Shown here: piece after piece, positions 1-64,000 of the stretch | How positions within the stretch are numbered: position 1 is the stretch's first letter | Layout: each line of letters starts with the position of its first letter | From: Daphnia carinata | Taxonomy: Eukaryota > Arthropoda > Branchiopoda > Diplostraca > Daphniidae | DNA length: 64,000 nt | Direction of reading: 5' to 3' | NCBI RefSeq assembly: GCF_022539665.2 | Contig: NC_081339.1 | Location: forward strand, 5,508,017-5,572,016 | Made by a program: the position numbers and the translations under genes | The notes under the pieces: model-generated | Told to the model about the DNA's origin: nothing | Databases searched by the model: none | The model's input: only the letters and a program-made list of their open reading frames with translations

Positions 1-208
1 TCGTTCTGCTAATCCAGCACATCATCAATCTTGTGGCAATCACATACATCCCACATACCATTAAAATTCAGGTAATCAATACGTTGAATGTGGTGGGGCT
101 CGGTGTCACAGTTATTCTGAATTAGCATGAAAAGATACAGCTCGCCCTTGGACGGATTGAAACCGCTGACCGGAACAACTCTAGTCATCAGGAAGAGGTC
201 TGGATTAA
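1..208 (-). CDS. Partial exons of an unidentified gene running off the left edge
   Basis: On the minus strand the segment from about 208 to 59 is open and coding-like; it includes the peptide VPVSGFNPSKGELYLFML. It ends at a good splice donor (GTATGT from base 58), and an acceptor (TTAG) follows so that a second exon would start at base 8 and leave the window. The implied intron of about 50 bases is short but within the range seen here. If that intron is ignored, the frame reads on to a stop at 9-11. The upstream limit is uncertain: acceptors lie at 209 or 217. I do not recognise the family. It could be the tail of a gene from the neighbouring region or a decayed exon. Confidence 0.3.
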
Positions 209-2529
209 CTGCATTTCTAGGCAAATTAATATTGGATTGTTTCCTTTGCAATTTCAGTTGGAATTTTTAAGATGGGACGTATCGCAATCCAATGTCGAGT
301 TGACGGCTGCAGGATTATTTGAAATCACTCCTCGATTATTTCCTAAGGTATCGATAGAATACATCTTTTGTTAAATTTTTTCAATTTGAATGTTACATTT
401 AGTTGATTGGCACCACGATGACGTACGTCATAATCCTCTGGCAGTTCCAATCATCCGAGAAGTCGACTTGAATTTACATGGCTGTCAAAGAGAATTTGTT
501 TGTTTTTTTGTTTTTTTTCTGGCATTAGCTCTAATTCAAAGAGACAATTATTTGCACAAGAATCCATGTCGAAGCATGGCGGAACTGAAGAGGGGGACCA
601 AATGTCGCGCAAAACGGAAGCCACACCCAATGTTATCATGACCTTTCAATTACTTCGATGTCTTTTATGCTATCTAGAAAGAAAAAAAGAATGCATGAAT
701 GTAATATAAATAACTCATTGAAATGAAAAGCTATAAGACTTATTGATTTAATATTATTATGTGAGTTGGATGGCTATACATATAATAGGCTTATTGCGTC
801 AATTTCTTGATAGGGGAAGGATTACGAACCATTGGTTATCAGTTGTGCAAACAGTTGTGTTTGTTACGTTTGGAAAATCAGCAAATTCGACCGATGACTC
901 GTTAGGTCTACTATCATCATCCGTCCGTGTAATGGATTGTGCAGAGCCGTGATGCTTGTCTTCTCTCTGTCCGTAAACTATTCCCGGATGCCATCTGTAA
1001 ATGTGACAAATGAAATGTCGCAAACGTTGTCATTGACCGACCGTTTCTCGTCCTGCTGTGGTCGGTTTGTTTGCTTCTTTCCGCATTGTTCAACTTGAAA
1101 ACTTTTGGCTGGCTAACTCGCCACGTTATCTTGCGGTTCTCTCGGTTTTTTCACGGTCAGCAAACAGTTTGGCGACGTGTCAATACTTTTGTTTTCGTCT
1201 GCCACTTGTTGATCCAATCAAATTCTTGTTTCGTGTTTGATTTTACCGATGCGTCGTGAAACAGCCGATTGTGTTGTACAGCCTTGTAGTAGGGCTCGTT
1301 CGCACTCCCGCCATAACTGGTCCTTTTTCACGCATAAATTAAGATTAGCAAATAAATGTTTCATTAGATCGCAGCTGATCAAGGAAATTATGACTTACAT
1401 GTTCGTATATTCCTGTTGGTGTAGCCAGTTGTCGAGGCCAAGTAAACTATCGATTTGCTATTTCATTCCTGGCACGCGCCGTCCCGTATGCGTCACACTG
1501 CGTCACAAGAACCACGGGATCGAAGACGGAATGACATCAGGACGAGACCGCAGCGAATCAGAGGTACAAGTCCTTCCTAAGACACATGACTCTCAAAGAC
1601 GCAGTACGGAAATGCAATAAAACAAAAAGAGAAATGTGCCGAAAACGGGAAATTAAACAAGAGGTATTTGAAAATTCCCGCGCGTGATTGCATCACTCAG
1701 CGATACAAGATTGTACAGAACGCGATCCAATTGCATACATTGCGAAACAGTTTCATGAAATTTCAAGTCATGTGAAGTTTCACTTTGTTTTTAACGCTGA
1801 TAAGAATGGATAATAAAAATCTTTGGCGGACTTTGAGCATTTGGCAACCCAAAAATTCGGAAAGGACAGGAAATGCAAGGCGCTAGTCCGGCGAAAAGCA
1901 GTGAAATTCGTACAAAACACGTTTCTACTCGACTAGTGTGGCTCAGCTTGCATTTCCAATACATGAACTTTATTCCTTGAGCTAGAAACTAATGCAACAA
2001 AAGATAAATTTGGAAATATTTCCTCTGTTTTTAATTCCTACGACGTGAACAGACTTTTAAACTTTGTAGACGTTAAATTTACTTTTTTTCAAATGGTATA
2101 TAAAGCGTAACATGCACTGACATCTAGTGCCTAGATGATCTTCGGTGGTCCGGGGTGCAGGCTTCAATGAGCACAAAAGAAGTTACCTGTAGCTGATTAG
2201 CGTCAGAGTGGTTCGATTCCACCTTCTGGGCGATACGAAATATTTTTAACCACTCGGTGGGGTTACCCTGCAGCTTCTTGCTACGTATCTGAAGATGACC
2301 AGAACTTGAAATCAACTCTAAACGTACAGGTAAAGAGGAAGGTGAACCTGTCGCATGTTTGCTTCCAAGATTGCAGTGGTCAATCAAGACGCTCAAGATA
2401 AATAAATACGACAAGGATGTGAAACATTCACAAATGGAAAAAAAAAATAGCCCATCTGCATACTCTAAATTAGTTCCTGAATAAAGCCAAAGGGTGAGGT
2501 AACGATGACAACCTTAGATGCAAATTTGC
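209..2529. other. Stretch with no supported gene
   Basis: Only short, low-complexity or badly composed open frames are present on either strand. A good TATA-like string (TATATAAAG, 2097-2105) stands alone; no convincing start codon and exon follow it. I see no homology to the other genes of the window. Confidence 0.5.
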
Positions 2530-2538
2530 TATAAATAG
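2530..2538 (+). promoter_or_regulatory. TATA box of the GLFY-repeat secreted protein gene
   Basis: TATAAATAG lies about 90 bases before the ATG at 2627. Transcription would start near 2560, leaving a 5' leader of roughly 65 bases. Confidence 0.6.
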
Positions 2539-2626
2539 CCAGCTTTAAACGATCGCAACAAGTGAATCGCACGGCCAACGTTGTGTTGTCCCATCCTTCG
2601 CTAGTTATAACCCTTCAAATATAAAG

Positions 2627-3241
2627 ATGCGTTGGGGAATCGTTTGTTTGATGGCCATCGTTCATTCTGTTTATGCCACGTCGGCAGTTGAGCTTACAAA
2701 CGAACCGATGCGGTTCTTGTGGGTTGCAACAACCACAACAACATCAACTGTTTCGACTAGCACTACCTGTACCACCTCAACCGCTGCCCTGACTACGTGC
2801 ACCATCGGCCGCCGTCGTCGTGGCCTTTTCTACGACGAAGTCCAGTCTGCCGTGGGCCGCCAACGACGTGGGCTGTTTTACAACGACGAGCAAGTGGAGA
2901 ACAAGGACGGCACCATCTTCCTGCCTTCCGAGAAAAAGTAAGTAAATAATTATTGCTGTTTAAATTTTTAAGATTGAACGTTGTGACCTGGGCATTGTCT
3001 GTGAAGGTCCTCCTCAGCTGATCCAGTTGCGGAAGTTGTTCCGGCCGACAAATCTTCGGCGACAGTTCCTTTGGTCATCGAATCCGGTTTTGCGGCGCCA
3101 GCCGGAGGACCTGTCCGCTTCCTGTTGTCTTTCGCCCAGTCGACTGTCACGAGTTACACGACAACGACGACGACGACGAGCCTCACCGCCTTTTGTAGCA
3201 GCACAACCGGATGGCCACTCTGCGGCAATTTCGGAAAATAA
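2627..3241 (+). CDS. Secreted Thr-rich protein with repeated poly-Arg/GLFY peptides
   Basis: Two exons, 2627-2937 and 3007-3241, join in frame to give 181 residues; the 69-base intron starts GTAAGT. Residues 1-20 form a signal peptide. A Thr/Ser/Cys-rich segment follows (residues 36-60), then two copies of a basic cleavage-type site followed by GLFY: GRRRRGLFYDE and GRQRRGLFYNDE, about 20 residues apart. Exon 2 has an Ala/Val/Pro-rich part and ends in another Thr-run and a short Cys-containing tail (CSSTTGWPLCGNFGK). RRRR and RQRR fit furin-type processing, so the product could be a pro-peptide releasing GLFY-starting peptides or a processed matrix or cuticle protein. I recall similar proteins only from Daphnia. 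The AATAAA polyadenylation signal (3237-3242) overlaps the TAA stop (3239-3241). The exon model is firm; function is unknown. Confidence 0.75.
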
Positions 3242-3891
3242 ACATCTCATTGTAAAGCCGTCTTCTTCCTTTCCCTTGTTTGTCTCGAGTTTACTCAAAT
3301 AGTATGACTAAATTTTTGGGTTTTTCTTTTAAAGAGAAAGCATTTGCAATGCGCTGTTTCGTGTTACTGTTTTATTCGTGCGGGACTAAGGCACTTCCGG
3401 GATGAAAATGGCTGTAAAAAAGGTGCCTACAATCCGGAAGGGGGGGGGGGGGGGAAACAAATACAAATAGATAACAAAGGACAAGAAAAGAGTTTCTTCT
3501 CATGTTTTACTTTGAAATTAAAAATGAAGTAACAGTAACTCACCAAAGAAATGATCTTTGCTTCCAAAAGCAATTTCACTTATGAATTTTATTGGCTGGA
3601 AGCAAAACGTCCGGCATCTATTGGAACTAGGATGATTCCTCGCGGCTCTCGTCGTGCAACTCGACCAGGTGAAAATAAAACAGCAAGACACCAGGTAGAT
3701 GGGGCGGTACTAGCAGTCAACGGTCATCCATCAACGTCACGTCTGACTGTTCGTTAATGTGAAAACGGCCATTGGCATCCGACCTTGATGGACTTGATCA
3801 ACTTTGATGTGTTTTCCTTGCAGGCAATTGAAAAAAATTCGATTTTGATTAGACATCAAATTAAAATGGGGTTCCTTTCGAGTCCGGGGCA
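3242..3891. other. Intergenic stretch with a G-run
   Basis: No gene is visible. A run of 15 G (3440-3454) and several A-rich tracts are present. The short open frames here have no recognisable content. Confidence 0.5.
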
Positions 3892-5201
3892 ATGCCACGT
3901 AAGTTCTCAGTTTGCTTCAGCGTGCGCAGCTCGTCGGTGTTAGTTAGCCATGCTTCTGCCAAGGATCTAGCTATAAGGATCATTTACGTTATTTATGTCT
4001 CTATTCGAATCGCAGTCAGCAAAATGAGCAAGACGAACAAAGGCCTTAAACGAGCGTTCAACAATTGGAACGTAAGTAACTAAATAAAGACTTTGAAATT
4101 TCGAACGTATATACGCAATAATTAACCATTGAAATGTAGGATGTCCAATTGGTCTTTGAAGATATTGCAAGACATTACGGAATTTGCAGCGACTGGAAGC
4201 TCAAGAACGTCTTGATCGTCATCGTTTTAGTTTTAATCTTTTTCGTGTTGCTCTTCGGCAACAGCGGCCGTGACGAGCAGGCGTACGCGCGTGAATTGGG
4301 ATTGAAGATTCGCATCCATAAATGGATCCCGGGTGGCGAAACGGAGCGAGGCGATTCCAATCGCAGGATCTTTTTTCACGAGACGAGCGGACGAAGCGAT
4401 TTGGGTTTGAGACAAACGTGCACAGTCGAATCGGCCGCTAGACACAATCCCGACCGGCCCATCCAAGTGTTCATGACGGCCGACCGACTCGATTATTCCA
4501 GCCCGTGGCTAGAAATTTTGCAAACGTATCCGAACATGAACGTCGTCCTGGTCGATCCGAAAGGGTACTTTGCCAACACGCCGCTGGAACATTGGTACAA
4601 CGACGGCGAGTGGAGGGAGAGCATCTACAACATCGTCCACCTGTCGGACTACATCCGCGTGCTGACGCTGCTCAAGGGAGGTGGCATGTACATGGACCTC
4701 GATTTCGTCACGATCAAACCGCTGGACGATAAGCAATTGTGGAACTTTTTCCTGATCGAAACGGCCGAAATGAAGCTGCTGTCGAATTCGGTTTTGCACC
4801 TGGAACGTGGCCACCGACTCATCAACGAAATGATTCATCGTCTAGTCAAGTATTACGACGTGGACGATTACATGTGGCACGGGCCGTCGATGATCAGCAA
4901 CATCATGAGCAAGAACTGCGGCGTGAAACGCGGCCAGCCCGATTCGAACAATTGCACGGACGTCCGTCTTCTGCCACACAACTACTTCGCGCCCATCTCC
5001 AACACGGAGTGGGAATTCCTGTTCAGCGACGCGACCGAAGGCAACATGGCCGTCGTCAAGAACGGGAGTTACGGCGTGCATTGTTGGGGTGGCAAGTCAG
5101 TGAACCATCCACTCGACCTGAAATCCAATCAGATCTACGCCGTCCTGGCGCGTGAACACTGTCCCATCACGGTGGCCAGAGCGGCCGACTTTCCCGCATG
5201 A
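3892..5201 (+). CDS. GT32 glycosyltransferase, alpha-1,4-galactosyltransferase (A4GALT)-like, copy 1
   Basis: Best model: exons 3892-3898, 4016-4071 and 4140-5201, giving 374 residues. The long open frame reaches back only to a TTG at 4149, so the true start lies in an upstream exon. ATG 4024 (362 residues) is the conservative choice; the 7-base exon ATG-CCA-C followed by GTAAGT joins in frame, and the same string occurs before copy 2. The product is a type II membrane protein: a short basic tail, a transmembrane segment (about residues 44-61), then a lumenal domain. The lumenal domain has RRIFFHETSGR, the sugar-nucleotide/metal-binding DXD motif in GGGMYMDLDF (about 200-210), and the C-terminal Gb3-synthase region with SYGVHCW and REHCPITVARAADF. 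Family members move Gal or GlcNAc onto glycolipid or glycoprotein ends in the Golgi. Donor and acceptor cannot be told from sequence. Confidence 0.85.
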
Positions 5202-6129
5202 CGTCCAGGAACAAAAGACAATTGAATTTGATTTCCTTTTATTGTTTGCAGTTGTAGTGATGGTAGAATACACGGGCCGCTACACGCAACAGTTAATGCT
5301 AAAACACGCAATCACGTTGACCGAATCAAGTGCGGTGAACGTTATTCCGATAACAAGTTGGGCTTTTGAGGGACGCACTGATTGTCCGGATGGCGACGCT
5401 TTGCTAATTTATTAAAGATAAAAGTTTTTAAAAGAACTTTTGTCCAAGTTCTTGTATTCATAACGCTAGCAAAAAGGTAAAAGTAGTTTGCGTTCATATT
5501 TAGCGCTGACGTGGCTAACTTGCACGCGTTCAAAAATGCACGAGCTTGAACAATAGTTTAGTTGGGTCAAAAGTTTCGTTTGGCTTACAGCTTTGATGGC
5601 ATTACTTTTAGCATAAAACACAAATTTTTGAAATGTTTAAGGGCTTTGACACAAAAGGTAACGATCAAACATCGAATGTAAGGCAATTAAACAAAAACTG
5701 GGACTTTCGTTTGTGTAAAGAGGGGCTGGGCATTTAAACAATTTAGCTGTACTGCACCTTGTTTTAAGTTGCATAAATTTTGAATACGCTGTGCCCCCGT
5801 TTGCCTTTGCCCATCGATAAATGAATCTCAATAGCCCATCACATTGAATATGGTAGTAATACAGGAAGTGGAACAATTGATTCACGGAGATATGACCGAG
5901 CGGGATTACCGTGACCGTTTCTTACGTTAAAGAAAAGACAATGATATAAATTTTCAATCAAAGAAGATGCACCGTCACATCCTCAACAATAAAGTGATTA
6001 ATAAAGTACCGTAAAATGGCAACTCGGAAAAGAATTAGAGAAAAGACAACGTTAGGACGCTGCGTCCATTCGTGACTGACACAGCGTTTTGCCCGTTCAC
6101 GCGCCGAGGGTACGAGTATTCGCGTTCAG
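5202..6129. other. Intergenic stretch with no gene seen
   Basis: It holds the 3' end of the preceding GT32 gene (ATTAAA near 5411 may serve as poly(A) signal). The rest is AT-rich sequence without a coding signature on either strand. Confidence 0.45.
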
Positions 6130-7887
6130 TTTCTTGTCCAGACACGTTCGAACAAAACAAGAAATCGTTGTGAATTAAGCGTCTTATCTGGCGGTATCAG
6201 TCCCGGGCACGGTAGCACGACAGGAAGATTGGACATTAGCGGGACTGAGCAAACGCAAAATGCAACAGTCTAAACGGAGCTCCCAACACGCGAGTCATTG
6301 CGTCGGAATGCGATCGGCAAACGTCTTGTCCTTCGTCCATTGAACACCTTGGAATCATCTTGTTCTCCAGAAGACCTTGCTGTTTCGTTTTTCTATTGAA
6401 ACAGGTGAGGTGGTATTGGTAAGTCCTGAACAATTGTGCTAAGAATTCAACAAATGTCCTGTAAACAGACGTGAAGATGAATCATCCCTTTTTTTCCCCT
6501 GTCTGTCTCCCTTGTGCTATTTATTTCCACTTGTGAAACTCCAGACTTGATTGAAAGTATTAATGGCCTCTAGCACGCTAACCCAAAACGATGGAAAACG
6601 AAGAACTGGATTGCCAGATGCTTATGGAAAGCCGAATCATTTTCAAAGATGTTACGATTGAGTTATCTCCCCTCCATCAAAACGTTAACGAAGAAGTGGT
6701 TCACGAGAGTTTTTTTCAATGGGCGACGGATGATGGACAAGCGCCCTTTTCAAACTTTCTCAAGCAAAATACATCCGTCACGTTCGTCAGTTCGCGCCCA
6801 TACGACAGTAGAGTGCATTTGGTATGGACAAACCCAATGCCGATTGATTTAAGCGGGCTGCCAGGTCTTTATCGCATTCTAGTGATTCGTGACATTACGC
6901 AACGACTTAGACTGCTGGACGAGCAAAACGATGAAGATAACAAGATGCTGACTGGGAGCGGCGAAACGACTATCAATTTCAAATTAGAAGATATCGAATT
7001 TTCATTGCTGTTGGTGCCGACGAACAACCAACCGGGCAATGCATTGTTAACAATGCAACGCAATGCAGGCGAACCTTACGGAGAACGGCATGGCGAGGTC
7101 GAGGAATTCAATTGTTTCGAAAAACTGGACGCCAAAGAAATTGATTCCGTCGTGAGCAATGCCCGACGAACGGGAAAGCAAATCACGGACAGGGATATCA
7201 ACAACAGCGAGGAAGATGAAATCAAAAAGAAAATGGCCGAAGAAATGAATTTCTTCATGTTGCTTTACGATTTCGAAGTGGCCCGTCGTTTGCAGAGACC
7301 TTTCGTCCATTACAGTCACGTCTTCGATTCGCTGCCCATCGGGATCGGGATTGCAATGATTCACCGCATCAACAGTAGAACAGTAAATCAAAGGTGGATA
7401 TTCTTTTCGGGGCTTTTTCTGGGCAATGGTGAATCAAGAAAACGCGTTTTAGATGACATTGTAATGGCATTCAAAGGATGGAACGAGCAGAGAAGATGCT
7501 GGACTGAATTGGATTTGATCAACATACTGCGCGAGCAGTTTGGTTCACGAAAAATGTTTCGCTGAGAGACAGGCACGACTGATAAATGTACGTTTCTCTC
7601 TATTCCATCTCTTTTAAACAATTGACAAGACAGGTAATGACATTAACTTTCTGACGTTAACGTTTAACGGGAGCTGGATTTAGCGTGTGGGATGCAAACG
7701 AGATTCTTTCGTTCTATACGAACTGTGACATATCACGTGTGGATTGAACCAATTGTAAGGTGAAAACTGTTCGCCTGCATGACACAATGACCGTATGTTT
7801 TGCTACATTTTAATACACTACCCAATTGGTCTTTGTTTTTTGAATTTTGGATAACTTTAGATAACTTGAATGTTTAACTTGAATGTC
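6130..7887 (+). repeat. Tandem duplication, unit 1
   Basis: About 1.75 kb that recurs head-to-tail as 7888-9545. Similarity covers the promoter region (CGACAGGAAGA... at 6219 and 8029), a splice-donor string ACAGGTGAGG, the whole orphan coding sequence, and 3' flank (TTTTAATACACTACCC...ATAACTTTAGATAA). Boundaries were placed by eye. Confidence 0.8.
6591..7565 (+). CDS. Orphan protein, tandem copy 1
   Basis: An uninterrupted frame of 324 residues starting at ACGATGG. I recognise no domain. There is no signal peptide and no membrane segment; the protein is acidic and rich in Asp/Glu/Asn/Lys, so probably cytosolic or nuclear. The blocks best kept between the two copies are PIDLSGLP.LYRILVIRDI, INFKLEDIEFSLLLVPT and EEMNFFMLLYDFEVARRLQR. 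Amino-acid differences are spread while these blocks are nearly invariant, which suggests both copies are or recently were under selection. A 5'-leader intron is likely: donor at 6405 (GTGAGG) and acceptor near 6544. This copy stops 15 residues earlier than copy 2, after FGSRKMFR. Function is unknown; it may be lineage-specific. Confidence 0.75.
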   Translation: MENEELDCQMLMESRIIFKDVTIELSPLHQNVNEEVVHESFFQWATDDGQAPFSNFLKQNTSVTFVSSRPYDSRVHLVWTNPMPIDLSGLPGLYRILVIRDITQRLRLLDEQNDEDNKMLTGSGETTINFKLEDIEFSLLLVPTNNQPGNALLTMQRNAGEPYGERHGEVEEFNCFEKLDAKEIDSVVSNARRTGKQITDRDINNSEEDEIKKKMAEEMNFFMLLYDFEVARRLQRPFVHYSHVFDSLPIGIGIAMIHRINSRTVNQRWIFFSGLFLGNGESRKRVLDDIVMAFKGWNEQRRCWTELDLINILREQFGSRKMFR

Positions 7888-9545
7888 CTTGTCCGGATAC
7901 GTCCAGTGGATTTAAAAGAGACCCAAACAAAGCAAAAAATTCGTCACTACTTGAAGCGGCTTATCTTGTTTAAACGCGCGAAAGGGACGATGAGATCACG
8001 TGCGATTTCCCGGAAGCGATAGCACGACAGGAAGAATTTACATTAGCGCGACTAACGCAAATTGCAAAAGTCTAACACGAAATTCCCCACACGCAACTAA
8101 TTGCGTCGGAATGCGATCAGTAAACGTCTCGTCCTTCTTCCACTGAACACGTTGGAATCATCTTGTCCTCCAGAACACCTTGCTGTTTCGTTTTCCTATT
8201 GAAAACAGGTGAGGTATTTGGTAAGCAGACTTGATTGAAAGTATCGACCGCCTCTAGCATATTAACTCAAAACGATGGAAAAGGAAGAACTGGAGCAACT
8301 GATACTTTTGGAAAGCCAAAGTATTTCGATTGTGTTGACTCCCGCCGAACAAGGCGCTAACGAAGATGAACCGGAAGATTTGGTTCACGAGAATTTCTTC
8401 CAGTGGACAGATTCCCAGTGGAGGGATGATGGAGACTCGTCACTTTCAACGTTTCTCAAGCAAAATCCGTCTGTCATCTTCGTCAGTTCGATCCAAGACA
8501 ACGGACAACACAATTTGAAATGGACAAACCCAACGCCGATCGACTTAAGCGGACTGCCAAGTCTCTATCGCATTCTAGTGATTCGCGACATTACGCAACG
8601 ACTTAGACTGCTGGACGAGCAAAAGGATGAAGGTAACAAGATGCTGACTGGGCAAAACGGCAAAACGACTATCAATTTCAAATTAGAAGATATCGAATTT
8701 TCATTGCTGTTGGTGCCGACGAAAAACCAACCGGGCAATGCATTTTTAACAATGCAGCGCGATGCGGGCAAACCTTACGGAGAACCGCACTGCAAGGTCG
8801 AAGAATTCAATTGTTTCAAGCAACTGGACGCCAAAAAAATTGATTCGATTGTGAAAGATGCCCGACGAACAGGAAAGCAAATCACGGACGGCGATATCAA
8901 CGACAGCGAGGAAGATGAAATCAAAAAGAAAATGGCCGAAGAAATGAATTTCTTCATGTTGCTTTACGATTTCGAAGTGGCCCGTCGTTTGCAGAGACCG
9001 TTCGTCAATCGCAGTCACGACTACGATTCGCTGCCTATCGGGATCGGCATTGCAATGATTCACGACATTAACAGTAAAAACGAAAATCCAGGGTGGGAAT
9101 TCTTTTCGGGACTTTTTCAGCACGGCGGTGAATTAAGAAAAGACTTTTTAAAAGAAATCGTAACCGAATTCAAAAAACGGAACGATAAGGGAGGGCCCTG
9201 GACTAAATCAGATTTGATTGATATGCTGCGCAAGCAGTTTGGTTCACGAGAGCTGTTTGACTGTGACGCAGATAAGTCTTCTATGCTATCCCTTTTAAAC
9301 AATTGACAAGACAGGTAATGACGTTGGCTTTCCGACACGCTGAACGGGGGTCGAATTTGGTGGGCGGGATGAAAACCGGCTTCTTTTATTTTATACGAAC
9401 ATTACGCTATGACAAATTACGTGTGGCCTGGACCAATGCAATGCCAAAAATATTCGCCTATATGACACATTGACATTACTTCTTGCTGCATTTTAATACA
9501 CTACCCTATTGGTCTTCGCATAACTTTAGATAATTTGAATGGTAA
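7888..9545 (+). repeat. Tandem duplication, unit 2
   Basis: Second copy of the unit at 6130-7887, directly adjacent. Relative to unit 1 it lacks about 120 bases in the leader: unit 1 has 140 bases between the leader donor and acceptor, unit 2 only 20. It also carries small in-frame insertions in the coding part. Confidence 0.8.
8275..9306 (+). CDS. Orphan protein, tandem copy 2
   Basis: Paralog of the gene at 6591, 343 residues, with extra residues near position 25-45 (PEDLVHENFFQWTDSQWRD) and a longer C-terminal tail (DCDADKSSMLSLLNN) that copy 1 has lost by a stop. The conserved blocks are the same as in copy 1, including EEMNFFMLLYDFEVARRLQR followed by DSLPIGIGIAMI. No known domain, signal peptide or membrane segment is visible. 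Its leader keeps the donor-like ACAGGTGAGG at 8205-8214, but only 20 bases separate it from the acceptor-like GCAG. That is too short to splice, so this copy probably has an unspliced leader. The start ATG matches copy 1 in context (AAAACGATGGAAAA). Confidence 0.75.
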   Translation: MEKEELEQLILLESQSISIVLTPAEQGANEDEPEDLVHENFFQWTDSQWRDDGDSSLSTFLKQNPSVIFVSSIQDNGQHNLKWTNPTPIDLSGLPSLYRILVIRDITQRLRLLDEQKDEGNKMLTGQNGKTTINFKLEDIEFSLLLVPTKNQPGNAFLTMQRDAGKPYGEPHCKVEEFNCFKQLDAKKIDSIVKDARRTGKQITDGDINDSEEDEIKKKMAEEMNFFMLLYDFEVARRLQRPFVNRSHDYDSLPIGIGIAMIHDINSKNENPGWEFFSGLFQHGGELRKDFLKEIVTEFKKRNDKGGPWTKSDLIDMLRKQFGSRELFDCDADKSSMLSLLNN

Positions 9546-10204
9546 TGAGTTGCTCGATATCGATTGTTATCTATCCGCGAATGCGAATAGAGATCAATGT
9601 CAAACACGCATCAAGCATGAAATGGTCAGCAAATTCACAAATGTAAAACAAACGAAAAATTCGAATGGGACGCGCCTGCCTGCGCAGGTGCATCCGCAAT
9701 CGGCCCGAGGACGTTGTTTAAAAAGGCTTCGGTAAAACGAGAAACGACAACAACATGATTGACAGGAAGTCAAGCGAGACAGTTGTACGCAGCAAAACAA
9801 ATTTTTCTCGCCCCACCTCCCACGTCGAAAAAGCTCTCCCCACCTTTGCATAGACTGACAGCGATGTCGTACAGGTATACACTTGAATTTCCATAACAAC
9901 AAACACCTTTCCCCTTGAAAATGCGAGTCTTACCGTTAGTTGAGTTACAGCATTTCAACTCGATGTACAATTTGTTGGGCGAATGAACAATCTACGCAAG
10001 TACATTAAAGAATCCATCAGCTTAAAGTTTTTGAGACAGGTATGGTAATTGAATACTGTTCATACCTGTCGGCATTGCCGTTGGTTGTGGGGATGCCAAA
10101 CAAAAAAACTTGGACTCAAAAAACAGCAGTTTGAACTTTTTACTCTGGGGATCCATCACTAGTTCAAGTGCTCCCGTGTGCGGACGTGACGTTGTTAGTT
10201 GCAC
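9546..10204. other. Intergenic stretch with no gene seen
   Basis: It lies between the orphan-gene duplication and GT32 copy 2. No coding signature is visible, only short open frames of poor composition. Confidence 0.45.
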
Positions 10205-10708
10205 ATGCCACGTAAGTTTCAGTTTACCTAGTGGACGTCAGCTGCAACGATGTCCGTGTCCGGCAACTAACTGAAATCCAAACTCAGCTGGCAGTGGAGA
10301 AAGGAAATGGGACGTTGCGCAATTTACAATTTACAGGTAAAGCAAAAAAAAAAGACGAACGATTTTTTTGTTTAGAAAAATTTTCAAAACGGCAATGGGA
10401 TTATTTAGTTTGTTAACAAGACTTTTTGTGTTGTTCAATACCTGCAATTGTAGGACAACGGTGAAAACATGGGGGCAGCTCAAAATCTGTTAGGTTCAAG
10501 TTGGCCCACAAATGTGTGGCTTTACTTGACGATTGTTAGCCTAACTTTGATGCCGATGTATCGCTAATATAACAATCAAAATGCAAATTGAATGACTTCT
10601 CTTCTTCCTTATGTCATTTAAATGTGAAACTTTAAGATGTAGATGAGATATTCCCCTTTTTTAGTAATTAGACATTTACCTTTTAATGTTGGCAAACCAA
10701 TTCGTTAG

Positions 10709-11767
10709 TTTGGATGGCAAGGATTCGCGTACGTTTCTTGCCTTTGGCGACATCGGAACGTCAAGAAAGTCGTGACTGTTTTCACGCTGACGGCCTTCCT
10801 TTACGTGACGTTGTGGCTCACTCAAAACGGCCACGACGAACAGCTTCGCGCACGCAATCTCGGACTGAAGATCAACATCATCAAGTGGTCGGCCGGAGGT
10901 GAAACGGAACGAAGCGATTCCAATCGCAGGATCTTCTTTCACGAGACGAGCGGCCGCAGCGATCTGAGTTTGAGGCAAACGTGCGCGGTCGAATCGGCCG
11001 CCAAACACAATCCCGATCGGCCCGTCCAAGTCTTCATGACGGCCGATCGACTGGAATACTCCAGCCCTTGGCTGGAAGTGCTGCAACATTACGCCAACGT
11101 GACCATCGTCGTGATGGATATGAAATCCTATTTCGCCAGCACGCCGCTGGAACGTTGGTACAACGAAGGCGAATGGCGGGCCAGTATCCACAAGATCGTT
11201 CACCTGTCGGACTACGTTCGCGTGCTGACTCTGCTCAAGGGAGGTGGCATGTACATGGACTTGGATTACGTCACCATCAAACGGCTGGACGAGGAGCTGT
11301 TGTGGAACTTCTTACTGTTCGAAACGGCCGACATGAAGCTGGTGACCAACTCGGTTTTGCACCTGGAACGCGGCCACCGGCTCATCGGCGAGATGATTCA
11401 ACGACTAGTCAAGTATTACGACGCCAACGAGTACATGTGGCACGGGCCATCGATGGTCAGCACCGTCATGAGCCGCACGTGCGCCGTCAAACGCGGCCAG
11501 CCCGATTCGAACAATTGCACGGACGTCCGTCTCCTGCCTCACGACTACTTCGCGCCCATCTCCAACACGGAATGGGAACTGCTGTTTAGCGACGCGACGG
11601 ACGAGAGGCTCGGCCGGCTGAAGAATTCGAGTTACGCCGTCCATTGCTGGAGTGGCAAATCGAAAGGTGAACATCTCAAAGTGCATTCGAATCAACTGTA
11701 CGCCGCTCTGGCCCGCGAACATTGTCCGCACACGATCGCCCTTGGTGCAGCTGACTACTTAGCCTGA
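10709..11767 (+). CDS. GT32 glycosyltransferase, A4GALT-like, copy 2 (main exon; start not resolved)
   Basis: Close paralog of the gene ending at 5201. The main exon is open from just after an in-frame TAG (10706-10708) to the TGA at 11765-11767, about 352 codons. It has a membrane segment (VVTVFTLTAFLYVTLWL), RRIFFHETSGR, DXD in GGGMYMDLDY, SNNCTDVRLLPHDYF, SYAVHCW and REHCPHTIALGAADY. No ATG opens this frame in the exon before the membrane segment. As in copy 1, the start is expected in an upstream mini-exon: ATGCCAC followed by GTAAGT sits at 10205-10211. I could not join it through the intervening bases without a stop, so either more exons exist or the 5' end is damaged. AATAAA lies about 100 bases after the stop. 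The catalytic part looks intact. Confidence 0.75.
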   Translation, partial: FGWQGFAYVSCLWRHRNVKKVVTVFTLTAFLYVTLWLTQNGHDEQLRARNLGLKINIIKWSAGGETERSDSNRRIFFHETSGRSDLSLRQTCAVESAAKHNPDRPVQVFMTADRLEYSSPWLEVLQHYANVTIVVMDMKSYFASTPLERWYNEGEWRASIHKIVHLSDYVRVLTLLKGGGMYMDLDYVTIKRLDEELLWNFLLFETADMKLVTNSVLHLERGHRLIGEMIQRLVKYYDANEYMWHGPSMVSTVMSRTCAVKRGQPDSNNCTDVRLLPHDYFAPISNTEWELLFSDATDERLGRLKNSSYAVHCWSGKSKGEHLKVHSNQLYAALAREHCPHTIALGAADYLA

Positions 11768-12939
11768 CCTTTCGTCATTGTTTAAGTGGCACATTTTTGA
11801 ATGCAAATCGTTTAGAAAAAACTGCATAACCCAATTTGGCTGTTTTGTTTGAGTTGGTAACCGTAATAAACAAGTGCCACCCCAACAACGTAGCGATAGA
11901 TTTAAACGTAGTGAAAGTAGAGTGCACAAAGAGAAGAGAAATGGTAGTTTTTATTGTTACAAGAACACGAATAATTGTATATATATCAAATGAGAATGGA
12001 AAATGAGCATTTTGTTAAACCTTAAGAAAGAGATTTGATAGTATTGTAAAAAAAAAAAAAAAGAAAATCACTTGCTAATTAAGTATTTCATAATTATTAT
12101 CTTTTTTTGTTTGAAGTGGAAAAAAAACAATCACATTCAGAGTTCCTGTATTAATCATGTCCTGGGAATTGTTCTCTGACGTTAGCAAAACGTTTTGGCA
12201 CCGCTACCAATTCATTATTTTGTTTATTTTACGTGTACGATCATTTTTTTTTTACGTAACAAAGTTCTATGTCTTTTTTTTACGAGTTTAAGCAACGCGC
12301 AATGAAATCAAATGATATTCTACCTTTGGTTAAATAACTAAGCCATTGATAAAACGGACATAAGCAGCTTACGTAAGTGAGAAAGATGACTTTACATAAT
12401 AATTTCAATTTGACGCAACTCGATGAATCACCCCTTCCTTTTTCTTTTCCGGCGAAATATAAAAAAGTCCGCCCATGGACCAAAAAAAAGGGGGGGCCTT
12501 TTAAATTTCAAAATAAATGCTGGAATTCAAAATAATGACAGTCAAGATGAAAGAACCTTCCGAGAATACAAATAGGATACACTTGGGAAGATCGGCACTT
12601 TCATTACACATGCCGATTGCATCATTATTGACGGATTATAGTATTATTCTTTTTTTTTCAATGGAGTAATTCATTTTTTTGTTTAAACCAAAAAAAAAAA
12701 AAAAAAAATGAAAAAGAAAAAGGAATGAGATTGGGGTTCGCAACTCCAACAAGTTCGAGGTTTCAAAAATGAAAAGGAATGTGTCAGCCGAAGACATGCG
12801 TGGGAAGGCTCTGTTGACAGAGATTCAACACTGGATGGAAGATTTGTTTTTATTTTTCACGGAGTGGCGAACCCCCTTCAAGAATAATAAAAATAGAAAT
12901 GAATCAATAAGCTCGTCAAAATTCATTTCATGTACGCGC
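11768..12939. other. AT-rich intergenic stretch, 3' flanks of two converging genes
   Basis: It contains the 3' end of GT32 copy 2 and probably the long 3' untranslated region of the minus-strand gene ending at 13000. Many A/T homopolymers are present and no coding signature is seen. Confidence 0.45.
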
Positions 12940-12961
12940 GTGTGTGTGTGTGTGTGTGTGT
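12940..12961. repeat. (GT)11 microsatellite
   Basis: Uninterrupted GT dinucleotides, just downstream of the stop of the minus-strand two-pass membrane protein gene. Confidence 0.9.
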
Positions 12962-12999
12962 TAATACTATTGTGGAAAGAAAAAAAAATGGAATGAATT

Positions 13000-13905
13000 T
13001 TAGAACCTTTGTTGAAGAAGAGCTATGGAATCGACGGGCGTATCGCCATCGGCATCCTCCAGCTGGCAGAAGCTGTAGCCCGACTCGTCGCGCAGGATGC
13101 GCCTGGACTGCGTGCCGCATTTGCGGAAGTGGTAGCGCCTTAGGGCGCGCACGGCCAGCGAGACGAAGCCGACCAAGAAGCAGACGGCGGCCGAGCCGAG
13201 GAAGAGGTACTTCTTGGCCTCCGAGTCGGCGTTGGGTTTGAGCTGCACCAGGCCGACGATCATCAGCGTGATGGCGAGGATGAGCGAGATGACGATGACG
13301 TGCAGCAACGGGAATTGCCACGCCTTGCCGTAGCAGCAATAGTCGGTGACCATCTCTTCGGCCGTCAGCGGCTCCCTGACTTGTCTCGGCGTCACGCTCG
13401 TCGTGAAAACGGGCGTGGCGCACGTCGACGACGTCGAAAGCGGCACTGGCGACAGGTAGCTCGGCGTCATGATGCTGGAAACGGACGACGAAGAGCTGCA
13501 CATTCGCTGGCGTTTCTTTTTGATGTTTCATCGAATCGAGAAGAAAAACATGTTTTTGAATTTTTAAAATGAAATAAAAGGGCCGAATTGTCATTGTGTA
13601 ATTTACTCCGAGAGGCAGATGATTCGGTCGGACAGGTCGAGATGAACGGCGGACGTGGTGGGTGGATACGCCGTTGCTGAAGAGCGTGTCGCGCCCCGTC
13701 CCACCGAATGCGGCTCCCTGTTGTCTGTTCTGCTTCTATAGATCGGGTTGTGCGACGAGCACATCCATTCCAACAAAAATATCAAACATGGGTCTGTCAT
13801 TATCGTCAAGTTAAAGCACGTAACTGTATTGAAAAACAAATCAAAGTGCAAAAATAGTACCTGTCGTTCGTGCCGAACGGCCACAGCCGGCATTGCTCCA
13901 ATCAT
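13000..13905 (-). CDS. Two-pass membrane protein of unknown function (paralog candidate of the gene at 14965)
   Basis: Three exons on the minus strand, 13905-13861, 13735-13607 and 13506-13000, all in phase 0, give 226 residues. An in-frame TAG just before ATG 13905 fixes the earliest start. Another TAG directly precedes the exon-2 acceptor, supporting the splice. The N-terminal half is basic, Ser/Thr-rich and probably cytoplasmic. Two membrane segments follow: FPLLHVIVISLILAITLMIV and FLGSAAVCFLVGFVSLAV, with a loop of about 14 residues between them. The tail is short and polar, with RRYHFRKCG and an acidic patch. If only the last exon is used, a 167-residue protein starting MCSSSSS results. 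No family name is recognised. The HV.V...GLV...VG pattern of the two hydrophobic segments recurs in the next gene. Confidence 0.6.
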
Positions 13906-14964
13906 CTAATTTTGTTTGGCAGAAACATCAATTCTCTTTTACATCTCAGTTTTTTTCCCCTTTTCCATTTTTTTTCTTGCTTTCTTTTTATCAATTTCTT
14001 TTCTTTAGACTCGTTATGTCATGTTAATGTTAATGTGAAAAAAAAAACAAGTTTAGTACTGTTTAATCGATAAAAGGTGTAACGTGTGTAACTAGAATCA
14101 GGTCAGTGGGATGAGTTTGAATTGTATTGAATGTTACGAATCTACAGCATAGAAGAAAGGAGGAAGAATAGAAAAAAAAAATAAAAAATTGGCAATTCAA
14201 AAACTGTTGCGGTTTGATCTTTTTTTTCTTTTTTCCTTGTTTGTGTGTGTGTGTGTGAGTGTGTGTGTGTGTGTGCTTCGGAGAGTAATTAGAAATCAAA
14301 ATGAAGTTTTCTTTGAGCTCTGACGTTTTAGAAAAAAAGAATGGGATTTTGAGAACAACAGTTTGAATAGTTGGCCTGGTGTGAATGTGTCGGAAGGCGA
14401 GATTGCGCTGCGATAAACAGTTTGAACTGTCTGTTTCTAATTTGATGCATTCATATTAAAAAAAATAATAAATAAATAAAAAAAATAAAAACGAAAACAA
14501 CTAAGCCGCATGAACTAGACGTGAAATACAAAATGATTGGGATGCGGGATTTTTTTTTTGGTTTTTCTAACGAACCAAAATGCGCCTACGATCAACCAAA
14601 ATCATTGACAAAGGCAAACAGGTAAGCAGAGTTAAAAAGGAAAAATTCTAAACGATAACACAAACGTCACCCATTAATATAGAGATCGATTAGAAATGTG
14701 CTGTTTGTTTTTTTTTATACACGAAAAAATGGCGTGATTTGCTGGCCCAATTGTTGCCCCCAAAATAAGGTTTGTTTGTTTGTTTTGTTTTTTGTTTTTT
14801 TTCGCAATTAATAATTAGAAAAAGCAGCAAGTAGATATAGAAAAAGTCCGTTCCGGAATGATATACGTAAAAGATTGTTGTTTTTTTTTTGTTTTTTTTC
14901 ATAAGAAATAGTTTAGTGTATAGGTATTGAAAGAAGTTTCGATCGAAAGTTGTAGCGGAATCCA
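13906..14964. other. Low-complexity stretch, probable 3' untranslated region of the next gene
   Basis: Rich in T- and A-runs, with an interrupted (GT)n repeat at about 14241-14275. It lies downstream of the minus-strand stop at 14965. No coding signature is visible. Confidence 0.45.
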
Positions 14965-15804
14965 TCAACCGGTTGATGAACCGTGGTGATTGTCGTGCGG
15001 ATGCGAATGCTGGTCGCATTTGTCTTGATGCACCGACTTCGTGTGGTGATGATGATGATGATGGTGATGGTGAACAGGTGCCACATCGCTCGTCCAAAAC
15101 AGCTGATCTTTGGACGCTCTTTCCGATCCGATTTCAGCCTCTTCAGTTATGGATTCGAGCTGACCGGGCGATTGAACGGCGTGCTCCTCCTCGCTCAACA
15201 CCCGGTCCTCTTCCGTCTGTTCCTTTTTACCGTTCGACTTGTGACTGGTGTGCTGCTGTTGCTGGTGGGCCGAAGCAGCCGGAAGGAGCGAAGACACGGG
15301 CTGATGAGTCATCCTGGCCGGCGCTAATTTGCGGCTGATGTAGCGCGAAAACAGTTCGTCCTCCCTGCGCGTGGCGATGCGATTAGCGACGACCAAAGCT
15401 ACGCCGACCAAGATCAAGAAGGAGCCGGTGACCAAGAGCAGAGGACCGTTGCGATTGTTGGTCTGGCTGTTGGACACGGACGTCGTGCCTCCTCCTTCCT
15501 CCCAGTACTGGTGCTGACGGTTGGCGTAGCCTGGAACGAGGCCGCTAATGAGCAACATCAGGCCCATGATAAAGAAAACGACGCCTACGTGAAAGGTCGT
15601 GATGCCGCCCATCATTTGCCGATGGCGATGCGACGTCGAACGGTGGTGCGCACCGTCTAAGCTCATCAAACTGCCAGCGTCGCCGCTATCCGACAACATC
15701 AAATGGTCCGATTGGTGACTAGCGCGACGCGTCTTTGCCCTCAGCGCTTCGTCACGCCTTCGACGCTGGCGTCGAATCGCCATTGCTGATTGCACCGCTT
15801 TCAT
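14965..15804 (-). CDS. Two-pass membrane protein with His-run tail, unknown function
   Basis: One uninterrupted minus-strand frame. ATG 15804 (MKAVQSAM) is preferred because the in-frame sequence before it reads through poly-A and poly-T tracts; this gives 279 residues. The order is a strongly basic N-terminus (RRQRRRRDEALRAKTRR), a polar Ser/His stretch, membrane segment 1 (FHVGVVFFIMGLMLLISGLV), a polar loop of about 30 residues, membrane segment 2 (LLLVTGSFLILVGVALVVAN), then a long hydrophilic tail with acidic patches. The tail has a run of 10 His near residue 255 and an HDNHH-type end. It shares the spacing and several residues of its hydrophobic pair with the gene at 13000-13905. Not assigned to any family I know. 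Confidence 0.65.
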   Translation of the reverse strand: MKAVQSAMAIRRQRRRRDEALRAKTRRASHQSDHLMLSDSGDAGSLMSLDGAHHRSTSHRHRQMMGGITTFHVGVVFFIMGLMLLISGLVPGYANRQHQYWEEGGGTTSVSNSQTNNRNGPLLLVTGSFLILVGVALVVANRIATRREDELFSRYISRKLAPARMTHQPVSSLLPAASAHQQQQHTSHKSNGKKEQTEEDRVLSEEEHAVQSPGQLESITEEAEIGSERASKDQLFWTSDVAPVHHHHHHHHHHTKSVHQDKCDQHSHPHDNHHGSSTG

Positions 15805-18800
15805 TGCGTTTCCTTCTCTCGTTTCTTTTTTGTTTTGAAATTTTTTTGGGGGGGAATTCAAAAAAAACAAAAAAAACAAATTGCCTTTCTTTTAAGGGGG
15901 ATTGTGCGGGGGGACCCTGATTGGGGAGGAGGAGGGCGCGGTCTCACACTTGACGAGGGTCACTTGTTACACAGAAATCTTCCACTTTCTTTTTGGTTTA
16001 AATTTCCTTCATTTGATTTGGTATGTTGTTGTTGTTTTGATTTTTTTTTTTTAAAATAACGCGCGTTCTTCTTGAAACTTGTGTGTGTTGTACTCGAGCA
16101 CTTGTCCGCGGCTGATCCCCTATATACAACAACAACAACAACAACAGAAAGAAATAATATGACACGCCCCACCAATGGAAGTCGACACACTCCAGAGGGC
16201 AACCGTTGCGCGGATCGATAGGAGGGAAACAGAAATGATTGGCCCTTTTTTTCTTTCTTTCTTTTTTTTTTTTTTTATCTTCTACAAGTTGCAAAACAAA
16301 GAGGAAAAGAAAAACTCATCCATGTCCAAACAGAAATTGAAAAAAAAAAAAAAGAAAAGAATTATTAAATAATAATCGCTCTCTATATGCCACGTCTTTT
16401 TTTTTCGATTACAAAGTGAAAATAACGTTAACTTCCATCTACCTTGTTAATTTACTAATATTCCACCGACGAACTGCGCAAAAAAAAAAAAAATTATGTC
16501 TTTTTATTCACCACCAGCACACGATCACACCGTCAATCCTTTTGTTTGTTTGTTTGTTTTTTTCTTTTCCAACGATCTTGAAAAACTTTGCGAGTTGGCA
16601 GTCAAAGAAAGACATAGGAAAACAAAATTTTGGGGCCCGATGTTATTCACCGGTGGCCTTTGTCGTACTGGCCGATCCTTGTTCCCTACTGCCTTTGACT
16701 ATGGGATAGCGTTCGCAGTGGGCGAGAGCGGAAAAAGGAAAAGAAACAAGAGTCTAGACACAAGCGCGTGAGCCAAACGCGAACGATACACGCGTCGCCC
16801 TTCAATGCGAGCCAGGAGCCGCGGCCATGTTGGACCGGAGTTCTGCGCACAAGTCCCAACAGTTAATCGACTCGGTGCTAGTCGACACTGTTTACGTCAA
16901 ATACAGCCGCACACACGACGAACGCGCTGTGCCAATCACTGGAGAGAGAGAGAGAGAGGGTCAATATTGACAAGCGAAATCGGCTAATTCGAAAGGCGAT
17001 TAAAATGTTTCGAGCATGGATAAAAAACGAAATTCGCAAGCAAAAATGGGATGAACGCGTTTGTTTGTTTTTGTAAGGAAAAAAAGAAAAATGTTTTCAT
17101 TTCCTCCTCCCCTCTCTTTCTGTTGGTGTAGTAGAACACTTTCCTCGCTTGGCTTGACACTGAATGTACTGAAAGTATCTAGTTTATAGGAAGGGGGGGG
17201 GGGACGTGGGTAGGAAAGGAGAAGGGGAATCTAGAGCATCATTTATTGATCCCCGGGACCTGGGACGGAACTGCAGGGGGTCTATAAGATACGTTTCCAT
17301 AAGGGTTTTCCTCTCTGTGTGTTCGAAGCCCCGTTCCATACACATATCGTACATTAAACATACACATTGGCCTGATTGAATCAAACGATGAATGAGAAAT
17401 AATGCACGGTTGATAATTGTATCATCACAAACAATTGGATGGGGCAGATAACAAGTTTTCGCCCTTGTGTCCAATTCTAACGAATGTGTTGCAGGTGCAA
17501 AAGCAAAAACAAAAAAAATGGCCCACTATTTATCTAGAATCAGTATTTGTTGTATGAAAATGCAGCGGCATATCAGTCTGGGGGAAGAAAAAAGAGACGA
17601 CCTATTTTTCATATTGATCTTGACGTCAAATGAATGCACGATTCGCGTGCCAAGTTAGAGATTAACCTGAAAATGCCCTAACAAGAAAAATGGAACCGGA
17701 GCTGACTGTTTGACGTAAAGAAAGCGTTACCGATGCAACGATTAGGCGGTAGAAATGATCAACGTCAAGTTAGTTCGATAAGAAGCCCATAATAATTTTT
17801 GCTCGGTTATTAGCAACTTACATTTAACTGAATTTCAGGTAGATTAGTTTGAATTTTTCAATCGCTCGTTACACAGCGTTGGATGAGAAAGAACGTTTGG
17901 GACGTGTCAAAAGATACAAATTGAGGTAACTTCAAACGAAAATGAATAAAAAAATGTAGCTCGGATCCGGTGCACATGCACGGTTGGAAGCTTCCGTCCC
18001 ATGAGCGTGGGCTCTGCCATCCGCACTTGGCATGCGGATGCCAACAACCACGTCCTCTTTGGCTAGGCTACAAGCATTATTATACGAACAGCGTGACTAC
18101 TGCAGGATTAATGACGAAGAAGAGAAACGGCTATTTATGAGGGATACGGCATTCGCGGTGAGCAGCTTTAATTCACGAAACAACTTGAACAGGTTTACCA
18201 AGGATGAGGTAAATGAAGATGCATCTCCCGAGACACTCCTCAATCGGGATTCGTTACTTAAACACGTGTTTTGTTTTTTTTTAGTTTTGCGATCAAAGTC
18301 TGGAGAATAACAATCGACCCGATTTTGACAGCAATCAACACACTCCAAGCAAAAAATACGATTTTCGAATTTGAAATTTGTCACATTGTATTATCCTTTG
18401 GTTTTTCCTATGCAGTTCGTGTGCCGATTCATTCAATTTCATTTGGTATTCGCTAGTTGTAAAACGACAACGTCCCCGTTGACCCCGATCCTGCGTACCC
18501 TGATCTGTGCCATTAACATTTAACGATAGAAAAAAGAAATAACGAGCAAATTCGAAGAAGGGAACATAAAATTCCATTTCAATGACGTTGTGACTATCGT
18601 TGATGACACATCTTAAGTCACGTCATCTATCTCCAAGGGAATTACTATTAATCAATTCAAAGAAATTGATTCTGGGACGATAGGATTACGATCAAATTGT
18701 CTAACAACTGGTATTTTCCCCTTCAATACTATTGTACGGATCATAGAACGAAATTTAATTTTAACGAAACGCTATCAAATCGACACATCGAAAAGACATT

Positions 18801-19072
18801 TTACCTACTCAAGGAAGAACTAATACTATGATTTGGATATGCAAAAGTTTGACTTTTACCTTTTAGCTGGGAAGTTCAACAAGGCTGTATGGTGAGGGTG
18901 AAAGAGTTATACTGGTTGACTACGATGCAAACTAATAAAATAAGAAAAAATTTTATTTATTTTTTGCATCAACACAGGGATTTCAAGATATATCTTTTGA
19001 GAAATGTCAAAACCCATTAAAGGATTTATATAAAATCCTTACTATGTTGTAATTGTCTAATGAGATTGCAAA
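15805..19072. other. Long stretch with no supported gene; probable upstream region of the two-pass protein gene
   Basis: It has many homopolymers, a CAA repeat (16126-16146), a GA run (about 16941-16957) and a G-run near 17192. A TATA-like TATATAG on the minus strand near 16120 could serve the gene at 14965. A stem of 8 bases (CATCCGCA/TGCGGATG) lies near 18019-18041. Open frames here are short and not protein-like. Non-coding RNA or UTR exons cannot be excluded. Confidence 0.4.
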
Positions 19073-19457
19073 TCAATCTTGAAGTCCTTGGAATTGCTCT
19101 TTGACGTTGGCAAAAGCTTTGGCATTGTTCTCGATGGATTCTAGCTGATAACCTAGATGTGTCACAAGGACTTGCATCTTCCTCAAACTCTGAATTTTAT
19201 ATTACAATAGTCAATTAATCTCCTGATACAATATTAAATCTCATGAAGATTTATACCAGATCAGCTGATTCGAGTACGTGTTCTTGTTGACTAGTGATTT
19301 TTGCAGCTTGCATTAGGGTTTCAGACGATTTTGACGATCGGACGAGATTCCTAGAAAGTGAACCGATTCCATCGATTGTGTATCTGACTCTCTGATTAAT
19401 TCTTGCTTTTGAATCCCCATAAAGTAGCTTCGCACTAGAAGAAGACGCGGAAGCCAT
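19073..19457 (-). CDS. BORCS7: BORCS7, subunit 7 of the BLOC-1-related complex
   Basis: Two minus-strand exons, 19457-19257 and 19189-19073, join in phase 0 to 105 residues, the usual length for this protein. The match to the animal family is clear: SSETLMQAAK with the following alignment to LESADL, then SLRKMQVLVTHLGYQLESIE in exon 2. BORC sits on the lysosome surface and links lysosomes, through Arl8 and kinesin, to outward movement along microtubules. The protein is small and helical, with no signal peptide or membrane segment. It is divergently arranged with SLC25A38; the start codons are about 107 bases apart. The family identity rests on remembered sequence features, not a search. Confidence 0.85.
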
Positions 19458-19564
19458 GATTCTAGCAAGAGCAGCGAATGCTGTCGACTATCAACAATAG
19501 CAGACGACTCGAAGCGTATGTTTATCTAAACGATGATGAAACGAAATGCATAGCAATAAGCGAA
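19458..19564. promoter_or_regulatory. Compact bidirectional promoter of BORCS7 and SLC25A38
   Basis: About 107 bases separate the two start codons as modelled (the SLC25A38 start is less sure). There is no TATA box, as is usual for housekeeping pairs. Both leaders must be very short or overlap. Confidence 0.5.
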
Positions 19565-20762
19565 ATGTTAGTAAATTTTTACTGTTTCTGATTCAGTTTA
19601 AACTAGTTGTGTTAATTATACTGTTTTTATAATTACAGGTGTCATTTTTGGGAGCATTTATAGCCGGTGCGTCCTCAGGTGGTTGTTCCACAGTCCTGTT
19701 TCAACCTTTTGACGTAGTCAAAACTCGATTGCAAGAAAATGCTGCTGTCAGCACCGTACACAGGTTTCATCTCTGAAGCATGCCTATATTCGTTTTGATA
19801 AATAATATGTTTCTTAAAGGAAGGGTATGTTGCAGATATTCAGTCACATTATCCAGAAGGAAGGACCCAAAACGCTATGGTCTGGATTAGTCCCAGTATT
19901 ATATTCTAAATACACACAATGTCTGCACTAAATTGAATAATTTTTATTTTTCTCTCATTAATCAGTCATTGTGGAGATGTGTACCTGGTGTAGCTTTATA
20001 TTTTACCTCATTGGAAGTCATGAAAAGTGCCATTTTGTCAGAAGAACAACAGACGTTAGGTCCCTTGCAAGCTTTGGCTGCAGGAGCTTCTGCTCGGTGC
20101 ATAGCTGGAGTTGTATTGATGCCTTTCACTGTGATCAAAACCCGGTTTGAGGTAGTTTTCATCGTTAAACACATTCTAGCGTGGATCTTACGTTGCTTCG
20201 TTTGCGCAGAGTGGGCAATACAGGTACAGGACTGTAACGGAAGCGTTCTCTTCCATATATCGCCTGGAAGGGAGCCGAGGCTTAATGACGGGCCTCGGAG
20301 CAACACTGGCGAGGGATGTTCCATTTTCGGCTGTTTACTACGCAGTCTATACCCTGCTCAAGCAACATCATCCATCGGGAGTAAGCTAACCTTATCCATT
20401 CACCCCACTCTTAATGGAAGAGAAATGATTCCGTTAATAGTAATCAGCCTTTCTTGCGAATTCCGGTTTGTTAGCCGACCATGGGCAAGAGTTTCAGTTG
20501 TGGACTTGCAGCAGGCATCATCGCCTCCGTGGCTACTCATCCAGCGGACGTCATCAAAACGTCCATGCAGCTTTTCCCGTCACGCTATCAGCACCGCACG
20601 CGGGAAGCTGTTCTTTCTATTTACCGCCGGCTGGGAGTTCGAGGCTTCTTTTCTGGTCTGGTGCCTCGTCTAGTCCGCAGAACGCTCGTCTCCGCCTTAT
20701 CGTGGACGGTCTACGACAGAGTATGTAAAAAGAAACGTACTCACAGTGCTTTGCAGCGCTAG
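19565..20762 (+). CDS. SLC25A38: SLC25A38, mitochondrial glycine carrier
   Basis: Exons 19639-19763, 19820-19895, 19966-20151, 20210-20380 and 20475-20762 join without frame breaks. A proposed 6-base first exon ATG-TTA (19565-19570, then GTAAAT) completes a 283-residue protein; this first exon is the weak part. The three mitochondrial-carrier signatures are present and match the SLC25A38 types: QPFDVVKTR, MPFTVIKTR and HPADVIKTS. Other matching stretches are WRCVPGVALYF, RDVPFSAVYY and RRTLVSALSWTVYD. The carrier sits in the inner mitochondrial membrane with six helices. It brings glycine into the matrix for the first step of haem synthesis. A poly(A) signal lies at 20970-20975. Confidence 0.85.
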
Positions 20763-21254
20763 ACCGTGGAAGATGACCGATCCTCTTGTTTTTATTTGTC
20801 GTTTGTTCCAGGTCATGCAATCGTTTCAGGTGGCCTAGAAAAAAAATCCTTGTGCCTTCCTTCCTTTCATTGTTTAGTCAGTCGGATAACCAACATTGCT
20901 TCACGACCAGAAAACGGGATTGTATAAAGAATATATTGAGATTCCCCCCCGTGTTTATTTTTTTTCCTAAATAAACTCGACACCGTTTATGAAAACGAGG
21001 ATTTACACAATGTTCTTGTGTTGCTTTTTTATGATTATTTGGCAAGCGGCCAGCCGTAACAGGACTCCACGGACCATATTCAATCGATAAAACGAAGGTG
21101 TCAGTGCAATGGGGGGGGGTTGTTAAATACAGCGGGAAGCCCATCAGGTGAAACTATGCTTGGCCACCATCGAGCGCATCGTATTCTTTTGTACTTTATT
21201 TTTCATGGGATTTTGATTTTTACGAGCTGTTGTTGGGATTAATGTGTCTTACAG
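20763..21254. other. 3' end of SLC25A38 and intergenic sequence
   Basis: AATAAA at 20970-20975 is the likely poly(A) signal. After it, no gene is visible up to the promoter of the first cysteine protease. Confidence 0.5.
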
Positions 21255-21267
21255 GGTAGGCGACCTG
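21255..21267 (+). promoter_or_regulatory. Shared upstream motif of the protease cluster, copy 1
   Basis: GGTAGGCGACCTG, about 130 bases before the start codon. Eleven of 13 positions match the identical 13-base strings upstream of the other two proteases. Confidence 0.5.
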
Positions 21268-21330
21268 AAGATGTTACGAAACAGCTCGTTGCTATGCTGC
21301 TGCAGACTTTTGCGGCGCTCGAGCTGCAAC

Positions 21331-21338
21331 TATATAAG
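21331..21338 (+). promoter_or_regulatory. TATA box of cysteine protease 1
   Basis: TATATAAG, 59 bases before the ATG at 21397. Transcription would start near 21360, at or before TTCAGATGC. Confidence 0.6.
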
Positions 21339-21396
21339 TCGTGGCCGCGATTGTCCATTGTTTTCGTTCAGATGCAGCGTAGACGATAGCATCACC

Positions 21397-22937
21397 ATGA
21401 ACTTGTTGACGTTACTTGTCTGTTCATCTCTTGTTATCACGACTGCCCTTGCTGCTACGGATGAAGATGGCGACGTCAGCATGGTTATGTTCACCAGGTT
21501 CAAGGTAAGCTTCGATTTGATTGGTTTGATGGCACGTGATTGACAATCGGTTGAATGTTAGAAACGATACAGGAAGAGCTACACCAAAGGAGCTCAGTGT
21601 TCGTACTTTAGACGCTGGAAAAACAGGAAACGATTGATTTACAGGCACAACAGGGCAAGTGCACTTGGCGAGACTTCCTTCCGTTTGGTGGACAATCAGT
21701 TCGCCGATGAAGTAAGACATCATTTCGCATCGTCAATCGGATTTCTTTTTTTATTAATCCATTTTTTCTTCTAAAAAGAGTGACGCCGAGTGGAAAGCAA
21801 AACTGTTGGGTCTCGTCATACCTAGTGAATTCAGCGCCAAGAAATTCGGAATCAGAGAATTAACATCGATCGATTTGAAGAAGGGCGTTGGTGAACGTCA
21901 AATCATCTCGTCTACCATCACCATCCCATCATCGGTAAGGTCTACACGAATTCAGCAAGATCAAATAAATAAATGTCTTTCTTTTTTGTTTTGTTTATTT
22001 GCAAGCTTGATTTACGCAAACATCCGTGCATGCCACCGGTTAAGAGTCAATCTTCTTGCGGTGCGTGTTGGGCGTTTATTGCCACAACGCCAGTCGAATT
22101 TCAATCGTGTTTGAGAAACGGCAATAGAACAATAGTGTTGAGGTATCACATTCCCATCCAGTGCTGTCTAATCAAAATGCTATTCGAACATACTAATTTG
22201 TTTTGTTCCCCGCTTACTATCATAGTGAACAACAGCTGATTGATTGTAGCAGTTCTTATGGCAATTACGGGTGCAACGGTGGCTTCTACACACAGGCTTG
22301 GGACTACATCTTGGCTGTTGGTAACTTGTCTTCGACAGTTGCAAATTCCCTTAGACATCGCTTTTTAATGAACAGTATTTTCTCCAGGTGGACAAACGGC
22401 TAATGCCACTTATCCTTACAAGGCAGTGGTACGATTTACGACGTCAACATATGAATGTTTTAAAAACAAAACTAGTTAAAACTTTAATTCGTCTTGGATG
22501 CGGTGTAGGCTGGAACGTGCCAGTTCAAACCGGGCGTTACGCGAGTGGACGGCAGATTGTCCAGGTACTTTTATCTGGACAGTAACGAGCGAACAATTCT
22601 CTCTGCTCTACTGCAGAGAGGTCCCATCGCCGTCTCCATTGTGGCCAATTCGAAATTCATCCTCTACAGGTGATTACAACCAAAATCAGTTAACACATTG
22701 TTTTACGATACGATGCCCAACTTTTGCAGCTCTGGCATTTTTGACGACGAGACGTGCAAGGATGGAACGATCAATCATGGCGTCCTGCTCGTCGGTTATG
22801 GCACGGCCAACGGCACCAACTATTGGATCGTTCGCAATTCATGGGGTCCGGCATGGGGCCAAAATGGTTACATCTTAATGAAGCGCAACGTCAACATGTG
22901 CCGTTTAGCCGAGTACGCATTTCTCGCCTTACTCTAA
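21397..22937 (+). CDS. Papain-family cysteine protease (C1A), tandem copy 1
   Basis: Eight exons: 21397-21504, 21562-21711, 21779-21934, 22006-22142, 22226-22320, 22388-22428, 22509-22669 and 22730-22937. All phases agree and give 351 residues. The order is a signal peptide (1-19), an acidic patch, a basic I29-like inhibitory pro-region (exons 2-3, with RRWKNRKR and NQFADE), then the mature enzyme. Active-site residues are present: Gln and Cys in [10 protein letters not shown], His in [11 protein letters not shown], Asn in WIVRNSWG. The usual CGSCW is CGACW here. GCNGGF and the Cys positions fit cathepsin-type folds. It probably works in the gut or lysosome. It is the most divergent of three tandem copies. 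A poly-A tract follows the stop directly. Confidence 0.85.
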
Positions 22938-23458
22938 ATTTATTTAAAAAAAAAAAAAAAAAAAAAAAAATAGCCGTTTTTGATCGTTCATATTTTTTAA
23001 ACTCTGTCCGGAGCTCGTAACGTATATAGACGTGGAATCTTGTCGAGTCACGTCATTAACGGGAAACAGCTGTTCACCGTGCACGCTAATGCAATACGAC
23101 GTACACGCCGCACGATTTGAATAACTGTTTTCGCTGGCCAAAACTTTAGTTTGGCTCTTTTTCAATTGTTGAAATACACAATGATGCCTTTATGACATCA
23201 AAGAAAAAAAAAAGAATAAATAAAGAAGGATCTCGGCGTGATATTCTTTACAAGACTTGATGGTGTAATAAATTGCTGATTCAAAGCATGGAACGGTCGT
23301 CTGCGTGCATACCAAAGACAAACGAATCTCTAGCCGCTGGAGATGACACGTCCGTATTTTTGTTTTGTTTTATTGATACGTCATCCTTTTTATTAGAGGA
23401 TTCGCTGCAGGAGACGATCAAATGACGATCATCCATTGCATTGCAGCTAAACTTGGGG
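22938..23458. other. Intergenic stretch between protease copies 1 and 2
   Basis: A run of about 24 A (22947-22970) and an AATAAATAAA string near 23216 are candidate 3'-end signals. No gene is seen. Confidence 0.45.
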
Positions 23459-23471
23459 GGTTAGCGACCTG
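23459..23471 (+). promoter_or_regulatory. Shared upstream motif of the protease cluster, copy 2
   Basis: GGTTAGCGACCTG, about 120 bases before ATG 23590 and identical to the string before copy 3. Confidence 0.5.
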
Positions 23472-23589
23472 CGTAAAAAAAAAACCAAACAAAAAAGGAC
23501 GGTGTTTATTTAGTTGGTAGTGAGTTTTCTTGATGTTTGTAACTTTTGCAGCAACGTCATTCGTTGTCCAGCTCTGCTGCGAGGTAGCC

Positions 23590-25253
23590 ATGAAGTTGGT
23601 AACAGTTTACGTTCTATCACTGGTCTGCTTCGTGATCATCGCTGCTGCTCCGGACGACACGGACGATGAAGAGATGGTCAAATTCAAAGAATTCAAGGTA
23701 CTCAGGATTATGCCAACGTGTCACGTGTTTGAAAAAGCTCTGCTAAATAATTGAATTACAGAAGCGGAACAAGAAAAAGTACAACGGGGCGTTGGAGAGG
23801 GTGCACTTCAAACGCTGGAAGAAGAGGAGGGCTGCCATCCGGCGGCATAACAATGGCACCTCATCCGGTCGGAGGAGCTCATTCCGTATGGCTGACAATT
23901 TATTCGCAGACCAAGTATGGCAAACTTAAAACTTTTCTATTTATCAATGAAATGTATACATGCATTAGCAGTGAGTCAGAATAAAGCCATAAGGTTCAGC
24001 AACTTAGCATCGGTATTTTTGCTTACAGAGCGAGGAGGAATGGGAGACGTATCTTTTAGGAGTTACGGTACCGGAAGAATTCATCGTCAATGAAGAGGAA
24101 GAGAGTGAGCAAGTTGAAACGACGACTGTAGACTCTGAAACCGAAGGCAATCTAGTGGACGAGATCATCGAGGCGGACGATCGTCAGACTGCCCCTTCCG
24201 TTAGTTCTCGTGTTTGAATTCGTAATTTTTTAAATGCCAAAGTAATAACTGGGACGCATTTTTTGGTAATCTAGCTTGATTTGCGCAATAATCCGTGCAT
24301 GCCGCCCGTCAAATTCCAGTCCCCGTGCGGCGGATGCTGGGCTTTTATCGCCACGACGGCCGTCGAATATCAGACTTGCATGAGCAGGACAAACCGAACT
24401 CCTTTAGTGCTGAGGTGGGACGATGAAAGCTTTTTTCGCCATCATTCAGTGAATAACTAATGTCTTTCATTGTGCATATAAAAAAAGTGAACAACAGCTG
24501 ATCGACTGCAGCGGAAGCTACGGCACCAAAGGATGTAACGGTGGCTTTTACTCGCAGGTTCTTTTTTCACTTATAATAGCTTTTAATAGCTCTTCTATTT
24601 TTACACCGTTCTATTGTTTGTGTTCGCAGGCGTGGGACTATATCATGGCCACAGGTATTTCATTGGCTAAACTTTTGCCTTCTTTTCTCGTTTGTTTCCA
24701 GTTGAAGTAATTACAGGTGGACTTGCAACGAACGTCACATATCCTTACATGGCAGCGGTAGTGTACTTTGGCTTTAAGGCTTTTCATTGTTGAAGAGTAT
24801 TAATTCTAAGATTTCGTTAGGCTGGCACATGTCAGTTTGTGAAAGGAGTCACGCCAACGGCAGGCAGGGTGTCCAGGTACGCGTACCTGGCCAAAAACGA
24901 AACAACCATGTTGAACGCGTTGCAAAGAGGTCCCGTCGCAGTCTCCATCGTAGCCAATACGAAATTCATCCTCTACAGGTCGATCCTTTTCATTAACGTT
25001 CACCCTCACCACATTTTAATGACTTAAAAAAATTACATACTTCAGTTCAGGCATTTTCGACGACGAGACGTGCAAGAGCGGGACGCTCAATCACGGCGTC
25101 GTCCTCGTGGGTTACGGAAGGGCTAACGGCACTGACTACTGGATCGTGCGCAATTCGTGGGGAACATCTTGGGGTCAAAACGGTTACATACTCATGAAAC
25201 GCAACGTCAATATGTGTCGATTGGCCGAATACGCATTTCTCGCTACCATCTAA
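23590..25253 (+). CDS. Papain-family cysteine protease (C1A), tandem copy 2
   Basis: Nine exons: 23590-23697, 23762-23914, 24029-24199, 24275-24414, 24488-24557, 24630-24654, 24717-24757, 24821-24978 and 25046-25253, giving 357 residues. It has a signal peptide, an acidic [15 protein letters not shown] segment and a basic pro-region ([16 protein letters not shown], an I29-like signature). A linker follows that is longer and more acidic than in the other copies (exon 3, EEEESEQ...IIEADD). The catalytic domain keeps Gln/Cys ([10 protein letters not shown]), His ([11 protein letters not shown]) and Asn (WIVRNSWG). One intron (24558-24629) splits a 95-base exon that is whole in copies 1 and 3. 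It lies between the other two on the same strand and probably arose by tandem duplication. Confidence 0.85.
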
Positions 25254-25864
25254 ACTAATGTGCAACCCCTTGCCATCGTGTGACGTTGTTTGTTTGTTCC
25301 GGGTTTTTCCCTTCTGCCATTCAGAAGTAAACGACTGTAGGTCAATGTGTAAGGCTGTCGTTGTTGTCGAATACACACACTTTTATTGTTTCACTACCGT
25401 GTGTTTTTCTGCTGATTGTATCCGGCTTGCTCACGCACTTCTTTTTATCGAAATAGTTTCGGGAACGATATCGGGTTGATTTTATTCAATTATTATCTGA
25501 ACTGCGATTGTTCTTTTCACACGCGTTCGTAATGTGCAATGCATAAAGGTAACTTTCTAACGTTCCCTATAACCTGCCAGCCTTGGTGGTTACCGATGGC
25601 TGTTTAACACATAGTGGTTAGCAACACATTTTTGGGTTTAGAGAAGGCAGGGTCAATAAACATACGACTTTGCTGGAACACGATTCACTGAATGTGCGTC
25701 ACAGGATGGCCGTGTTATATGCAATAGTTATGGGACTTTTTTTGTTTTTTGTTGGTAAGAGTTTGTATCTCGAATTTTCCCAGCCCATTGAATGTTTGTT
25801 TTTATTGGTTATCAACGAGTTAACGTTGTTGCCGGAGCGAATCGAGTGTATTGTACCGTACGTG
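25254..25864. other. Intergenic stretch between protease copies 2 and 3
   Basis: No gene is seen; short open frames only. Confidence 0.45.
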
Positions 25865-25877
25865 GGTTAGCGACCTG
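25865..25877 (+). promoter_or_regulatory. Shared upstream motif of the protease cluster, copy 3
   Basis: GGTTAGCGACCTG, about 84 bases before ATG 25961. The surrounding sequence is otherwise not clearly alike, which makes the match stand out. Confidence 0.5.
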
Positions 25878-25960
25878 GCAGCATTGAAAAAGAGATGTGG
25901 CTCGGATCGTCCTCTTGCTCACTCATTGTCCGACCGTACGAACAACGAACAACATCCACC

Positions 25961-27444
<1,484 letters not shown>

Positions 27445-27720
27445 CTCGATCGCATCACAATAATTATTGATTTTATTTCCCCACAATGGCTACGCAACAT
27501 AGTTAACTGTTTGTTTCCCCCAAAGAGTAATACTTGTCGAATCTTGCAAAGCCAGAGCATCTAATCTATTATCTATGTAGCAGCGTTTTTGAAAAATTTT
27601 GCAAAAACTATTACGTATAACCATTTATAGTTATTCATTTTTTGCTTGGAGAGTGTATCATGTTAGCACGATATCAGCAATACACCGACAATCTATTCCA
27701 TTCTGATTATTCCTAATGAA

Positions 27721-28980
27721 TTAAACGTTTTCTTTGTACAGAGCTATTGGATCGACCACGATGTGAGTGTAAAGTGGTTTCATTTGCAAATCAATGAGAC
27801 GATATCGCAGATTGGCAAGTCCATCCGATTCGTATCGAAGGTGACCCTCATCAAAAAGCCTCTGTCTCTGCGGATCGACATCCACCGGATCGTGATAGAG
27901 CGTCCTGTATCTCAGGTGATCCACTGGCCATTGAGGTCGAACGACAGTCATATTCAATCGTCTGATGCGACGATAGAAATCATCGTCTTCTAGTCCCGGA
28001 CCCCAAAATGCATTCGAGTAGCCATTGGCACGGATGAAATCCAACTCCGAAATGGCAATCACTCCTCCGCCGAAAAGGAACATTAACGACACCGGCCTGC
28101 GTGTAAATGATTCAATTTTTGTTATAACTCACGATTAAGTACATAGAAAAATGCGTTTTCAAACTTTTTACTTGTAATCGTGAACGTCAATAACAAAGGA
28201 CATGTGAAGGGGTCTGCCATGATCCGGGCACGAGTAGAGATTCCTGTCATCTTCCGGAAGGATATCGACATCGTGAAAAATGAAACATTCAAATTCTTCA
28301 CGGCGTTTGGCCTCTACGAATCCGATATTATGCAGCATGCCTCGATTAAAAGGTAAACCACCTGTGTACGCATAGATTTTGTTTTGAAAATGAACATTTA
28401 ATGAAAGCCTTAGTACTCGGATATGACGTCACAAGCCATTACCAAACTAACCGGTCTGTTCGACAATGAAAATGGTGTAGTGTCGCTGTTGCCTCTGCAG
28501 GAACGGATGCATGTAACGCAGGAACACTGTCAACTGTTGCTCGCGATCTCGATAGGGTACAATCAAAGCGATTTTACATCGTGCCTGGCAATCTGTTGGT
28601 TTATAACTGCCACCTCGTTTCAATCCCGCGTTCGTCATCGTGTCTTGGAAAGCAACAGAGTCATCCAAAAGAGCCGGAATCTCGGCTGACAGATCCAGCC
28701 ATCCAACTAGTAAGTGTGAGGGTAGTTATAACATTAATGATGTCTTTTAATTGTTTAAGGTTCACGTACCTGAAAGGGGAGAAACGTTCGGGCAGAGTGG
28801 CAATGTACGACGACCATCATAGCTGGACGATACTTTAGTGATAGGGAGATGATGGATTAAAAGGATTAACGATATGCTAAACAGGATAAACAAGATGACG
28901 AGGATGGCCCTTGTTTTAGATACAATCACTAGCTGATGGAAGAACACAAACCGGGGCCTCTTCCGTGTCATTTCATCCAT
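27721..28980 (-). CDS. GT7 beta-1,4-galactosyltransferase-like enzyme
   Basis: Four minus-strand exons, 28980-28770, 28706-28452, 28361-28172 and 28096-27721, join in phase to 343 residues. It is a type II membrane protein with the anchor at about residues 20-40. Family hallmarks in order: CKIALIVPYRDRE with FLRYMHPFL, FNRGMLHNIGF, the metal/UDP-binding DVD in FHDVDILPEDDRNLY, GGGVIAISELDF, NGYSNAFWGPGLEDDDFYRR, and YTHIVVDP near the end. The usual WGWGGEDDD is WGPGLEDDD. Family enzymes add Gal (or GalNAc in many arthropod members) beta-1,4 to GlcNAc or xylose in the Golgi. A leader exon further upstream is possible, because TTTTTAG precedes the ATG closely. Confidence 0.85.
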
Positions 28981-29128
28981 TGACTCCTGCCTGTCATACC
29001 CTAAAAACGTGTAAAGAGATTGTACCATCGTAAAGCAAGGAATGTAAACACTTGTATTGAAACGAACATTCACGATTATGAACGCATTAAACAAATAAAA
29101 TTGTTTCGTTTTTAAGAACCCCGATGTT

Positions 29129-30058
29129 TTAAAGTTGCGACTGGAGCAATTTATTATTGAACCAAGCGATTTCGTAAGCGTAAGGTGCGTCAATGCCCAA
29201 CAATCCAGCGGCTTTGCCCACTCCGACTGACCAAGGATTTCTCTTGGAATCGAAACGAACGAGTCCGTAATTCTCGAGTGATTGGAGGATTCTAGCCAAC
29301 CTGCGGTATTCTTCCAGCGAAAAGAAAGGCTCGTTGTCTTGCTCCTCGTTCGTATTCCCGTTGGGCAGGTGAATTTCCACGCTCAGCTGTTTCACCTTGT
29401 CCATCATTCCGGAGCTAACAATCTGCGGTAAAACGGCCCATTCGGCCGTCTCGATATCCAGTTTCAAATAATCAATGACATCGGATCTGTGAATGGATTT
29501 CAGCATGTTGTGAATCGAGTCTAACGTCCGAGTTTCAACACCTGATTGGCCGTTCCAGGTGTCGCCGTCTTTGCTACCTAATCCTAATCGGTAGAAGCGA
29601 ATCCATTCAGATCGATCGTGATCGGAAACATTCATGGAAGGATCAAAAGCGAACACGTTGCATCCGTATTGTTCCATGGCCTCGTCGAAACTCCATTCGT
29701 TGTTGATGCCGAACGAATAGACGATGCATTCATCTGGCGATGGAGCGAGGTGCGGCCTGTCTAGACACACAGCTTTCTGCCCATCCACAGCTGGGATATT
29801 GCCGACGGATATCATGACTCCGCCGAAATCTTGGACTAAACGGCAAGCACCGGAGTTGGACCAGGAAAAATAGTCGGTCAATTGATGGCCATTGAGCGTG
29901 TCCATGTCGACGTGACGCCAATCGACGTTAATGACTTGACTGGGAACATGATTGTCAACCGGAAGAACAGCGTGAATGATCACGTAGGCAAATGGGATTC
30001 CAAATATCGCCCACAACATCAACGTCTTTGTTTTGCGACGTACGATTGCCATTTGCAT
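29129..30058 (-). CDS. METTL24-like methyltransferase-domain protein, copy 1
   Basis: A single-exon frame of 309 residues. The N-terminal anchor (about residues 13-31) is followed by a lumenal domain of the Methyltransf_22/METTL24 type. Family features are CIVYSFGINNEWSFDEAME, YGCNVFAFDPSMN, DYLKLDIETAEW (a motif with acidic residues typical of SAM-binding folds) and a C-terminal stretch LVRFDSKRNPW. Human METTL24 has no firmly known substrate. In a glycosyltransferase cluster and with a Golgi-type anchor, a glycan O-methyltransferase role is a reasonable guess but unproven. It lies head-to-tail with the GT7 gene on the same strand, about 150 bases apart. Two sister genes are at 44816 and 57937. 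Confidence 0.75.
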   Translation of the reverse strand: MQMAIVRRKTKTLMLWAIFGIPFAYVIIHAVLPVDNHVPSQVINVDWRHVDMDTLNGHQLTDYFSWSNSGACRLVQDFGGVMISVGNIPAVDGQKAVCLDRPHLAPSPDECIVYSFGINNEWSFDEAMEQYGCNVFAFDPSMNVSDHDRSEWIRFYRLGLGSKDGDTWNGQSGVETRTLDSIHNMLKSIHRSDVIDYLKLDIETAEWAVLPQIVSSGMMDKVKQLSVEIHLPNGNTNEEQDNEPFFSLEEYRRLARILQSLENYGLVRFDSKRNPWSVGVGKAAGLLGIDAPYAYEIAWFNNKLLQSQL

Positions 30059-31271
30059 TTACAAATTGTCTCATCAACGAATAACAAACGCTATAACAAT
30101 TCACATTGTTTCAACGCCTAATGCAATAAGAGGATTCTTACCTGAACATTTTTCTTTTAGTTTAATGTCACAATAAATTATCTTGGGATCTTAGCCGTCA
30201 GAATGGCAGTTACAAAGCACGATCGAATCGCACCGGGATTAATAGAAGCTTTGCTTCCGTGGCGATGTTCTTCCAGGCAACAATAAGTCCTTCCTCTGAG
30301 AAGGGAGGAGTTTAGATGAAATGGTTGCTTCAAGGGGGTATCCATTAGGTGTGCTGGTGGCGTGAATGACCTTGACATAATGATGATCTCACTTTAATGG
30401 GGGGGCCGTAAAGCAGGAAGGGTCGTGAAATTTCAAAGGTGTCTGATGCCCGAAAGCGTTCTATTAAAATACAGCATTGAAGGTCGTGGATGATTACCCT
30501 ACGACTAAATTAAATGGTGCAGTACGCTCAGTAATACGCATTAAAGAATTCCATCGTCGTCTTTCATCGTTATTTGTAGATTATCTTTTATATATGGCCC
30601 ATTGGCGATCGAATAAATTGACGATTTCAATCCGTATTGGTAATTAAGGAATCAGATATCACTGCTCATAATTACCTAGTTGGGCTAGATTATTACCATA
30701 CCAATAATAAATTTACTGAGATTGTAGGCGTCATGCAAATTCGGAAACCTTATCGAGCATGTTTTTTCGAAATTAAAAATTCAAACTAAATTACATCTTC
30801 ACAAAAGAAAGAAAAAATGATCAATAGCTTCGTCCTTGGTCATGCGAAGGACACGATAGTTTTCACTTACCTTGAACCGTTCGATGGACGTTGTTATGAT
30901 GCCGAAGACTGTAATCAAATATGAACTTATTTGAGCTGACAGCACAACAAAAAACAAACATGAATAATGCAAGTGTATATTCGACTTGAGGCATGTCTAT
31001 AACGATACCTAACTTAAATATGATGTAAGACTAAAACAAAAATGAACCAAGTTTGTTGGGGTTCTAACGACGTGGCGTATTTCAAGTACCTCACAGAATT
31101 GATTCGCTGTTAAACGCAGCAATGTTTTTTGGTTCCTAAAAGGTTGCGACAGCTTTTCAGGATGAGGTTTCTGGAGCAGCCGGCGTTGGTCTTGCATGTT
31201 GCTGCATATTCGTATTGAAATCAGAAACACTTGATTAATAAAATAGATGTCCATAATAGCACTTTAGTAAA
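30059..31271. other. Intergenic stretch with no gene seen
   Basis: AT-rich, with no protein-like frame on either strand. It includes the 5' flank of the METTL24-like gene and the 3' flank of the small secreted protein gene. Confidence 0.4.
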
Positions 31272-31566
31272 TTATAAATAGTGCGTACATAGGGGATTGC
31301 AGAGGATTCGAAAGGTGGGTAAATCTTCGGCAGTTGCATTAGTTACAACTGGTGATTCGGTTATTGGCACCAAGACGTAATAATGCGGAAGGTAATAAAC
31401 GGGGCCATACTGAGGTGCACAATCGCAGAAGATAATGGCCAACGCAGTTAAAAGGGTAATGAATTTCTGTGCAAATTCAAATAATTTAAACGTTGAAATT
31501 ATGACTGAGCTCTTTGTAATGTAAGCAAAAGCAACAAAGACTTACGAAGGCCTTTTGTGGAGACAT
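31272..31566 (-). CDS. Small secreted protein, 71 residues
   Basis: Two minus-strand exons, 31566-31546 (MSPQKAF, then GTAAGT) and 31466-31272, join in phase 0. Residues 1-21 make a signal peptide (KFITLLTALAIIFCDC spans its core), leaving a mature part that starts near APQYGPVYYLPHYY. The mature part is Tyr/Pro-rich and has two Cys close to the C-terminus (CNPLC). A first exon coding just the start of the signal peptide is a common layout for arthropod cuticle and other secreted proteins. A weak TATA-like string (ATATAGAAG, minus strand near 31630) sits upstream. It could be a cuticle-type or peptide precursor protein. It is the only gene between 27.7 and 61.5 kb that is clearly not glycan-related. 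Confidence 0.6.
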
Positions 31567-32143
31567 GTTGGTTGCCGCTGCAAATGATGCTGACAGAATG
31601 GAGACGGAACAAGACTTCGTGTCTCCTTCTATATTCCGATAAGAGTTCTTAAACATTCGCATATCTTAATCGCAAAAGAAATTGCTTTATTTTTCACGCT
31701 TGTCTCGCCATATGTCTTACGAACCAACATTCAATTTAAACATTCGACTATTAACCTTTTAATGACTTTTACGAGCCAACAACGGACTGTGAAGCCATTA
31801 AATACAAGACACGCCAAGCGTGAAGTTATTACCTTCGTGCATTTGCCGAGTATTGTTTGTTCCCTCCGGCTTGAATGTGTTATTTTCTATACATTACCGG
31901 AGGCCATCAGGTCATTTTTCAAAGAGAAAAATAGTGGAAGGCGAACAGTGTCAAGTTCGCTTGCAGGTAACACCACCAAACTGAGCACCTGGAATTCAGA
32001 CTTGAAACCGAGTCCAATACAAAAATGCGTTGGCCAGTTGAACATCAACAGAAATGTTAATCGTGTAGTGCATTTATTTGTGTATTTATTCATATTGACC
32101 ATGATGTCATCACGCGAACTGTTGTAATGCAAACAGGTAAAAC
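31567..32143. other. Intergenic region between divergent genes
   Basis: Shared upstream region of the small secreted protein (minus) and a fucosyltransferase (plus). No coding exon was recognised; a donor-like ACAGGTAAAA at 32129-32138 may mark a leader exon. Confidence 0.4.
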
Positions 32144-33412
32144 ATGAAAAGGTACCGTCGCTTTCGTTTCATTTGTCGAGTCATCGCATTATTGGCGATA
32201 GCCATTTTCACTACGGTAATAGCGATCGTGTTAGCGACTCGACTGCCGCATCAAGGCCAGCACAAACTGAAGCCCAGTCCAGTCCCAAGCCCAGCAATAG
32301 GGTCCAGCAGTTCCAAGGTGAAAACCATTTTGTACTGGAACTCTTGGGATCCGACGATGGGCGACCAGCCGTTAATCAAAGCTCAATGTCCCGTGACCGC
32401 TTGTTTGTTCACTCCCGATCTGACACTGTTCAATCAGAGTGACATTGTTCTCATCTCCATCGAAACGACTCCCGATTTCTTAGTAAATCGTTTACCCCAT
32501 CAGCGGTTCGTTTTCTTCGTCATGGAATCGCCTACCAACACTCATCAGCTGCCTCTGCTTCAAAACAATCGAACGCGTTACAACTACTTCAACTGGACCA
32601 TGAGCTATAGACGGGATTCCGATATCGTCCTGCGTGATTTCCTGGGAGCTGTTGTGTCTAAAAAACATCGTGACCATCAGTACCCACCTCGAAATGAACA
32701 AAGATCGAACAGGACGATTAAACTCTCTTCTGTGGACACTCTGGAAAGGCTGGTCACGAACAGAGGAAACAGGACGAAGGCGAACGCTGACGTATCGATA
32801 ATCAACCCCTGGGTACGAAAGAAATCGAAATTGGTGGCCTGGTTCGTGTCGCATTGCGATACTCCCATCCAACGAGAAGAATATGCCCGTCAACTGAGCC
32901 AGCACGTCCCAGTCGACATGTACGGCCGATGTGGAACCAAGCAACAAGTGACTTCGATTTGCGATTCGGCAGAAGATCCTTACAACTGTGAGGAGAGTGA
33001 AGCATTACGAGCTAAATACAAGTTTTATTTGGCTTTCGAGAATTCATGGTGTCCAGATTACGTCACCGAGAAATTCTATCGAACTTTACAGTTTGACACG
33101 GTGCCCATCGTCCTCGGTGGAGCCGATTATCAGCGTTTCGCACCTCCGCATTCCTACATCAACGCCCTGGACTTCTCAACGCCCAAAGAGCTGGCCGATT
33201 ATCTTTTGTTGTTGGACAGCTCGCAAGAGCTATACGCCCAGTATTTCCAATGGAGAAATGATTACAACGTCTTCGTACCTGCCTTGGACGGTTGGTGTGA
33301 TTTGTGTCGGATGGCTCACGACGAAACTCTTCCGGCCAAAGTGTATCCAGACATCAAACAGTGGTGGATAGACAACGGCGAATGTGAAACTGACCGAACT
33401 AAATATTTTTAA
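32144..33412 (+). CDS. GT10 alpha-1,3-fucosyltransferase, copy 1
   Basis: A single exon, 422 residues. It is a type II membrane protein: a basic tail (MKRYRRFRF), an anchor at about 11-31, a Pro/Ser-rich stem, then the catalytic domain. GT10 signatures are FNWTMSYRRDSDI, KLVAWFVSHCDTPIQREEY, and the GDP-fucose region YKFYLAFENSWCPDYVTEKFYR followed by VPIVLGGADYQRFAPPHSYI. The C-terminus has the paired Cys motif GWCDLCRMA. Family enzymes move fucose from GDP-Fuc to GlcNAc of N-glycans (core alpha-1,3) or of LacNAc/LacdiNAc antennae in the Golgi. The acceptor here is unknown. It converges with the GT32 gene at 33511; the sister most like it is at 48501. Confidence 0.9.
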   Translation: MKRYRRFRFICRVIALLAIAIFTTVIAIVLATRLPHQGQHKLKPSPVPSPAIGSSSSKVKTILYWNSWDPTMGDQPLIKAQCPVTACLFTPDLTLFNQSDIVLISIETTPDFLVNRLPHQRFVFFVMESPTNTHQLPLLQNNRTRYNYFNWTMSYRRDSDIVLRDFLGAVVSKKHRDHQYPPRNEQRSNRTIKLSSVDTLERLVTNRGNRTKANADVSIINPWVRKKSKLVAWFVSHCDTPIQREEYARQLSQHVPVDMYGRCGTKQQVTSICDSAEDPYNCEESEALRAKYKFYLAFENSWCPDYVTEKFYRTLQFDTVPIVLGGADYQRFAPPHSYINALDFSTPKELADYLLLLDSSQELYAQYFQWRNDYNVFVPALDGWCDLCRMAHDETLPAKVYPDIKQWWIDNGECETDRTKYF

Positions 33413-33510
33413 ATGTATCTTTTTTTTTTAACTGTGTGTGTATTGCAAAAGATTTTTAGTCAGAATTAACGAGAATTAACGGAAATTAGTTCAGGAATTA
33501 ACGAATAAAA

Positions 33511-34509
33511 TCATGTCGAAATAAATTCAGCCATTCTTTTAGCCGTGATTGGGCAATTCTCTTCCGCCAGAATGGCGTACAATTGACGTGTTCCCATTCG
33601 AACAGGTTCGTTGGATGAGAGGAAGTTCCACAAATGAACGCCGTAACTTGAATTAATCATATTAAGCGACTGATCAGACGCATCCTCGAAATACAAATGC
33701 CAAAAGGGTGGACCGATGGGGCAGAAATGTTTGTAAGACAAAAGACAGACATCAGGGCACTTCCCAAGGCCGGTTCCATTGCTACACAATCGAACGTAGA
33801 CATCCGTCAGCGCCGTGGGTCCATGTAAATAATAATCTTCTGGATCATATCCTTTCGATAAATAATCAATGAGTTCTTTAACGAGTCTGTGCTTAGCTTC
33901 AAAATGCATAACGCCGTTGTTCAATTGCCGCCCGTCGATGCCTTCTACCAGTACAACATTGTGCAGCAGCTTCTCGTCTAATGGCTTTAAAACAACATAG
34001 TCCAGGTCCATGTAAAGGCCGCCATGTCTATACATGGAGACGAGTCGGATGTAGTCAGAGAGATGGGCCGTCCGAAATCGGCTCTGTCGCCATTCGCCGT
34101 TTTCGTACCACGACTGCAAGGCAGAGCCTTTAAAAAATTGGTCGTTGTTGATCAAAACAACATTGACGTTAGAATAATGATTATTTAGAATGTCCATCCA
34201 TGGGCCGTTGGTTCCTGAAACGTCCAGAGATTTGGCAGACATGAATAGCTGGACAGGTCTGGTAGGATTGTGTTTGGCTACCGATTCGATTGTGCAGCAC
34301 TGTTTGAAATTGAGACTTCCACGGCCACTCGTTTCGTGAAAAAAAATGCGTCTGCTGTCCATTGCGACATCTTTGTTTTGATGACGAAGCGGTGGAATAA
34401 TGAAATTGAGATAACACAATGTAACAAATGCAATACAAATAATGGTGATTATCTTTGTGGCATTTACAAATTTGTATTTCAACCGAAATTTGACGGGAAT
34501 GGTTGGCAT
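33511..34509 (-). CDS. GT32 glycosyltransferase, A4GALT-like, copy 3
   Basis: A single exon. The first ATG in frame is at 34509 (MPTIPVKFRLKYK), giving 332 residues; the open frame continues upstream only through non-ATG codons. The anchor is at about residues 18-37 (IITIICIAFVTLCYLNFII). The catalytic domain has SRRIFFHETSGRGSLNFKQCC, a DXD motif in GGLYMDLDYVVLKPL, YLHGPTAL, and the Gb3-synthase C-terminal region SYGVHLW...ENCPITAKRMAEF. It is more diverged from copies 1 and 2 than these are from each other. It lies in the same orientation as copy 4 directly upstream. A GlcNAc or Gal transferase onto glycolipid or glycoprotein ends is expected; specificity is unknown. Confidence 0.85.
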   Translation of the reverse strand: MPTIPVKFRLKYKFVNATKIITIICIAFVTLCYLNFIIPPLRHQNKDVAMDSRRIFFHETSGRGSLNFKQCCTIESVAKHNPTRPVQLFMSAKSLDVSGTNGPWMDILNNHYSNVNVVLINNDQFFKGSALQSWYENGEWRQSRFRTAHLSDYIRLVSMYRHGGLYMDLDYVVLKPLDEKLLHNVVLVEGIDGRQLNNGVMHFEAKHRLVKELIDYLSKGYDPEDYYLHGPTALTDVYVRLCSNGTGLGKCPDVCLLSYKHFCPIGPPFWHLYFEDASDQSLNMINSSYGVHLWNFLSSNEPVRMGTRQLYAILAEENCPITAKRMAEFIST

Positions 34510-34646
34510 GATGAATAACAACCGACTACTGGATACAATACATGACAGCAGTTGGACGGTGGTTAGTTGCTATGAAACTGTAAGAGCCTCGAGCAAAATC
34601 AGCTGTAAATGAAGCCCTTCTAGCGGATTGTTGCCAAGGTCAAGAA

Positions 34647-35897
34647 TTAATTTTGAAATTCAGAGGCCCTGGCCACTGATATTGGACAATGGATTTGCGC
34701 CAGGGCACCGAAAACGCTAGGGTTATTTGAGAGGTCTGCAGGATTATTTCCGACGGACTTCCACGTATGAACGCCATAGCTGTTTTTCAGTTTAGTTAAA
34801 ACGCCCGATCCCTTTAAAGACTTGGCCCTCCAATTGTTCACCTTTTCAGCGAACATCTTCCCAAAGGGCAAAAAGAAATTAGATGGCAGCAGGTGGATGT
34901 CTTTGCAAGTGTTGGATTCCGGATTGCCTCGTACTAATGCGCACGAGGAATGCATCAACGAACCAACAGCCTGAGATCCGTGAAACCCTAAATCAAGAGG
35001 GTCGTATTCTTCAGCTAGCAATCGCATCATTCCCGTAGCTAACCAATGGCCCACTTCCAGATGCATCACACTACTACTTACGGCTTTCATGGCGACACCG
35101 TCGTAAGACAAGAAATTACGAAATTTATCACCTTGAAAAGGTCTCAAGGTTAACACGTCCATGTCCAAATACAAACCACCTCCTTTGTGCATAGTAAGAA
35201 ACCGAATGTAATCAGAGAAGTGAACTGTTTCATGTTCAGTTTTACGCCATTTGCCAGCATTATACCAACTCTGCAACGGTGTTCCAGCGAAGTAATAATC
35301 TTCGTTGAGTAAAATAGCCTCGATGTTCGGGTAGTTGGAAAGAATATCTAACCATAGAGGTTTATGGAAAAAGTCCGATGGATGACTTGACAAATGTTCA
35401 TGACAAGAGATGAATAGCGGTCGAAGAAAGAGTTGAACAGGTCGATCGGGATTGTTTTTAGCAGCCGATTCCACAGCGCAACACTGGCGGAAATTGAGTT
35501 CGTTGGTACCGCTCGTTTCGTGAAAAAATATACGTTGATCCGTCAATCCTTTCTGTGATGTACTGTTGAAAGTTTTCCATTCGCTGGCACGTACATCCTT
35601 TTGCATTATTAGGCCATCGGCTATTGGTGGATCAACAGCCAACTTGCTGTTGACGCAAAGAATTTTAGCGGTGTGAGAAATTTGCGTGATCGCACTTTGG
35701 TCCTTCGCGGTGGAGAATAGTAAAACAAGGAGTGGCATGGGGAGTAGACAGACGACCATTTTTGTTAATCTTCTGGATGTCACCCTGCCAGTTGAATTTT
35801 GTTGGTTATCTGCTAGCGAAGTGGGATCACCTCCATTACAATTCAGATGTCCGACATTACGCTTAACGAAACGCCAAAATCTAACTTTAATACTCAT
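34647..35897 (-). CDS. GT32 glycosyltransferase, A4GALT-like, copy 4 (long stem)
   Basis: A single exon, 416 residues, starting at ATG 35897. The N-terminal cytoplasmic part is unusually long, with the anchor at about residues 47-62. A stem of some 65 residues precedes the catalytic domain. Motifs: QRIFFHETSGTNELNFRQCC, DXD in GGGLYLDMDVLTLRPF (DMD rather than DLD), HGSQAVGSLM, SYGVHTW, and HCPISVARASEF at the end. Compared with copy 3 it has an insertion after PVQLFLRPL. It sits about 140 bases upstream of copy 3 on the same strand, so the two arose by tandem duplication that is now old. An in-frame upstream exon is possible but not needed. Confidence 0.85.
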   Translation of the reverse strand: MSIKVRFWRFVKRNVGHLNCNGGDPTSLADNQQNSTGRVTSRRLTKMVVCLLPMPLLVLLFSTAKDQSAITQISHTAKILCVNSKLAVDPPIADGLIMQKDVRASEWKTFNSTSQKGLTDQRIFFHETSGTNELNFRQCCAVESAAKNNPDRPVQLFLRPLFISCHEHLSSHPSDFFHKPLWLDILSNYPNIEAILLNEDYYFAGTPLQSWYNAGKWRKTEHETVHFSDYIRFLTMHKGGGLYLDMDVLTLRPFQGDKFRNFLSYDGVAMKAVSSSVMHLEVGHWLATGMMRLLAEEYDPLDLGFHGSQAVGSLMHSSCALVRGNPESNTCKDIHLLPSNFFLPFGKMFAEKVNNWRAKSLKGSGVLTKLKNSYGVHTWKSVGNNPADLSNNPSVFGALAQIHCPISVARASEFQN

Positions 35898-36175
35898 GGT
35901 GCTCTACCAGGTGCGGAACTATCTTAGATTCTTTGGTCTGATGGAAAACTACTGTTCACGGGGAAAAAAAGGTAAGTAGATATGTGGATATTAAGGTTGC
36001 AGAGCATAAAAACGCCGCCAGGGTGCAAGTGATATCACGGGATTGGCCGGTCGATTTGGTAGTTGCCACAGGCCAAAAATCGCAATAGAAAAATTGATGA
36101 AAATAACGGAAAATCGACAGAACGAACACCAATTTCAAAATGTTACACTTTTCAATGAGTAAAGAAAATCTGGCC

Positions 36176-37505
36176 TTAGTCCAAGTTCACAGGCTGTTGG
36201 AGACTGCTCAACCGGCGATAGGTGACGAGATAATCGTATTCCACAAGTTGTTCATCTTTAACCGGATGAAATGAAATCGTTTCATTGGAGCAACAGTCTG
36301 ATCCCTTAAAAATAAAATAAAATCTGTTATCAAAAATATATCTCGTGCTGCTAGAAAAAAAATGTACTGGTTTCGATTGAAAAAAAGCCCGAAGTGTTGC
36401 TTGATAATCCCAAGGCCTGTACAGGTTATGAAGGCTTAATTGCAGAAACCTTTGGGAACCGTTTGGATCGCGAGTATCGCCAAAGAGAACGTCCAATATC
36501 TCTAAACACATAGCTTATTGACAAAACATTGAATCAACCTCTACTGTAAAACGTTTAATACGAAATGACCCTTTACCAAGGTAAGAATCTTCTTCGCCAT
36601 TAGGGCCGGGAATGCAAATGTCAAATTGTTTGTTGTAGACGTTCTCGATGAAAAGCCGAACCGTCTCCCTGGTCATCGCATATCCTGTTTTCAGATTAGA
36701 AAAAAAACTTCTGAACAGAAGCATGAAAGATAAAAGAATACCTGCTCCACCACCAAAATAGCCTTTGAGAAGTCGATTGTGAGCGAATTGTGAACCAAGA
36801 AAATGACGCATCGAAGAATCGTATGACGAAAGAAAGCGTCTCAAATTGTCCACGACAACATACCTGATGAACGAACAAGCATTCTTCATGATTATACGAT
36901 TCGAAAATTACTTATTACTCACGTATCGTCGTCAGCTTTGAAAAACCAATCAGCGTCATTCAGATGGTGATCGTAAATGTATTTTAAACCTTCATACGTC
37001 TTTCCCCACAAAGTGTTGTAGGAATCTTCTACTGGTAGGCCAATCGAAGGTATTGTAGGATCTTTATACGTTACCACACAAAAGTAAATTGAACAATTTC
37101 AGTGCGACTTGGCTAATGAGCTAATACGTACCTGCTTTTGAGCTCATAAGCAGCAACGTATCACATTGTTTGCCCCATGTCTTCTGAATCAGTTGGGCTC
37201 TGCTCTTGCTATTTGTCGATATGGGGACCCAACACAGGATGCGAATGGGCAAACTCGAACCGATTTCTAATGCTTTTAAATTGAAGGTCAAAGATAAATG
37301 TTTAGATAAAAAAAATTGAGATATAAAACTTAGCCTCACTATTGGAAGGACCGGAATGTTGAGCATCAGAATATGCTGTAGAGTTTGCCGCTCGAAAATG
37401 TCCGCCAAAAGAGTAGCAGCCAAGCATCAGGGTCACTAGCCACCAACAGCGTGAACAAAGTAGATTCGAGTTACGTAAAAATCGCGGCAGGTTAGTTCGC
37501 CGCAT
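36176..37505 (-). CDS. C1GALT1-like core 1 beta-1,3-galactosyltransferase (GT31)
   Basis: Seven minus-strand exons: 37505-37340, 37272-37132, 37061-36923, 36863-36742, 36684-36577, 36513-36368 and 36304-36176. All phases agree; 316 residues. It has a membrane anchor (about 20-35), [52 protein letters not shown] (the DDD metal site), [30 protein letters not shown] and [15 protein letters not shown]. This order is that of animal C1GALT1. The usual CLG/ALG...MEIM segment reads [12 protein letters not shown] here. The enzyme adds Gal beta-1,3 to GalNAc-Ser/Thr, making core 1 (T antigen) of mucin-type O-glycans. Its 5' flank holds a possible leader exon near 37630. Confidence 0.85.
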
Positions 37506-38568
37506 TTTAATCAGCTGAATTCCGATTAAACCATTTCCAAGACAGATACCTTTGAGGGAATAAAATTCAGAGTCGTACAACTGAGATAAAACTCTACAAG
37601 TCAATCTACTAGGAAAAAATTCACCTGATCTGGAGGGCAGTTATTGCTGGCAGCAGTTGAATCTCCATCGGCTAAGAAAAAATCAAAAGAATGCCTTTTA
37701 TTTGTAATCTAATTACACGTTGCATGAGCGATGAAAAAGACGTGTGCAATTGGAAACGCGCAAGGACGAAGTGGGCCTGCTTGCTGTGCTGCAGGCAATA
37801 ACTCACCACACAAAATATCCAAAGGGTGGGCAACAAAAGAAAATGGAGGGAAAATGGAAATCGGTGGAGAAGGAGGGGAACGTATTTATCGTGCCCTTCC
37901 TCTTGTTGAAAGCACGAAAGTAGGAAAGTTCGAGATTGCCAACCTTCGAACAAAATTTTTACATTGCGCGTGTCTGAACAAGATTTTTTCGCCCTTGAAG
38001 CCTTCGATCCCATCAGGTCCGTTGCTGATTTTACTGTAAAACATCGAAAACAATATGTATGGAATATTACTTGAGCTCATTTTGAGTGTGGGAACACAAA
38101 TTTTGCCCTTAAAAACAAACAAAAAGCACCTATACCCCATTTCTATGCAAATGTGAGTAAAATGGAGGGAGGGAATAGTTGCACAAGTAACGCTAGGACT
38201 TCATTGTTGCGAGTGCTGTTGCCTCGATGCTGGGGGTTTGGGAAAAACGCGCGGCAAAATGTGGGAAGTGGTAGAGGACGGGTATGATATTTGCATTTTC
38301 ATCGTACCCTTCCCCCTTGCATGGGACGCAAAAACTTACCTACGAATTACTTATGCAGATTAGTCACAATTTTTATATTGAAAAAAAAAACAACTAAACA
38401 GCCAGTTTGTACGGATAGCTCATTAGAATATGGTAATTATACAAAAACTGTGGGATTTCGTCTATCTGTCAATCAAATTTTTCAGATTTTTTTTGTATTT
38501 CAATCTTAAAATTTTCCCAAACAAAAGAAAGCTTTAATTTGATTACAATAAGCTAAGACTTGAAACTC
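37506..38568. other. Intergenic stretch with no gene seen
   Basis: Upstream region of the C1GALT1-like gene and 3' flank of the Star-like gene. Open frames on both strands are short and not protein-like. Confidence 0.4.
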
Positions 38569-39843
38569 TCACCCTCGTTTAACGAATACCAGGTCATAAA
38601 ATCCTTGTCCTTTCATCAGTTCTTTGTTGTCGTATCCATTGGCCATCATGTGATTGGCTACTTGATTCAGCACTGTTTGGTTTTGCGACGTAATCTCAAC
38701 CGTTAAGGTCTGGTGCAATAAGACAGAGAAAGCTCAGAAAAAATGAATGAAAATATAAGCAAATAATTGGATTCACCTTAACATCGACAAGATGCCAGGG
38801 CACATTGGCCAGAACTTGACTTTCGGCGCCTTCGACGTCCAAGCTAAAATAGTCGACTTGGGTCCGTCCGACCGCCAACAGAATCGAGTAGAAAGGGAAA
38901 CACTGGACGTCGATTAGTCCAATGCCGTACTTTTTTAGTCTTTCGGCCTCTAGCTTCATTTGCTTTTCATTATCTTGTCGGTATATTTTTCCTGCTTGGT
39001 AGTCGGACTCGAAAGAGACCTTTACACGAATACGTCAGATTTCCTTAATGGTTATGGGAGATACGTTTAATTATTGAACAGGCAAGACGACTTACTTTGG
39101 TAGGAAAGGGCTCCGTAGAAAGGCAAACGGGTAAAGCCCAGGCATGGCGTCGTTTGGATAGCAATTTGCCAAAGGATTTTCGGTCTGGCTCGATGAGGAT
39201 TCCATTCCATTTGAGTTGACGCTCCATGAAAAGTGAATTACTACCTTCTTCCCCATCAAAAGCTCCGCACTCGACAAAGAATCCTCCAATCTTTTCAACA
39301 TCGTATTGTTTGACAGTGTTATAAACTTTGAAAAACGTGATTTGATTTCAGGAAGGGGTGATAACTATGAGCGTATACTTGATTGTGGAGGTGAGCTAGA
39401 ACTACTTTGGATTGACCAGACGACGGATCTGCCACCAACGGACGAGACAGATTGAGAGAAACATCTGGTAATGATGGCTGGTACAAGTATCGACTCCGGA
39501 TCAGTTTAATGACACACGGATGATCCTGTTGCAGCCGATTAGCGTTGACGTATTCTATAATCATTTGATCACCATTTACTAGGCAACTGTAGTTCAATGC
39601 CTTGTTTAAACGTAAAATGAACATACCTGTTGTGCATTCTAGACCAGGTGGTGGAACTAAAGTCGACCACTCTTTGCCGTAAGTCTCCCACATTAAATTA
39701 TATAGCTCACTCTTACACGTCAGATTAAAATAGGGACAATGACGAGGATATGGATACATTAGAAGCAAAGTGACAATTGCTAAGAGAATGATAACTGCAT
39801 TTCTCCGTTTGGTTCTCAAACGCCACATCACTTTGAATTTCAT
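38569..39843 (-). CDS. Star-like protein with FkbM-type methyltransferase domain, copy 1
   Basis: Minus-strand exons 39843-39627, 39554-39379, 39290-39096, 39019-38777 and 38709-38569 give 323 residues. The third exon could instead start a little upstream (acceptor near 39330), but that breaks phase. It has an anchor at about residues 15-32, a stem, then a domain with FFVECGAFDGEEGSNSLFME (motif I-like), LKWNGILIEPDRKSF, VQCFPFYSILLAVG, VDYFSLDVEGAESQVL and a C-terminal GFYDLVFVKRG. This is the Methyltransf_21 fold of Drosophila Star-related proteins. Star is an export factor for EGF ligands; others may be true methyltransferases. The role here is not fixed. The gene is divergent with the SGNH gene at 40207; its paralog is at 43235. 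Confidence 0.75.
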
Positions 39844-40206
39844 TTTCGTTCTACCCTTCTTTTGTTTTGGTGGAGCGGATTACTTTTAAGCGTTACCACC
39901 CAACAAACAGACCTCTAAGGCAGGCCTTCCTAAGATCTGCCCGATGTTCTCTCTATACAGCCGGCTGTAACACAAAGCCATGAGCTTTTCTTCTCTTTGC
40001 GTGAAGTGAAGTCAATATGCCCCTTGAGCGTTCAATGTTGTGGCAACTCTGACCTGATAACTAGAGGCTATGTAACCAGAAATGGAAAGCAAACTATTTC
40101 TCTGCATCCACAATTCAGCCTTGATTGAATCAACACAGACAATGTCATACCTATTCAATTTCTGATGTGAATCTTTTTCCTTTTTTTTTTAATCGACAGA
40201 TCAACA
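39844..40206. promoter_or_regulatory. Shared upstream region of two divergent genes
   Basis: 363 bases between the start codons of the Star-like gene (minus) and the SGNH gene (plus). No TATA box is evident and no exon is recognised. Confidence 0.4.
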
Positions 40207-41420
40207 ATGGCAATGCTCAGGAAAGAAGCTTTAATGGCCAAAAGGAAAACATTGTTGGCTATTTTTTTAGCGACCGCGTTCGTGTTGATGTTGTACGTAA
40301 ACCCTGGAGAACAACGAAAAAGTCTTCGCTTGTGTTCGAGGAGCATGCTGGACGGAAATCAATACACCAAGGAAACAAACGGAAATTTCCTGAGTGTCAA
40401 TCAACATAGACCTTGTGTGCTTCGTCAGTACAGCATCGAAGATACTGCATCGTGTTTAGATTGGCTCTCGTCGTCCATCAAAAACGATCCATCAGCTGAT
40501 GCAAAGTCACGGGGTAAATTCCACATTGCTTTTGCTGGTGATTCGAGAATCCGCATTCAATATCTCAGTTTCCTCAAGGTACGTAATCAAGATTGACGTG
40601 AAAAATCGATCGTTATAACGTCCATTGTTTTGCCAGTTGATTCCGGACTACGACCGAGACTCGGAAATGGATCCAACTGCCAAACATAAAGACGCAGATG
40701 TGGTCAGTCCCTTGTTTGGTGATTTGCTGATCAGTTTCCGCTGGCGTCCGCTTATCGCCGGTAAAGTGGTTGAGGATTTGATCCACTGGATCGATATTCT
40801 TGACAATGGCATTAAGCAAAGAAAGAATAGCAGCGATTACCCTCCCGATGTCCTTGTCATCGGTATGGCTTCGTGGGACATGCTGCAACAAGAAGGTGAC
40901 GATCATATTTGGTATCAGAAAGGGGTGCAAGGATTGGTTCCATTGCTCCAGAAGCTAATGCTCCATAGCAAAGACTTAGTACTTACAAACAATGGCAAAT
41001 CGAGGGATGTGCGTCATCGCAAAATCATTTGGTTAAACCAGTACACGACATTTGATTTCTTCGCCGACAACGCTGGAGCAAATCGCGTCATATACAAAGA
41101 GAAACTGCAACATTACAATCAAATTGCTCGGCAAATTTTCAGGTATAACTTCAGATATAAATTATGTGGAATGGGATTTGGATTAACTGTGATTGATAAA
41201 CAGGGGCAGCGGCATAACAGTGTGGGATTCCGGTGATGCGATTGCTGAAGAGGCCGTTCGTGCATGCAAATTGCATCATCGCTACGAACGCGTCAAAGAC
41301 TTTATGAGCGTGGCCTATATCAATTGCAAAGATTACATTCACGCTGGCTACATTGCATTGCAACAAATGACTCAACTCCTCTACAATGACGTGTGCAATA
41401 ATCAACCTGATGAATTTTAA
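40207..41420 (+). CDS. Membrane-anchored SGNH protein like the catalytic domain of CASD1, copy 1
   Basis: Exons 40207-40578, 40637-41142 and 41204-41420, in phase; 364 residues. It has a membrane anchor (about 14-30) and then an SGNH-hydrolase-like domain. The nucleophile block is FHIAFAGDSRIRIQYLSFLK. Later blocks are DVLVIGMASWDML, KIIWLNQYTTF, ITVWDSGDAIAEE, and a final D-x-x-H in CKDYIHAGY, which would supply the Asp/His of the triad. The plan matches the N-terminal part of CASD1, the sialic acid O-acetyltransferase, but the large multi-span acyltransferase part is absent. An esterase or acyltransferase acting on glycans in the Golgi is possible. NXPE/PC-esterase proteins share this fold. 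It converges on the fucosyltransferase at 41481. Confidence 0.7.
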
Positions 41421-41480
41421 ACGCCTCTTGTTGAATGAAATTATTTATTAATCGAAAACTAGAGCCAGATTGATGATTAA

Positions 41481-42803
41481 CTATGAAAATGATTGATTTT
41501 TTAGCGAGGATGCGGGAACACAAGGGACATCATCGAACCACCATTTACCAATATCATCGTAGCTTTCTGAAGATTGGCTGTCGATTGGCTCGTTTAGTTT
41601 TGCGCAAAGGGCACACCATCCATCAAAAGGCCTTCGATCCACCAGCCAATCTTTCTTCCATTCGAAATACCGCGCGTAGAGGTTAGGATTTTCGTCCAGT
41701 AAAATTAGATAGTCTGCCAGGGCTTTTGGTGATTGGAAATCCGCGGCGTGGATAAATGAATTGGATGGAGCGTAGGCGGAATAATCCGCCCCACCGTAAA
41801 CGATGGGAACAGCGCCCACCTGGAGGGCCCGATAGAATTTCTCGGTGACGTAATCAGGACAGAGGGAGTTTTCTGCTGCGATGTAGAATTTGTAGTCGGC
41901 AAGAATGCTGTCGCATTCCAAGCTGTTCCAAGGCACGCAATTGAGGCCTTTGCTTCCGCATTCCCCGTACACGTCGATGGAGGGGAAGAAATCAAACAGC
42001 CGGCGAAAGAAAGTCTCACGACGACTCGCAGTCTTGCATTTCGAGACGAACCAAGCGATTTTCTTCGTCTTATTGCTCTTGCTGCTATTTTGCGTAATGT
42101 TAGTCATCATCGTTTGCAGGAATCTTCCTGGGTTTGGTGGCAGCAATCCAGGAGGCAAAGGAACTGGTAGAGTATCAATGCTTGTTGAATTCTTTCGCCT
42201 TAAAACACCGTAAGGTTCAGGTGAGTAGATGTCAGAATCTCGACGATACGTCATCGTCCAGTTGAAGAATCCTTTCGGTGTTGGCGACTGGAAAACCGGA
42301 TACAACCTGCCGGATGATTCGGCTTCGTAAAACAGGAAGACATAACGTTGATGTGGCATCCTGTGCCTTGGCGTGTCGTTAACTGGGTCGTAATTGATGG
42401 GGTGGAAGATGATTGCATCACTTTCGTTTAATGAATTTCTATCGTTCGTTGTCACGCAGTTGGTGATCCGGCAACCTGCACGTACGAAAGGCTCCCGACC
42501 CATTCCGAACTTGAAATCTTTCCAGTCGAAGAAACTCGTCCAAAACAAGATTCGTTTGAATTGTTTACTTGCTGGTGAAGCGTCTTGCAGCAGCTGATTA
42601 GAAATTTCATTGCGATGTCGAATATTGACGTTGATTGGTGTGGCACTTTTCACATTGTGAATCGGTGTGATATAGTACGACAAAATGAAGATGAATGCGA
42701 ATAGGCAAACTGGCGTGGCTATTTTCCATAGGACTCTAGTTCGGAGCTGACGACGGACGAGGCAAATGGCAACTAGACATTTTTTACTGATGAAATTTCT
42801 CAT
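41481..42803 (-). CDS. GT10 alpha-1,3-fucosyltransferase, copy 2
   Basis: One coding exon, 440 residues from ATG 42803 (MRNFISKKC). The frame stays open upstream, but the apparent GTG start there is part of a splice donor (AAGGTGAGC). The acceptor GTTTCAG lies just before TCAAAATG, so a leader intron of about 55 bases is the better reading. The anchor is at about residues 25-45. GT10 signatures: FNWTMTYRRDSDI, KIAWFVSKCKTASRRETFFRR, DYKFYIAAENSLCPDYVTEKFYR, VPIVYGGADYSAYAPSNSFI and GWCALCAKL. It is a sister of the enzymes at 32144, 46032 and 48501. It faces the SGNH gene tail-to-tail with 60 bases between stops. Golgi fucosyltransferase; acceptor unknown. Confidence 0.9.
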   Translation of the reverse strand: MRNFISKKCLVAICLVRRQLRTRVLWKIATPVCLFAFIFILSYYITPIHNVKSATPINVNIRHRNEISNQLLQDASPASKQFKRILFWTSFFDWKDFKFGMGREPFVRAGCRITNCVTTNDRNSLNESDAIIFHPINYDPVNDTPRHRMPHQRYVFLFYEAESSGRLYPVFQSPTPKGFFNWTMTYRRDSDIYSPEPYGVLRRKNSTSIDTLPVPLPPGLLPPNPGRFLQTMMTNITQNSSKSNKTKKIAWFVSKCKTASRRETFFRRLFDFFPSIDVYGECGSKGLNCVPWNSLECDSILADYKFYIAAENSLCPDYVTEKFYRALQVGAVPIVYGGADYSAYAPSNSFIHAADFQSPKALADYLILLDENPNLYARYFEWKKDWLVDRRPFDGWCALCAKLNEPIDSQSSESYDDIGKWWFDDVPCVPASSLKNQSFS

Positions 42804-42869
42804 TTTGACTGAAACGCCGAGATTGCTATCAAAGAAAATGTTCAAATTTTGGGATATTTTGCTCACCTT

Positions 42870-43234
42870 CCAGTATTCCTCATCCTCAGTTTTTTTTTGT
42901 TACTTTTTTTTTTGTATCGTTTACTTTTCAATTGAAATTTCGATACAGCGCGGCAGCCAACGGAGGTGAATGTTGGAGGAGCAGACTGGATTTGAAGGAG
43001 ATGGCCATCACCCACACAACCTACAGTACGTCCAATCAGGTTTTCAAAAGTCGAAAAAAGGGGAGTTGTCTGTATGTATAGCCAGAAGCAAAAACAGAAA
43101 GAGGAGCCAAAACAAAAACTAGAAACATAGCAAAAGCGAAACCTCTATTGTATTCTCAAATGTTGAATATTACGAATAAAACAAAAACAAACGAAAAAAA
43201 ACTAGCGAGGCAAAATCAAGAGCTATAAAGACAA
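42870..43234. other. Intergenic, upstream of fucosyltransferase copy 2
   Basis: It probably contains the leader exon and promoter of the fucosyltransferase and the 3' flank of the next minus-strand gene. No coding signature is seen. Confidence 0.4.
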
Positions 43235-44438
43235 CTAAGTTTTGTCAAATGAGATATGACGTGCCTCTTTGTTTTGAACGAAAATTAAATCATAATAACC
43301 CAATCCTGCCATCAAACCAACTTTCTTATAGTTCTGCTTTTCCATGTATCTGGTAAGAGATTGAACGTCCACTTGTCTCCTCGACGTCACCTCCACCGTT
43401 AATGTCTTGATGTCGACCTTGTGCCACGGAATGCTCATGAGGATTTGAGATTCGCTGCCCTCCACGTCGACGCTGAAATAATCGACTTGCGTTCGGCCGA
43501 CGGCCAACAGGATCGAGTACAAGGGAAAGCATTGAACATTCACTATGTTTTCACTCGTTGTTATTTCCTCCTGATTGGATATTTTGTCACCATAAATTTC
43601 ACCGGCAAGACCATCCTCGTAAAAGGCAACCTGATATCGTTCCAATATTCGATAACGCAACTGAAATAGACTGTATACATAATTACGTAACGCACTTCAG
43701 TTGGGTAAGGCTTCAGGCTGAGGCAGACAGGCAAAGCGTAACATTGTCGTTTACTAGTCAGGATTTGGCCGAAGGACTTGCGATCAGCTTCGATTAGAAC
43801 ACCCTGCCATTTTAGTTGCTTCTCCATGTAGTAAGTGTTGGACAGGGTTTCACCGTCGCCAGCACCACACTCCACGAAGAATCCATCCGTCTGCACGTTG
43901 TCGTCTAGCTTTTGAACGACAGGCCATTTGTTAAACAAATCAAACAAAAAATAAAGCATACCTTGTTGTTTAGATACGGCAAAACGATGGAAGACTGCCC
44001 AGCTGAAGGATCACTGACGCCAGCACGTTCGACGAGGGCAGAACCATTGGTCGATGATGGAGAATGCAGATACATGCAACGAATAATGTCAATCACGCAA
44101 GGGTGATCTTGTTGCAGTTGGTGACTATTGACGTAACCTTGTCTGCGGCGTACAAGATTCCAAAGTTAAGAGGGAACGCTGTCACAGGTCGCTGCGTACC
44201 ATCGATCACCTTCGTTGCAGTGATCATCGATGAACGGAGCTTCCGATGGGTCGCTGTTGTTCATCAAGTTGTAGTAACGGTTCTCGGCAGAAGTTGAATT
44301 GCGGTACTGCGGCGGTGGAGCGTTCGCCACTTGATTGTCTCGCTTTTTCATTTTGTAAAAGAGCAGCGAGATGCCAACCAAGATGACGAGGGAAAGAGGA
44401 TACTTGCCACGAACCAGAATCTTCAAATGGCATTTCAT
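43235..44438 (-). CDS. Star-like protein with FkbM-type methyltransferase domain, copy 2
   Basis: Minus-strand exons 44438-44210, 44137-43962, 43908-43696 and 43630-43235 give 337 residues. It has an anchor (about 13-30), a stem with N-glycosylation sites, and the conserved core GYVNSHQLQQDHPCVIDIIR. Next come DPSAGQSSIVLPYL, FFVECGAGDGETLSNTYYME, LKWQGVLIEADRKSF, NVQCFPLYSILLAVG, VDYFSVDVEGSESQIL and LGYYDLIFVQNKE. The first two intron positions and phases equal those of the copy at 38569, but the last intron of that copy (after VDVK) is missing here. The gene is divergent with the METTL24-like gene at 44816. Whether it methylates a glycan, or acts in protein export as Star does, cannot be decided. 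Confidence 0.75.
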
Positions 44439-44815
44439 CTTTCACGGTCAACCATGCATGTAAATCGGACAACAAAAGTGTTTTCGACTGTGTGTTACGT
44501 ATTTCCGAAACTCTCGACTAAATGTGCGGCCGGCTAACCTTCTTCCTACAGTCTTTCTTACAGCAATAGAGAACTCTCAAACGGCTATCGTGAAATCTTA
44601 TTGTACTTACCAACAGGGCGAACTATAGCATAGTTGGTCGTTCGACCGCGTCTCGGTATTCCACTCTGCATTGCGCGCTCAGTGTCCCGATCTCCAAGCC
44701 CCGCCTTTCGTTGTACTGCGACCATCGAAACCGGTTACTGTTACTTCAACATTTTCCCCAACTACACGAATGGTCGAGGCTACAACGCGTTTCTTAACGC
44801 TTTCGTGCCACAACA
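44439..44815. promoter_or_regulatory. Shared upstream region of two methyltransferase-fold genes
   Basis: 377 bases between divergent start codons of a Star-like gene (minus) and a METTL24-like gene (plus). It may drive both together; no TATA box is clear. Confidence 0.4.
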
Positions 44816-45772
44816 ATGACACGTCCAGCGTGTTCCATCACCCGTCGGATGTGTGACATCAAGAAGCGCACCGTTCTAATGGCCCTGGCATTCTTGTTCA
44901 CACTCATTTTAGTTTACGTACGATTTTATGTTGATGCAAGGCTCACCATCACGTCTTACATCAGCAACTTGAGACAGGAGCATCGGAGAGCAGATGCTAA
45001 TTCACCCTCTTATTGGGACGCGTTGCTGGACTCGGACACGCTTACAGGTAACCAGATCATGGAATACTTCCTGTGGAGCAATCGACCATCATGCCAACTG
45101 GTACACGATTTCGGCGGTACGTTGTACGCGAACCCGTCAGGCATGGACGGCCAGAAATCAGTGTGCATCGATCCTCAAGTGGCACCCAAACCAGACGATT
45201 GTCTTGTTTACTCTTTCGGCATCAAGAACGAATGGTCTTTCGACGAACAAATGTCACATTACGGGTGTGAAGTGTTTGCTTTTGATCCGTCCATGGGCAA
45301 GGAGCCGCACGACCACATGCCTGGTGATGTCCATTTCTACAACTGGGGGATAGGAGATCGAGACAAGCACGAGGTTGACTCCAACTGGAAGATCAGGTCG
45401 CTTTCGTCCATTTACGAGGAGCTATCCGTCCGTCACGGCCGTAAGATCATCGACTATTTGAAAATGGATATCGAGGCTACCGAATGGCAAGTCCTGCCCG
45501 ATATCATTCGTTCCGGCATGTTGTCCAACATCCGTCAATTGGGCGTGGAAATTCATCTCGTCACGGACGCACCACTAGACAAGTATCGTGAGTTGGCTAA
45601 ACTGCTTAGGTCGATGGAGAACATGGGGATGGTGCGCTTCGATTCCGAATACAATCCGTGGTTTCTTGGCGATTTCGTACACCTTCAACTGTGGAAACAC
45701 ACGCAAGGCTACGAAATTGCGTGGTACAATGGCAATCTATCGCGCCCTGCAACACCTGCGTTCGTTTTTTAA
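44816..45772 (+). CDS. METTL24-like methyltransferase-domain protein, copy 2
   Basis: A single exon, 318 residues from ATG 44816 (context CAACAATG). The anchor is at about residues 20-38. The lumenal domain carries CLVYSFGIKNEWSFDEQM, YGCEVFAFDPSMG, IIDYLKMDIEATEWQVLP, GVEIHLVTDAPLDKYREL, MVRFDSEYNPW and YEIAWYN. It shares the single-exon build and order of motifs with the genes at 29129 and 57937. About 378 bases separate its ATG from that of the divergent Star-like gene, so two methyltransferase-fold genes may share a control region. It converges with the fucosyltransferase at 46032. Substrate unknown; a Golgi lumenal glycan is a guess from neighbours and anchor. Confidence 0.75.
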   Translation: MTRPACSITRRMCDIKKRTVLMALAFLFTLILVYVRFYVDARLTITSYISNLRQEHRRADANSPSYWDALLDSDTLTGNQIMEYFLWSNRPSCQLVHDFGGTLYANPSGMDGQKSVCIDPQVAPKPDDCLVYSFGIKNEWSFDEQMSHYGCEVFAFDPSMGKEPHDHMPGDVHFYNWGIGDRDKHEVDSNWKIRSLSSIYEELSVRHGRKIIDYLKMDIEATEWQVLPDIIRSGMLSNIRQLGVEIHLVTDAPLDKYRELAKLLRSMENMGMVRFDSEYNPWFLGDFVHLQLWKHTQGYEIAWYNGNLSRPATPAFVF

Positions 45773-46031
45773 GAACCTTTTGTGTCATTGTAATGAGTAC
45801 ATGTAATTTTTGTGTATACAAATTCCATGAACAAAGCACTTCAACAAATACATTAGTCTTTATTTCACTAGTTCACATTATAAGACATGCAAAGAAATTG
45901 ACAAATAAATCAATTGGCTTTCTTGACAAACTTCCAGCAATCGTCCTGGAGTTTCAAAAAAAGAAAAGGCATCATGCCAGATGGGATTATAGAAGAAAAA
46001 AGAAATTAAGTTGGCAGTGCCATGGTCCAAT

Positions 46032-47369
46032 TTAATCGACCACGACTCGCGATTTTTTCACCAGCCTTCTCCTACTGCTGTTGCTCTTGGATTTGTAATG
46101 AGGCCGGAAACATCGTCCTGGATGCCAATTGGGCAATAAACTCGGATAATATTTGATTTGGCCTTGGTCAGCGTGCAATTTCTGGCAGAGGTCGCAAAAG
46201 CCGTGATTGACCATATCTTGGAGATTGGACTCGACAACGTAATCATCCTTCCACCACAGGTACTCATTGTACAGCGTGTCGTTAGCGTCAAGCATTTTTA
46301 GGTAGTCGGCCAACTGACCCGGTTCGAATTCCAACGCGTCGATGTACGAATGTTCGGGCGCCAATTGGTCGTAATCGGCACCGCCGTAAACGACGGGCAC
46401 GATATTACGCAAGCTCATGATGTTGAAAAACTTCTCAGTTACGTATTCACTGCAGATGGCGTTCTCGAAGGACAGGTAGAATTTGTAATTGGATTCCAAC
46501 ATGTCGTAACATTCGGGCGTCGATGTCAACAGTTCGTGAGGTTGGCAGCGCAGACCAGAGCCGAGGTCGTGTTCGTCGCAAAAGCCGTACACGTCCACCT
46601 TCACGTGCTTCCTCAATCGCTTAATGTAATGTTCTCGACGTCCATCTGTCGTGCAGTGAGAAATCATGGCGGCCACAAGACTCTTCTTTTTCTTGTTTTT
46701 TTCATTGCAAATGGCATTGGTCGTGTCGGTGGTTTCATTGTTCATTTCAATCCTTTGGCAGTTGAGCTTTGCGTGAGTCTCTCTGATCCTCACCTGAACT
46801 TCGTCGCTGGTCGTTGGGGCCGATGGTTTCGGTCGGATCCTTCCGTATAGCAAAAGAACGTCCGAATCCATTCGGTAGGTCATTGTCCAGTTGAAATAAT
46901 TGTCGTATTCGGTAATGTTCATCGGCTCGATGGACGGTGGTGGTTCCTGAGTGAAAAAGACGAGTCGCTGTTTAGGCCGACGCTGGAAATGTGGCCGTTT
47001 GTTCATCCAGAATTCGTCGTTGAAATTGAGTAGAATAGCGTCGTAAGATTCGAGAGGACGGTCCGGGTACTGGTGTGGACTGTTGACGATTTCGCAGTCG
47101 CTAACTGGGCATCCGTGCTGGATGAAAGCGTCGTGTCCAGTACCGAAAATGGTCATCTCAGATCGTCTCGGTCCATTCCAGAAGAGGATCGTTTTGATTC
47201 GAGTTGGATTCCGTTTGCTATTCGTGTTCTGCTGTTGCAGCTGTTGCCACGAATGGTAGTAACGTTGCACGTAGTCCCAATCACCGTAACTAATGACGAG
47301 CATAATCAGCAGACTGTTGAGGAGGCCAATGGCCGTCAGTTTGACGAATCGTTCTCTGCTCGGACGCAT
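46032..47369 (-). CDS. GT10 alpha-1,3-fucosyltransferase, copy 3 (divergent)
   Basis: A single exon, 445 residues from ATG 47369. The anchor is at about residues 9-26. GT10 features: YFNWTMTYRMDSDVLLLYG (Met where its sisters have Arg), SLVAAMISHCTTDGRREHYI, NYKFYLSFENAICSEYVTEKFFN, VPVVYGGADYDQLAPEHSYI and GFCDLCQKL. A linker with Asn/Lys-rich sequence (about 185-215) and a basic tail (KSKSNSSRRRLVKKSR) set it apart from the other three. AWF in the SHC block is replaced by AAM. It is probably active, since the Glu and Lys/Arg of the GDP-fucose region are kept, but acceptor use may differ. It converges with the METTL24-like gene at 44816. Confidence 0.9.
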   Translation of the reverse strand: MRPSRERFVKLTAIGLLNSLLIMLVISYGDWDYVQRYYHSWQQLQQQNTNSKRNPTRIKTILFWNGPRRSEMTIFGTGHDAFIQHGCPVSDCEIVNSPHQYPDRPLESYDAILLNFNDEFWMNKRPHFQRRPKQRLVFFTQEPPPSIEPMNITEYDNYFNWTMTYRMDSDVLLLYGRIRPKPSAPTTSDEVQVRIRETHAKLNCQRIEMNNETTDTTNAICNEKNKKKKSLVAAMISHCTTDGRREHYIKRLRKHVKVDVYGFCDEHDLGSGLRCQPHELLTSTPECYDMLESNYKFYLSFENAICSEYVTEKFFNIMSLRNIVPVVYGGADYDQLAPEHSYIDALEFEPGQLADYLKMLDANDTLYNEYLWWKDDYVVESNLQDMVNHGFCDLCQKLHADQGQIKYYPSLLPNWHPGRCFRPHYKSKSNSSRRRLVKKSRVVVD

Positions 47370-48500
47370 GAAGAAGAAACACTGGGGATAAGCTGGCCGA
47401 TTGTTGTTGAGATGCCCTGGAGATCAGTCACGAACTGATTCAATATAGGAATCCCCAGTTTTATCCTTTCAATTTTCAATGTCCACAAGTGATGGAATCA
47501 GAATGGTAAAAGAAAATCATTGAACATCGCCAACTGGTCAAAATCACAAAGCCAGAAGAATTGTGAAAACTGCCAGAGTCGACGACGAGTTGTTTTCTTC
47601 TGCACGCGATTCTTCTTCTTCATTCCTTATTTTTCTTTCTTGTTGTTGTCTGTGTTTGGCTTTTAGGTGTCTGATTTCATGACCCGTCACACAGCCCCAG
47701 AAAGTTCGTTGACTTCCCTTAACAAGCTCTTGTTTCTCATTTGGCGATGGGAAATCTGTCCAGCAACTGGAGAAATTGTGTTTTTGTTTTTTTTAACAAG
47801 CGCATCGCGTTTGTTTGTCAGTAACACGGAGATGTTATGTTGGCACGCGTTTGGGCCTAACATAATAAATTTTAAAAAAAACCTCCCCCTTTCCATAGGT
47901 GCGTATCTGAATCAATGCAGTGTGAGATCACTGATATTCGTTCAATGCCTCCGGACAGCTTCCCCACTATTATTAGGGTTGTTTTGACGTCTGTACAGCT
48001 ACTGACTCAACACGTTGCATGACTGACATACCAACAAAAGATAACATGGCCTCCCAACATTGAAACGGATTACTTTTAATGGCATTTTAATCATGGGCTA
48101 CCAGTGCCCTTGATGTATCTATAGTGCCCTGCATAATCATTGTGGGCAGTTACAACGAAAAGGTGGGTAAACAAGATTCTCTGACCCTGGACGAAGGCGA
48201 AAAGGTAATTAGGTTCTACGTGCAAGGACTGCGTGCCTGAGGAGACACGTCCAATTCAGTACATCGATGACATTGCGCCTGGAAACGTGATCCCTTCCGC
48301 GTTACGCGCAACAGCCACGTAGACTGTTACAGTTTACCTTGGCTGAAGAGAAGGTTTGCCTCGAGTTCTTTCAACTCTGAACAAGTGATTGTTCAATCTT
48401 TGTTCTAATCGTTGTCTAGATTTTGTGGACTCTCGTATTAGCCGACCCTGCAGAACTTTCGCCATTGCTCGCTTACGCCTCGCTAGATTGGAAAAACACT
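47370..48500. other. Intergenic region between divergent fucosyltransferase genes
   Basis: Upstream of the minus-strand gene at 46032 and the plus-strand gene at 48501. A short coding-like string (PCIIIVGSYNEKVGKQDSLT, about 48128-48187, open to a stop at 48238) has no partner exon that I could find. The rest has no coding signature. Confidence 0.4.
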
Positions 48501-49794
48501 ATGACAAGACGAACGTTTACCTATTGCTACCTGATTTGCATAGCAGTTCTGTTTACAGCCTGGGTAATGGTCAAATCCTACAAAGAGCTTCCAGCTACCC
48601 ATCGCTGGAACTTGGCCTTCTCCTCCGATATCCTTCACTCGGCATCGGCTTACTCGAAGCAAAAGGTTTGCTTCAACGTCTCATTGAATATAGTCAACTG
48701 CCTATTCGTCAGATGATTGTCTAATTGAATTTTAAACCAAACTTACTTAGGCAGACAAAGGTGGTGATGATTATGCTCAACCTGACATCCAGCAACGAGA
48801 ATTATCAAACAAATTATTGGCAAGCAATAAGAACAGCACGTCTGGTGCGTTGAAACTCATCCTGATGTGGAGTACGTGGATGACGACTATGGCCGACGAA
48901 CCGCTGGTCAAGGCCCGTTGCCCAGTCACGTCGTGTCTTTTCACGTCAGACATGTCGCTCCTTCGTCAAAGCGACGTCGTTGTTTTGTACATCGACACGC
49001 TGACGGATTTCCCGACGAACCGTCAAGCGCATCAGCGTTTCGTTTTTGCCCAGCTCGAATCGCCTACCAACACAAAAGTGGACACCATCAACGACCCTCG
49101 TCTTCGTTACGACTATTTCAACTGGACCATGACTTATCGCAGAGACTCCGACATTCTCCTTCGTGATTATTATGGCTCTCTGGTGAAAATGAGCAATCAA
49201 ACAAGAACAGATAAGAACAACGTCTCCTTCATAAGGACCAAAACAAAATTAGTGGCTTGGTTTGTGGCCCACTGTTCAACGCCCATCCGCAGGGAGGAAT
49301 ACGTTCGCCAATTGAGCCAGTTCGTGACGGTGGACGTCTTTGGTCAGTGCGGCAAAGAATGCCCGACCAATTGCGATGACATGCTGCGCTCCGATTACAA
49401 GTTCTACCTGGCCTTTGAGAATTCGTGGTGTCCAGACTACGTGACGGAGAAGTTGATCCGGCCGCTTGTGTACGACGCCGTGCCGATCGTCTTGGGCGGC
49501 GCCGATTACAGCCGTTTCGCACCTCCGCATTCTTACATCAACGTTCGTGATTTTGGCTCTGCTAAGGAACTGGCTGACTATTTGATGCTACTAGACAAAT
49601 CGGATGATCTTTACGCGCGTTACTTTGACTGGAAACGAGACTACGACGTCAACCTGCTCGATTTGTCCGGTTGGTGCGACCTGTGTCGAATGGCACACGA
49701 TGATTCTCTGCCGCACAAAACCTACCGAGACATTAAACAGTGGTGGATGGAGGACGGTGGAGAATGCGAAACGAATTCCACCAAATATTACTGA
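48501..49794 (+). CDS. GT10 alpha-1,3-fucosyltransferase, copy 4
   Basis: Two exons, 48501-48665 and 48751-49794, in phase 0; 402 residues. Exon 1 holds the short basic tail and anchor (TYCYLICIAVLFTAWVMV, about 7-24). Exon 2 holds the stem and the catalytic domain: LILMWSTWMTTMADEP, CPVTSCLFTSDMSLL, FNWTMTYRRDSDI, KLVAWFVAHCSTPIRREEYVRQ, DYKFYLAFENSWCPDYVTEKLIR, VPIVLGGADYSRFAPPHSYI, GWCDLCRMAHDDSLPHKTY. It is closest to the enzyme at 32144, with which it shares CPVTSC/CPVTAC and the whole C-terminal block. That sister has no intron in the matching place, so an intron was gained here or lost there. Confidence 0.9.
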
Positions 49795-50195
49795 TTGTTT
49801 TTGAGGCTGTTTGATTTTGCGTACGTGAATCTTTCAGACGTTAAATAAACGGACGACATGCCCAATTAAAAAGAACGTCGGCCACCGGTGATAAGGAAAA
49901 CGTATCGTTCCTCTTTGTTTGCAAGTGACGCGTGAATCTGTCCTAGTTCTTGCCTGTATCGTTTGTGATGCAACAGGACTGTGGCCTCGTGCGAGAAAAA
50001 GAAATGAATCCAATCAACTTACGATTGGAGGGCTTCGAATGTCTTGCAAAGGATAGCCACTCCGCCTCTGGCCAAGACCGCTGCGTTCACGTTGCATGGC
50101 AAGCGTTCGTCCATCTGTTGAAAGACGAAAAGTACCAGTCACAAAAGCAAGGCGGCCGCCGGTTTTCATATTCCCGATTTTCAATTCGTCACTTG
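49795..50195. other. Intergenic, 3' end of fucosyltransferase copy 4 and leader of the next gene
   Basis: AATAAA near 49843 is the probable poly(A) signal. The following frame is open from 49950 and joins the SGNH gene, but an upstream start there would place about 80 residues before the anchor. Confidence 0.4.
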
Positions 50196-51591
50196 ATGTC
50201 TGATTTTCGGTTGGATCGTCCATCTGTGATGTTTGCTTCCAGTTCAGTAGCTCACTATTCGTTCATACACGTCATAGTGCTCTTGGTTATGACCGTCATC
50301 GTGGCACTGTCGCTTCGTTCGGCAATGTCGATGAAGCTAACCGTTCGTTTTATTGGAAGAAACAGATTTGCCGATGACGGGCATTCCCTCAATGGCACAG
50401 CAGCAGACGATTACTTCAATCGCCGTTACTTTGACATCAAAAATGACTTGATCAGCCACGATGACGGCGACGAATTCAATCGAGGCCAAATGCCCAGCAT
50501 CAAGATGTACACGAAAGAAGATGTGGTCCAATGTTTCGACTTGCTATCATCGTCCCGCCAAAGCGGAAACCAACGGCCAATGCATTTTGCTTTCGTCGGA
50601 GATTCGACCGTTCGCCAACACTTTGTCAGCTTCCTCAAAGTACTCGTTCCATCAACGTTTAGTTTCAAAATGTGTGATCGGTCATTTTTGGTTGTCCGTT
50701 ATTCAATTGTTTGCCCCTTTCTGACGGTCATGGCACTGGAAATGGCAGTGGATTCCCGACTACGATCGCAGGACAACGGCGAGCAACGCGTCAGCGTTTG
50801 CTGAATACTACTTCCACGAGGACCGTAATTTGACGAGCGCCCTTCAAAATAGCCTAAGAGTATCTTTTTATTGGCGCGATCTCATCAGAGAAGAGGTGCT
50901 AGCCGATTTCGAACGATGGTCATCGGCGAGCAACCCAACGTCGCCCGACTTTATCCTATTAGGTAACAGCAAGCTTCCGTGTGCGACAGCATTGCTCTTT
51001 ATTGACAGTGTCAGTCTTTTAACTTTGCACAAAGATGGATGACGAATTTAAGAAACCATTCTGTGCGTCTTTGACGGACACCGCAGGAATAACGGCCCAC
51101 CACGTAGGCACCAACGACGTCAGCCCCGATTTGGAGACGTTCGTCAGCCTGTTGGAAGGCGAGCTGCTACCGCTAATCAAAAAGAGTCTGGCTGCTCATC
51201 CGCAACAGAAAATCGTGTGGCTGCATCAGAGCCGAACAGTCGAAGAAATGACTCCCGATTTTTACGACATCTACGCCGACGACATCGATAAATACAACAA
51301 GGAGATTCGTCGCGTTTTTCGGTATAAAACCTAAGTAGAAACTGGTCGTACATGGGCGATGAAATGCTATGTTTTCCAACTGAACGCAGTGGCACGGGCG
51401 TGATCATCTGGGATTCCATCAACGCGATCGTAGAAGAAAATGTGCGGGCGTGTGACCTGACGGCATTTGAGCGCCGCGACCGAAAGATGTACCTGAGTTG
51501 TTACGATTTCATCCATCCAGGATTCAGGGCCGTATCGTTGGGAGGCCAGCTGATCTTCAATCACCTTTGCAAAATCGACGATGTTTATTGA
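50196..51591 (+). CDS. Membrane-anchored SGNH protein like the catalytic domain of CASD1, copy 2
   Basis: Exons 50196-50639, 50749-50962, 51108-51321 and 51390-51591, in phase; 357 residues. ATG 50196 (MSDFRLDRPS) is chosen because it places the anchor (FIHVIVLLVMTVIVALSL) near residues 20-40; the frame is open back to an ATG at 49950. The nucleophile block is MHFAFVGDSTVRQHFVSFLK. Later blocks are PDYDR, SFYWRDLI, KIVWLHQSRTV, GVIIWDSINAIVEENV, and a D-x-x-H in SCYDFIHPGF. The junction before TNDVSPDLETF is less certain than the others. Intron 1 and the last intron sit at the same places as in the paralog at 40207. As there, no multi-span acyltransferase part follows. Confidence 0.65.
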
Positions 51592-52415
51592 ACTCGCTTC
51601 ATAGTACCGATGCAGCTCAGTTGTATTTCGCATAGCAACACGTAGCAACAGTATATGTGTGTATGACAATCGAATCGAGACAGTTTTCTTTTTGTTTCAT
51701 CCCTTACAAAAAAACAAAAACAAAAAAAGAACTTCAGGCATCAAACATTGAAAGCAGATGAAAATAGAGCCACAAAGAAGTTGAGCCATCTGTATTGATG
51801 CAAAATACAGACGGCACGGTGTTAGGTAGCATTATTGTTGTTAATCGACCGGCGAATGGTAAAACCTGGAATTGAACTAAGCCAAGTCGGTATAAATAAT
51901 CGCCCTTCTTGTTCCCTGATAGCAGCACAGCGACGAAGGAAGACTTTGTATAGACAACATAAAACATGACACCGCAATTGGCTTGGGCAGAACATTTCTA
52001 ATTGGTATGGATAGCTGATCATTCCGTTGTTGCTGTGCCATTTTGAAATAGCTCATGTCTATATAGCATCGAGAAACATAGTTTTTCAATATATACACGG
52101 GATATAAATACAGTGTATTTGTTTGATTTCATATTTGCCATCTACACGATATTGAGTCCTGCACAATACGACGGGTATCTCCCGCTTGGCTATTTCATTC
52201 TTCTTTCTCTTTTGCACGAAAAGGATGCGTAAAGGAGAAAAAATAAATAAATCAATAAATCAATAAATAAATAAAATATATAAGACAATAAAGAAAACCG
52301 TTTGTTAGGCTTGTACACGGATTGGAGACGACACAACCCTTCCACTTGTATTCATGTGCATGAGCTGACTAAACGAGAGCTGGATACCAAACAGGCTGGT
52401 TGCTGCCTGGTTTCA
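51592..52415. other. Intergenic region between converging genes
   Basis: 3' flanks of the SGNH gene (plus) and a GT31 gene (minus), with an AATAAATC-type simple repeat at about 52240-52275. No gene is seen. Confidence 0.45.
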
Positions 52416-54091
52416 TCATAAAATTACGTCGTCATCTCCGATGACGCACTGGGGTTTGTTGCGATAGAAATCCCCGATGAGCAGGTGAGAATCGTGTTGA
52501 GAGATCGTAACCCAGGCGAGAACTAGAGTGAGATCGCAAACGCCAGGTAGTTCCACGTCGAGGATGCTGGTTTAAGGAATCGAGTGAACGCCGTACGGTT
52601 TAGAAAGATGTGAGCTCAAGTTACATCTATCAACAGCATTTCAAGTCACCTGAATGAGCCGGATGGAAAACGGAGTTCGATGCCAGCTTTCTCGGTGCAC
52701 AGGCCAGTGTAGTACGTATCGTCGAAAGGTATCATAGGTATCGTCTGAAACGCAGCCAATAACGGTATGATTGTGCTTCCGGTCATCAAGACAGCAGCTC
52801 CATTAAAGTAATGAGGATATTCCTTCCAAGGCCATTCCTCAAATGAAACGTTCCATTTGCCTTCTTAAAAGAAAAAGAGAAATAATAATAATAATAATAA
52901 TACGAAAGGTTTCTTTTTTTTTTCCATTGACAATTTGTGTAGTCTATACGGTGTTGACACATGCAGCTAAACGTATGACATCAGTTTGGCTGAAATATGA
53001 GTTTGCCAGTCTATACCTCGATTAACGTCGTAATTTCCCGGAGACGAGCCGAACATGATTTGATCAGAGCGACGATAGGCCTGAACGAAACGAGAGAGGC
53101 TGTGCACGTTAACGTAGACGTCATCGTCGACTTTAAGAAGGAAGTCGAATTGAGCAGCGCAAAATCTGTACAACCAGTTAAACAGACTAGCCACTTTCAA
53201 TGTCACGTTTCTGTCAGAATCGATCAGCTCAGTCTGGATGATATCGCCGTACAACAGACTCTCTTCTTCAATACGACGTTGAGTCATCGCGTCGTCGTTT
53301 CGCGGCGATCCTACGAAGAAAGCCAAACCAACAATACCAATCAAGCCGTTGTTTTCATTATGAGTTGGTAAACGTTTAGCCCAAGTCTGTCGAATCAGAT
53401 TTCGTTTTTCAAAATTGGACGGAGCTGAATCGATGGCGACGAAAAGAGTTCGATTGGCAGCCGCCACTTCACGGCACGCAGCGTGAGTGATGCGGTAGTT
53501 GAAAGACAGGACGTCGTTGACGACGGCACCGAATTCCGGTTTGAGTGGCTCCACATCAGCCAATGGTGATAGACGTAGACGAGCCACTGCGTATTGGATA
53601 TAGTTCTCCACGCCCGGATAAGGAGTGCCACGCAAAGCGGTGGCCATGTAATCGAATAACGCGTGACTCACCGTCACCTGCGAGCTATTACTTCGGAAAA
53701 CATTTCCTTCGTCTCTATTGAACGTTTTCCCGTATCGGCTAGCGTGTCTTCTTCTTCGCCGTCTTTCACGTTCATATTGTTTGACCTTTAGAATGAACGT
53801 TGGGCTGTGCAACAAGGAGATTTCGCTTTCAGCCAGGCACGCGTTCAGTTTCGATTCGAGCATTGATTTGTCTTGCATTAATCGGTTCTTCGTTTCAGCT
53901 GTTGGCTGCTCCGCCTCGCCGTGGCCACTCGTTTTCGCTTCGCGATTCATTGCGTATAATAAATTCATCGTGAGAAAATTGAACACGATGATGAGCGTGG
54001 GCAGTAACGAGAGGGGAACAACAACGACACGGGGAAGTTTAGACAATCGGCGTGCACCTGAGAATGGCATTGCCACGCTCGAATGGTTCAT
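52416..54091 (-). CDS. GT31 beta-1,3-glycosyltransferase, copy 1
   Basis: Minus-strand exons 54091-53017, 52860-52650 and 52566-52416; 478 residues. The frame continues upstream of ATG 54091 only to a TTG. The anchor is at about residues 22-45. A long stem follows with a part shared by all three GT31 genes here (YPGVENY..YAVARL.LSPL.DV.PL). The Galactosyl_T domain has FVAIDSAPSNFEKRNLIRQTW, GDIIQTELIDSDRNVTLK, FDFLLKVDDDVYVN (DDD metal site), WNVSFEEWPWKEYP, and DDTYYTGLC in place of the usual EDVY.G. A Cys-rich C-terminal tail follows. Family enzymes add Gal, GalNAc or GlcNAc beta-1,3 in the Golgi. EDVY changed to DDTY is a conservative change at a key acidic site. Confidence 0.85.
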
Positions 54092-54341
54092 TCTATCTAC
54101 TCTGTGAGCAGGCGCGTCCAATTGGCAACCTTTATTTAAAAAAGGAAAAGAAAACTATGCATGTAATATAGGCAAATCAAAAGTTGGTGCGTGTAGGGCT
54201 ATGTCGCCAAAGTTTTGTGACCGTAGTATTGACGTGCGTTTACACAGGTAGCGTTACAGTATAAACTGCTACGACGATTACGGGTCTAGACGATTACATT
54301 TCTTCAAACACACAAAACTAATGGATGTTTCAGTTACAAAT

Positions 54342-54491
54342 CTATGGACTTTGCGAGACTTGTTGAACTGTGACTTTGCCAACCAGCACTGGCAGAGGTC
54401 GCGCACCGTGTGCCCACGCGTCCCAATACTTGACGGTGAACTCTTCCGATTCGTCTATAGCCGTGATTAGCTCTAGAATGAGCAACGCCAT
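54342..54491 (-). CDS. Possible small gene or relic exon, 49 residues
   Basis: Minus-strand frame from ATG 54491, open further upstream to about 54545, ending TAG at 54342. The peptide (MALLILELITAIDESEEFTV, then KYWDAWAHGARPLPVLVGKV, then TVQQVSQSP) has a protein-like composition and codon use like neighbouring real exons. I recognise no family. It lies upstream of GT31 copy 1 on the same strand. It could be the last exon of an unseen gene, a small protein, or a decayed fragment. Confidence 0.25.
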   Translation of the reverse strand: MALLILELITAIDESEEFTVKYWDAWAHGARPLPVLVGKVTVQQVSQSP

Positions 54492-55169
54492 AGGAGCAGG
54501 TCGAAGCCTGTGCTGGATTACACAGGCTTTGATAGAAATACAGTACTACGTAGACCAGTTGTTGTGTCTTGCGGCAAGTTGCTCGATATCCCCACACCGT
54601 CTTTATTTGGGCAACTTCAGCTGTTTGCGAACTATCGAACGAACCAACGACCTTTCAATAGACAAAAACAAAAAAAAAAAGAAAATCAAAACATATAGTT
54701 AGGTGTGTCATCAATTATAAATAAAAGCTCGAGCCAACGGCTTTTTTCACGTGATGCCTCAAAATGGATTGAATATAAAATTGACTTGACTTTGCTCCGG
54801 GGTTGAACTGGACGAATAGAACAGGAGAAGTCCCGGTCATACTTCGACCGCTGCCTCAAGCCAATGCATTTCTTGGTTCTGTTTCTCAGACGTGATTCGT
54901 CTGCTTTTTTCACAACATCATGTCAGTTACAACAGAAGTTTTTCTAACAAAAAAAAAACAAAAAAACAAAAAGCCCTCAAGAAAAACGATGACGTCTGAA
55001 AAACAGGAGAAGCTGCCGGGTTGCTACGCGAAACATTCCGCCATAGGTTCATGGCGCCAATCTCGTATAAGGCTATATCATATTTCAACCTTGTGTTCGA
55101 ACGATTTCAAAGCTAGTTGATCCAGTCGTTCCTCTCCGCCACCATCATAGCCTCCTCGTCGTTAACGAA
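54492..55169. other. Intergenic region before GT31 copy 2
   Basis: AT-rich, with no other protein-like frame on either strand. The region directly before 55170 should hold the promoter of GT31 copy 2; GGCTATATCA near 55068 is a weak TATA candidate. Confidence 0.4.
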
Positions 55170-56946
55170 ATGGCGTGTTCGCCATCGACAGGACAACAAT
55201 CAAAGCAACCATGCTCTCCCCGAGTGCTAGCCGACATTCCACGCGGTTTGACGTGGTCATTCCTGCTTTCTCTTGTTATCATAAGCCTCGTCATGGTCAA
55301 TGTTATTTTCACGGTGTTCCAAAATTTGAAATCGGACGATCGGCACGGGTCACGTGTCATCAAAGAAACCGTTAAAGGAATGACGCTGCAAAACGAAATT
55401 CTGCAGTTCAATTTGAGCCGATGCCGGGCCAAAAAGCCACAGCTATTCACGGCCATTACGACATTCCTGCGGGACGACAGAAAGAAATCAACTCGAAAGT
55501 GGAGCGTGCGCGATGAAACGCGGCCAAACAGTTTGACGAGTCCTCAACTTACCCATCGTATGGCGAATAAAGTGGCCGACATGATCGGCAGAGACGAAAC
55601 TCCGATGGTCATACATCGGCAATTGTTCAACTACATGGCCAGAAGTTTGAGAGACACCCGCTATCCAGGCGTGGAGAATTACAGCCGGTACGCCGTGGCT
55701 CGTTTAGGTCTATCGCCGTTAACTGACGTGCATCCGCTCGTGCCCGGTTTCGGTCCGGTCATTAACGACGTCTTCTCCTTTCGATATCCGCTCACGATTG
55801 AGCCGTGCAACAAGAGAAACGACAGATCTGCCAACAAATCGGTTTTCATTGCCGTTGTGTCGGCGTGCGGCAATTTCGACAAGCGGGACACGATCCGGCA
55901 GACGTGGAAACGGCATTTTAGAGACGCGCACGATGAAGGTCTGCTAGCGATCGCAGGGTTTGCTTTCCTTTTAGGACTATCGGACGATAAGGCGACGCAA
56001 CAGCGAATAGAAGACGAGGGCCACATTCACGCAGATATCATTCAGATCGCCATGTCTGACAACTATAAGAATTTGCCGTTAAAAGACGCCGCTTTGTTCA
56101 ACTGGTTGCACGCGAATTGCGCCGACACGATGCCTTTCGTCGCCAAGGTGGATGACGATGTCTACGTTAATGTCCGCAATCTGGCGCATTTCGTTCGATC
56201 GCATCACCAACACAATAAGACCATCTTTGGCGTGGGCAAACCGAGAGCTGGATGGCCAGACAGAGGTAGGTCTCATACACTTGCCGGCAGCAGATTCATT
56301 TTTTCCGCTTTGCCGATCCATTGGCTGCAAATTAAGACAACTTACCTTTTAAACGGAAAGATGGTAAATGGGCAATAACGTACGAAGAGTGGCCTTGGAA
56401 GGAGTACCCGCCTTACATGTTGGGAGCGATCGTGTTAATGGCTGCAGATACTATTCTTCCATTATTGGCTGCGTGTCAGACGACGCCCATGATCCCTTTG
56501 GAGGACGTCTACTTGTACGGCATGTGCGCCAGAAAAGCTGACATTCAAATTCGCTACTCTGCCAAGCCGAACAGGTGATGGCCATTTCTAGACACCAATG
56601 CTTATAATTCGTTTACCTGTTGGGCTCACCTCTTGTGTGGCGCTGTTATAGCCCTAACATTTCTATGAGATCAATTCTAATGAATATGTCATTTTCATTG
56701 AAAACCAGAGCATTGATTGGCTCAATCGTTCGGGCTCCAACTACGTGCGAGCTACGTACGCTGATCGCGTGGCGGCCGGACCATCTCAGTGTCGCCAAAG
56801 TACGAGACATTATGCGTTCATCCCACAGGATAACAGACCATTTTTATCGCAACACGAGTCAATGCATCATCAAATCCGGCCCTGTTAATGCAACCCATGT
56901 CATGATTGATCACACTCAGCCCGTTCATTTTACCTTCATCAGATGA
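55170..56946 (+). CDS. GT31 beta-1,3-glycosyltransferase, copy 2
   Basis: Exons 55170-56265, 56361-56574 and 56709-56946; 515 residues from ATG 55170 (ACGAAATGG). The anchor is at about residues 29-50. The stem holds the shared block YPGVENYSRYAVARLGLSPL and VPGFGPVINDVFSF. The catalytic domain has VFIAVVSACGNFDKRDTIRQTW, ADIIQIAMSDNYKNLPLK, FVAKVDDDVYVN, WAITYEEWPWKEYPPYM, and IPLEDVYLYGMC (the EDVY..G site). A Daphnia-type extra C-terminal region of about 80 residues follows, ending in QPVHFTFIR. Intron positions match copy 1. Together with the METTL24-like gene at 57937 it forms a unit that seems repeated downstream. Confidence 0.85.
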
Positions 56947-57130
56947 AAGCCAAAAATGATCTGGCATATGCATTCTTCTTGGCCTCATGTCAGCCCAAGT
57001 TCCATATGACAGCAAGCTCAATGCCAACGGTCGGTCGCGAAGAAACATGAAAAAACCTCCTTGTTCTAATCCGTTTGCTGGATCAAGCCCCAACGCCAAA
57101 TGCAAATAGCTATTATTTGATGTCGTGTTA

Positions 57131-57928
57131 TGCTATGGCTCTTCGAATTTAGACTTAGGAAAAAAAAAAAATAACAATAATAATAACAACGATAATATGC
57201 GACATCGCTCATACAGTAGGTTGCTTTCAAGTAAATTACGACAGATGCCTGTTGTTTACTTCCCATGAATCAATGCACAATTGCGCACTGTGTGACGAGC
57301 ATTTTGCTTTTCATGGACCTGGGTCGTTTTTAATTGCACAGTTTAGCCAGAGTAGGTGCAGATGATCGATGTGACGTAGGTGACGCGTAGCACAAATTGC
57401 AAGTTGAACTGACATATTATCCACAACATACAACAATACAAAATAGACGATAAAAAAAAAAAACTGTGAAATTGTTTTGACACCTAAGTGCGTCCGATTG
57501 ATTGGTTCGACGTTGACTACCCTGCTGAAATTCATCCTCATTTATAAAAAAACAAAAATGAATAATGATTTGTTCGAGACGGTGGCAAGTTTAGACAGCG
57601 ACCAAATATTCGATAAATCGCCCACCTGTTATCGAGCCAATTTCATCCAAATTTCTTCGCTGTTCATACACCAATCTTGGTCGTGACAAGCATTGATGTT
57701 AAGCAATACGCCGTTCATGGTGCCTCAAAACCAATTGAATTTGTCTGCTAGTTTCATGGACGTATAATTGTGTTTAGTTCTTTCATTTAAGGAAACGCTT
57801 GCTATTATGCATGCTGTATATTTTTGTAAGAACATGACGAGCACGAATGAAGAACTGTGTGCATTTCAACAGCGCAAGGAGATGAAAGAGATCCAGAGGA
57901 AGTATAGTAGGTCGGATATGCAGAGGAA
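57131..57928. repeat. Direct repeat of about 800 bases, copy 1
   Basis: Starts GCTATGGCTCTTCGAATTTA and ends just before the stop of the METTL24-like gene at 57937. It matches 63201-64000 with many substitutions and small indels. Shared strings include TTGTCTGCTAGTTTCATGGA and CATTTCAACAGCGCAAGGAG. It has no coding frame kept in both copies, so it is 3'-flank or UTR sequence carried by duplication. Confidence 0.8.
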
Positions 57929-57936
57929 GACGGCCG

Positions 57937-58887
57937 TTAGATGATGGGTGAAAAGTACCTGGAGTTGTACCATGCCAGATCCATATCGATTTCACCTTTC
58001 TTGTATCGCGACACCTGCAAAGGGACTTGGAAGTACGGATTGGGCCGTGAACTGAATCGAACAAACCCTCCGGCCGGCCCTTGAGCTTTGGCTTCTAGAT
58101 TCCTGATGATTTGAACCCGGTGGCGTAAGACTTGCAACGGATCGTCAGCTTCGAAATGGAGCTCGACGACCAGCTGTTTGACTTTGTTGGCAAGAAAACC
58201 GGCGTTCATCATTTGCGGTATGGCGTCCCATTCGGAGGTTTCAACGTCGAGTTTCAGGACGTCGATGAGCGCCGATTCTCCGTGTCGGTTTTTCAGTATG
58301 TCGTAGATGGACGTGGCAGTTCTCATTTTCCATTTTTTGCTAGGATGCAATCTATCTTGGCCGTCCAGACCGATGTCGAAGAAATGGACGAACTGACTCC
58401 GGTCGTGACCGCTGACGTTCATCGATGGATCGAAAGAGTAAACTTGGCAGCCGTATGTGGCCATAGCGTCCTCGAAAGACCATTCGTTGTTGATGCCAAA
58501 AGAGTAGACCAAACAGTTGCCCGCATCGGGTGTGATGGACCTATCAAAGCAAACGGCTTTGTGGCCATCGGGAGCGATCACGCCGTTGAAATTTCCGACG
58601 TTGAATCCGATATCGACAGCGTTTTGGCAAGCCGTGCTGTTGGTCCAACGCAAATATTGATACATCTCCTGGGCTGACATCGATTCGGTTAATGTCTTGC
58701 TGTTGGTCCAAGGGTCGTGACCGTCGACGCAGACCGCGCTGAGCGGCGACGAGTGATCCTTCTGCCCCTCACCGGAAGGCCAACGAGGAGGGAGAAGAAA
58801 AACCAACCAGGTCGCAAAACTGCCAACCGCCAAGTAGAACAGGCCGCCGTTTCGGCTTGTCATGACCCACTTGAAAACGCGACGCAT
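57937..58887 (-). CDS. METTL24-like methyltransferase-domain protein, copy 3
   Basis: A single exon, 316 residues from ATG 58887. The anchor is at about residues 14-32 (GGLFYLAVGSFATWLVFLL). The domain has CLVYSFGINNEWSFEDAM, YGCQVYSFDPSMNVSGHDRS, IDVLKLDVETSEWDAIP, QLVVELHFEADDP, FVRFSSRPNPYF and MDLAWYN. It is closest in motif detail to the copy at 29129 (FGINNEWSF, DPSMNVS.HDRS). It is divergent from GT31 copy 3 at 59803 and convergent with GT31 copy 2. A TATA-like TATAAATG on the minus strand (about 58973-58980) could serve it. The repeat downstream predicts a further paralog beyond base 64000. Confidence 0.75.
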   Translation of the reverse strand: MRRVFKWVMTSRNGGLFYLAVGSFATWLVFLLPPRWPSGEGQKDHSSPLSAVCVDGHDPWTNSKTLTESMSAQEMYQYLRWTNSTACQNAVDIGFNVGNFNGVIAPDGHKAVCFDRSITPDAGNCLVYSFGINNEWSFEDAMATYGCQVYSFDPSMNVSGHDRSQFVHFFDIGLDGQDRLHPSKKWKMRTATSIYDILKNRHGESALIDVLKLDVETSEWDAIPQMMNAGFLANKVKQLVVELHFEADDPLQVLRHRVQIIRNLEAKAQGPAGGFVRFSSRPNPYFQVPLQVSRYKKGEIDMDLAWYNSRYFSPII

Positions 58888-59802
58888 CTTTTTTTCGGAT
58901 GTGGCGACAAAAAAAGCTCACAAGTGCTACAGCTCACGAGGCGTCTGTCTCAGAGGAACCTGTACGAGCTACATTTATAGCCTAGCGTAGACGTTTTTCG
59001 TTTTCATTTTCAATTGACTTGACGTTTCATGCCAGCCATGGGTAACGCCGCGGCACGTAGCACCTCCTACTCACCACGTATACGCCCTGCACGCACGTGT
59101 ACGCCGTGCACACGTATACGTTTGGCTTCGACAGCAACTCGTTCTTCATTTCTTGCGGTTGGCGAATCATTTGCTACATTGCTTGCAGCTACGAGGGGAC
59201 GAAGCAACCGACGTCATACCGCCCAATAGGAAAGCGTTCTTTCTCCTCCTTTTCCAAAAACCTTCTTAAGGGCCAAGAAAGGTGGCCGAATTTCACAGAC
59301 ATTTCTATGTGTTACAGGTGCAATCCGTCAGCCATCAGCTCGATCGAGTAGACTACGTGCCGCTGTAACACAGCTCTCTGGCGATCGAAGTTTTGTCAAT
59401 CAGTTGGTTTGGTTTCAAGTCTTTAGAAAAACGACAGCTAGCCGTTAAACAATCCCGAGGTTTGCCGATAGAACACGACATTTGTATTGAACGTGTGGAC
59501 GCTTACGTCCGTGTGTACGACGGGTATTCACCTGTTGCGAGTATTGAGCGCGGTATCGACAAAGACGGTGAGAACAAAACGAAAGAAAACAAACCAAAAG
59601 GAAGCAACCCATATGCGACACTTGCTTAACAATTATACCGTACAGCATTATATAGACCGCATATATATGTACAGAGTACATGGAACACGAGGCAATGGTC
59701 GATTCGTCTCTTTACGTAGTTGCTCAACACGGCAGAGTGCGCAGATTCTGTTTCCGCTGTGTCCAAACGTCATTTTCGAAATGTCAGCTTGTTAGGACGA
59801 AA
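58888..59802. other. Intergenic region between divergent genes
   Basis: Upstream of the METTL24-like gene (minus) and GT31 copy 3 (plus). No coding exon is recognised, though a leader exon of the GT31 gene may lie here. TATATAGACC near 59650 is a TATA candidate. Confidence 0.4.
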
Positions 59803-61499
59803 ATGTCAAGGTCCCGGCATGCATGCCGGCGCCTGTCGTCTCCTTGTCGCATCGTCGTTGTTGCCTTACTGATGCTATTTCCGTTCTTCTTTATCTTTGA
59901 ATTGGGAATGACCGATTGGGTATGCACCGAGTCGCGCGAAGGTCAGTCACTCGAGCAGCACGGGTCACAGCAGCTAACAGCGGCCACTGTTCGAAGGCTA
60001 TCGCTAGAAAATGAAATGCTCCGATTAGGAATAAGCGAATGCCGTTCTAAGGCAAAAAGCAGCCAAACAGAAACCATAGCGCACTTCAAAGACGTCAATG
60101 CGAAACTGAAGGCGACGGCGAAGCGATGCCAACGAGAGAGGACCGAGTGGCAACAAAAGAAGCAAGTCAGCGCTCAACGGGCAACAGAGACTGTCGAAGA
60201 TGAACACATTGCCGCAGTTGGAAGAGCCGATGTGCGCCGAGCATTTGTTCCACGTCATAACGACACCAGTTTCTACAATATGTCTTATCCCGGAGTAGAA
60301 GCTCACACGCGCTACGCAGCCAGTCGTTCAGCTCTGTCGGCATTGACGGGCGTAGAGCCGCTCGTGCCCGGATTCGGCCCCGTCATTAACCATGTCTTTC
60401 CTTTCCGATACCGCATCTCCATTCCGCCGTGCCCCGATTTTTTCCCTAAGGACAGTCGAACTGTCTTCGTAGCTGTCATATCGGCTTCGCATCATTTTGA
60501 AAAGCGTCGAGCGATTCGAAACACGTGGAGAACGCATCTGAATGCAGCGGCGCAGGAAGACGGCCCGCTACCAATATCAGTGGGTTTCGCTTTCGTGCTG
60601 GGATTGCCAAACGATGACGAAACGCAGAGTAGGATCGAAGAGGAAAACGACCTTCACGGCGACATCATTCAGATAGAGATGGCTGACGTTTACAATAGTT
60701 TGCCGCGCAAGGTGCTCGGCACGCTCAACTGGCTCCACGCAAACTGTTCCAAAGTCGATTTCGCATTCAAAGTGGACGACGATGTCTACGTCAACGTGCG
60801 CAATCTAGTCCAATTTGTTCGGAACCACCACCGGTCTTATCACAGCGTGTTTGGCTATGGTAATTTTGATCGCGTTCCCATGCGGCTGGGAGATGCGATG
60901 AGTCCCGAACACGTAAAATGGACCATCACTTTTGAAGAGTATCCATGGAACACCTATCCCAACTACATGTCCGGCCCAGCCTATGTGTTGCACGGAAGTA
61001 CGATTCGTCTGTTATTGGCTGCTTGCCAGACGACGCCAATGATTCGCTTGGAAGACGTTTACATAACCAGCATGTGCGCAGAAAAGGCGGGCGTCAAGAT
61101 GCAATTCTCCGTCGGCCCATCCTGGTAATATACACATTTTTTTCTTTTCTTTTTCTTTTCTTTCTTTCTTTATTTATTGCGATCGAATGAAGCATTCAGT
61201 ACCCCTTAAATCATAACGCTTACCTGAATCATTTTTTCCTCAAAACCACCAGGGTTTACTTTGATCCAGGGCGTATGGTTCCAACTGCGTGTGGACTCAG
61301 GCAATACATCGCGTGGCCAAGTGAAAATCACACGCATTCCCATACGGCGGTCGAAAATTTCTATTCCCTCAATAAGACGCGATGCGAGACGATCAACGCT
61401 GACGGAACCTACACACCAGTCGATCCTCACGAGCCCGTCCATTTCCGTTTTAGCCAGACAAAGACACCGGCATCGAGCACGATGATCGAACAAAACTGA
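59803..61499 (+). CDS. GT31 beta-1,3-glycosyltransferase, copy 3
   Basis: Two exons, 59803-61124 and 61253-61499; 522 residues from ATG 59803 (MSRSRHACRR). An in-frame ATG at 59680 would add 41 residues before the anchor and is less likely. The anchor is at about residues 22-42. The stem has the shared block YPGVEAHTRYAASRSALSAL and VPGFGPVINHVFPF. The catalytic part has VFVAVISASHHFEKRRAIRNTW, GDIIQIEMADVYNSLPRK, FAFKVDDDVYVN, WTITFEEYPWNTYPNYM and IRLEDVYITSMC. The extra C-terminal region ends with EPVHFRFSQTKT. The first intron found in copies 1 and 2 is absent, leaving a fused exon, while the second intron is kept at the same place. Confidence 0.85.
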
Positions 61500-63200
61500 G
61501 CCCAAGGCTGTTGTGAGAGGGTGAACCGTTTCGGGACTGGGTGTGACGCATTCATTCACGGCATGGCTGTCCAGTCTGCGACTGAGAAATCGTTAAAACA
61601 TCAGCGCACCAACTGGCTGACCGTCTGTTCCCGATGCTTGATGCCTTTTGATTTCGGCTGCGGCCAAATGTGCAGCACCCACTCTTTTAGCTTTCACGTC
61701 ATCGACGGTGTATCCTCTATGGTCCAAACAAATTACACAATTCAATTGGTGCCGTTTTTGTTTTTATTATCTAGACGGTAGCAAATTCTGCGCAGATGAT
61801 GAAGCACAGCTATCTCCTGCGTGGAAGAACGACTTCACTAAAATCCTTCAATCGTGAGCTAAGCTCAACGCCCGGGGTCGATTAAAAGCACGTCGTGCAA
61901 TTTTCATCGATTCAAGGGGCACCCCACCAGTTTGCCTTTGACATTGACCGTTCTCTGTAGCCCAATAGCTACGAATATGTTTCGAGAAATTAATGAAGCA
62001 CATTCGCGCAGAACCCAAGGCGCATGTCTTGGACGATGGCTGTACGTGAACTGGATCTTGCTCGTAAATTATCACAAAACCCCCAAACAAACCAACATTC
62101 TGTAAACAGCTGGCGTGACCTTGAGCGAGGGGTAGATTTATTCAGTTCCATCAATCAGTTTGCTTCCTCCGGGCCTGATATTGAAACAAGCAAACAGGGG
62201 GGGGGGGGGGGGGCAGCAACGGCAGAACGCGCCTCACCTTCAGTAGGCATTAATATCACTTTTTTTCTGTTCTGTTTCAGGCGTTTGCGTGTCTTTCCCT
62301 TCGAAACACGCTCGTAACATAATGACAGCCTTCATGACAAGTTGGATTTCCCCTCCGTTTTTATAGTAAGATTTACAAAGCCACGAAAACAACTGCATAG
62401 TGCATACGCAATCAAACTCCTTTGTCGAACTGCTAACTTGAATCGCTTTTTGATGAGATTTTAATTGCTCTAAACACCCATTATTGGTGCACCACAGACT
62501 ATATGTTGTCGTTGTAGTAGACCTTGTTGCCACTAGAGAACGACACTACACGCACACGCCACGCATTGGCTCGATTTGGTCTTGCGCCATTGACAAATGG
62601 CAAACCGCTAAATTTTTATTTGTCGTACTACCTGAATTGATAGAAACTTTGGAAGTAGACATATAGCCTGGTAACATACAAGCAAACTTGGCAACGCCGC
62701 GCAGAGGCAGAGGGTGTTCGATAAATGTGGGGATAGGTACGAAGCAGGCGAGAAGATGCCACCTCATTTTACCCACCATTTAACCTTCCCGAACGATTCT
62801 GTGACGCACGAGAGGTCTACGTCTCGTAACAGGCTATTTGTAGAGTGTGAACACTCGTTAAGCCCCAAGTTTGTATCTTACTGCGTTCATCGTGAAATTG
62901 GGCGTGAATGTACGTAGCCAACGACGTGGAAATGACTCGTCAAAAAGGCGACCATCTAGTGGGAAAAGCCAAATCGAAAGGCCAAAGGTAAGTGACCGAG
63001 CGAAGGATTTTCATTCTAATTTTAACCAAAATTTCAGTCGTCTCTTTGAGTTGGCGCATTTTTGATTTATTGCTTATTTGTTTTGTCCATCTCCTTCGTG
63101 TGAATTGTCATAGTGACGTAGTGTAAGTCGAAATTGGTCTGCTCGGCATGCCCTTGTAGAGGATTTGGTCAATATATAGCCCTCTGCTCAAGGGTCATTC
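61500..63200. other. Intergenic stretch with a G-run
   Basis: No supported gene. A run of 17 G lies at 62197-62213. Short open frames on both strands have no recognisable content. Confidence 0.45.
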
Positions 63201-64000
63201 TGCTATGGCTCTTCGAATTTAGACGTAGAAAAATAAGAATAATAATAACAACAACAATAATATGCGGCATCGCTCATACAATAGATGGATTTCGGGTAAA
63301 TTACGACGGATACCTGTCGTTGAATCCACGAATCCATCCGAACCCATGAATCAATGCGCAATTGGGCATTGGGGGACGAGCATTTTGTTTTTGATGGACC
63401 TTGGCCTTTTTTAATTGCGCAGTGCATCCAGAGAAGGTGCAGCTGACCGATACGACGTAGGTGACACATGGCACACATTGCCGTTGAACTGATTCATTGT
63501 CCACAACATACAATAATACAGAATAATTGATAAAACAAAAACACTGTGAAATTCTTTTGACACTTCAATGCCCGATTTATTAGATCGGCATACTCTGTTG
63601 AAATTCATTCTCGTTTAATAAAAAAAAATCAATCAATAATAATTTGTTCGAGACGCGGCCAGTTTAGACAGCGACGAAACACTTGATAAATCGCACACCT
63701 TTTATCGAGCCAATTTCATCCAAATTTCTTCGCTGTTCATACATCAATACTGGGCGTGACGGAGATTGATGGTAAGCAACACACCCTTCATTATGCCTCC
63801 AAATCAAATGAATTTGTCTGCTAGTTTCATGGACGTATAACTTTGCTCTTTCATTAAGGAAACGCATGTTCTTGCTGTACATGCCGTATATTTTTGCAAG
63901 AACATTATGAGCTTCATGAATGGAAAAACTGTTTGCATTTCAACAGCGCAAGGAGGTGAGAGAGAGCCAGGGGAAGTATGGCAGGTGTATATGCAGAGGA
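63201..64000. repeat. Direct repeat of about 800 bases, copy 2 (cut by the window end)
   Basis: Same sequence as 57131-57928, in the same orientation. In copy 1 the stop codon of a METTL24-like gene follows about 9 bases after the repeat. The window ends at the matching point. Confidence 0.8.

What the first reader, a model, noticed from the sequence alone, without database searches (positions are those of the whole stretch)
27721..61499. A 34-kb cluster of at least 18 Golgi-type glycan enzyme genes from unrelated families
Seen: between 27.7 and 61.5 kb lie one GT7, four GT10, two GT32, one C1GALT1-type and three other GT31 enzymes, three METTL24-like and two Star-like methyltransferase-fold proteins, and two CASD1-like SGNH proteins. 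Only one small secreted protein is clearly unrelated. Known: animal glycosyltransferase genes are usually dispersed or in single-family tandem arrays. A mixed set covering core extension, fucosylation and possible methyl and acetyl capping looks like a glycan biosynthesis gene cluster in an animal. Inference: the genes act on the same glycans or are kept together by linked selection.
Basis: partly seen in the sequence, partly recalled or inferred. Interest (0 to 1): 0.9.

Follow-up and report, generated by a model that had tools for sequence, protein, structure and literature searches.

The report
Mixed glycan-enzyme gene cluster in Daphnia
A water flea chromosome carries a dense cluster of about thirty genes from several families of enzymes that are thought to build or trim sugar chains, one of several such clusters in its genome and similar in kind to a locus that controls resistance to a parasitic bacterium in a related species.

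Summary
Window 27.7-61.5 kb carries 18 genes: GT7 1, GT10 4, GT32 2, C1GALT-type 1, GT31 3, METTL24-like 3, FkbM-type 2, SGNH-type 2. Pfam supports 16 above cut-off; the SGNH pair rests on motifs, and its CASD1 label failed. The source is Daphnia carinata. The cluster is larger than stated: two more GT32 genes lie at 4.1-11.8 kb, and it runs past the window to about 111 kb with 28 loci. It is one of seven clusters of three or more of these families, which hold 70 of 193 loci; random rotation gives 0.08 such clusters. P450 and sulfotransferase loci do not join them; trypsin hardly does. Its GT10 and METTL24-like genes each come from at least three clades, some with closest kin in other clusters, so it is no simple tandem array; one GT10 pair shows a conversion-like tract over its catalytic half. 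D. sinensis has three of the families close together. The kind is known: the D. magna Pasteuria Resistance Complex is a glycosyltransferase-rich locus, and its likely counterpart here is on contig C6. Most likely this is a second locus that diversifies surface glycans; a shared pathway is untested.

The parts
4140..5201 (+). GT32 (A4GALT-type, Gb3_synth), single open frame
   Evidence: PF04572 114.4 bits, PF04488 47.6 bits
10709..11767 (+). GT32 (A4GALT-type), paralogue of 4140-5201
   Evidence: PF04572 125.4 bits; 69.5% aa identity, dN 0.21, dS 0.67
27724..29199 (-). GT7 (beta-1,4-galactosyltransferase type), about 4 coding exons; N-terminal limit uncertain
   Evidence: spliced model; PF13733 167.6 and PF02709 56.3 bits
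29129..30058 (-). METTL24-like methyltransferase-fold protein 1
   Evidence: PF13383 59.3 bits
32141..33412 (+). GT10 (alpha-1,3-fucosyltransferase type) 1
   Evidence: PF00852 211.3, PF17039 77.5 bits; D. sinensis GHT06_010106 95% in the domain
33511..34569 (-). GT32 1
   Evidence: PF04572 97.4 bits
34647..35903 (-). GT32 2
   Evidence: PF04572 66 bits
36179..37426 (-). C1GALT1-type GT31, about 4 exons; 5' end uncertain
   Evidence: PF02434 33.3 bits on spliced model; KADDDT and EDSYLG stretches
38572..39879 (-).
   Evidence: PF05050 46.3 bits on spliced model
40171..41399 (+). SGNH-type protein 1, about 3 exons
   Evidence: GDSRIR and DYIHAG motifs; no Pfam match
41481..42899 (-). GT10 2
   Evidence: PF00852 181.9 bits
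43238..44441 (-). FkbM-domain protein 2, about 4 exons
   Evidence: PF05050 56.5 bits on spliced model
44798..45772 (+). METTL24-like 2
   Evidence: PF13383 70.5 bits; D. magna relative P0122 85% over 97%
46032..47423 (-). GT10 3
   Evidence: PF00852 195.2 bits
48420..49794 (+). GT10 4, two or more exons
   Evidence: PF00852 210.4 bits; D. carinata protein P0014 contains this frame
49947..51588 (+). SGNH-type protein 2, about 4 exons; 5' end uncertain
   Evidence: GDSTVR and DFIHPG motifs; PF13472 20.6 bits, below cut-off
52649..54154 (-). GT31 1 (Galactosyl_T)
   Evidence: PF01762 78.3 bits
55071..56575 (+). GT31 2
   Evidence: PF01762 77.6 bits; second exon match C9:5564361-5564567
57937..58917 (-). 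METTL24-like 3; tandem copy just outside the window at C9:5572029-5573093
   Evidence: PF13383 54.6 bits; duplication of about 1.8 kb at 83%
59656..61128 (+). GT31 3
   Evidence: PF01762 136.9 bits; D. carinata P0241 identical over 58%

Best explanation
This is a second Pasteuria-Resistance-Complex-like cluster: a fast-evolving locus of type II Golgi enzymes that add or cap the outer sugars of surface glycans. Shown: (1) the cluster is real and non-random; (2) it is one of seven clusters of three or more of the same families; (3) its GT10 and METTL24-like members come from at least three clades each, some with closest kin in other clusters, so it did not grow by local tandem duplication alone. 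Supported but not proved: small blocks were copied between clusters, and gene conversion acts inside this one (one pair seen). Inferred: GT7, GT31 and C1GALT-type enzymes extend chains, GT32 and GT10 cap them with galactose-type sugars and fucose, and the METTL24-like, FkbM and SGNH proteins may add methyl or acetyl groups. Because gaining or losing a capping enzyme changes what a lectin or adhesin meets, gene gain, loss and conversion would alter the coat of gut and cuticle, and selection by attaching parasites would keep diverse copies. I put the structural claim at about 0.95 and the whole mechanism, parasite selection included, at about 0.5.
For: Co-localisation: 7 clusters with three or more families hold 70 of 193 loci (null mean 0.084 clusters and 0.45 genes, maxima 3 and 17 in 5000 rotations). 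With C9:5.4-5.8 Mb taken out, 8 of 21 family pairs are still reached by only 9 or fewer of 5000 rotations: GT10-GT32, GT10-GT31, GT10-FkbM, GT10-SGNH, GT32-GT31, GT32-GT7, GT32-SGNH, GT31-FkbM. Controls: P450, 2 of 65 loci near any glyco locus (null 3.1); sulfotransferase 0 of 9. Kinship: six of the seven GT10 of the 111-kb cluster are rejected as one clade (p-AU 3e-84), and GT10 2 (C9:5549557) pairs with C6:763095 (100/98); METTL24-like rows of the window need three separate changes on starred branches. Block copying: GT10 C9:5579155 and GT32 C9:5581570 fall in small clades with GT10 C9:5782155 (99/97) and GT32 C9:5775468 (98, quick tree). Conversion: GT10 frames 5578558 and 5595822, 17 kb apart and inverted, agree in 477 of 480 bases of the catalytic half, 65-80% just upstream, and at about random level outside the frames; C-domain 98.9%, N-domain 69.9%. 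Constraint: dN/dS 0.32 for the GT32 pair, 0.34 for that GT10 pair. Precedent: the D. magna PR-locus has fucosyltransferases, alpha-1,4-glycosyltransferases, PC-esterases, a methyltransferase and a galactosyltransferase (PMC5340410, passages); the E-locus region has four sugar transferases (PMC8042741, passages).
Against: No expression, glycan or resistance data for D. carinata. METTL24-like genes co-cluster only in C9:5.4-5.8 Mb: without it none of their six pairs stands out (each reached by 232 or more of 5000). The sulfotransferase prediction failed. Trypsin loci are slightly raised near glyco loci (11 of 111 against 5.3, reached by 523 of 5000), mainly by GT31 (7 against 1.2, 84 of 5000). 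The tandem METTL24-like pair has dN/dS about 0.72, weak constraint. Strands and order are mixed; no neighbour arrangement recurs more than three times.
Confidence: 0.5

Rival explanations
1. Shared history without shared function: one ancestral mixed segment was copied and broken up between C9 and C6 and along C9, so the families stay together by descent and are not selected to be neighbours.
For: Paralogue pairs shared between clusters: GT10 and GT32 between C9:5.58 and 5.78 Mb; GT10 (C9:5549557 with C6:763095, 100/98) and GT31 (C9:5584859 with C6:742805, 93, quick tree) between C9 and C6. Mixed order and strand.
Against: Gene orders are not kept between clusters; the one pair of window GT10s compared is saturated at silent sites, so the company is old, yet the frames are open; pure history should have eroded it.
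Confidence: 0.3
2. A true biosynthetic gene cluster: the genes form one pathway (core extension, fucosylation, methyl and acetyl capping) and are kept together for co-regulation, as first read.
For: Eight complementary kinds of enzyme in 34 kb; ten other frames of 111 to 206 residues there have no Pfam match. Three of the families lie within 25 tag numbers in D. sinensis.
Against: No expression data; mixed strands; sulfotransferases absent; several copies of most families instead of one per step; roles of three families unproven.
Confidence: 0.15
3. Assembly artefact, or chance piling up of expanded families in gene-dense or duplication-prone DNA.
For: A suspected assembly duplicate exists elsewhere (C6:2-37 kb against C6:731-743 kb); trypsin-GT31 proximity is mildly raised.
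Against: P450 (65 loci) shows no excess and trypsin (111 loci) little; the C6 duplicate was removed before counting; D. sinensis relatives lie within 25 tag numbers and two D. magna orthologues on one contig.
Confidence: 0.03

Closest known systems
Pasteuria Resistance Complex / PR-locus / ABC supergene with the F and G loci of Daphnia magna, chromosome 4 (PMC5340410, PMC9894429, PMC11917490; passages)
   Same: Same kinds of gene side by side: fucosyltransferases, alpha-1,4-glycosyltransferases, galactosyltransferase, PC-esterase, methyltransferase; private copies per haplotype in D. magna.
   Different: The likely D. carinata counterpart is C6:0.72-0.81 Mb next to sestrin (sestrin is among the PR-locus genes in PMC5340410). 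The window lies on C9, has many METTL24-like genes, a GT7 and a C1GALT-type gene, and no resistance mapping.
E-locus region, D. magna chromosome 5 (PMC8042741, PMC12811391, PMC10329263; passages)
   Same: A second, unlinked resistance region with sugar transferases and haplotype-private fucosyltransferases.
   Different: Whether C9 corresponds to D. magna chromosome 5 could not be tested; only four sugar transferases are reported in a region of more than 3 Mb.
Single-family glycosyltransferase tandem arrays (example here: about five GT10 genes at C6:1039-1050 kb)
   Same: Lineage-specific expansion of Golgi enzymes.
   Different: The window interleaves eight kinds of gene, and its GT10s are not one clade.
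Plant and fungal biosynthetic gene clusters (recalled)
   Same: Enzyme families of related chemistry side by side.
   Different: Several paralogues of most families; no evidence for co-expression or one product.

Membership tests
Pasteuria Resistance Complex (orthologous locus) | Neighbourhood of sestrin, one of the PR-locus genes | tested here: not met
   All six sestrin matches lie at C6:804283-807614, next to another mixed cluster at C6:722-798 kb; other flanking genes were not searched
PRC-like glycan-enzyme cluster (kind) | GT10 and A4GALT-type GT32 interleaved with esterase-fold, methyltransferase and galactosyltransferase genes | tested here: met
   the SGNH genes by motif only; comparison list from PMC5340410 passages
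PRC-like glycan-enzyme cluster (kind) | Non-homologous haplotypes and presence/absence variation | not testable with these tools
   one genome only
PRC-like glycan-enzyme cluster (kind) | Association with parasite attachment | not testable with these tools
   no phenotype data
Biosynthetic gene cluster | Non-random grouping of different enzyme families | tested here: met
Biosynthetic gene cluster | Co-expression and a shared product | not testable with these tools
   no expression or glycan data
Biosynthetic gene cluster | Kept together in relatives | tested here: inconclusive
   D. sinensis tags 010081, 010088, 010106 on one contig, only 010106 a clear orthologue; D. magna P0018 and P0122 on one contig of 13.69 Mb, positions unknown
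Single-family tandem array | Members of the cluster form one clade per family | tested here: not met
   Six of seven cluster GT10 rejected as one clade, p-AU 3e-84; some local copies do exist, such as METTL24-like 3 and its neighbour
GT10 fucosyltransferases | PF17039 + PF00852 and the F-E-N-S/A-x-C-x-D/E-Y-V-T-E-K stretch (recalled) | tested here: met
   exact pattern in 3 of 4, the fourth reads AENSLCPDYVTEK
CASD1 | SGNH domain plus multi-pass acyltransferase domain (Cas1p; recalled) | tested here: not met
   no such Pfam match for either spliced model; only SGNH-type motifs
METTL24-like | PF13383 domain and class I methyltransferase fold | tested here: met
   AlphaFold2 model of METTL24-like 2, pLDDT 87.8; best solved match RlmM, E 7.5e-5 but TM 0.31
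METTL24-like | Sugar O-methyltransferase activity | not testable with these tools
   no solved relative by sequence at E up to 1; no paper found

The most novel reading that the evidence does not exclude
Daphnia carries a genome-wide system for diversifying its glycan coat: several separate mixed clusters built from one recurring set of Golgi enzyme families, which exchange gene blocks and convert each other's catalytic halves while the acceptor-side halves diverge. The known resistance supergene would be one of these clusters and the window the core of the largest, making surface glycan structure a combinatorial, parasite-driven trait loosely comparable to MHC diversity.
Probability: 0.3. Interest if true: 0.85.

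Novelty: new member of a known kind. Interest (0 to 1): 0.6.

Why it matters
Resistance of Daphnia to Pasteuria is a leading case of Red Queen coevolution whose molecular basis is open; fucosyltransferases are candidates only. That glycan enzymes of several families gather at seven places, and that the largest is not the counterpart of the mapped complex, gives a list of loci to test, suggests that resistance loci belong to one genomic class, and offers an unusual animal example of mixed enzyme-family clustering.

Tried and rejected
Chance: rejected. Attraction of expanded families in general: no excess for P450, a slight one for trypsin. Purely local origin: rejected for GT10. A fixed gene order or orientation: no neighbour arrangement recurs more than three times. 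My prediction that Golgi sulfotransferases join the clusters failed. Fringe PF02434 showed no copy of the C1GALT-type gene in the other clusters but also missed the window's own copy, so that search was too weak to count. Which D. magna chromosome corresponds to C9: chromosome lengths were not found in the passages seen. A link between METTL24-like proteins and known sugar methyltransferases was sought in paper listings and by structure without result.

Errors of mine: the first GT10 tree held four rows read on the wrong strand (made); one search replaces it, and only one search is used for GT10. The other three trees hold none of those rows. The spliced models favour splice-site score over exon length, so some (GT31 2, GT7, C1GALT-type) lack pieces. 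A first co-localisation run used guessed contig lengths; one search replaces it, with C4 still guessed.
Full report
Source. The window is C9:5508017-5572016 of a 108-Mb genome in 106 contigs. A protein named Daphnia carinata, P0014, contains the window's GT10 frame at 48751-49794 and lies on a contig of 9,910,348 bases, the length of C9; P0241, also D. carinata, is identical over 58% of the frame at 59656. The genome is therefore D. carinata.

Gene content. Between 27.7 and 61.5 kb there are 18 genes of eight kinds (parts list), about one per 1.9 kb on mixed strands. Ten other frames of 111 to 206 residues in or next to the stretch have no Pfam match (one of them, 28765-29382, holds the first GT7 exon); shorter genes were not sought. 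Counting the two outer GT32, all 20 window genes have a hydrophobic stretch within the first 150 residues of the frame, as type II Golgi enzymes do (18 of 20 at 1.65 or more on the Kyte-Doolittle scale, GT32 at 10709 and the C1GALT-type model at 1.59), and the first catalytic stretch looked for is exact in 19 of 20 and varied in GT10 2. The C1GALT-type, FkbM, GT7 and SGNH genes rest on approximate spliced models. The SGNH genes are not CASD1 by the domain test. The METTL24-like family has a class I methyltransferase fold (pLDDT 87.8) but only distant solved relatives (RlmM, E 7.5e-5, TM 0.31; the FkbM protein 2py6 at rank 14), so sugar methylation is an inference. O-methylated fucose and hexoses are known in invertebrate glycans (PMC6272458, passages).

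Extent. The left end lies inside the window: GT32 at 4140 and 10709, followed by other genes such as a mitochondrial carrier at 19891 and a papain-type protease at 27013. To the right ten more loci of the METTL24-like, GT32, GT10, GT31 and FkbM families follow up to C9:5624518, among them a copper monooxygenase fragment and frames without a family match. Further out I saw a Med15 and an amine oxidase frame.

Genome-wide test. Seven families were searched in the whole genome: GT10 80 matches, METTL24-like 23, GT32 25, GT31 55, FkbM 25, GT7 22, SGNH 15. After merging exon matches, dropping 4 FkbM rows that are METTL24-like loci and removing the C6:1-40 kb repeat, 193 loci remained. Single linkage at 25 kb gave 88 groups, of which 7 hold three or more families and 70 of 193 loci: C9:5513-5625, C6:722-798, C6:302-339, C9:5761-5783, C9:6045-6059, C9:6957-6980 and C6:466-479 kb. 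Independent rotation of each family gave 0.084 such groups on average and never more than 3 in 5000. The test keeps clustering within families, uses a guessed length for C4 and leaves out the small contigs. With C9:5.4-5.8 Mb taken out, 8 of 21 pairs are still reached by at most 9 of 5000 rotations, while the six METTL24-like pairs fall to background. Controls: P450 (2 of 65 near any glyco locus, null 3.1) and sulfotransferase loci (0 of 9) show no excess; trypsin shows a slight one (11 of 111 against 5.3, reached by 523 of 5000; with GT31 alone 7 against 1.2, 84 of 5000).

Origin. Trees were made of the loci I could read: GT10 39 of 63 merged loci; METTL24-like 19 of 22, GT32 22 of 24, GT31 28 of 55 matches. 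The four window GT10 need at least three separate origins on starred branches, and so do the three METTL24-like; for GT31 one origin is not ruled out. Some members are local: GT10 1 and GT10 4 are nearest to each other by path (71% identical), and METTL24-like 3 has a tandem copy just past the window. Others have kin in other clusters: GT10 2 pairs with C6:763095 (100/98); the two GT10 past the window group with C9:5782155 (99/97); GT32 2 and C9:5581570 group with C9:5775468 (98); GT31 at C9:5584859 pairs with C6:742805 (93). The GT10 and GT32 kinships between 5.58 and 5.78 Mb suggest block duplication. GT10 frames 5578558 and 5595822, in opposite orientation, agree in 477 of 480 bases of the catalytic half, 65-80% just upstream, and at about random level outside the frames and in the first 150 bases; silent divergence runs from 1.56 to near 0 along the frame. 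This is the mark of gene conversion, although an assembly mosaic cannot be excluded without reads. It makes the presumed donor-binding half uniform (98.9%) and leaves the N-terminal half, thought to meet the acceptor (recalled), at 69.9%. One such pair was found; the METTL24-like tandem pair shows no such step.

Relatives. D. sinensis has the orthologue of GT10 1 (95% in the domain) as GHT06_010106, with a METTL24-like GHT06_010081 and a GT31 GHT06_010088 on the same contig. The METTL24-like protein fits METTL24-like 2 best but at only 75% in the domain, and the GT31 scores best against C9:6054857, so neither is a sure orthologue. The tags lie 25 numbers apart; if they follow gene order, the families are neighbours there too, in an order (METTL24, GT31, GT10) unlike the window's. 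D. magna P0122 (METTL24-like 2, 91% in the domain) and P0018 (GT10 4, 91%) share a contig of 13,691,525 bases; P0301, which fits the C6:742805 exon at 87% over 118 residues (though C3:4095646, a longer row, scores higher in total), lies on one of 13,367,246. The window cluster is thus probably on a different D. magna chromosome from the resistance complex. D. pulex keeps GT10 1 at 84% in the domain.

Literature. I read passages, not whole papers. PMC5340410 lists fucosyltransferases, alpha-1,4-glycosyltransferases, PC-esterases, a methyltransferase and a galactosyltransferase in the D. magna PR-locus, with sestrin among its genes; PMC9894429, PMC11917490 and PMC8557431 add fucosyltransferase, galactosyltransferase, N-acetylglucosaminyltransferase and 9-O-acetyltransferase-like candidates in or near it. 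PMC8042741, PMC10329263 and PMC12811391 describe sugar transferases at the unlinked E locus. PMC11193740 held none of the six terms. Naser-Khdour et al. 2024, cited there, was not found in the library and could already describe more. In the listings, some of them capped, I saw no paper on a D. carinata cluster or on co-clustering of these families across a Daphnia genome.

Verdict. The nearest known thing is the D. magna resistance complex, and this looks like a new, separate member of that kind, larger in this genome than the complex's likely counterpart.

Noticed in passing
C9:5578558-5579745 (L021) and C9:5595822-5597039 (L023): Inverted GT10 pair with a conversion-like tract confined to the catalytic half.
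   Followed up: partly
C6:2082-15765 and C6:731336-743158: GT10, GT31 and SGNH matches recur with equal scores at an offset of about 729.26 kb: an assembly duplicate or a recent segmental duplication at the contig end, part of the PRC-like cluster.
   Followed up: partly
C9:1451871-1485903 and C9:3892160-3914248: P450 matches with identical scores in two places 2.4 Mb apart: duplicated P450 array or assembly duplicate.
   Followed up: no
C9:5593020-5593722 (L023) and C9:5583530-5583867 (L022): DNA similar to METTL24-like genes outside the long frames, possibly decayed copies.
   Followed up: no
C6:1039131-1049806: Tandem array of about five GT10 genes whose domain matches in two pieces, unlike the GT10 of the mixed clusters, most of which match in one.
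   Followed up: no
C3:3700-3725, 4095-4100 and 4770-4775 kb: FkbM and GT31 loci near each other at three further places.
   Followed up: partly
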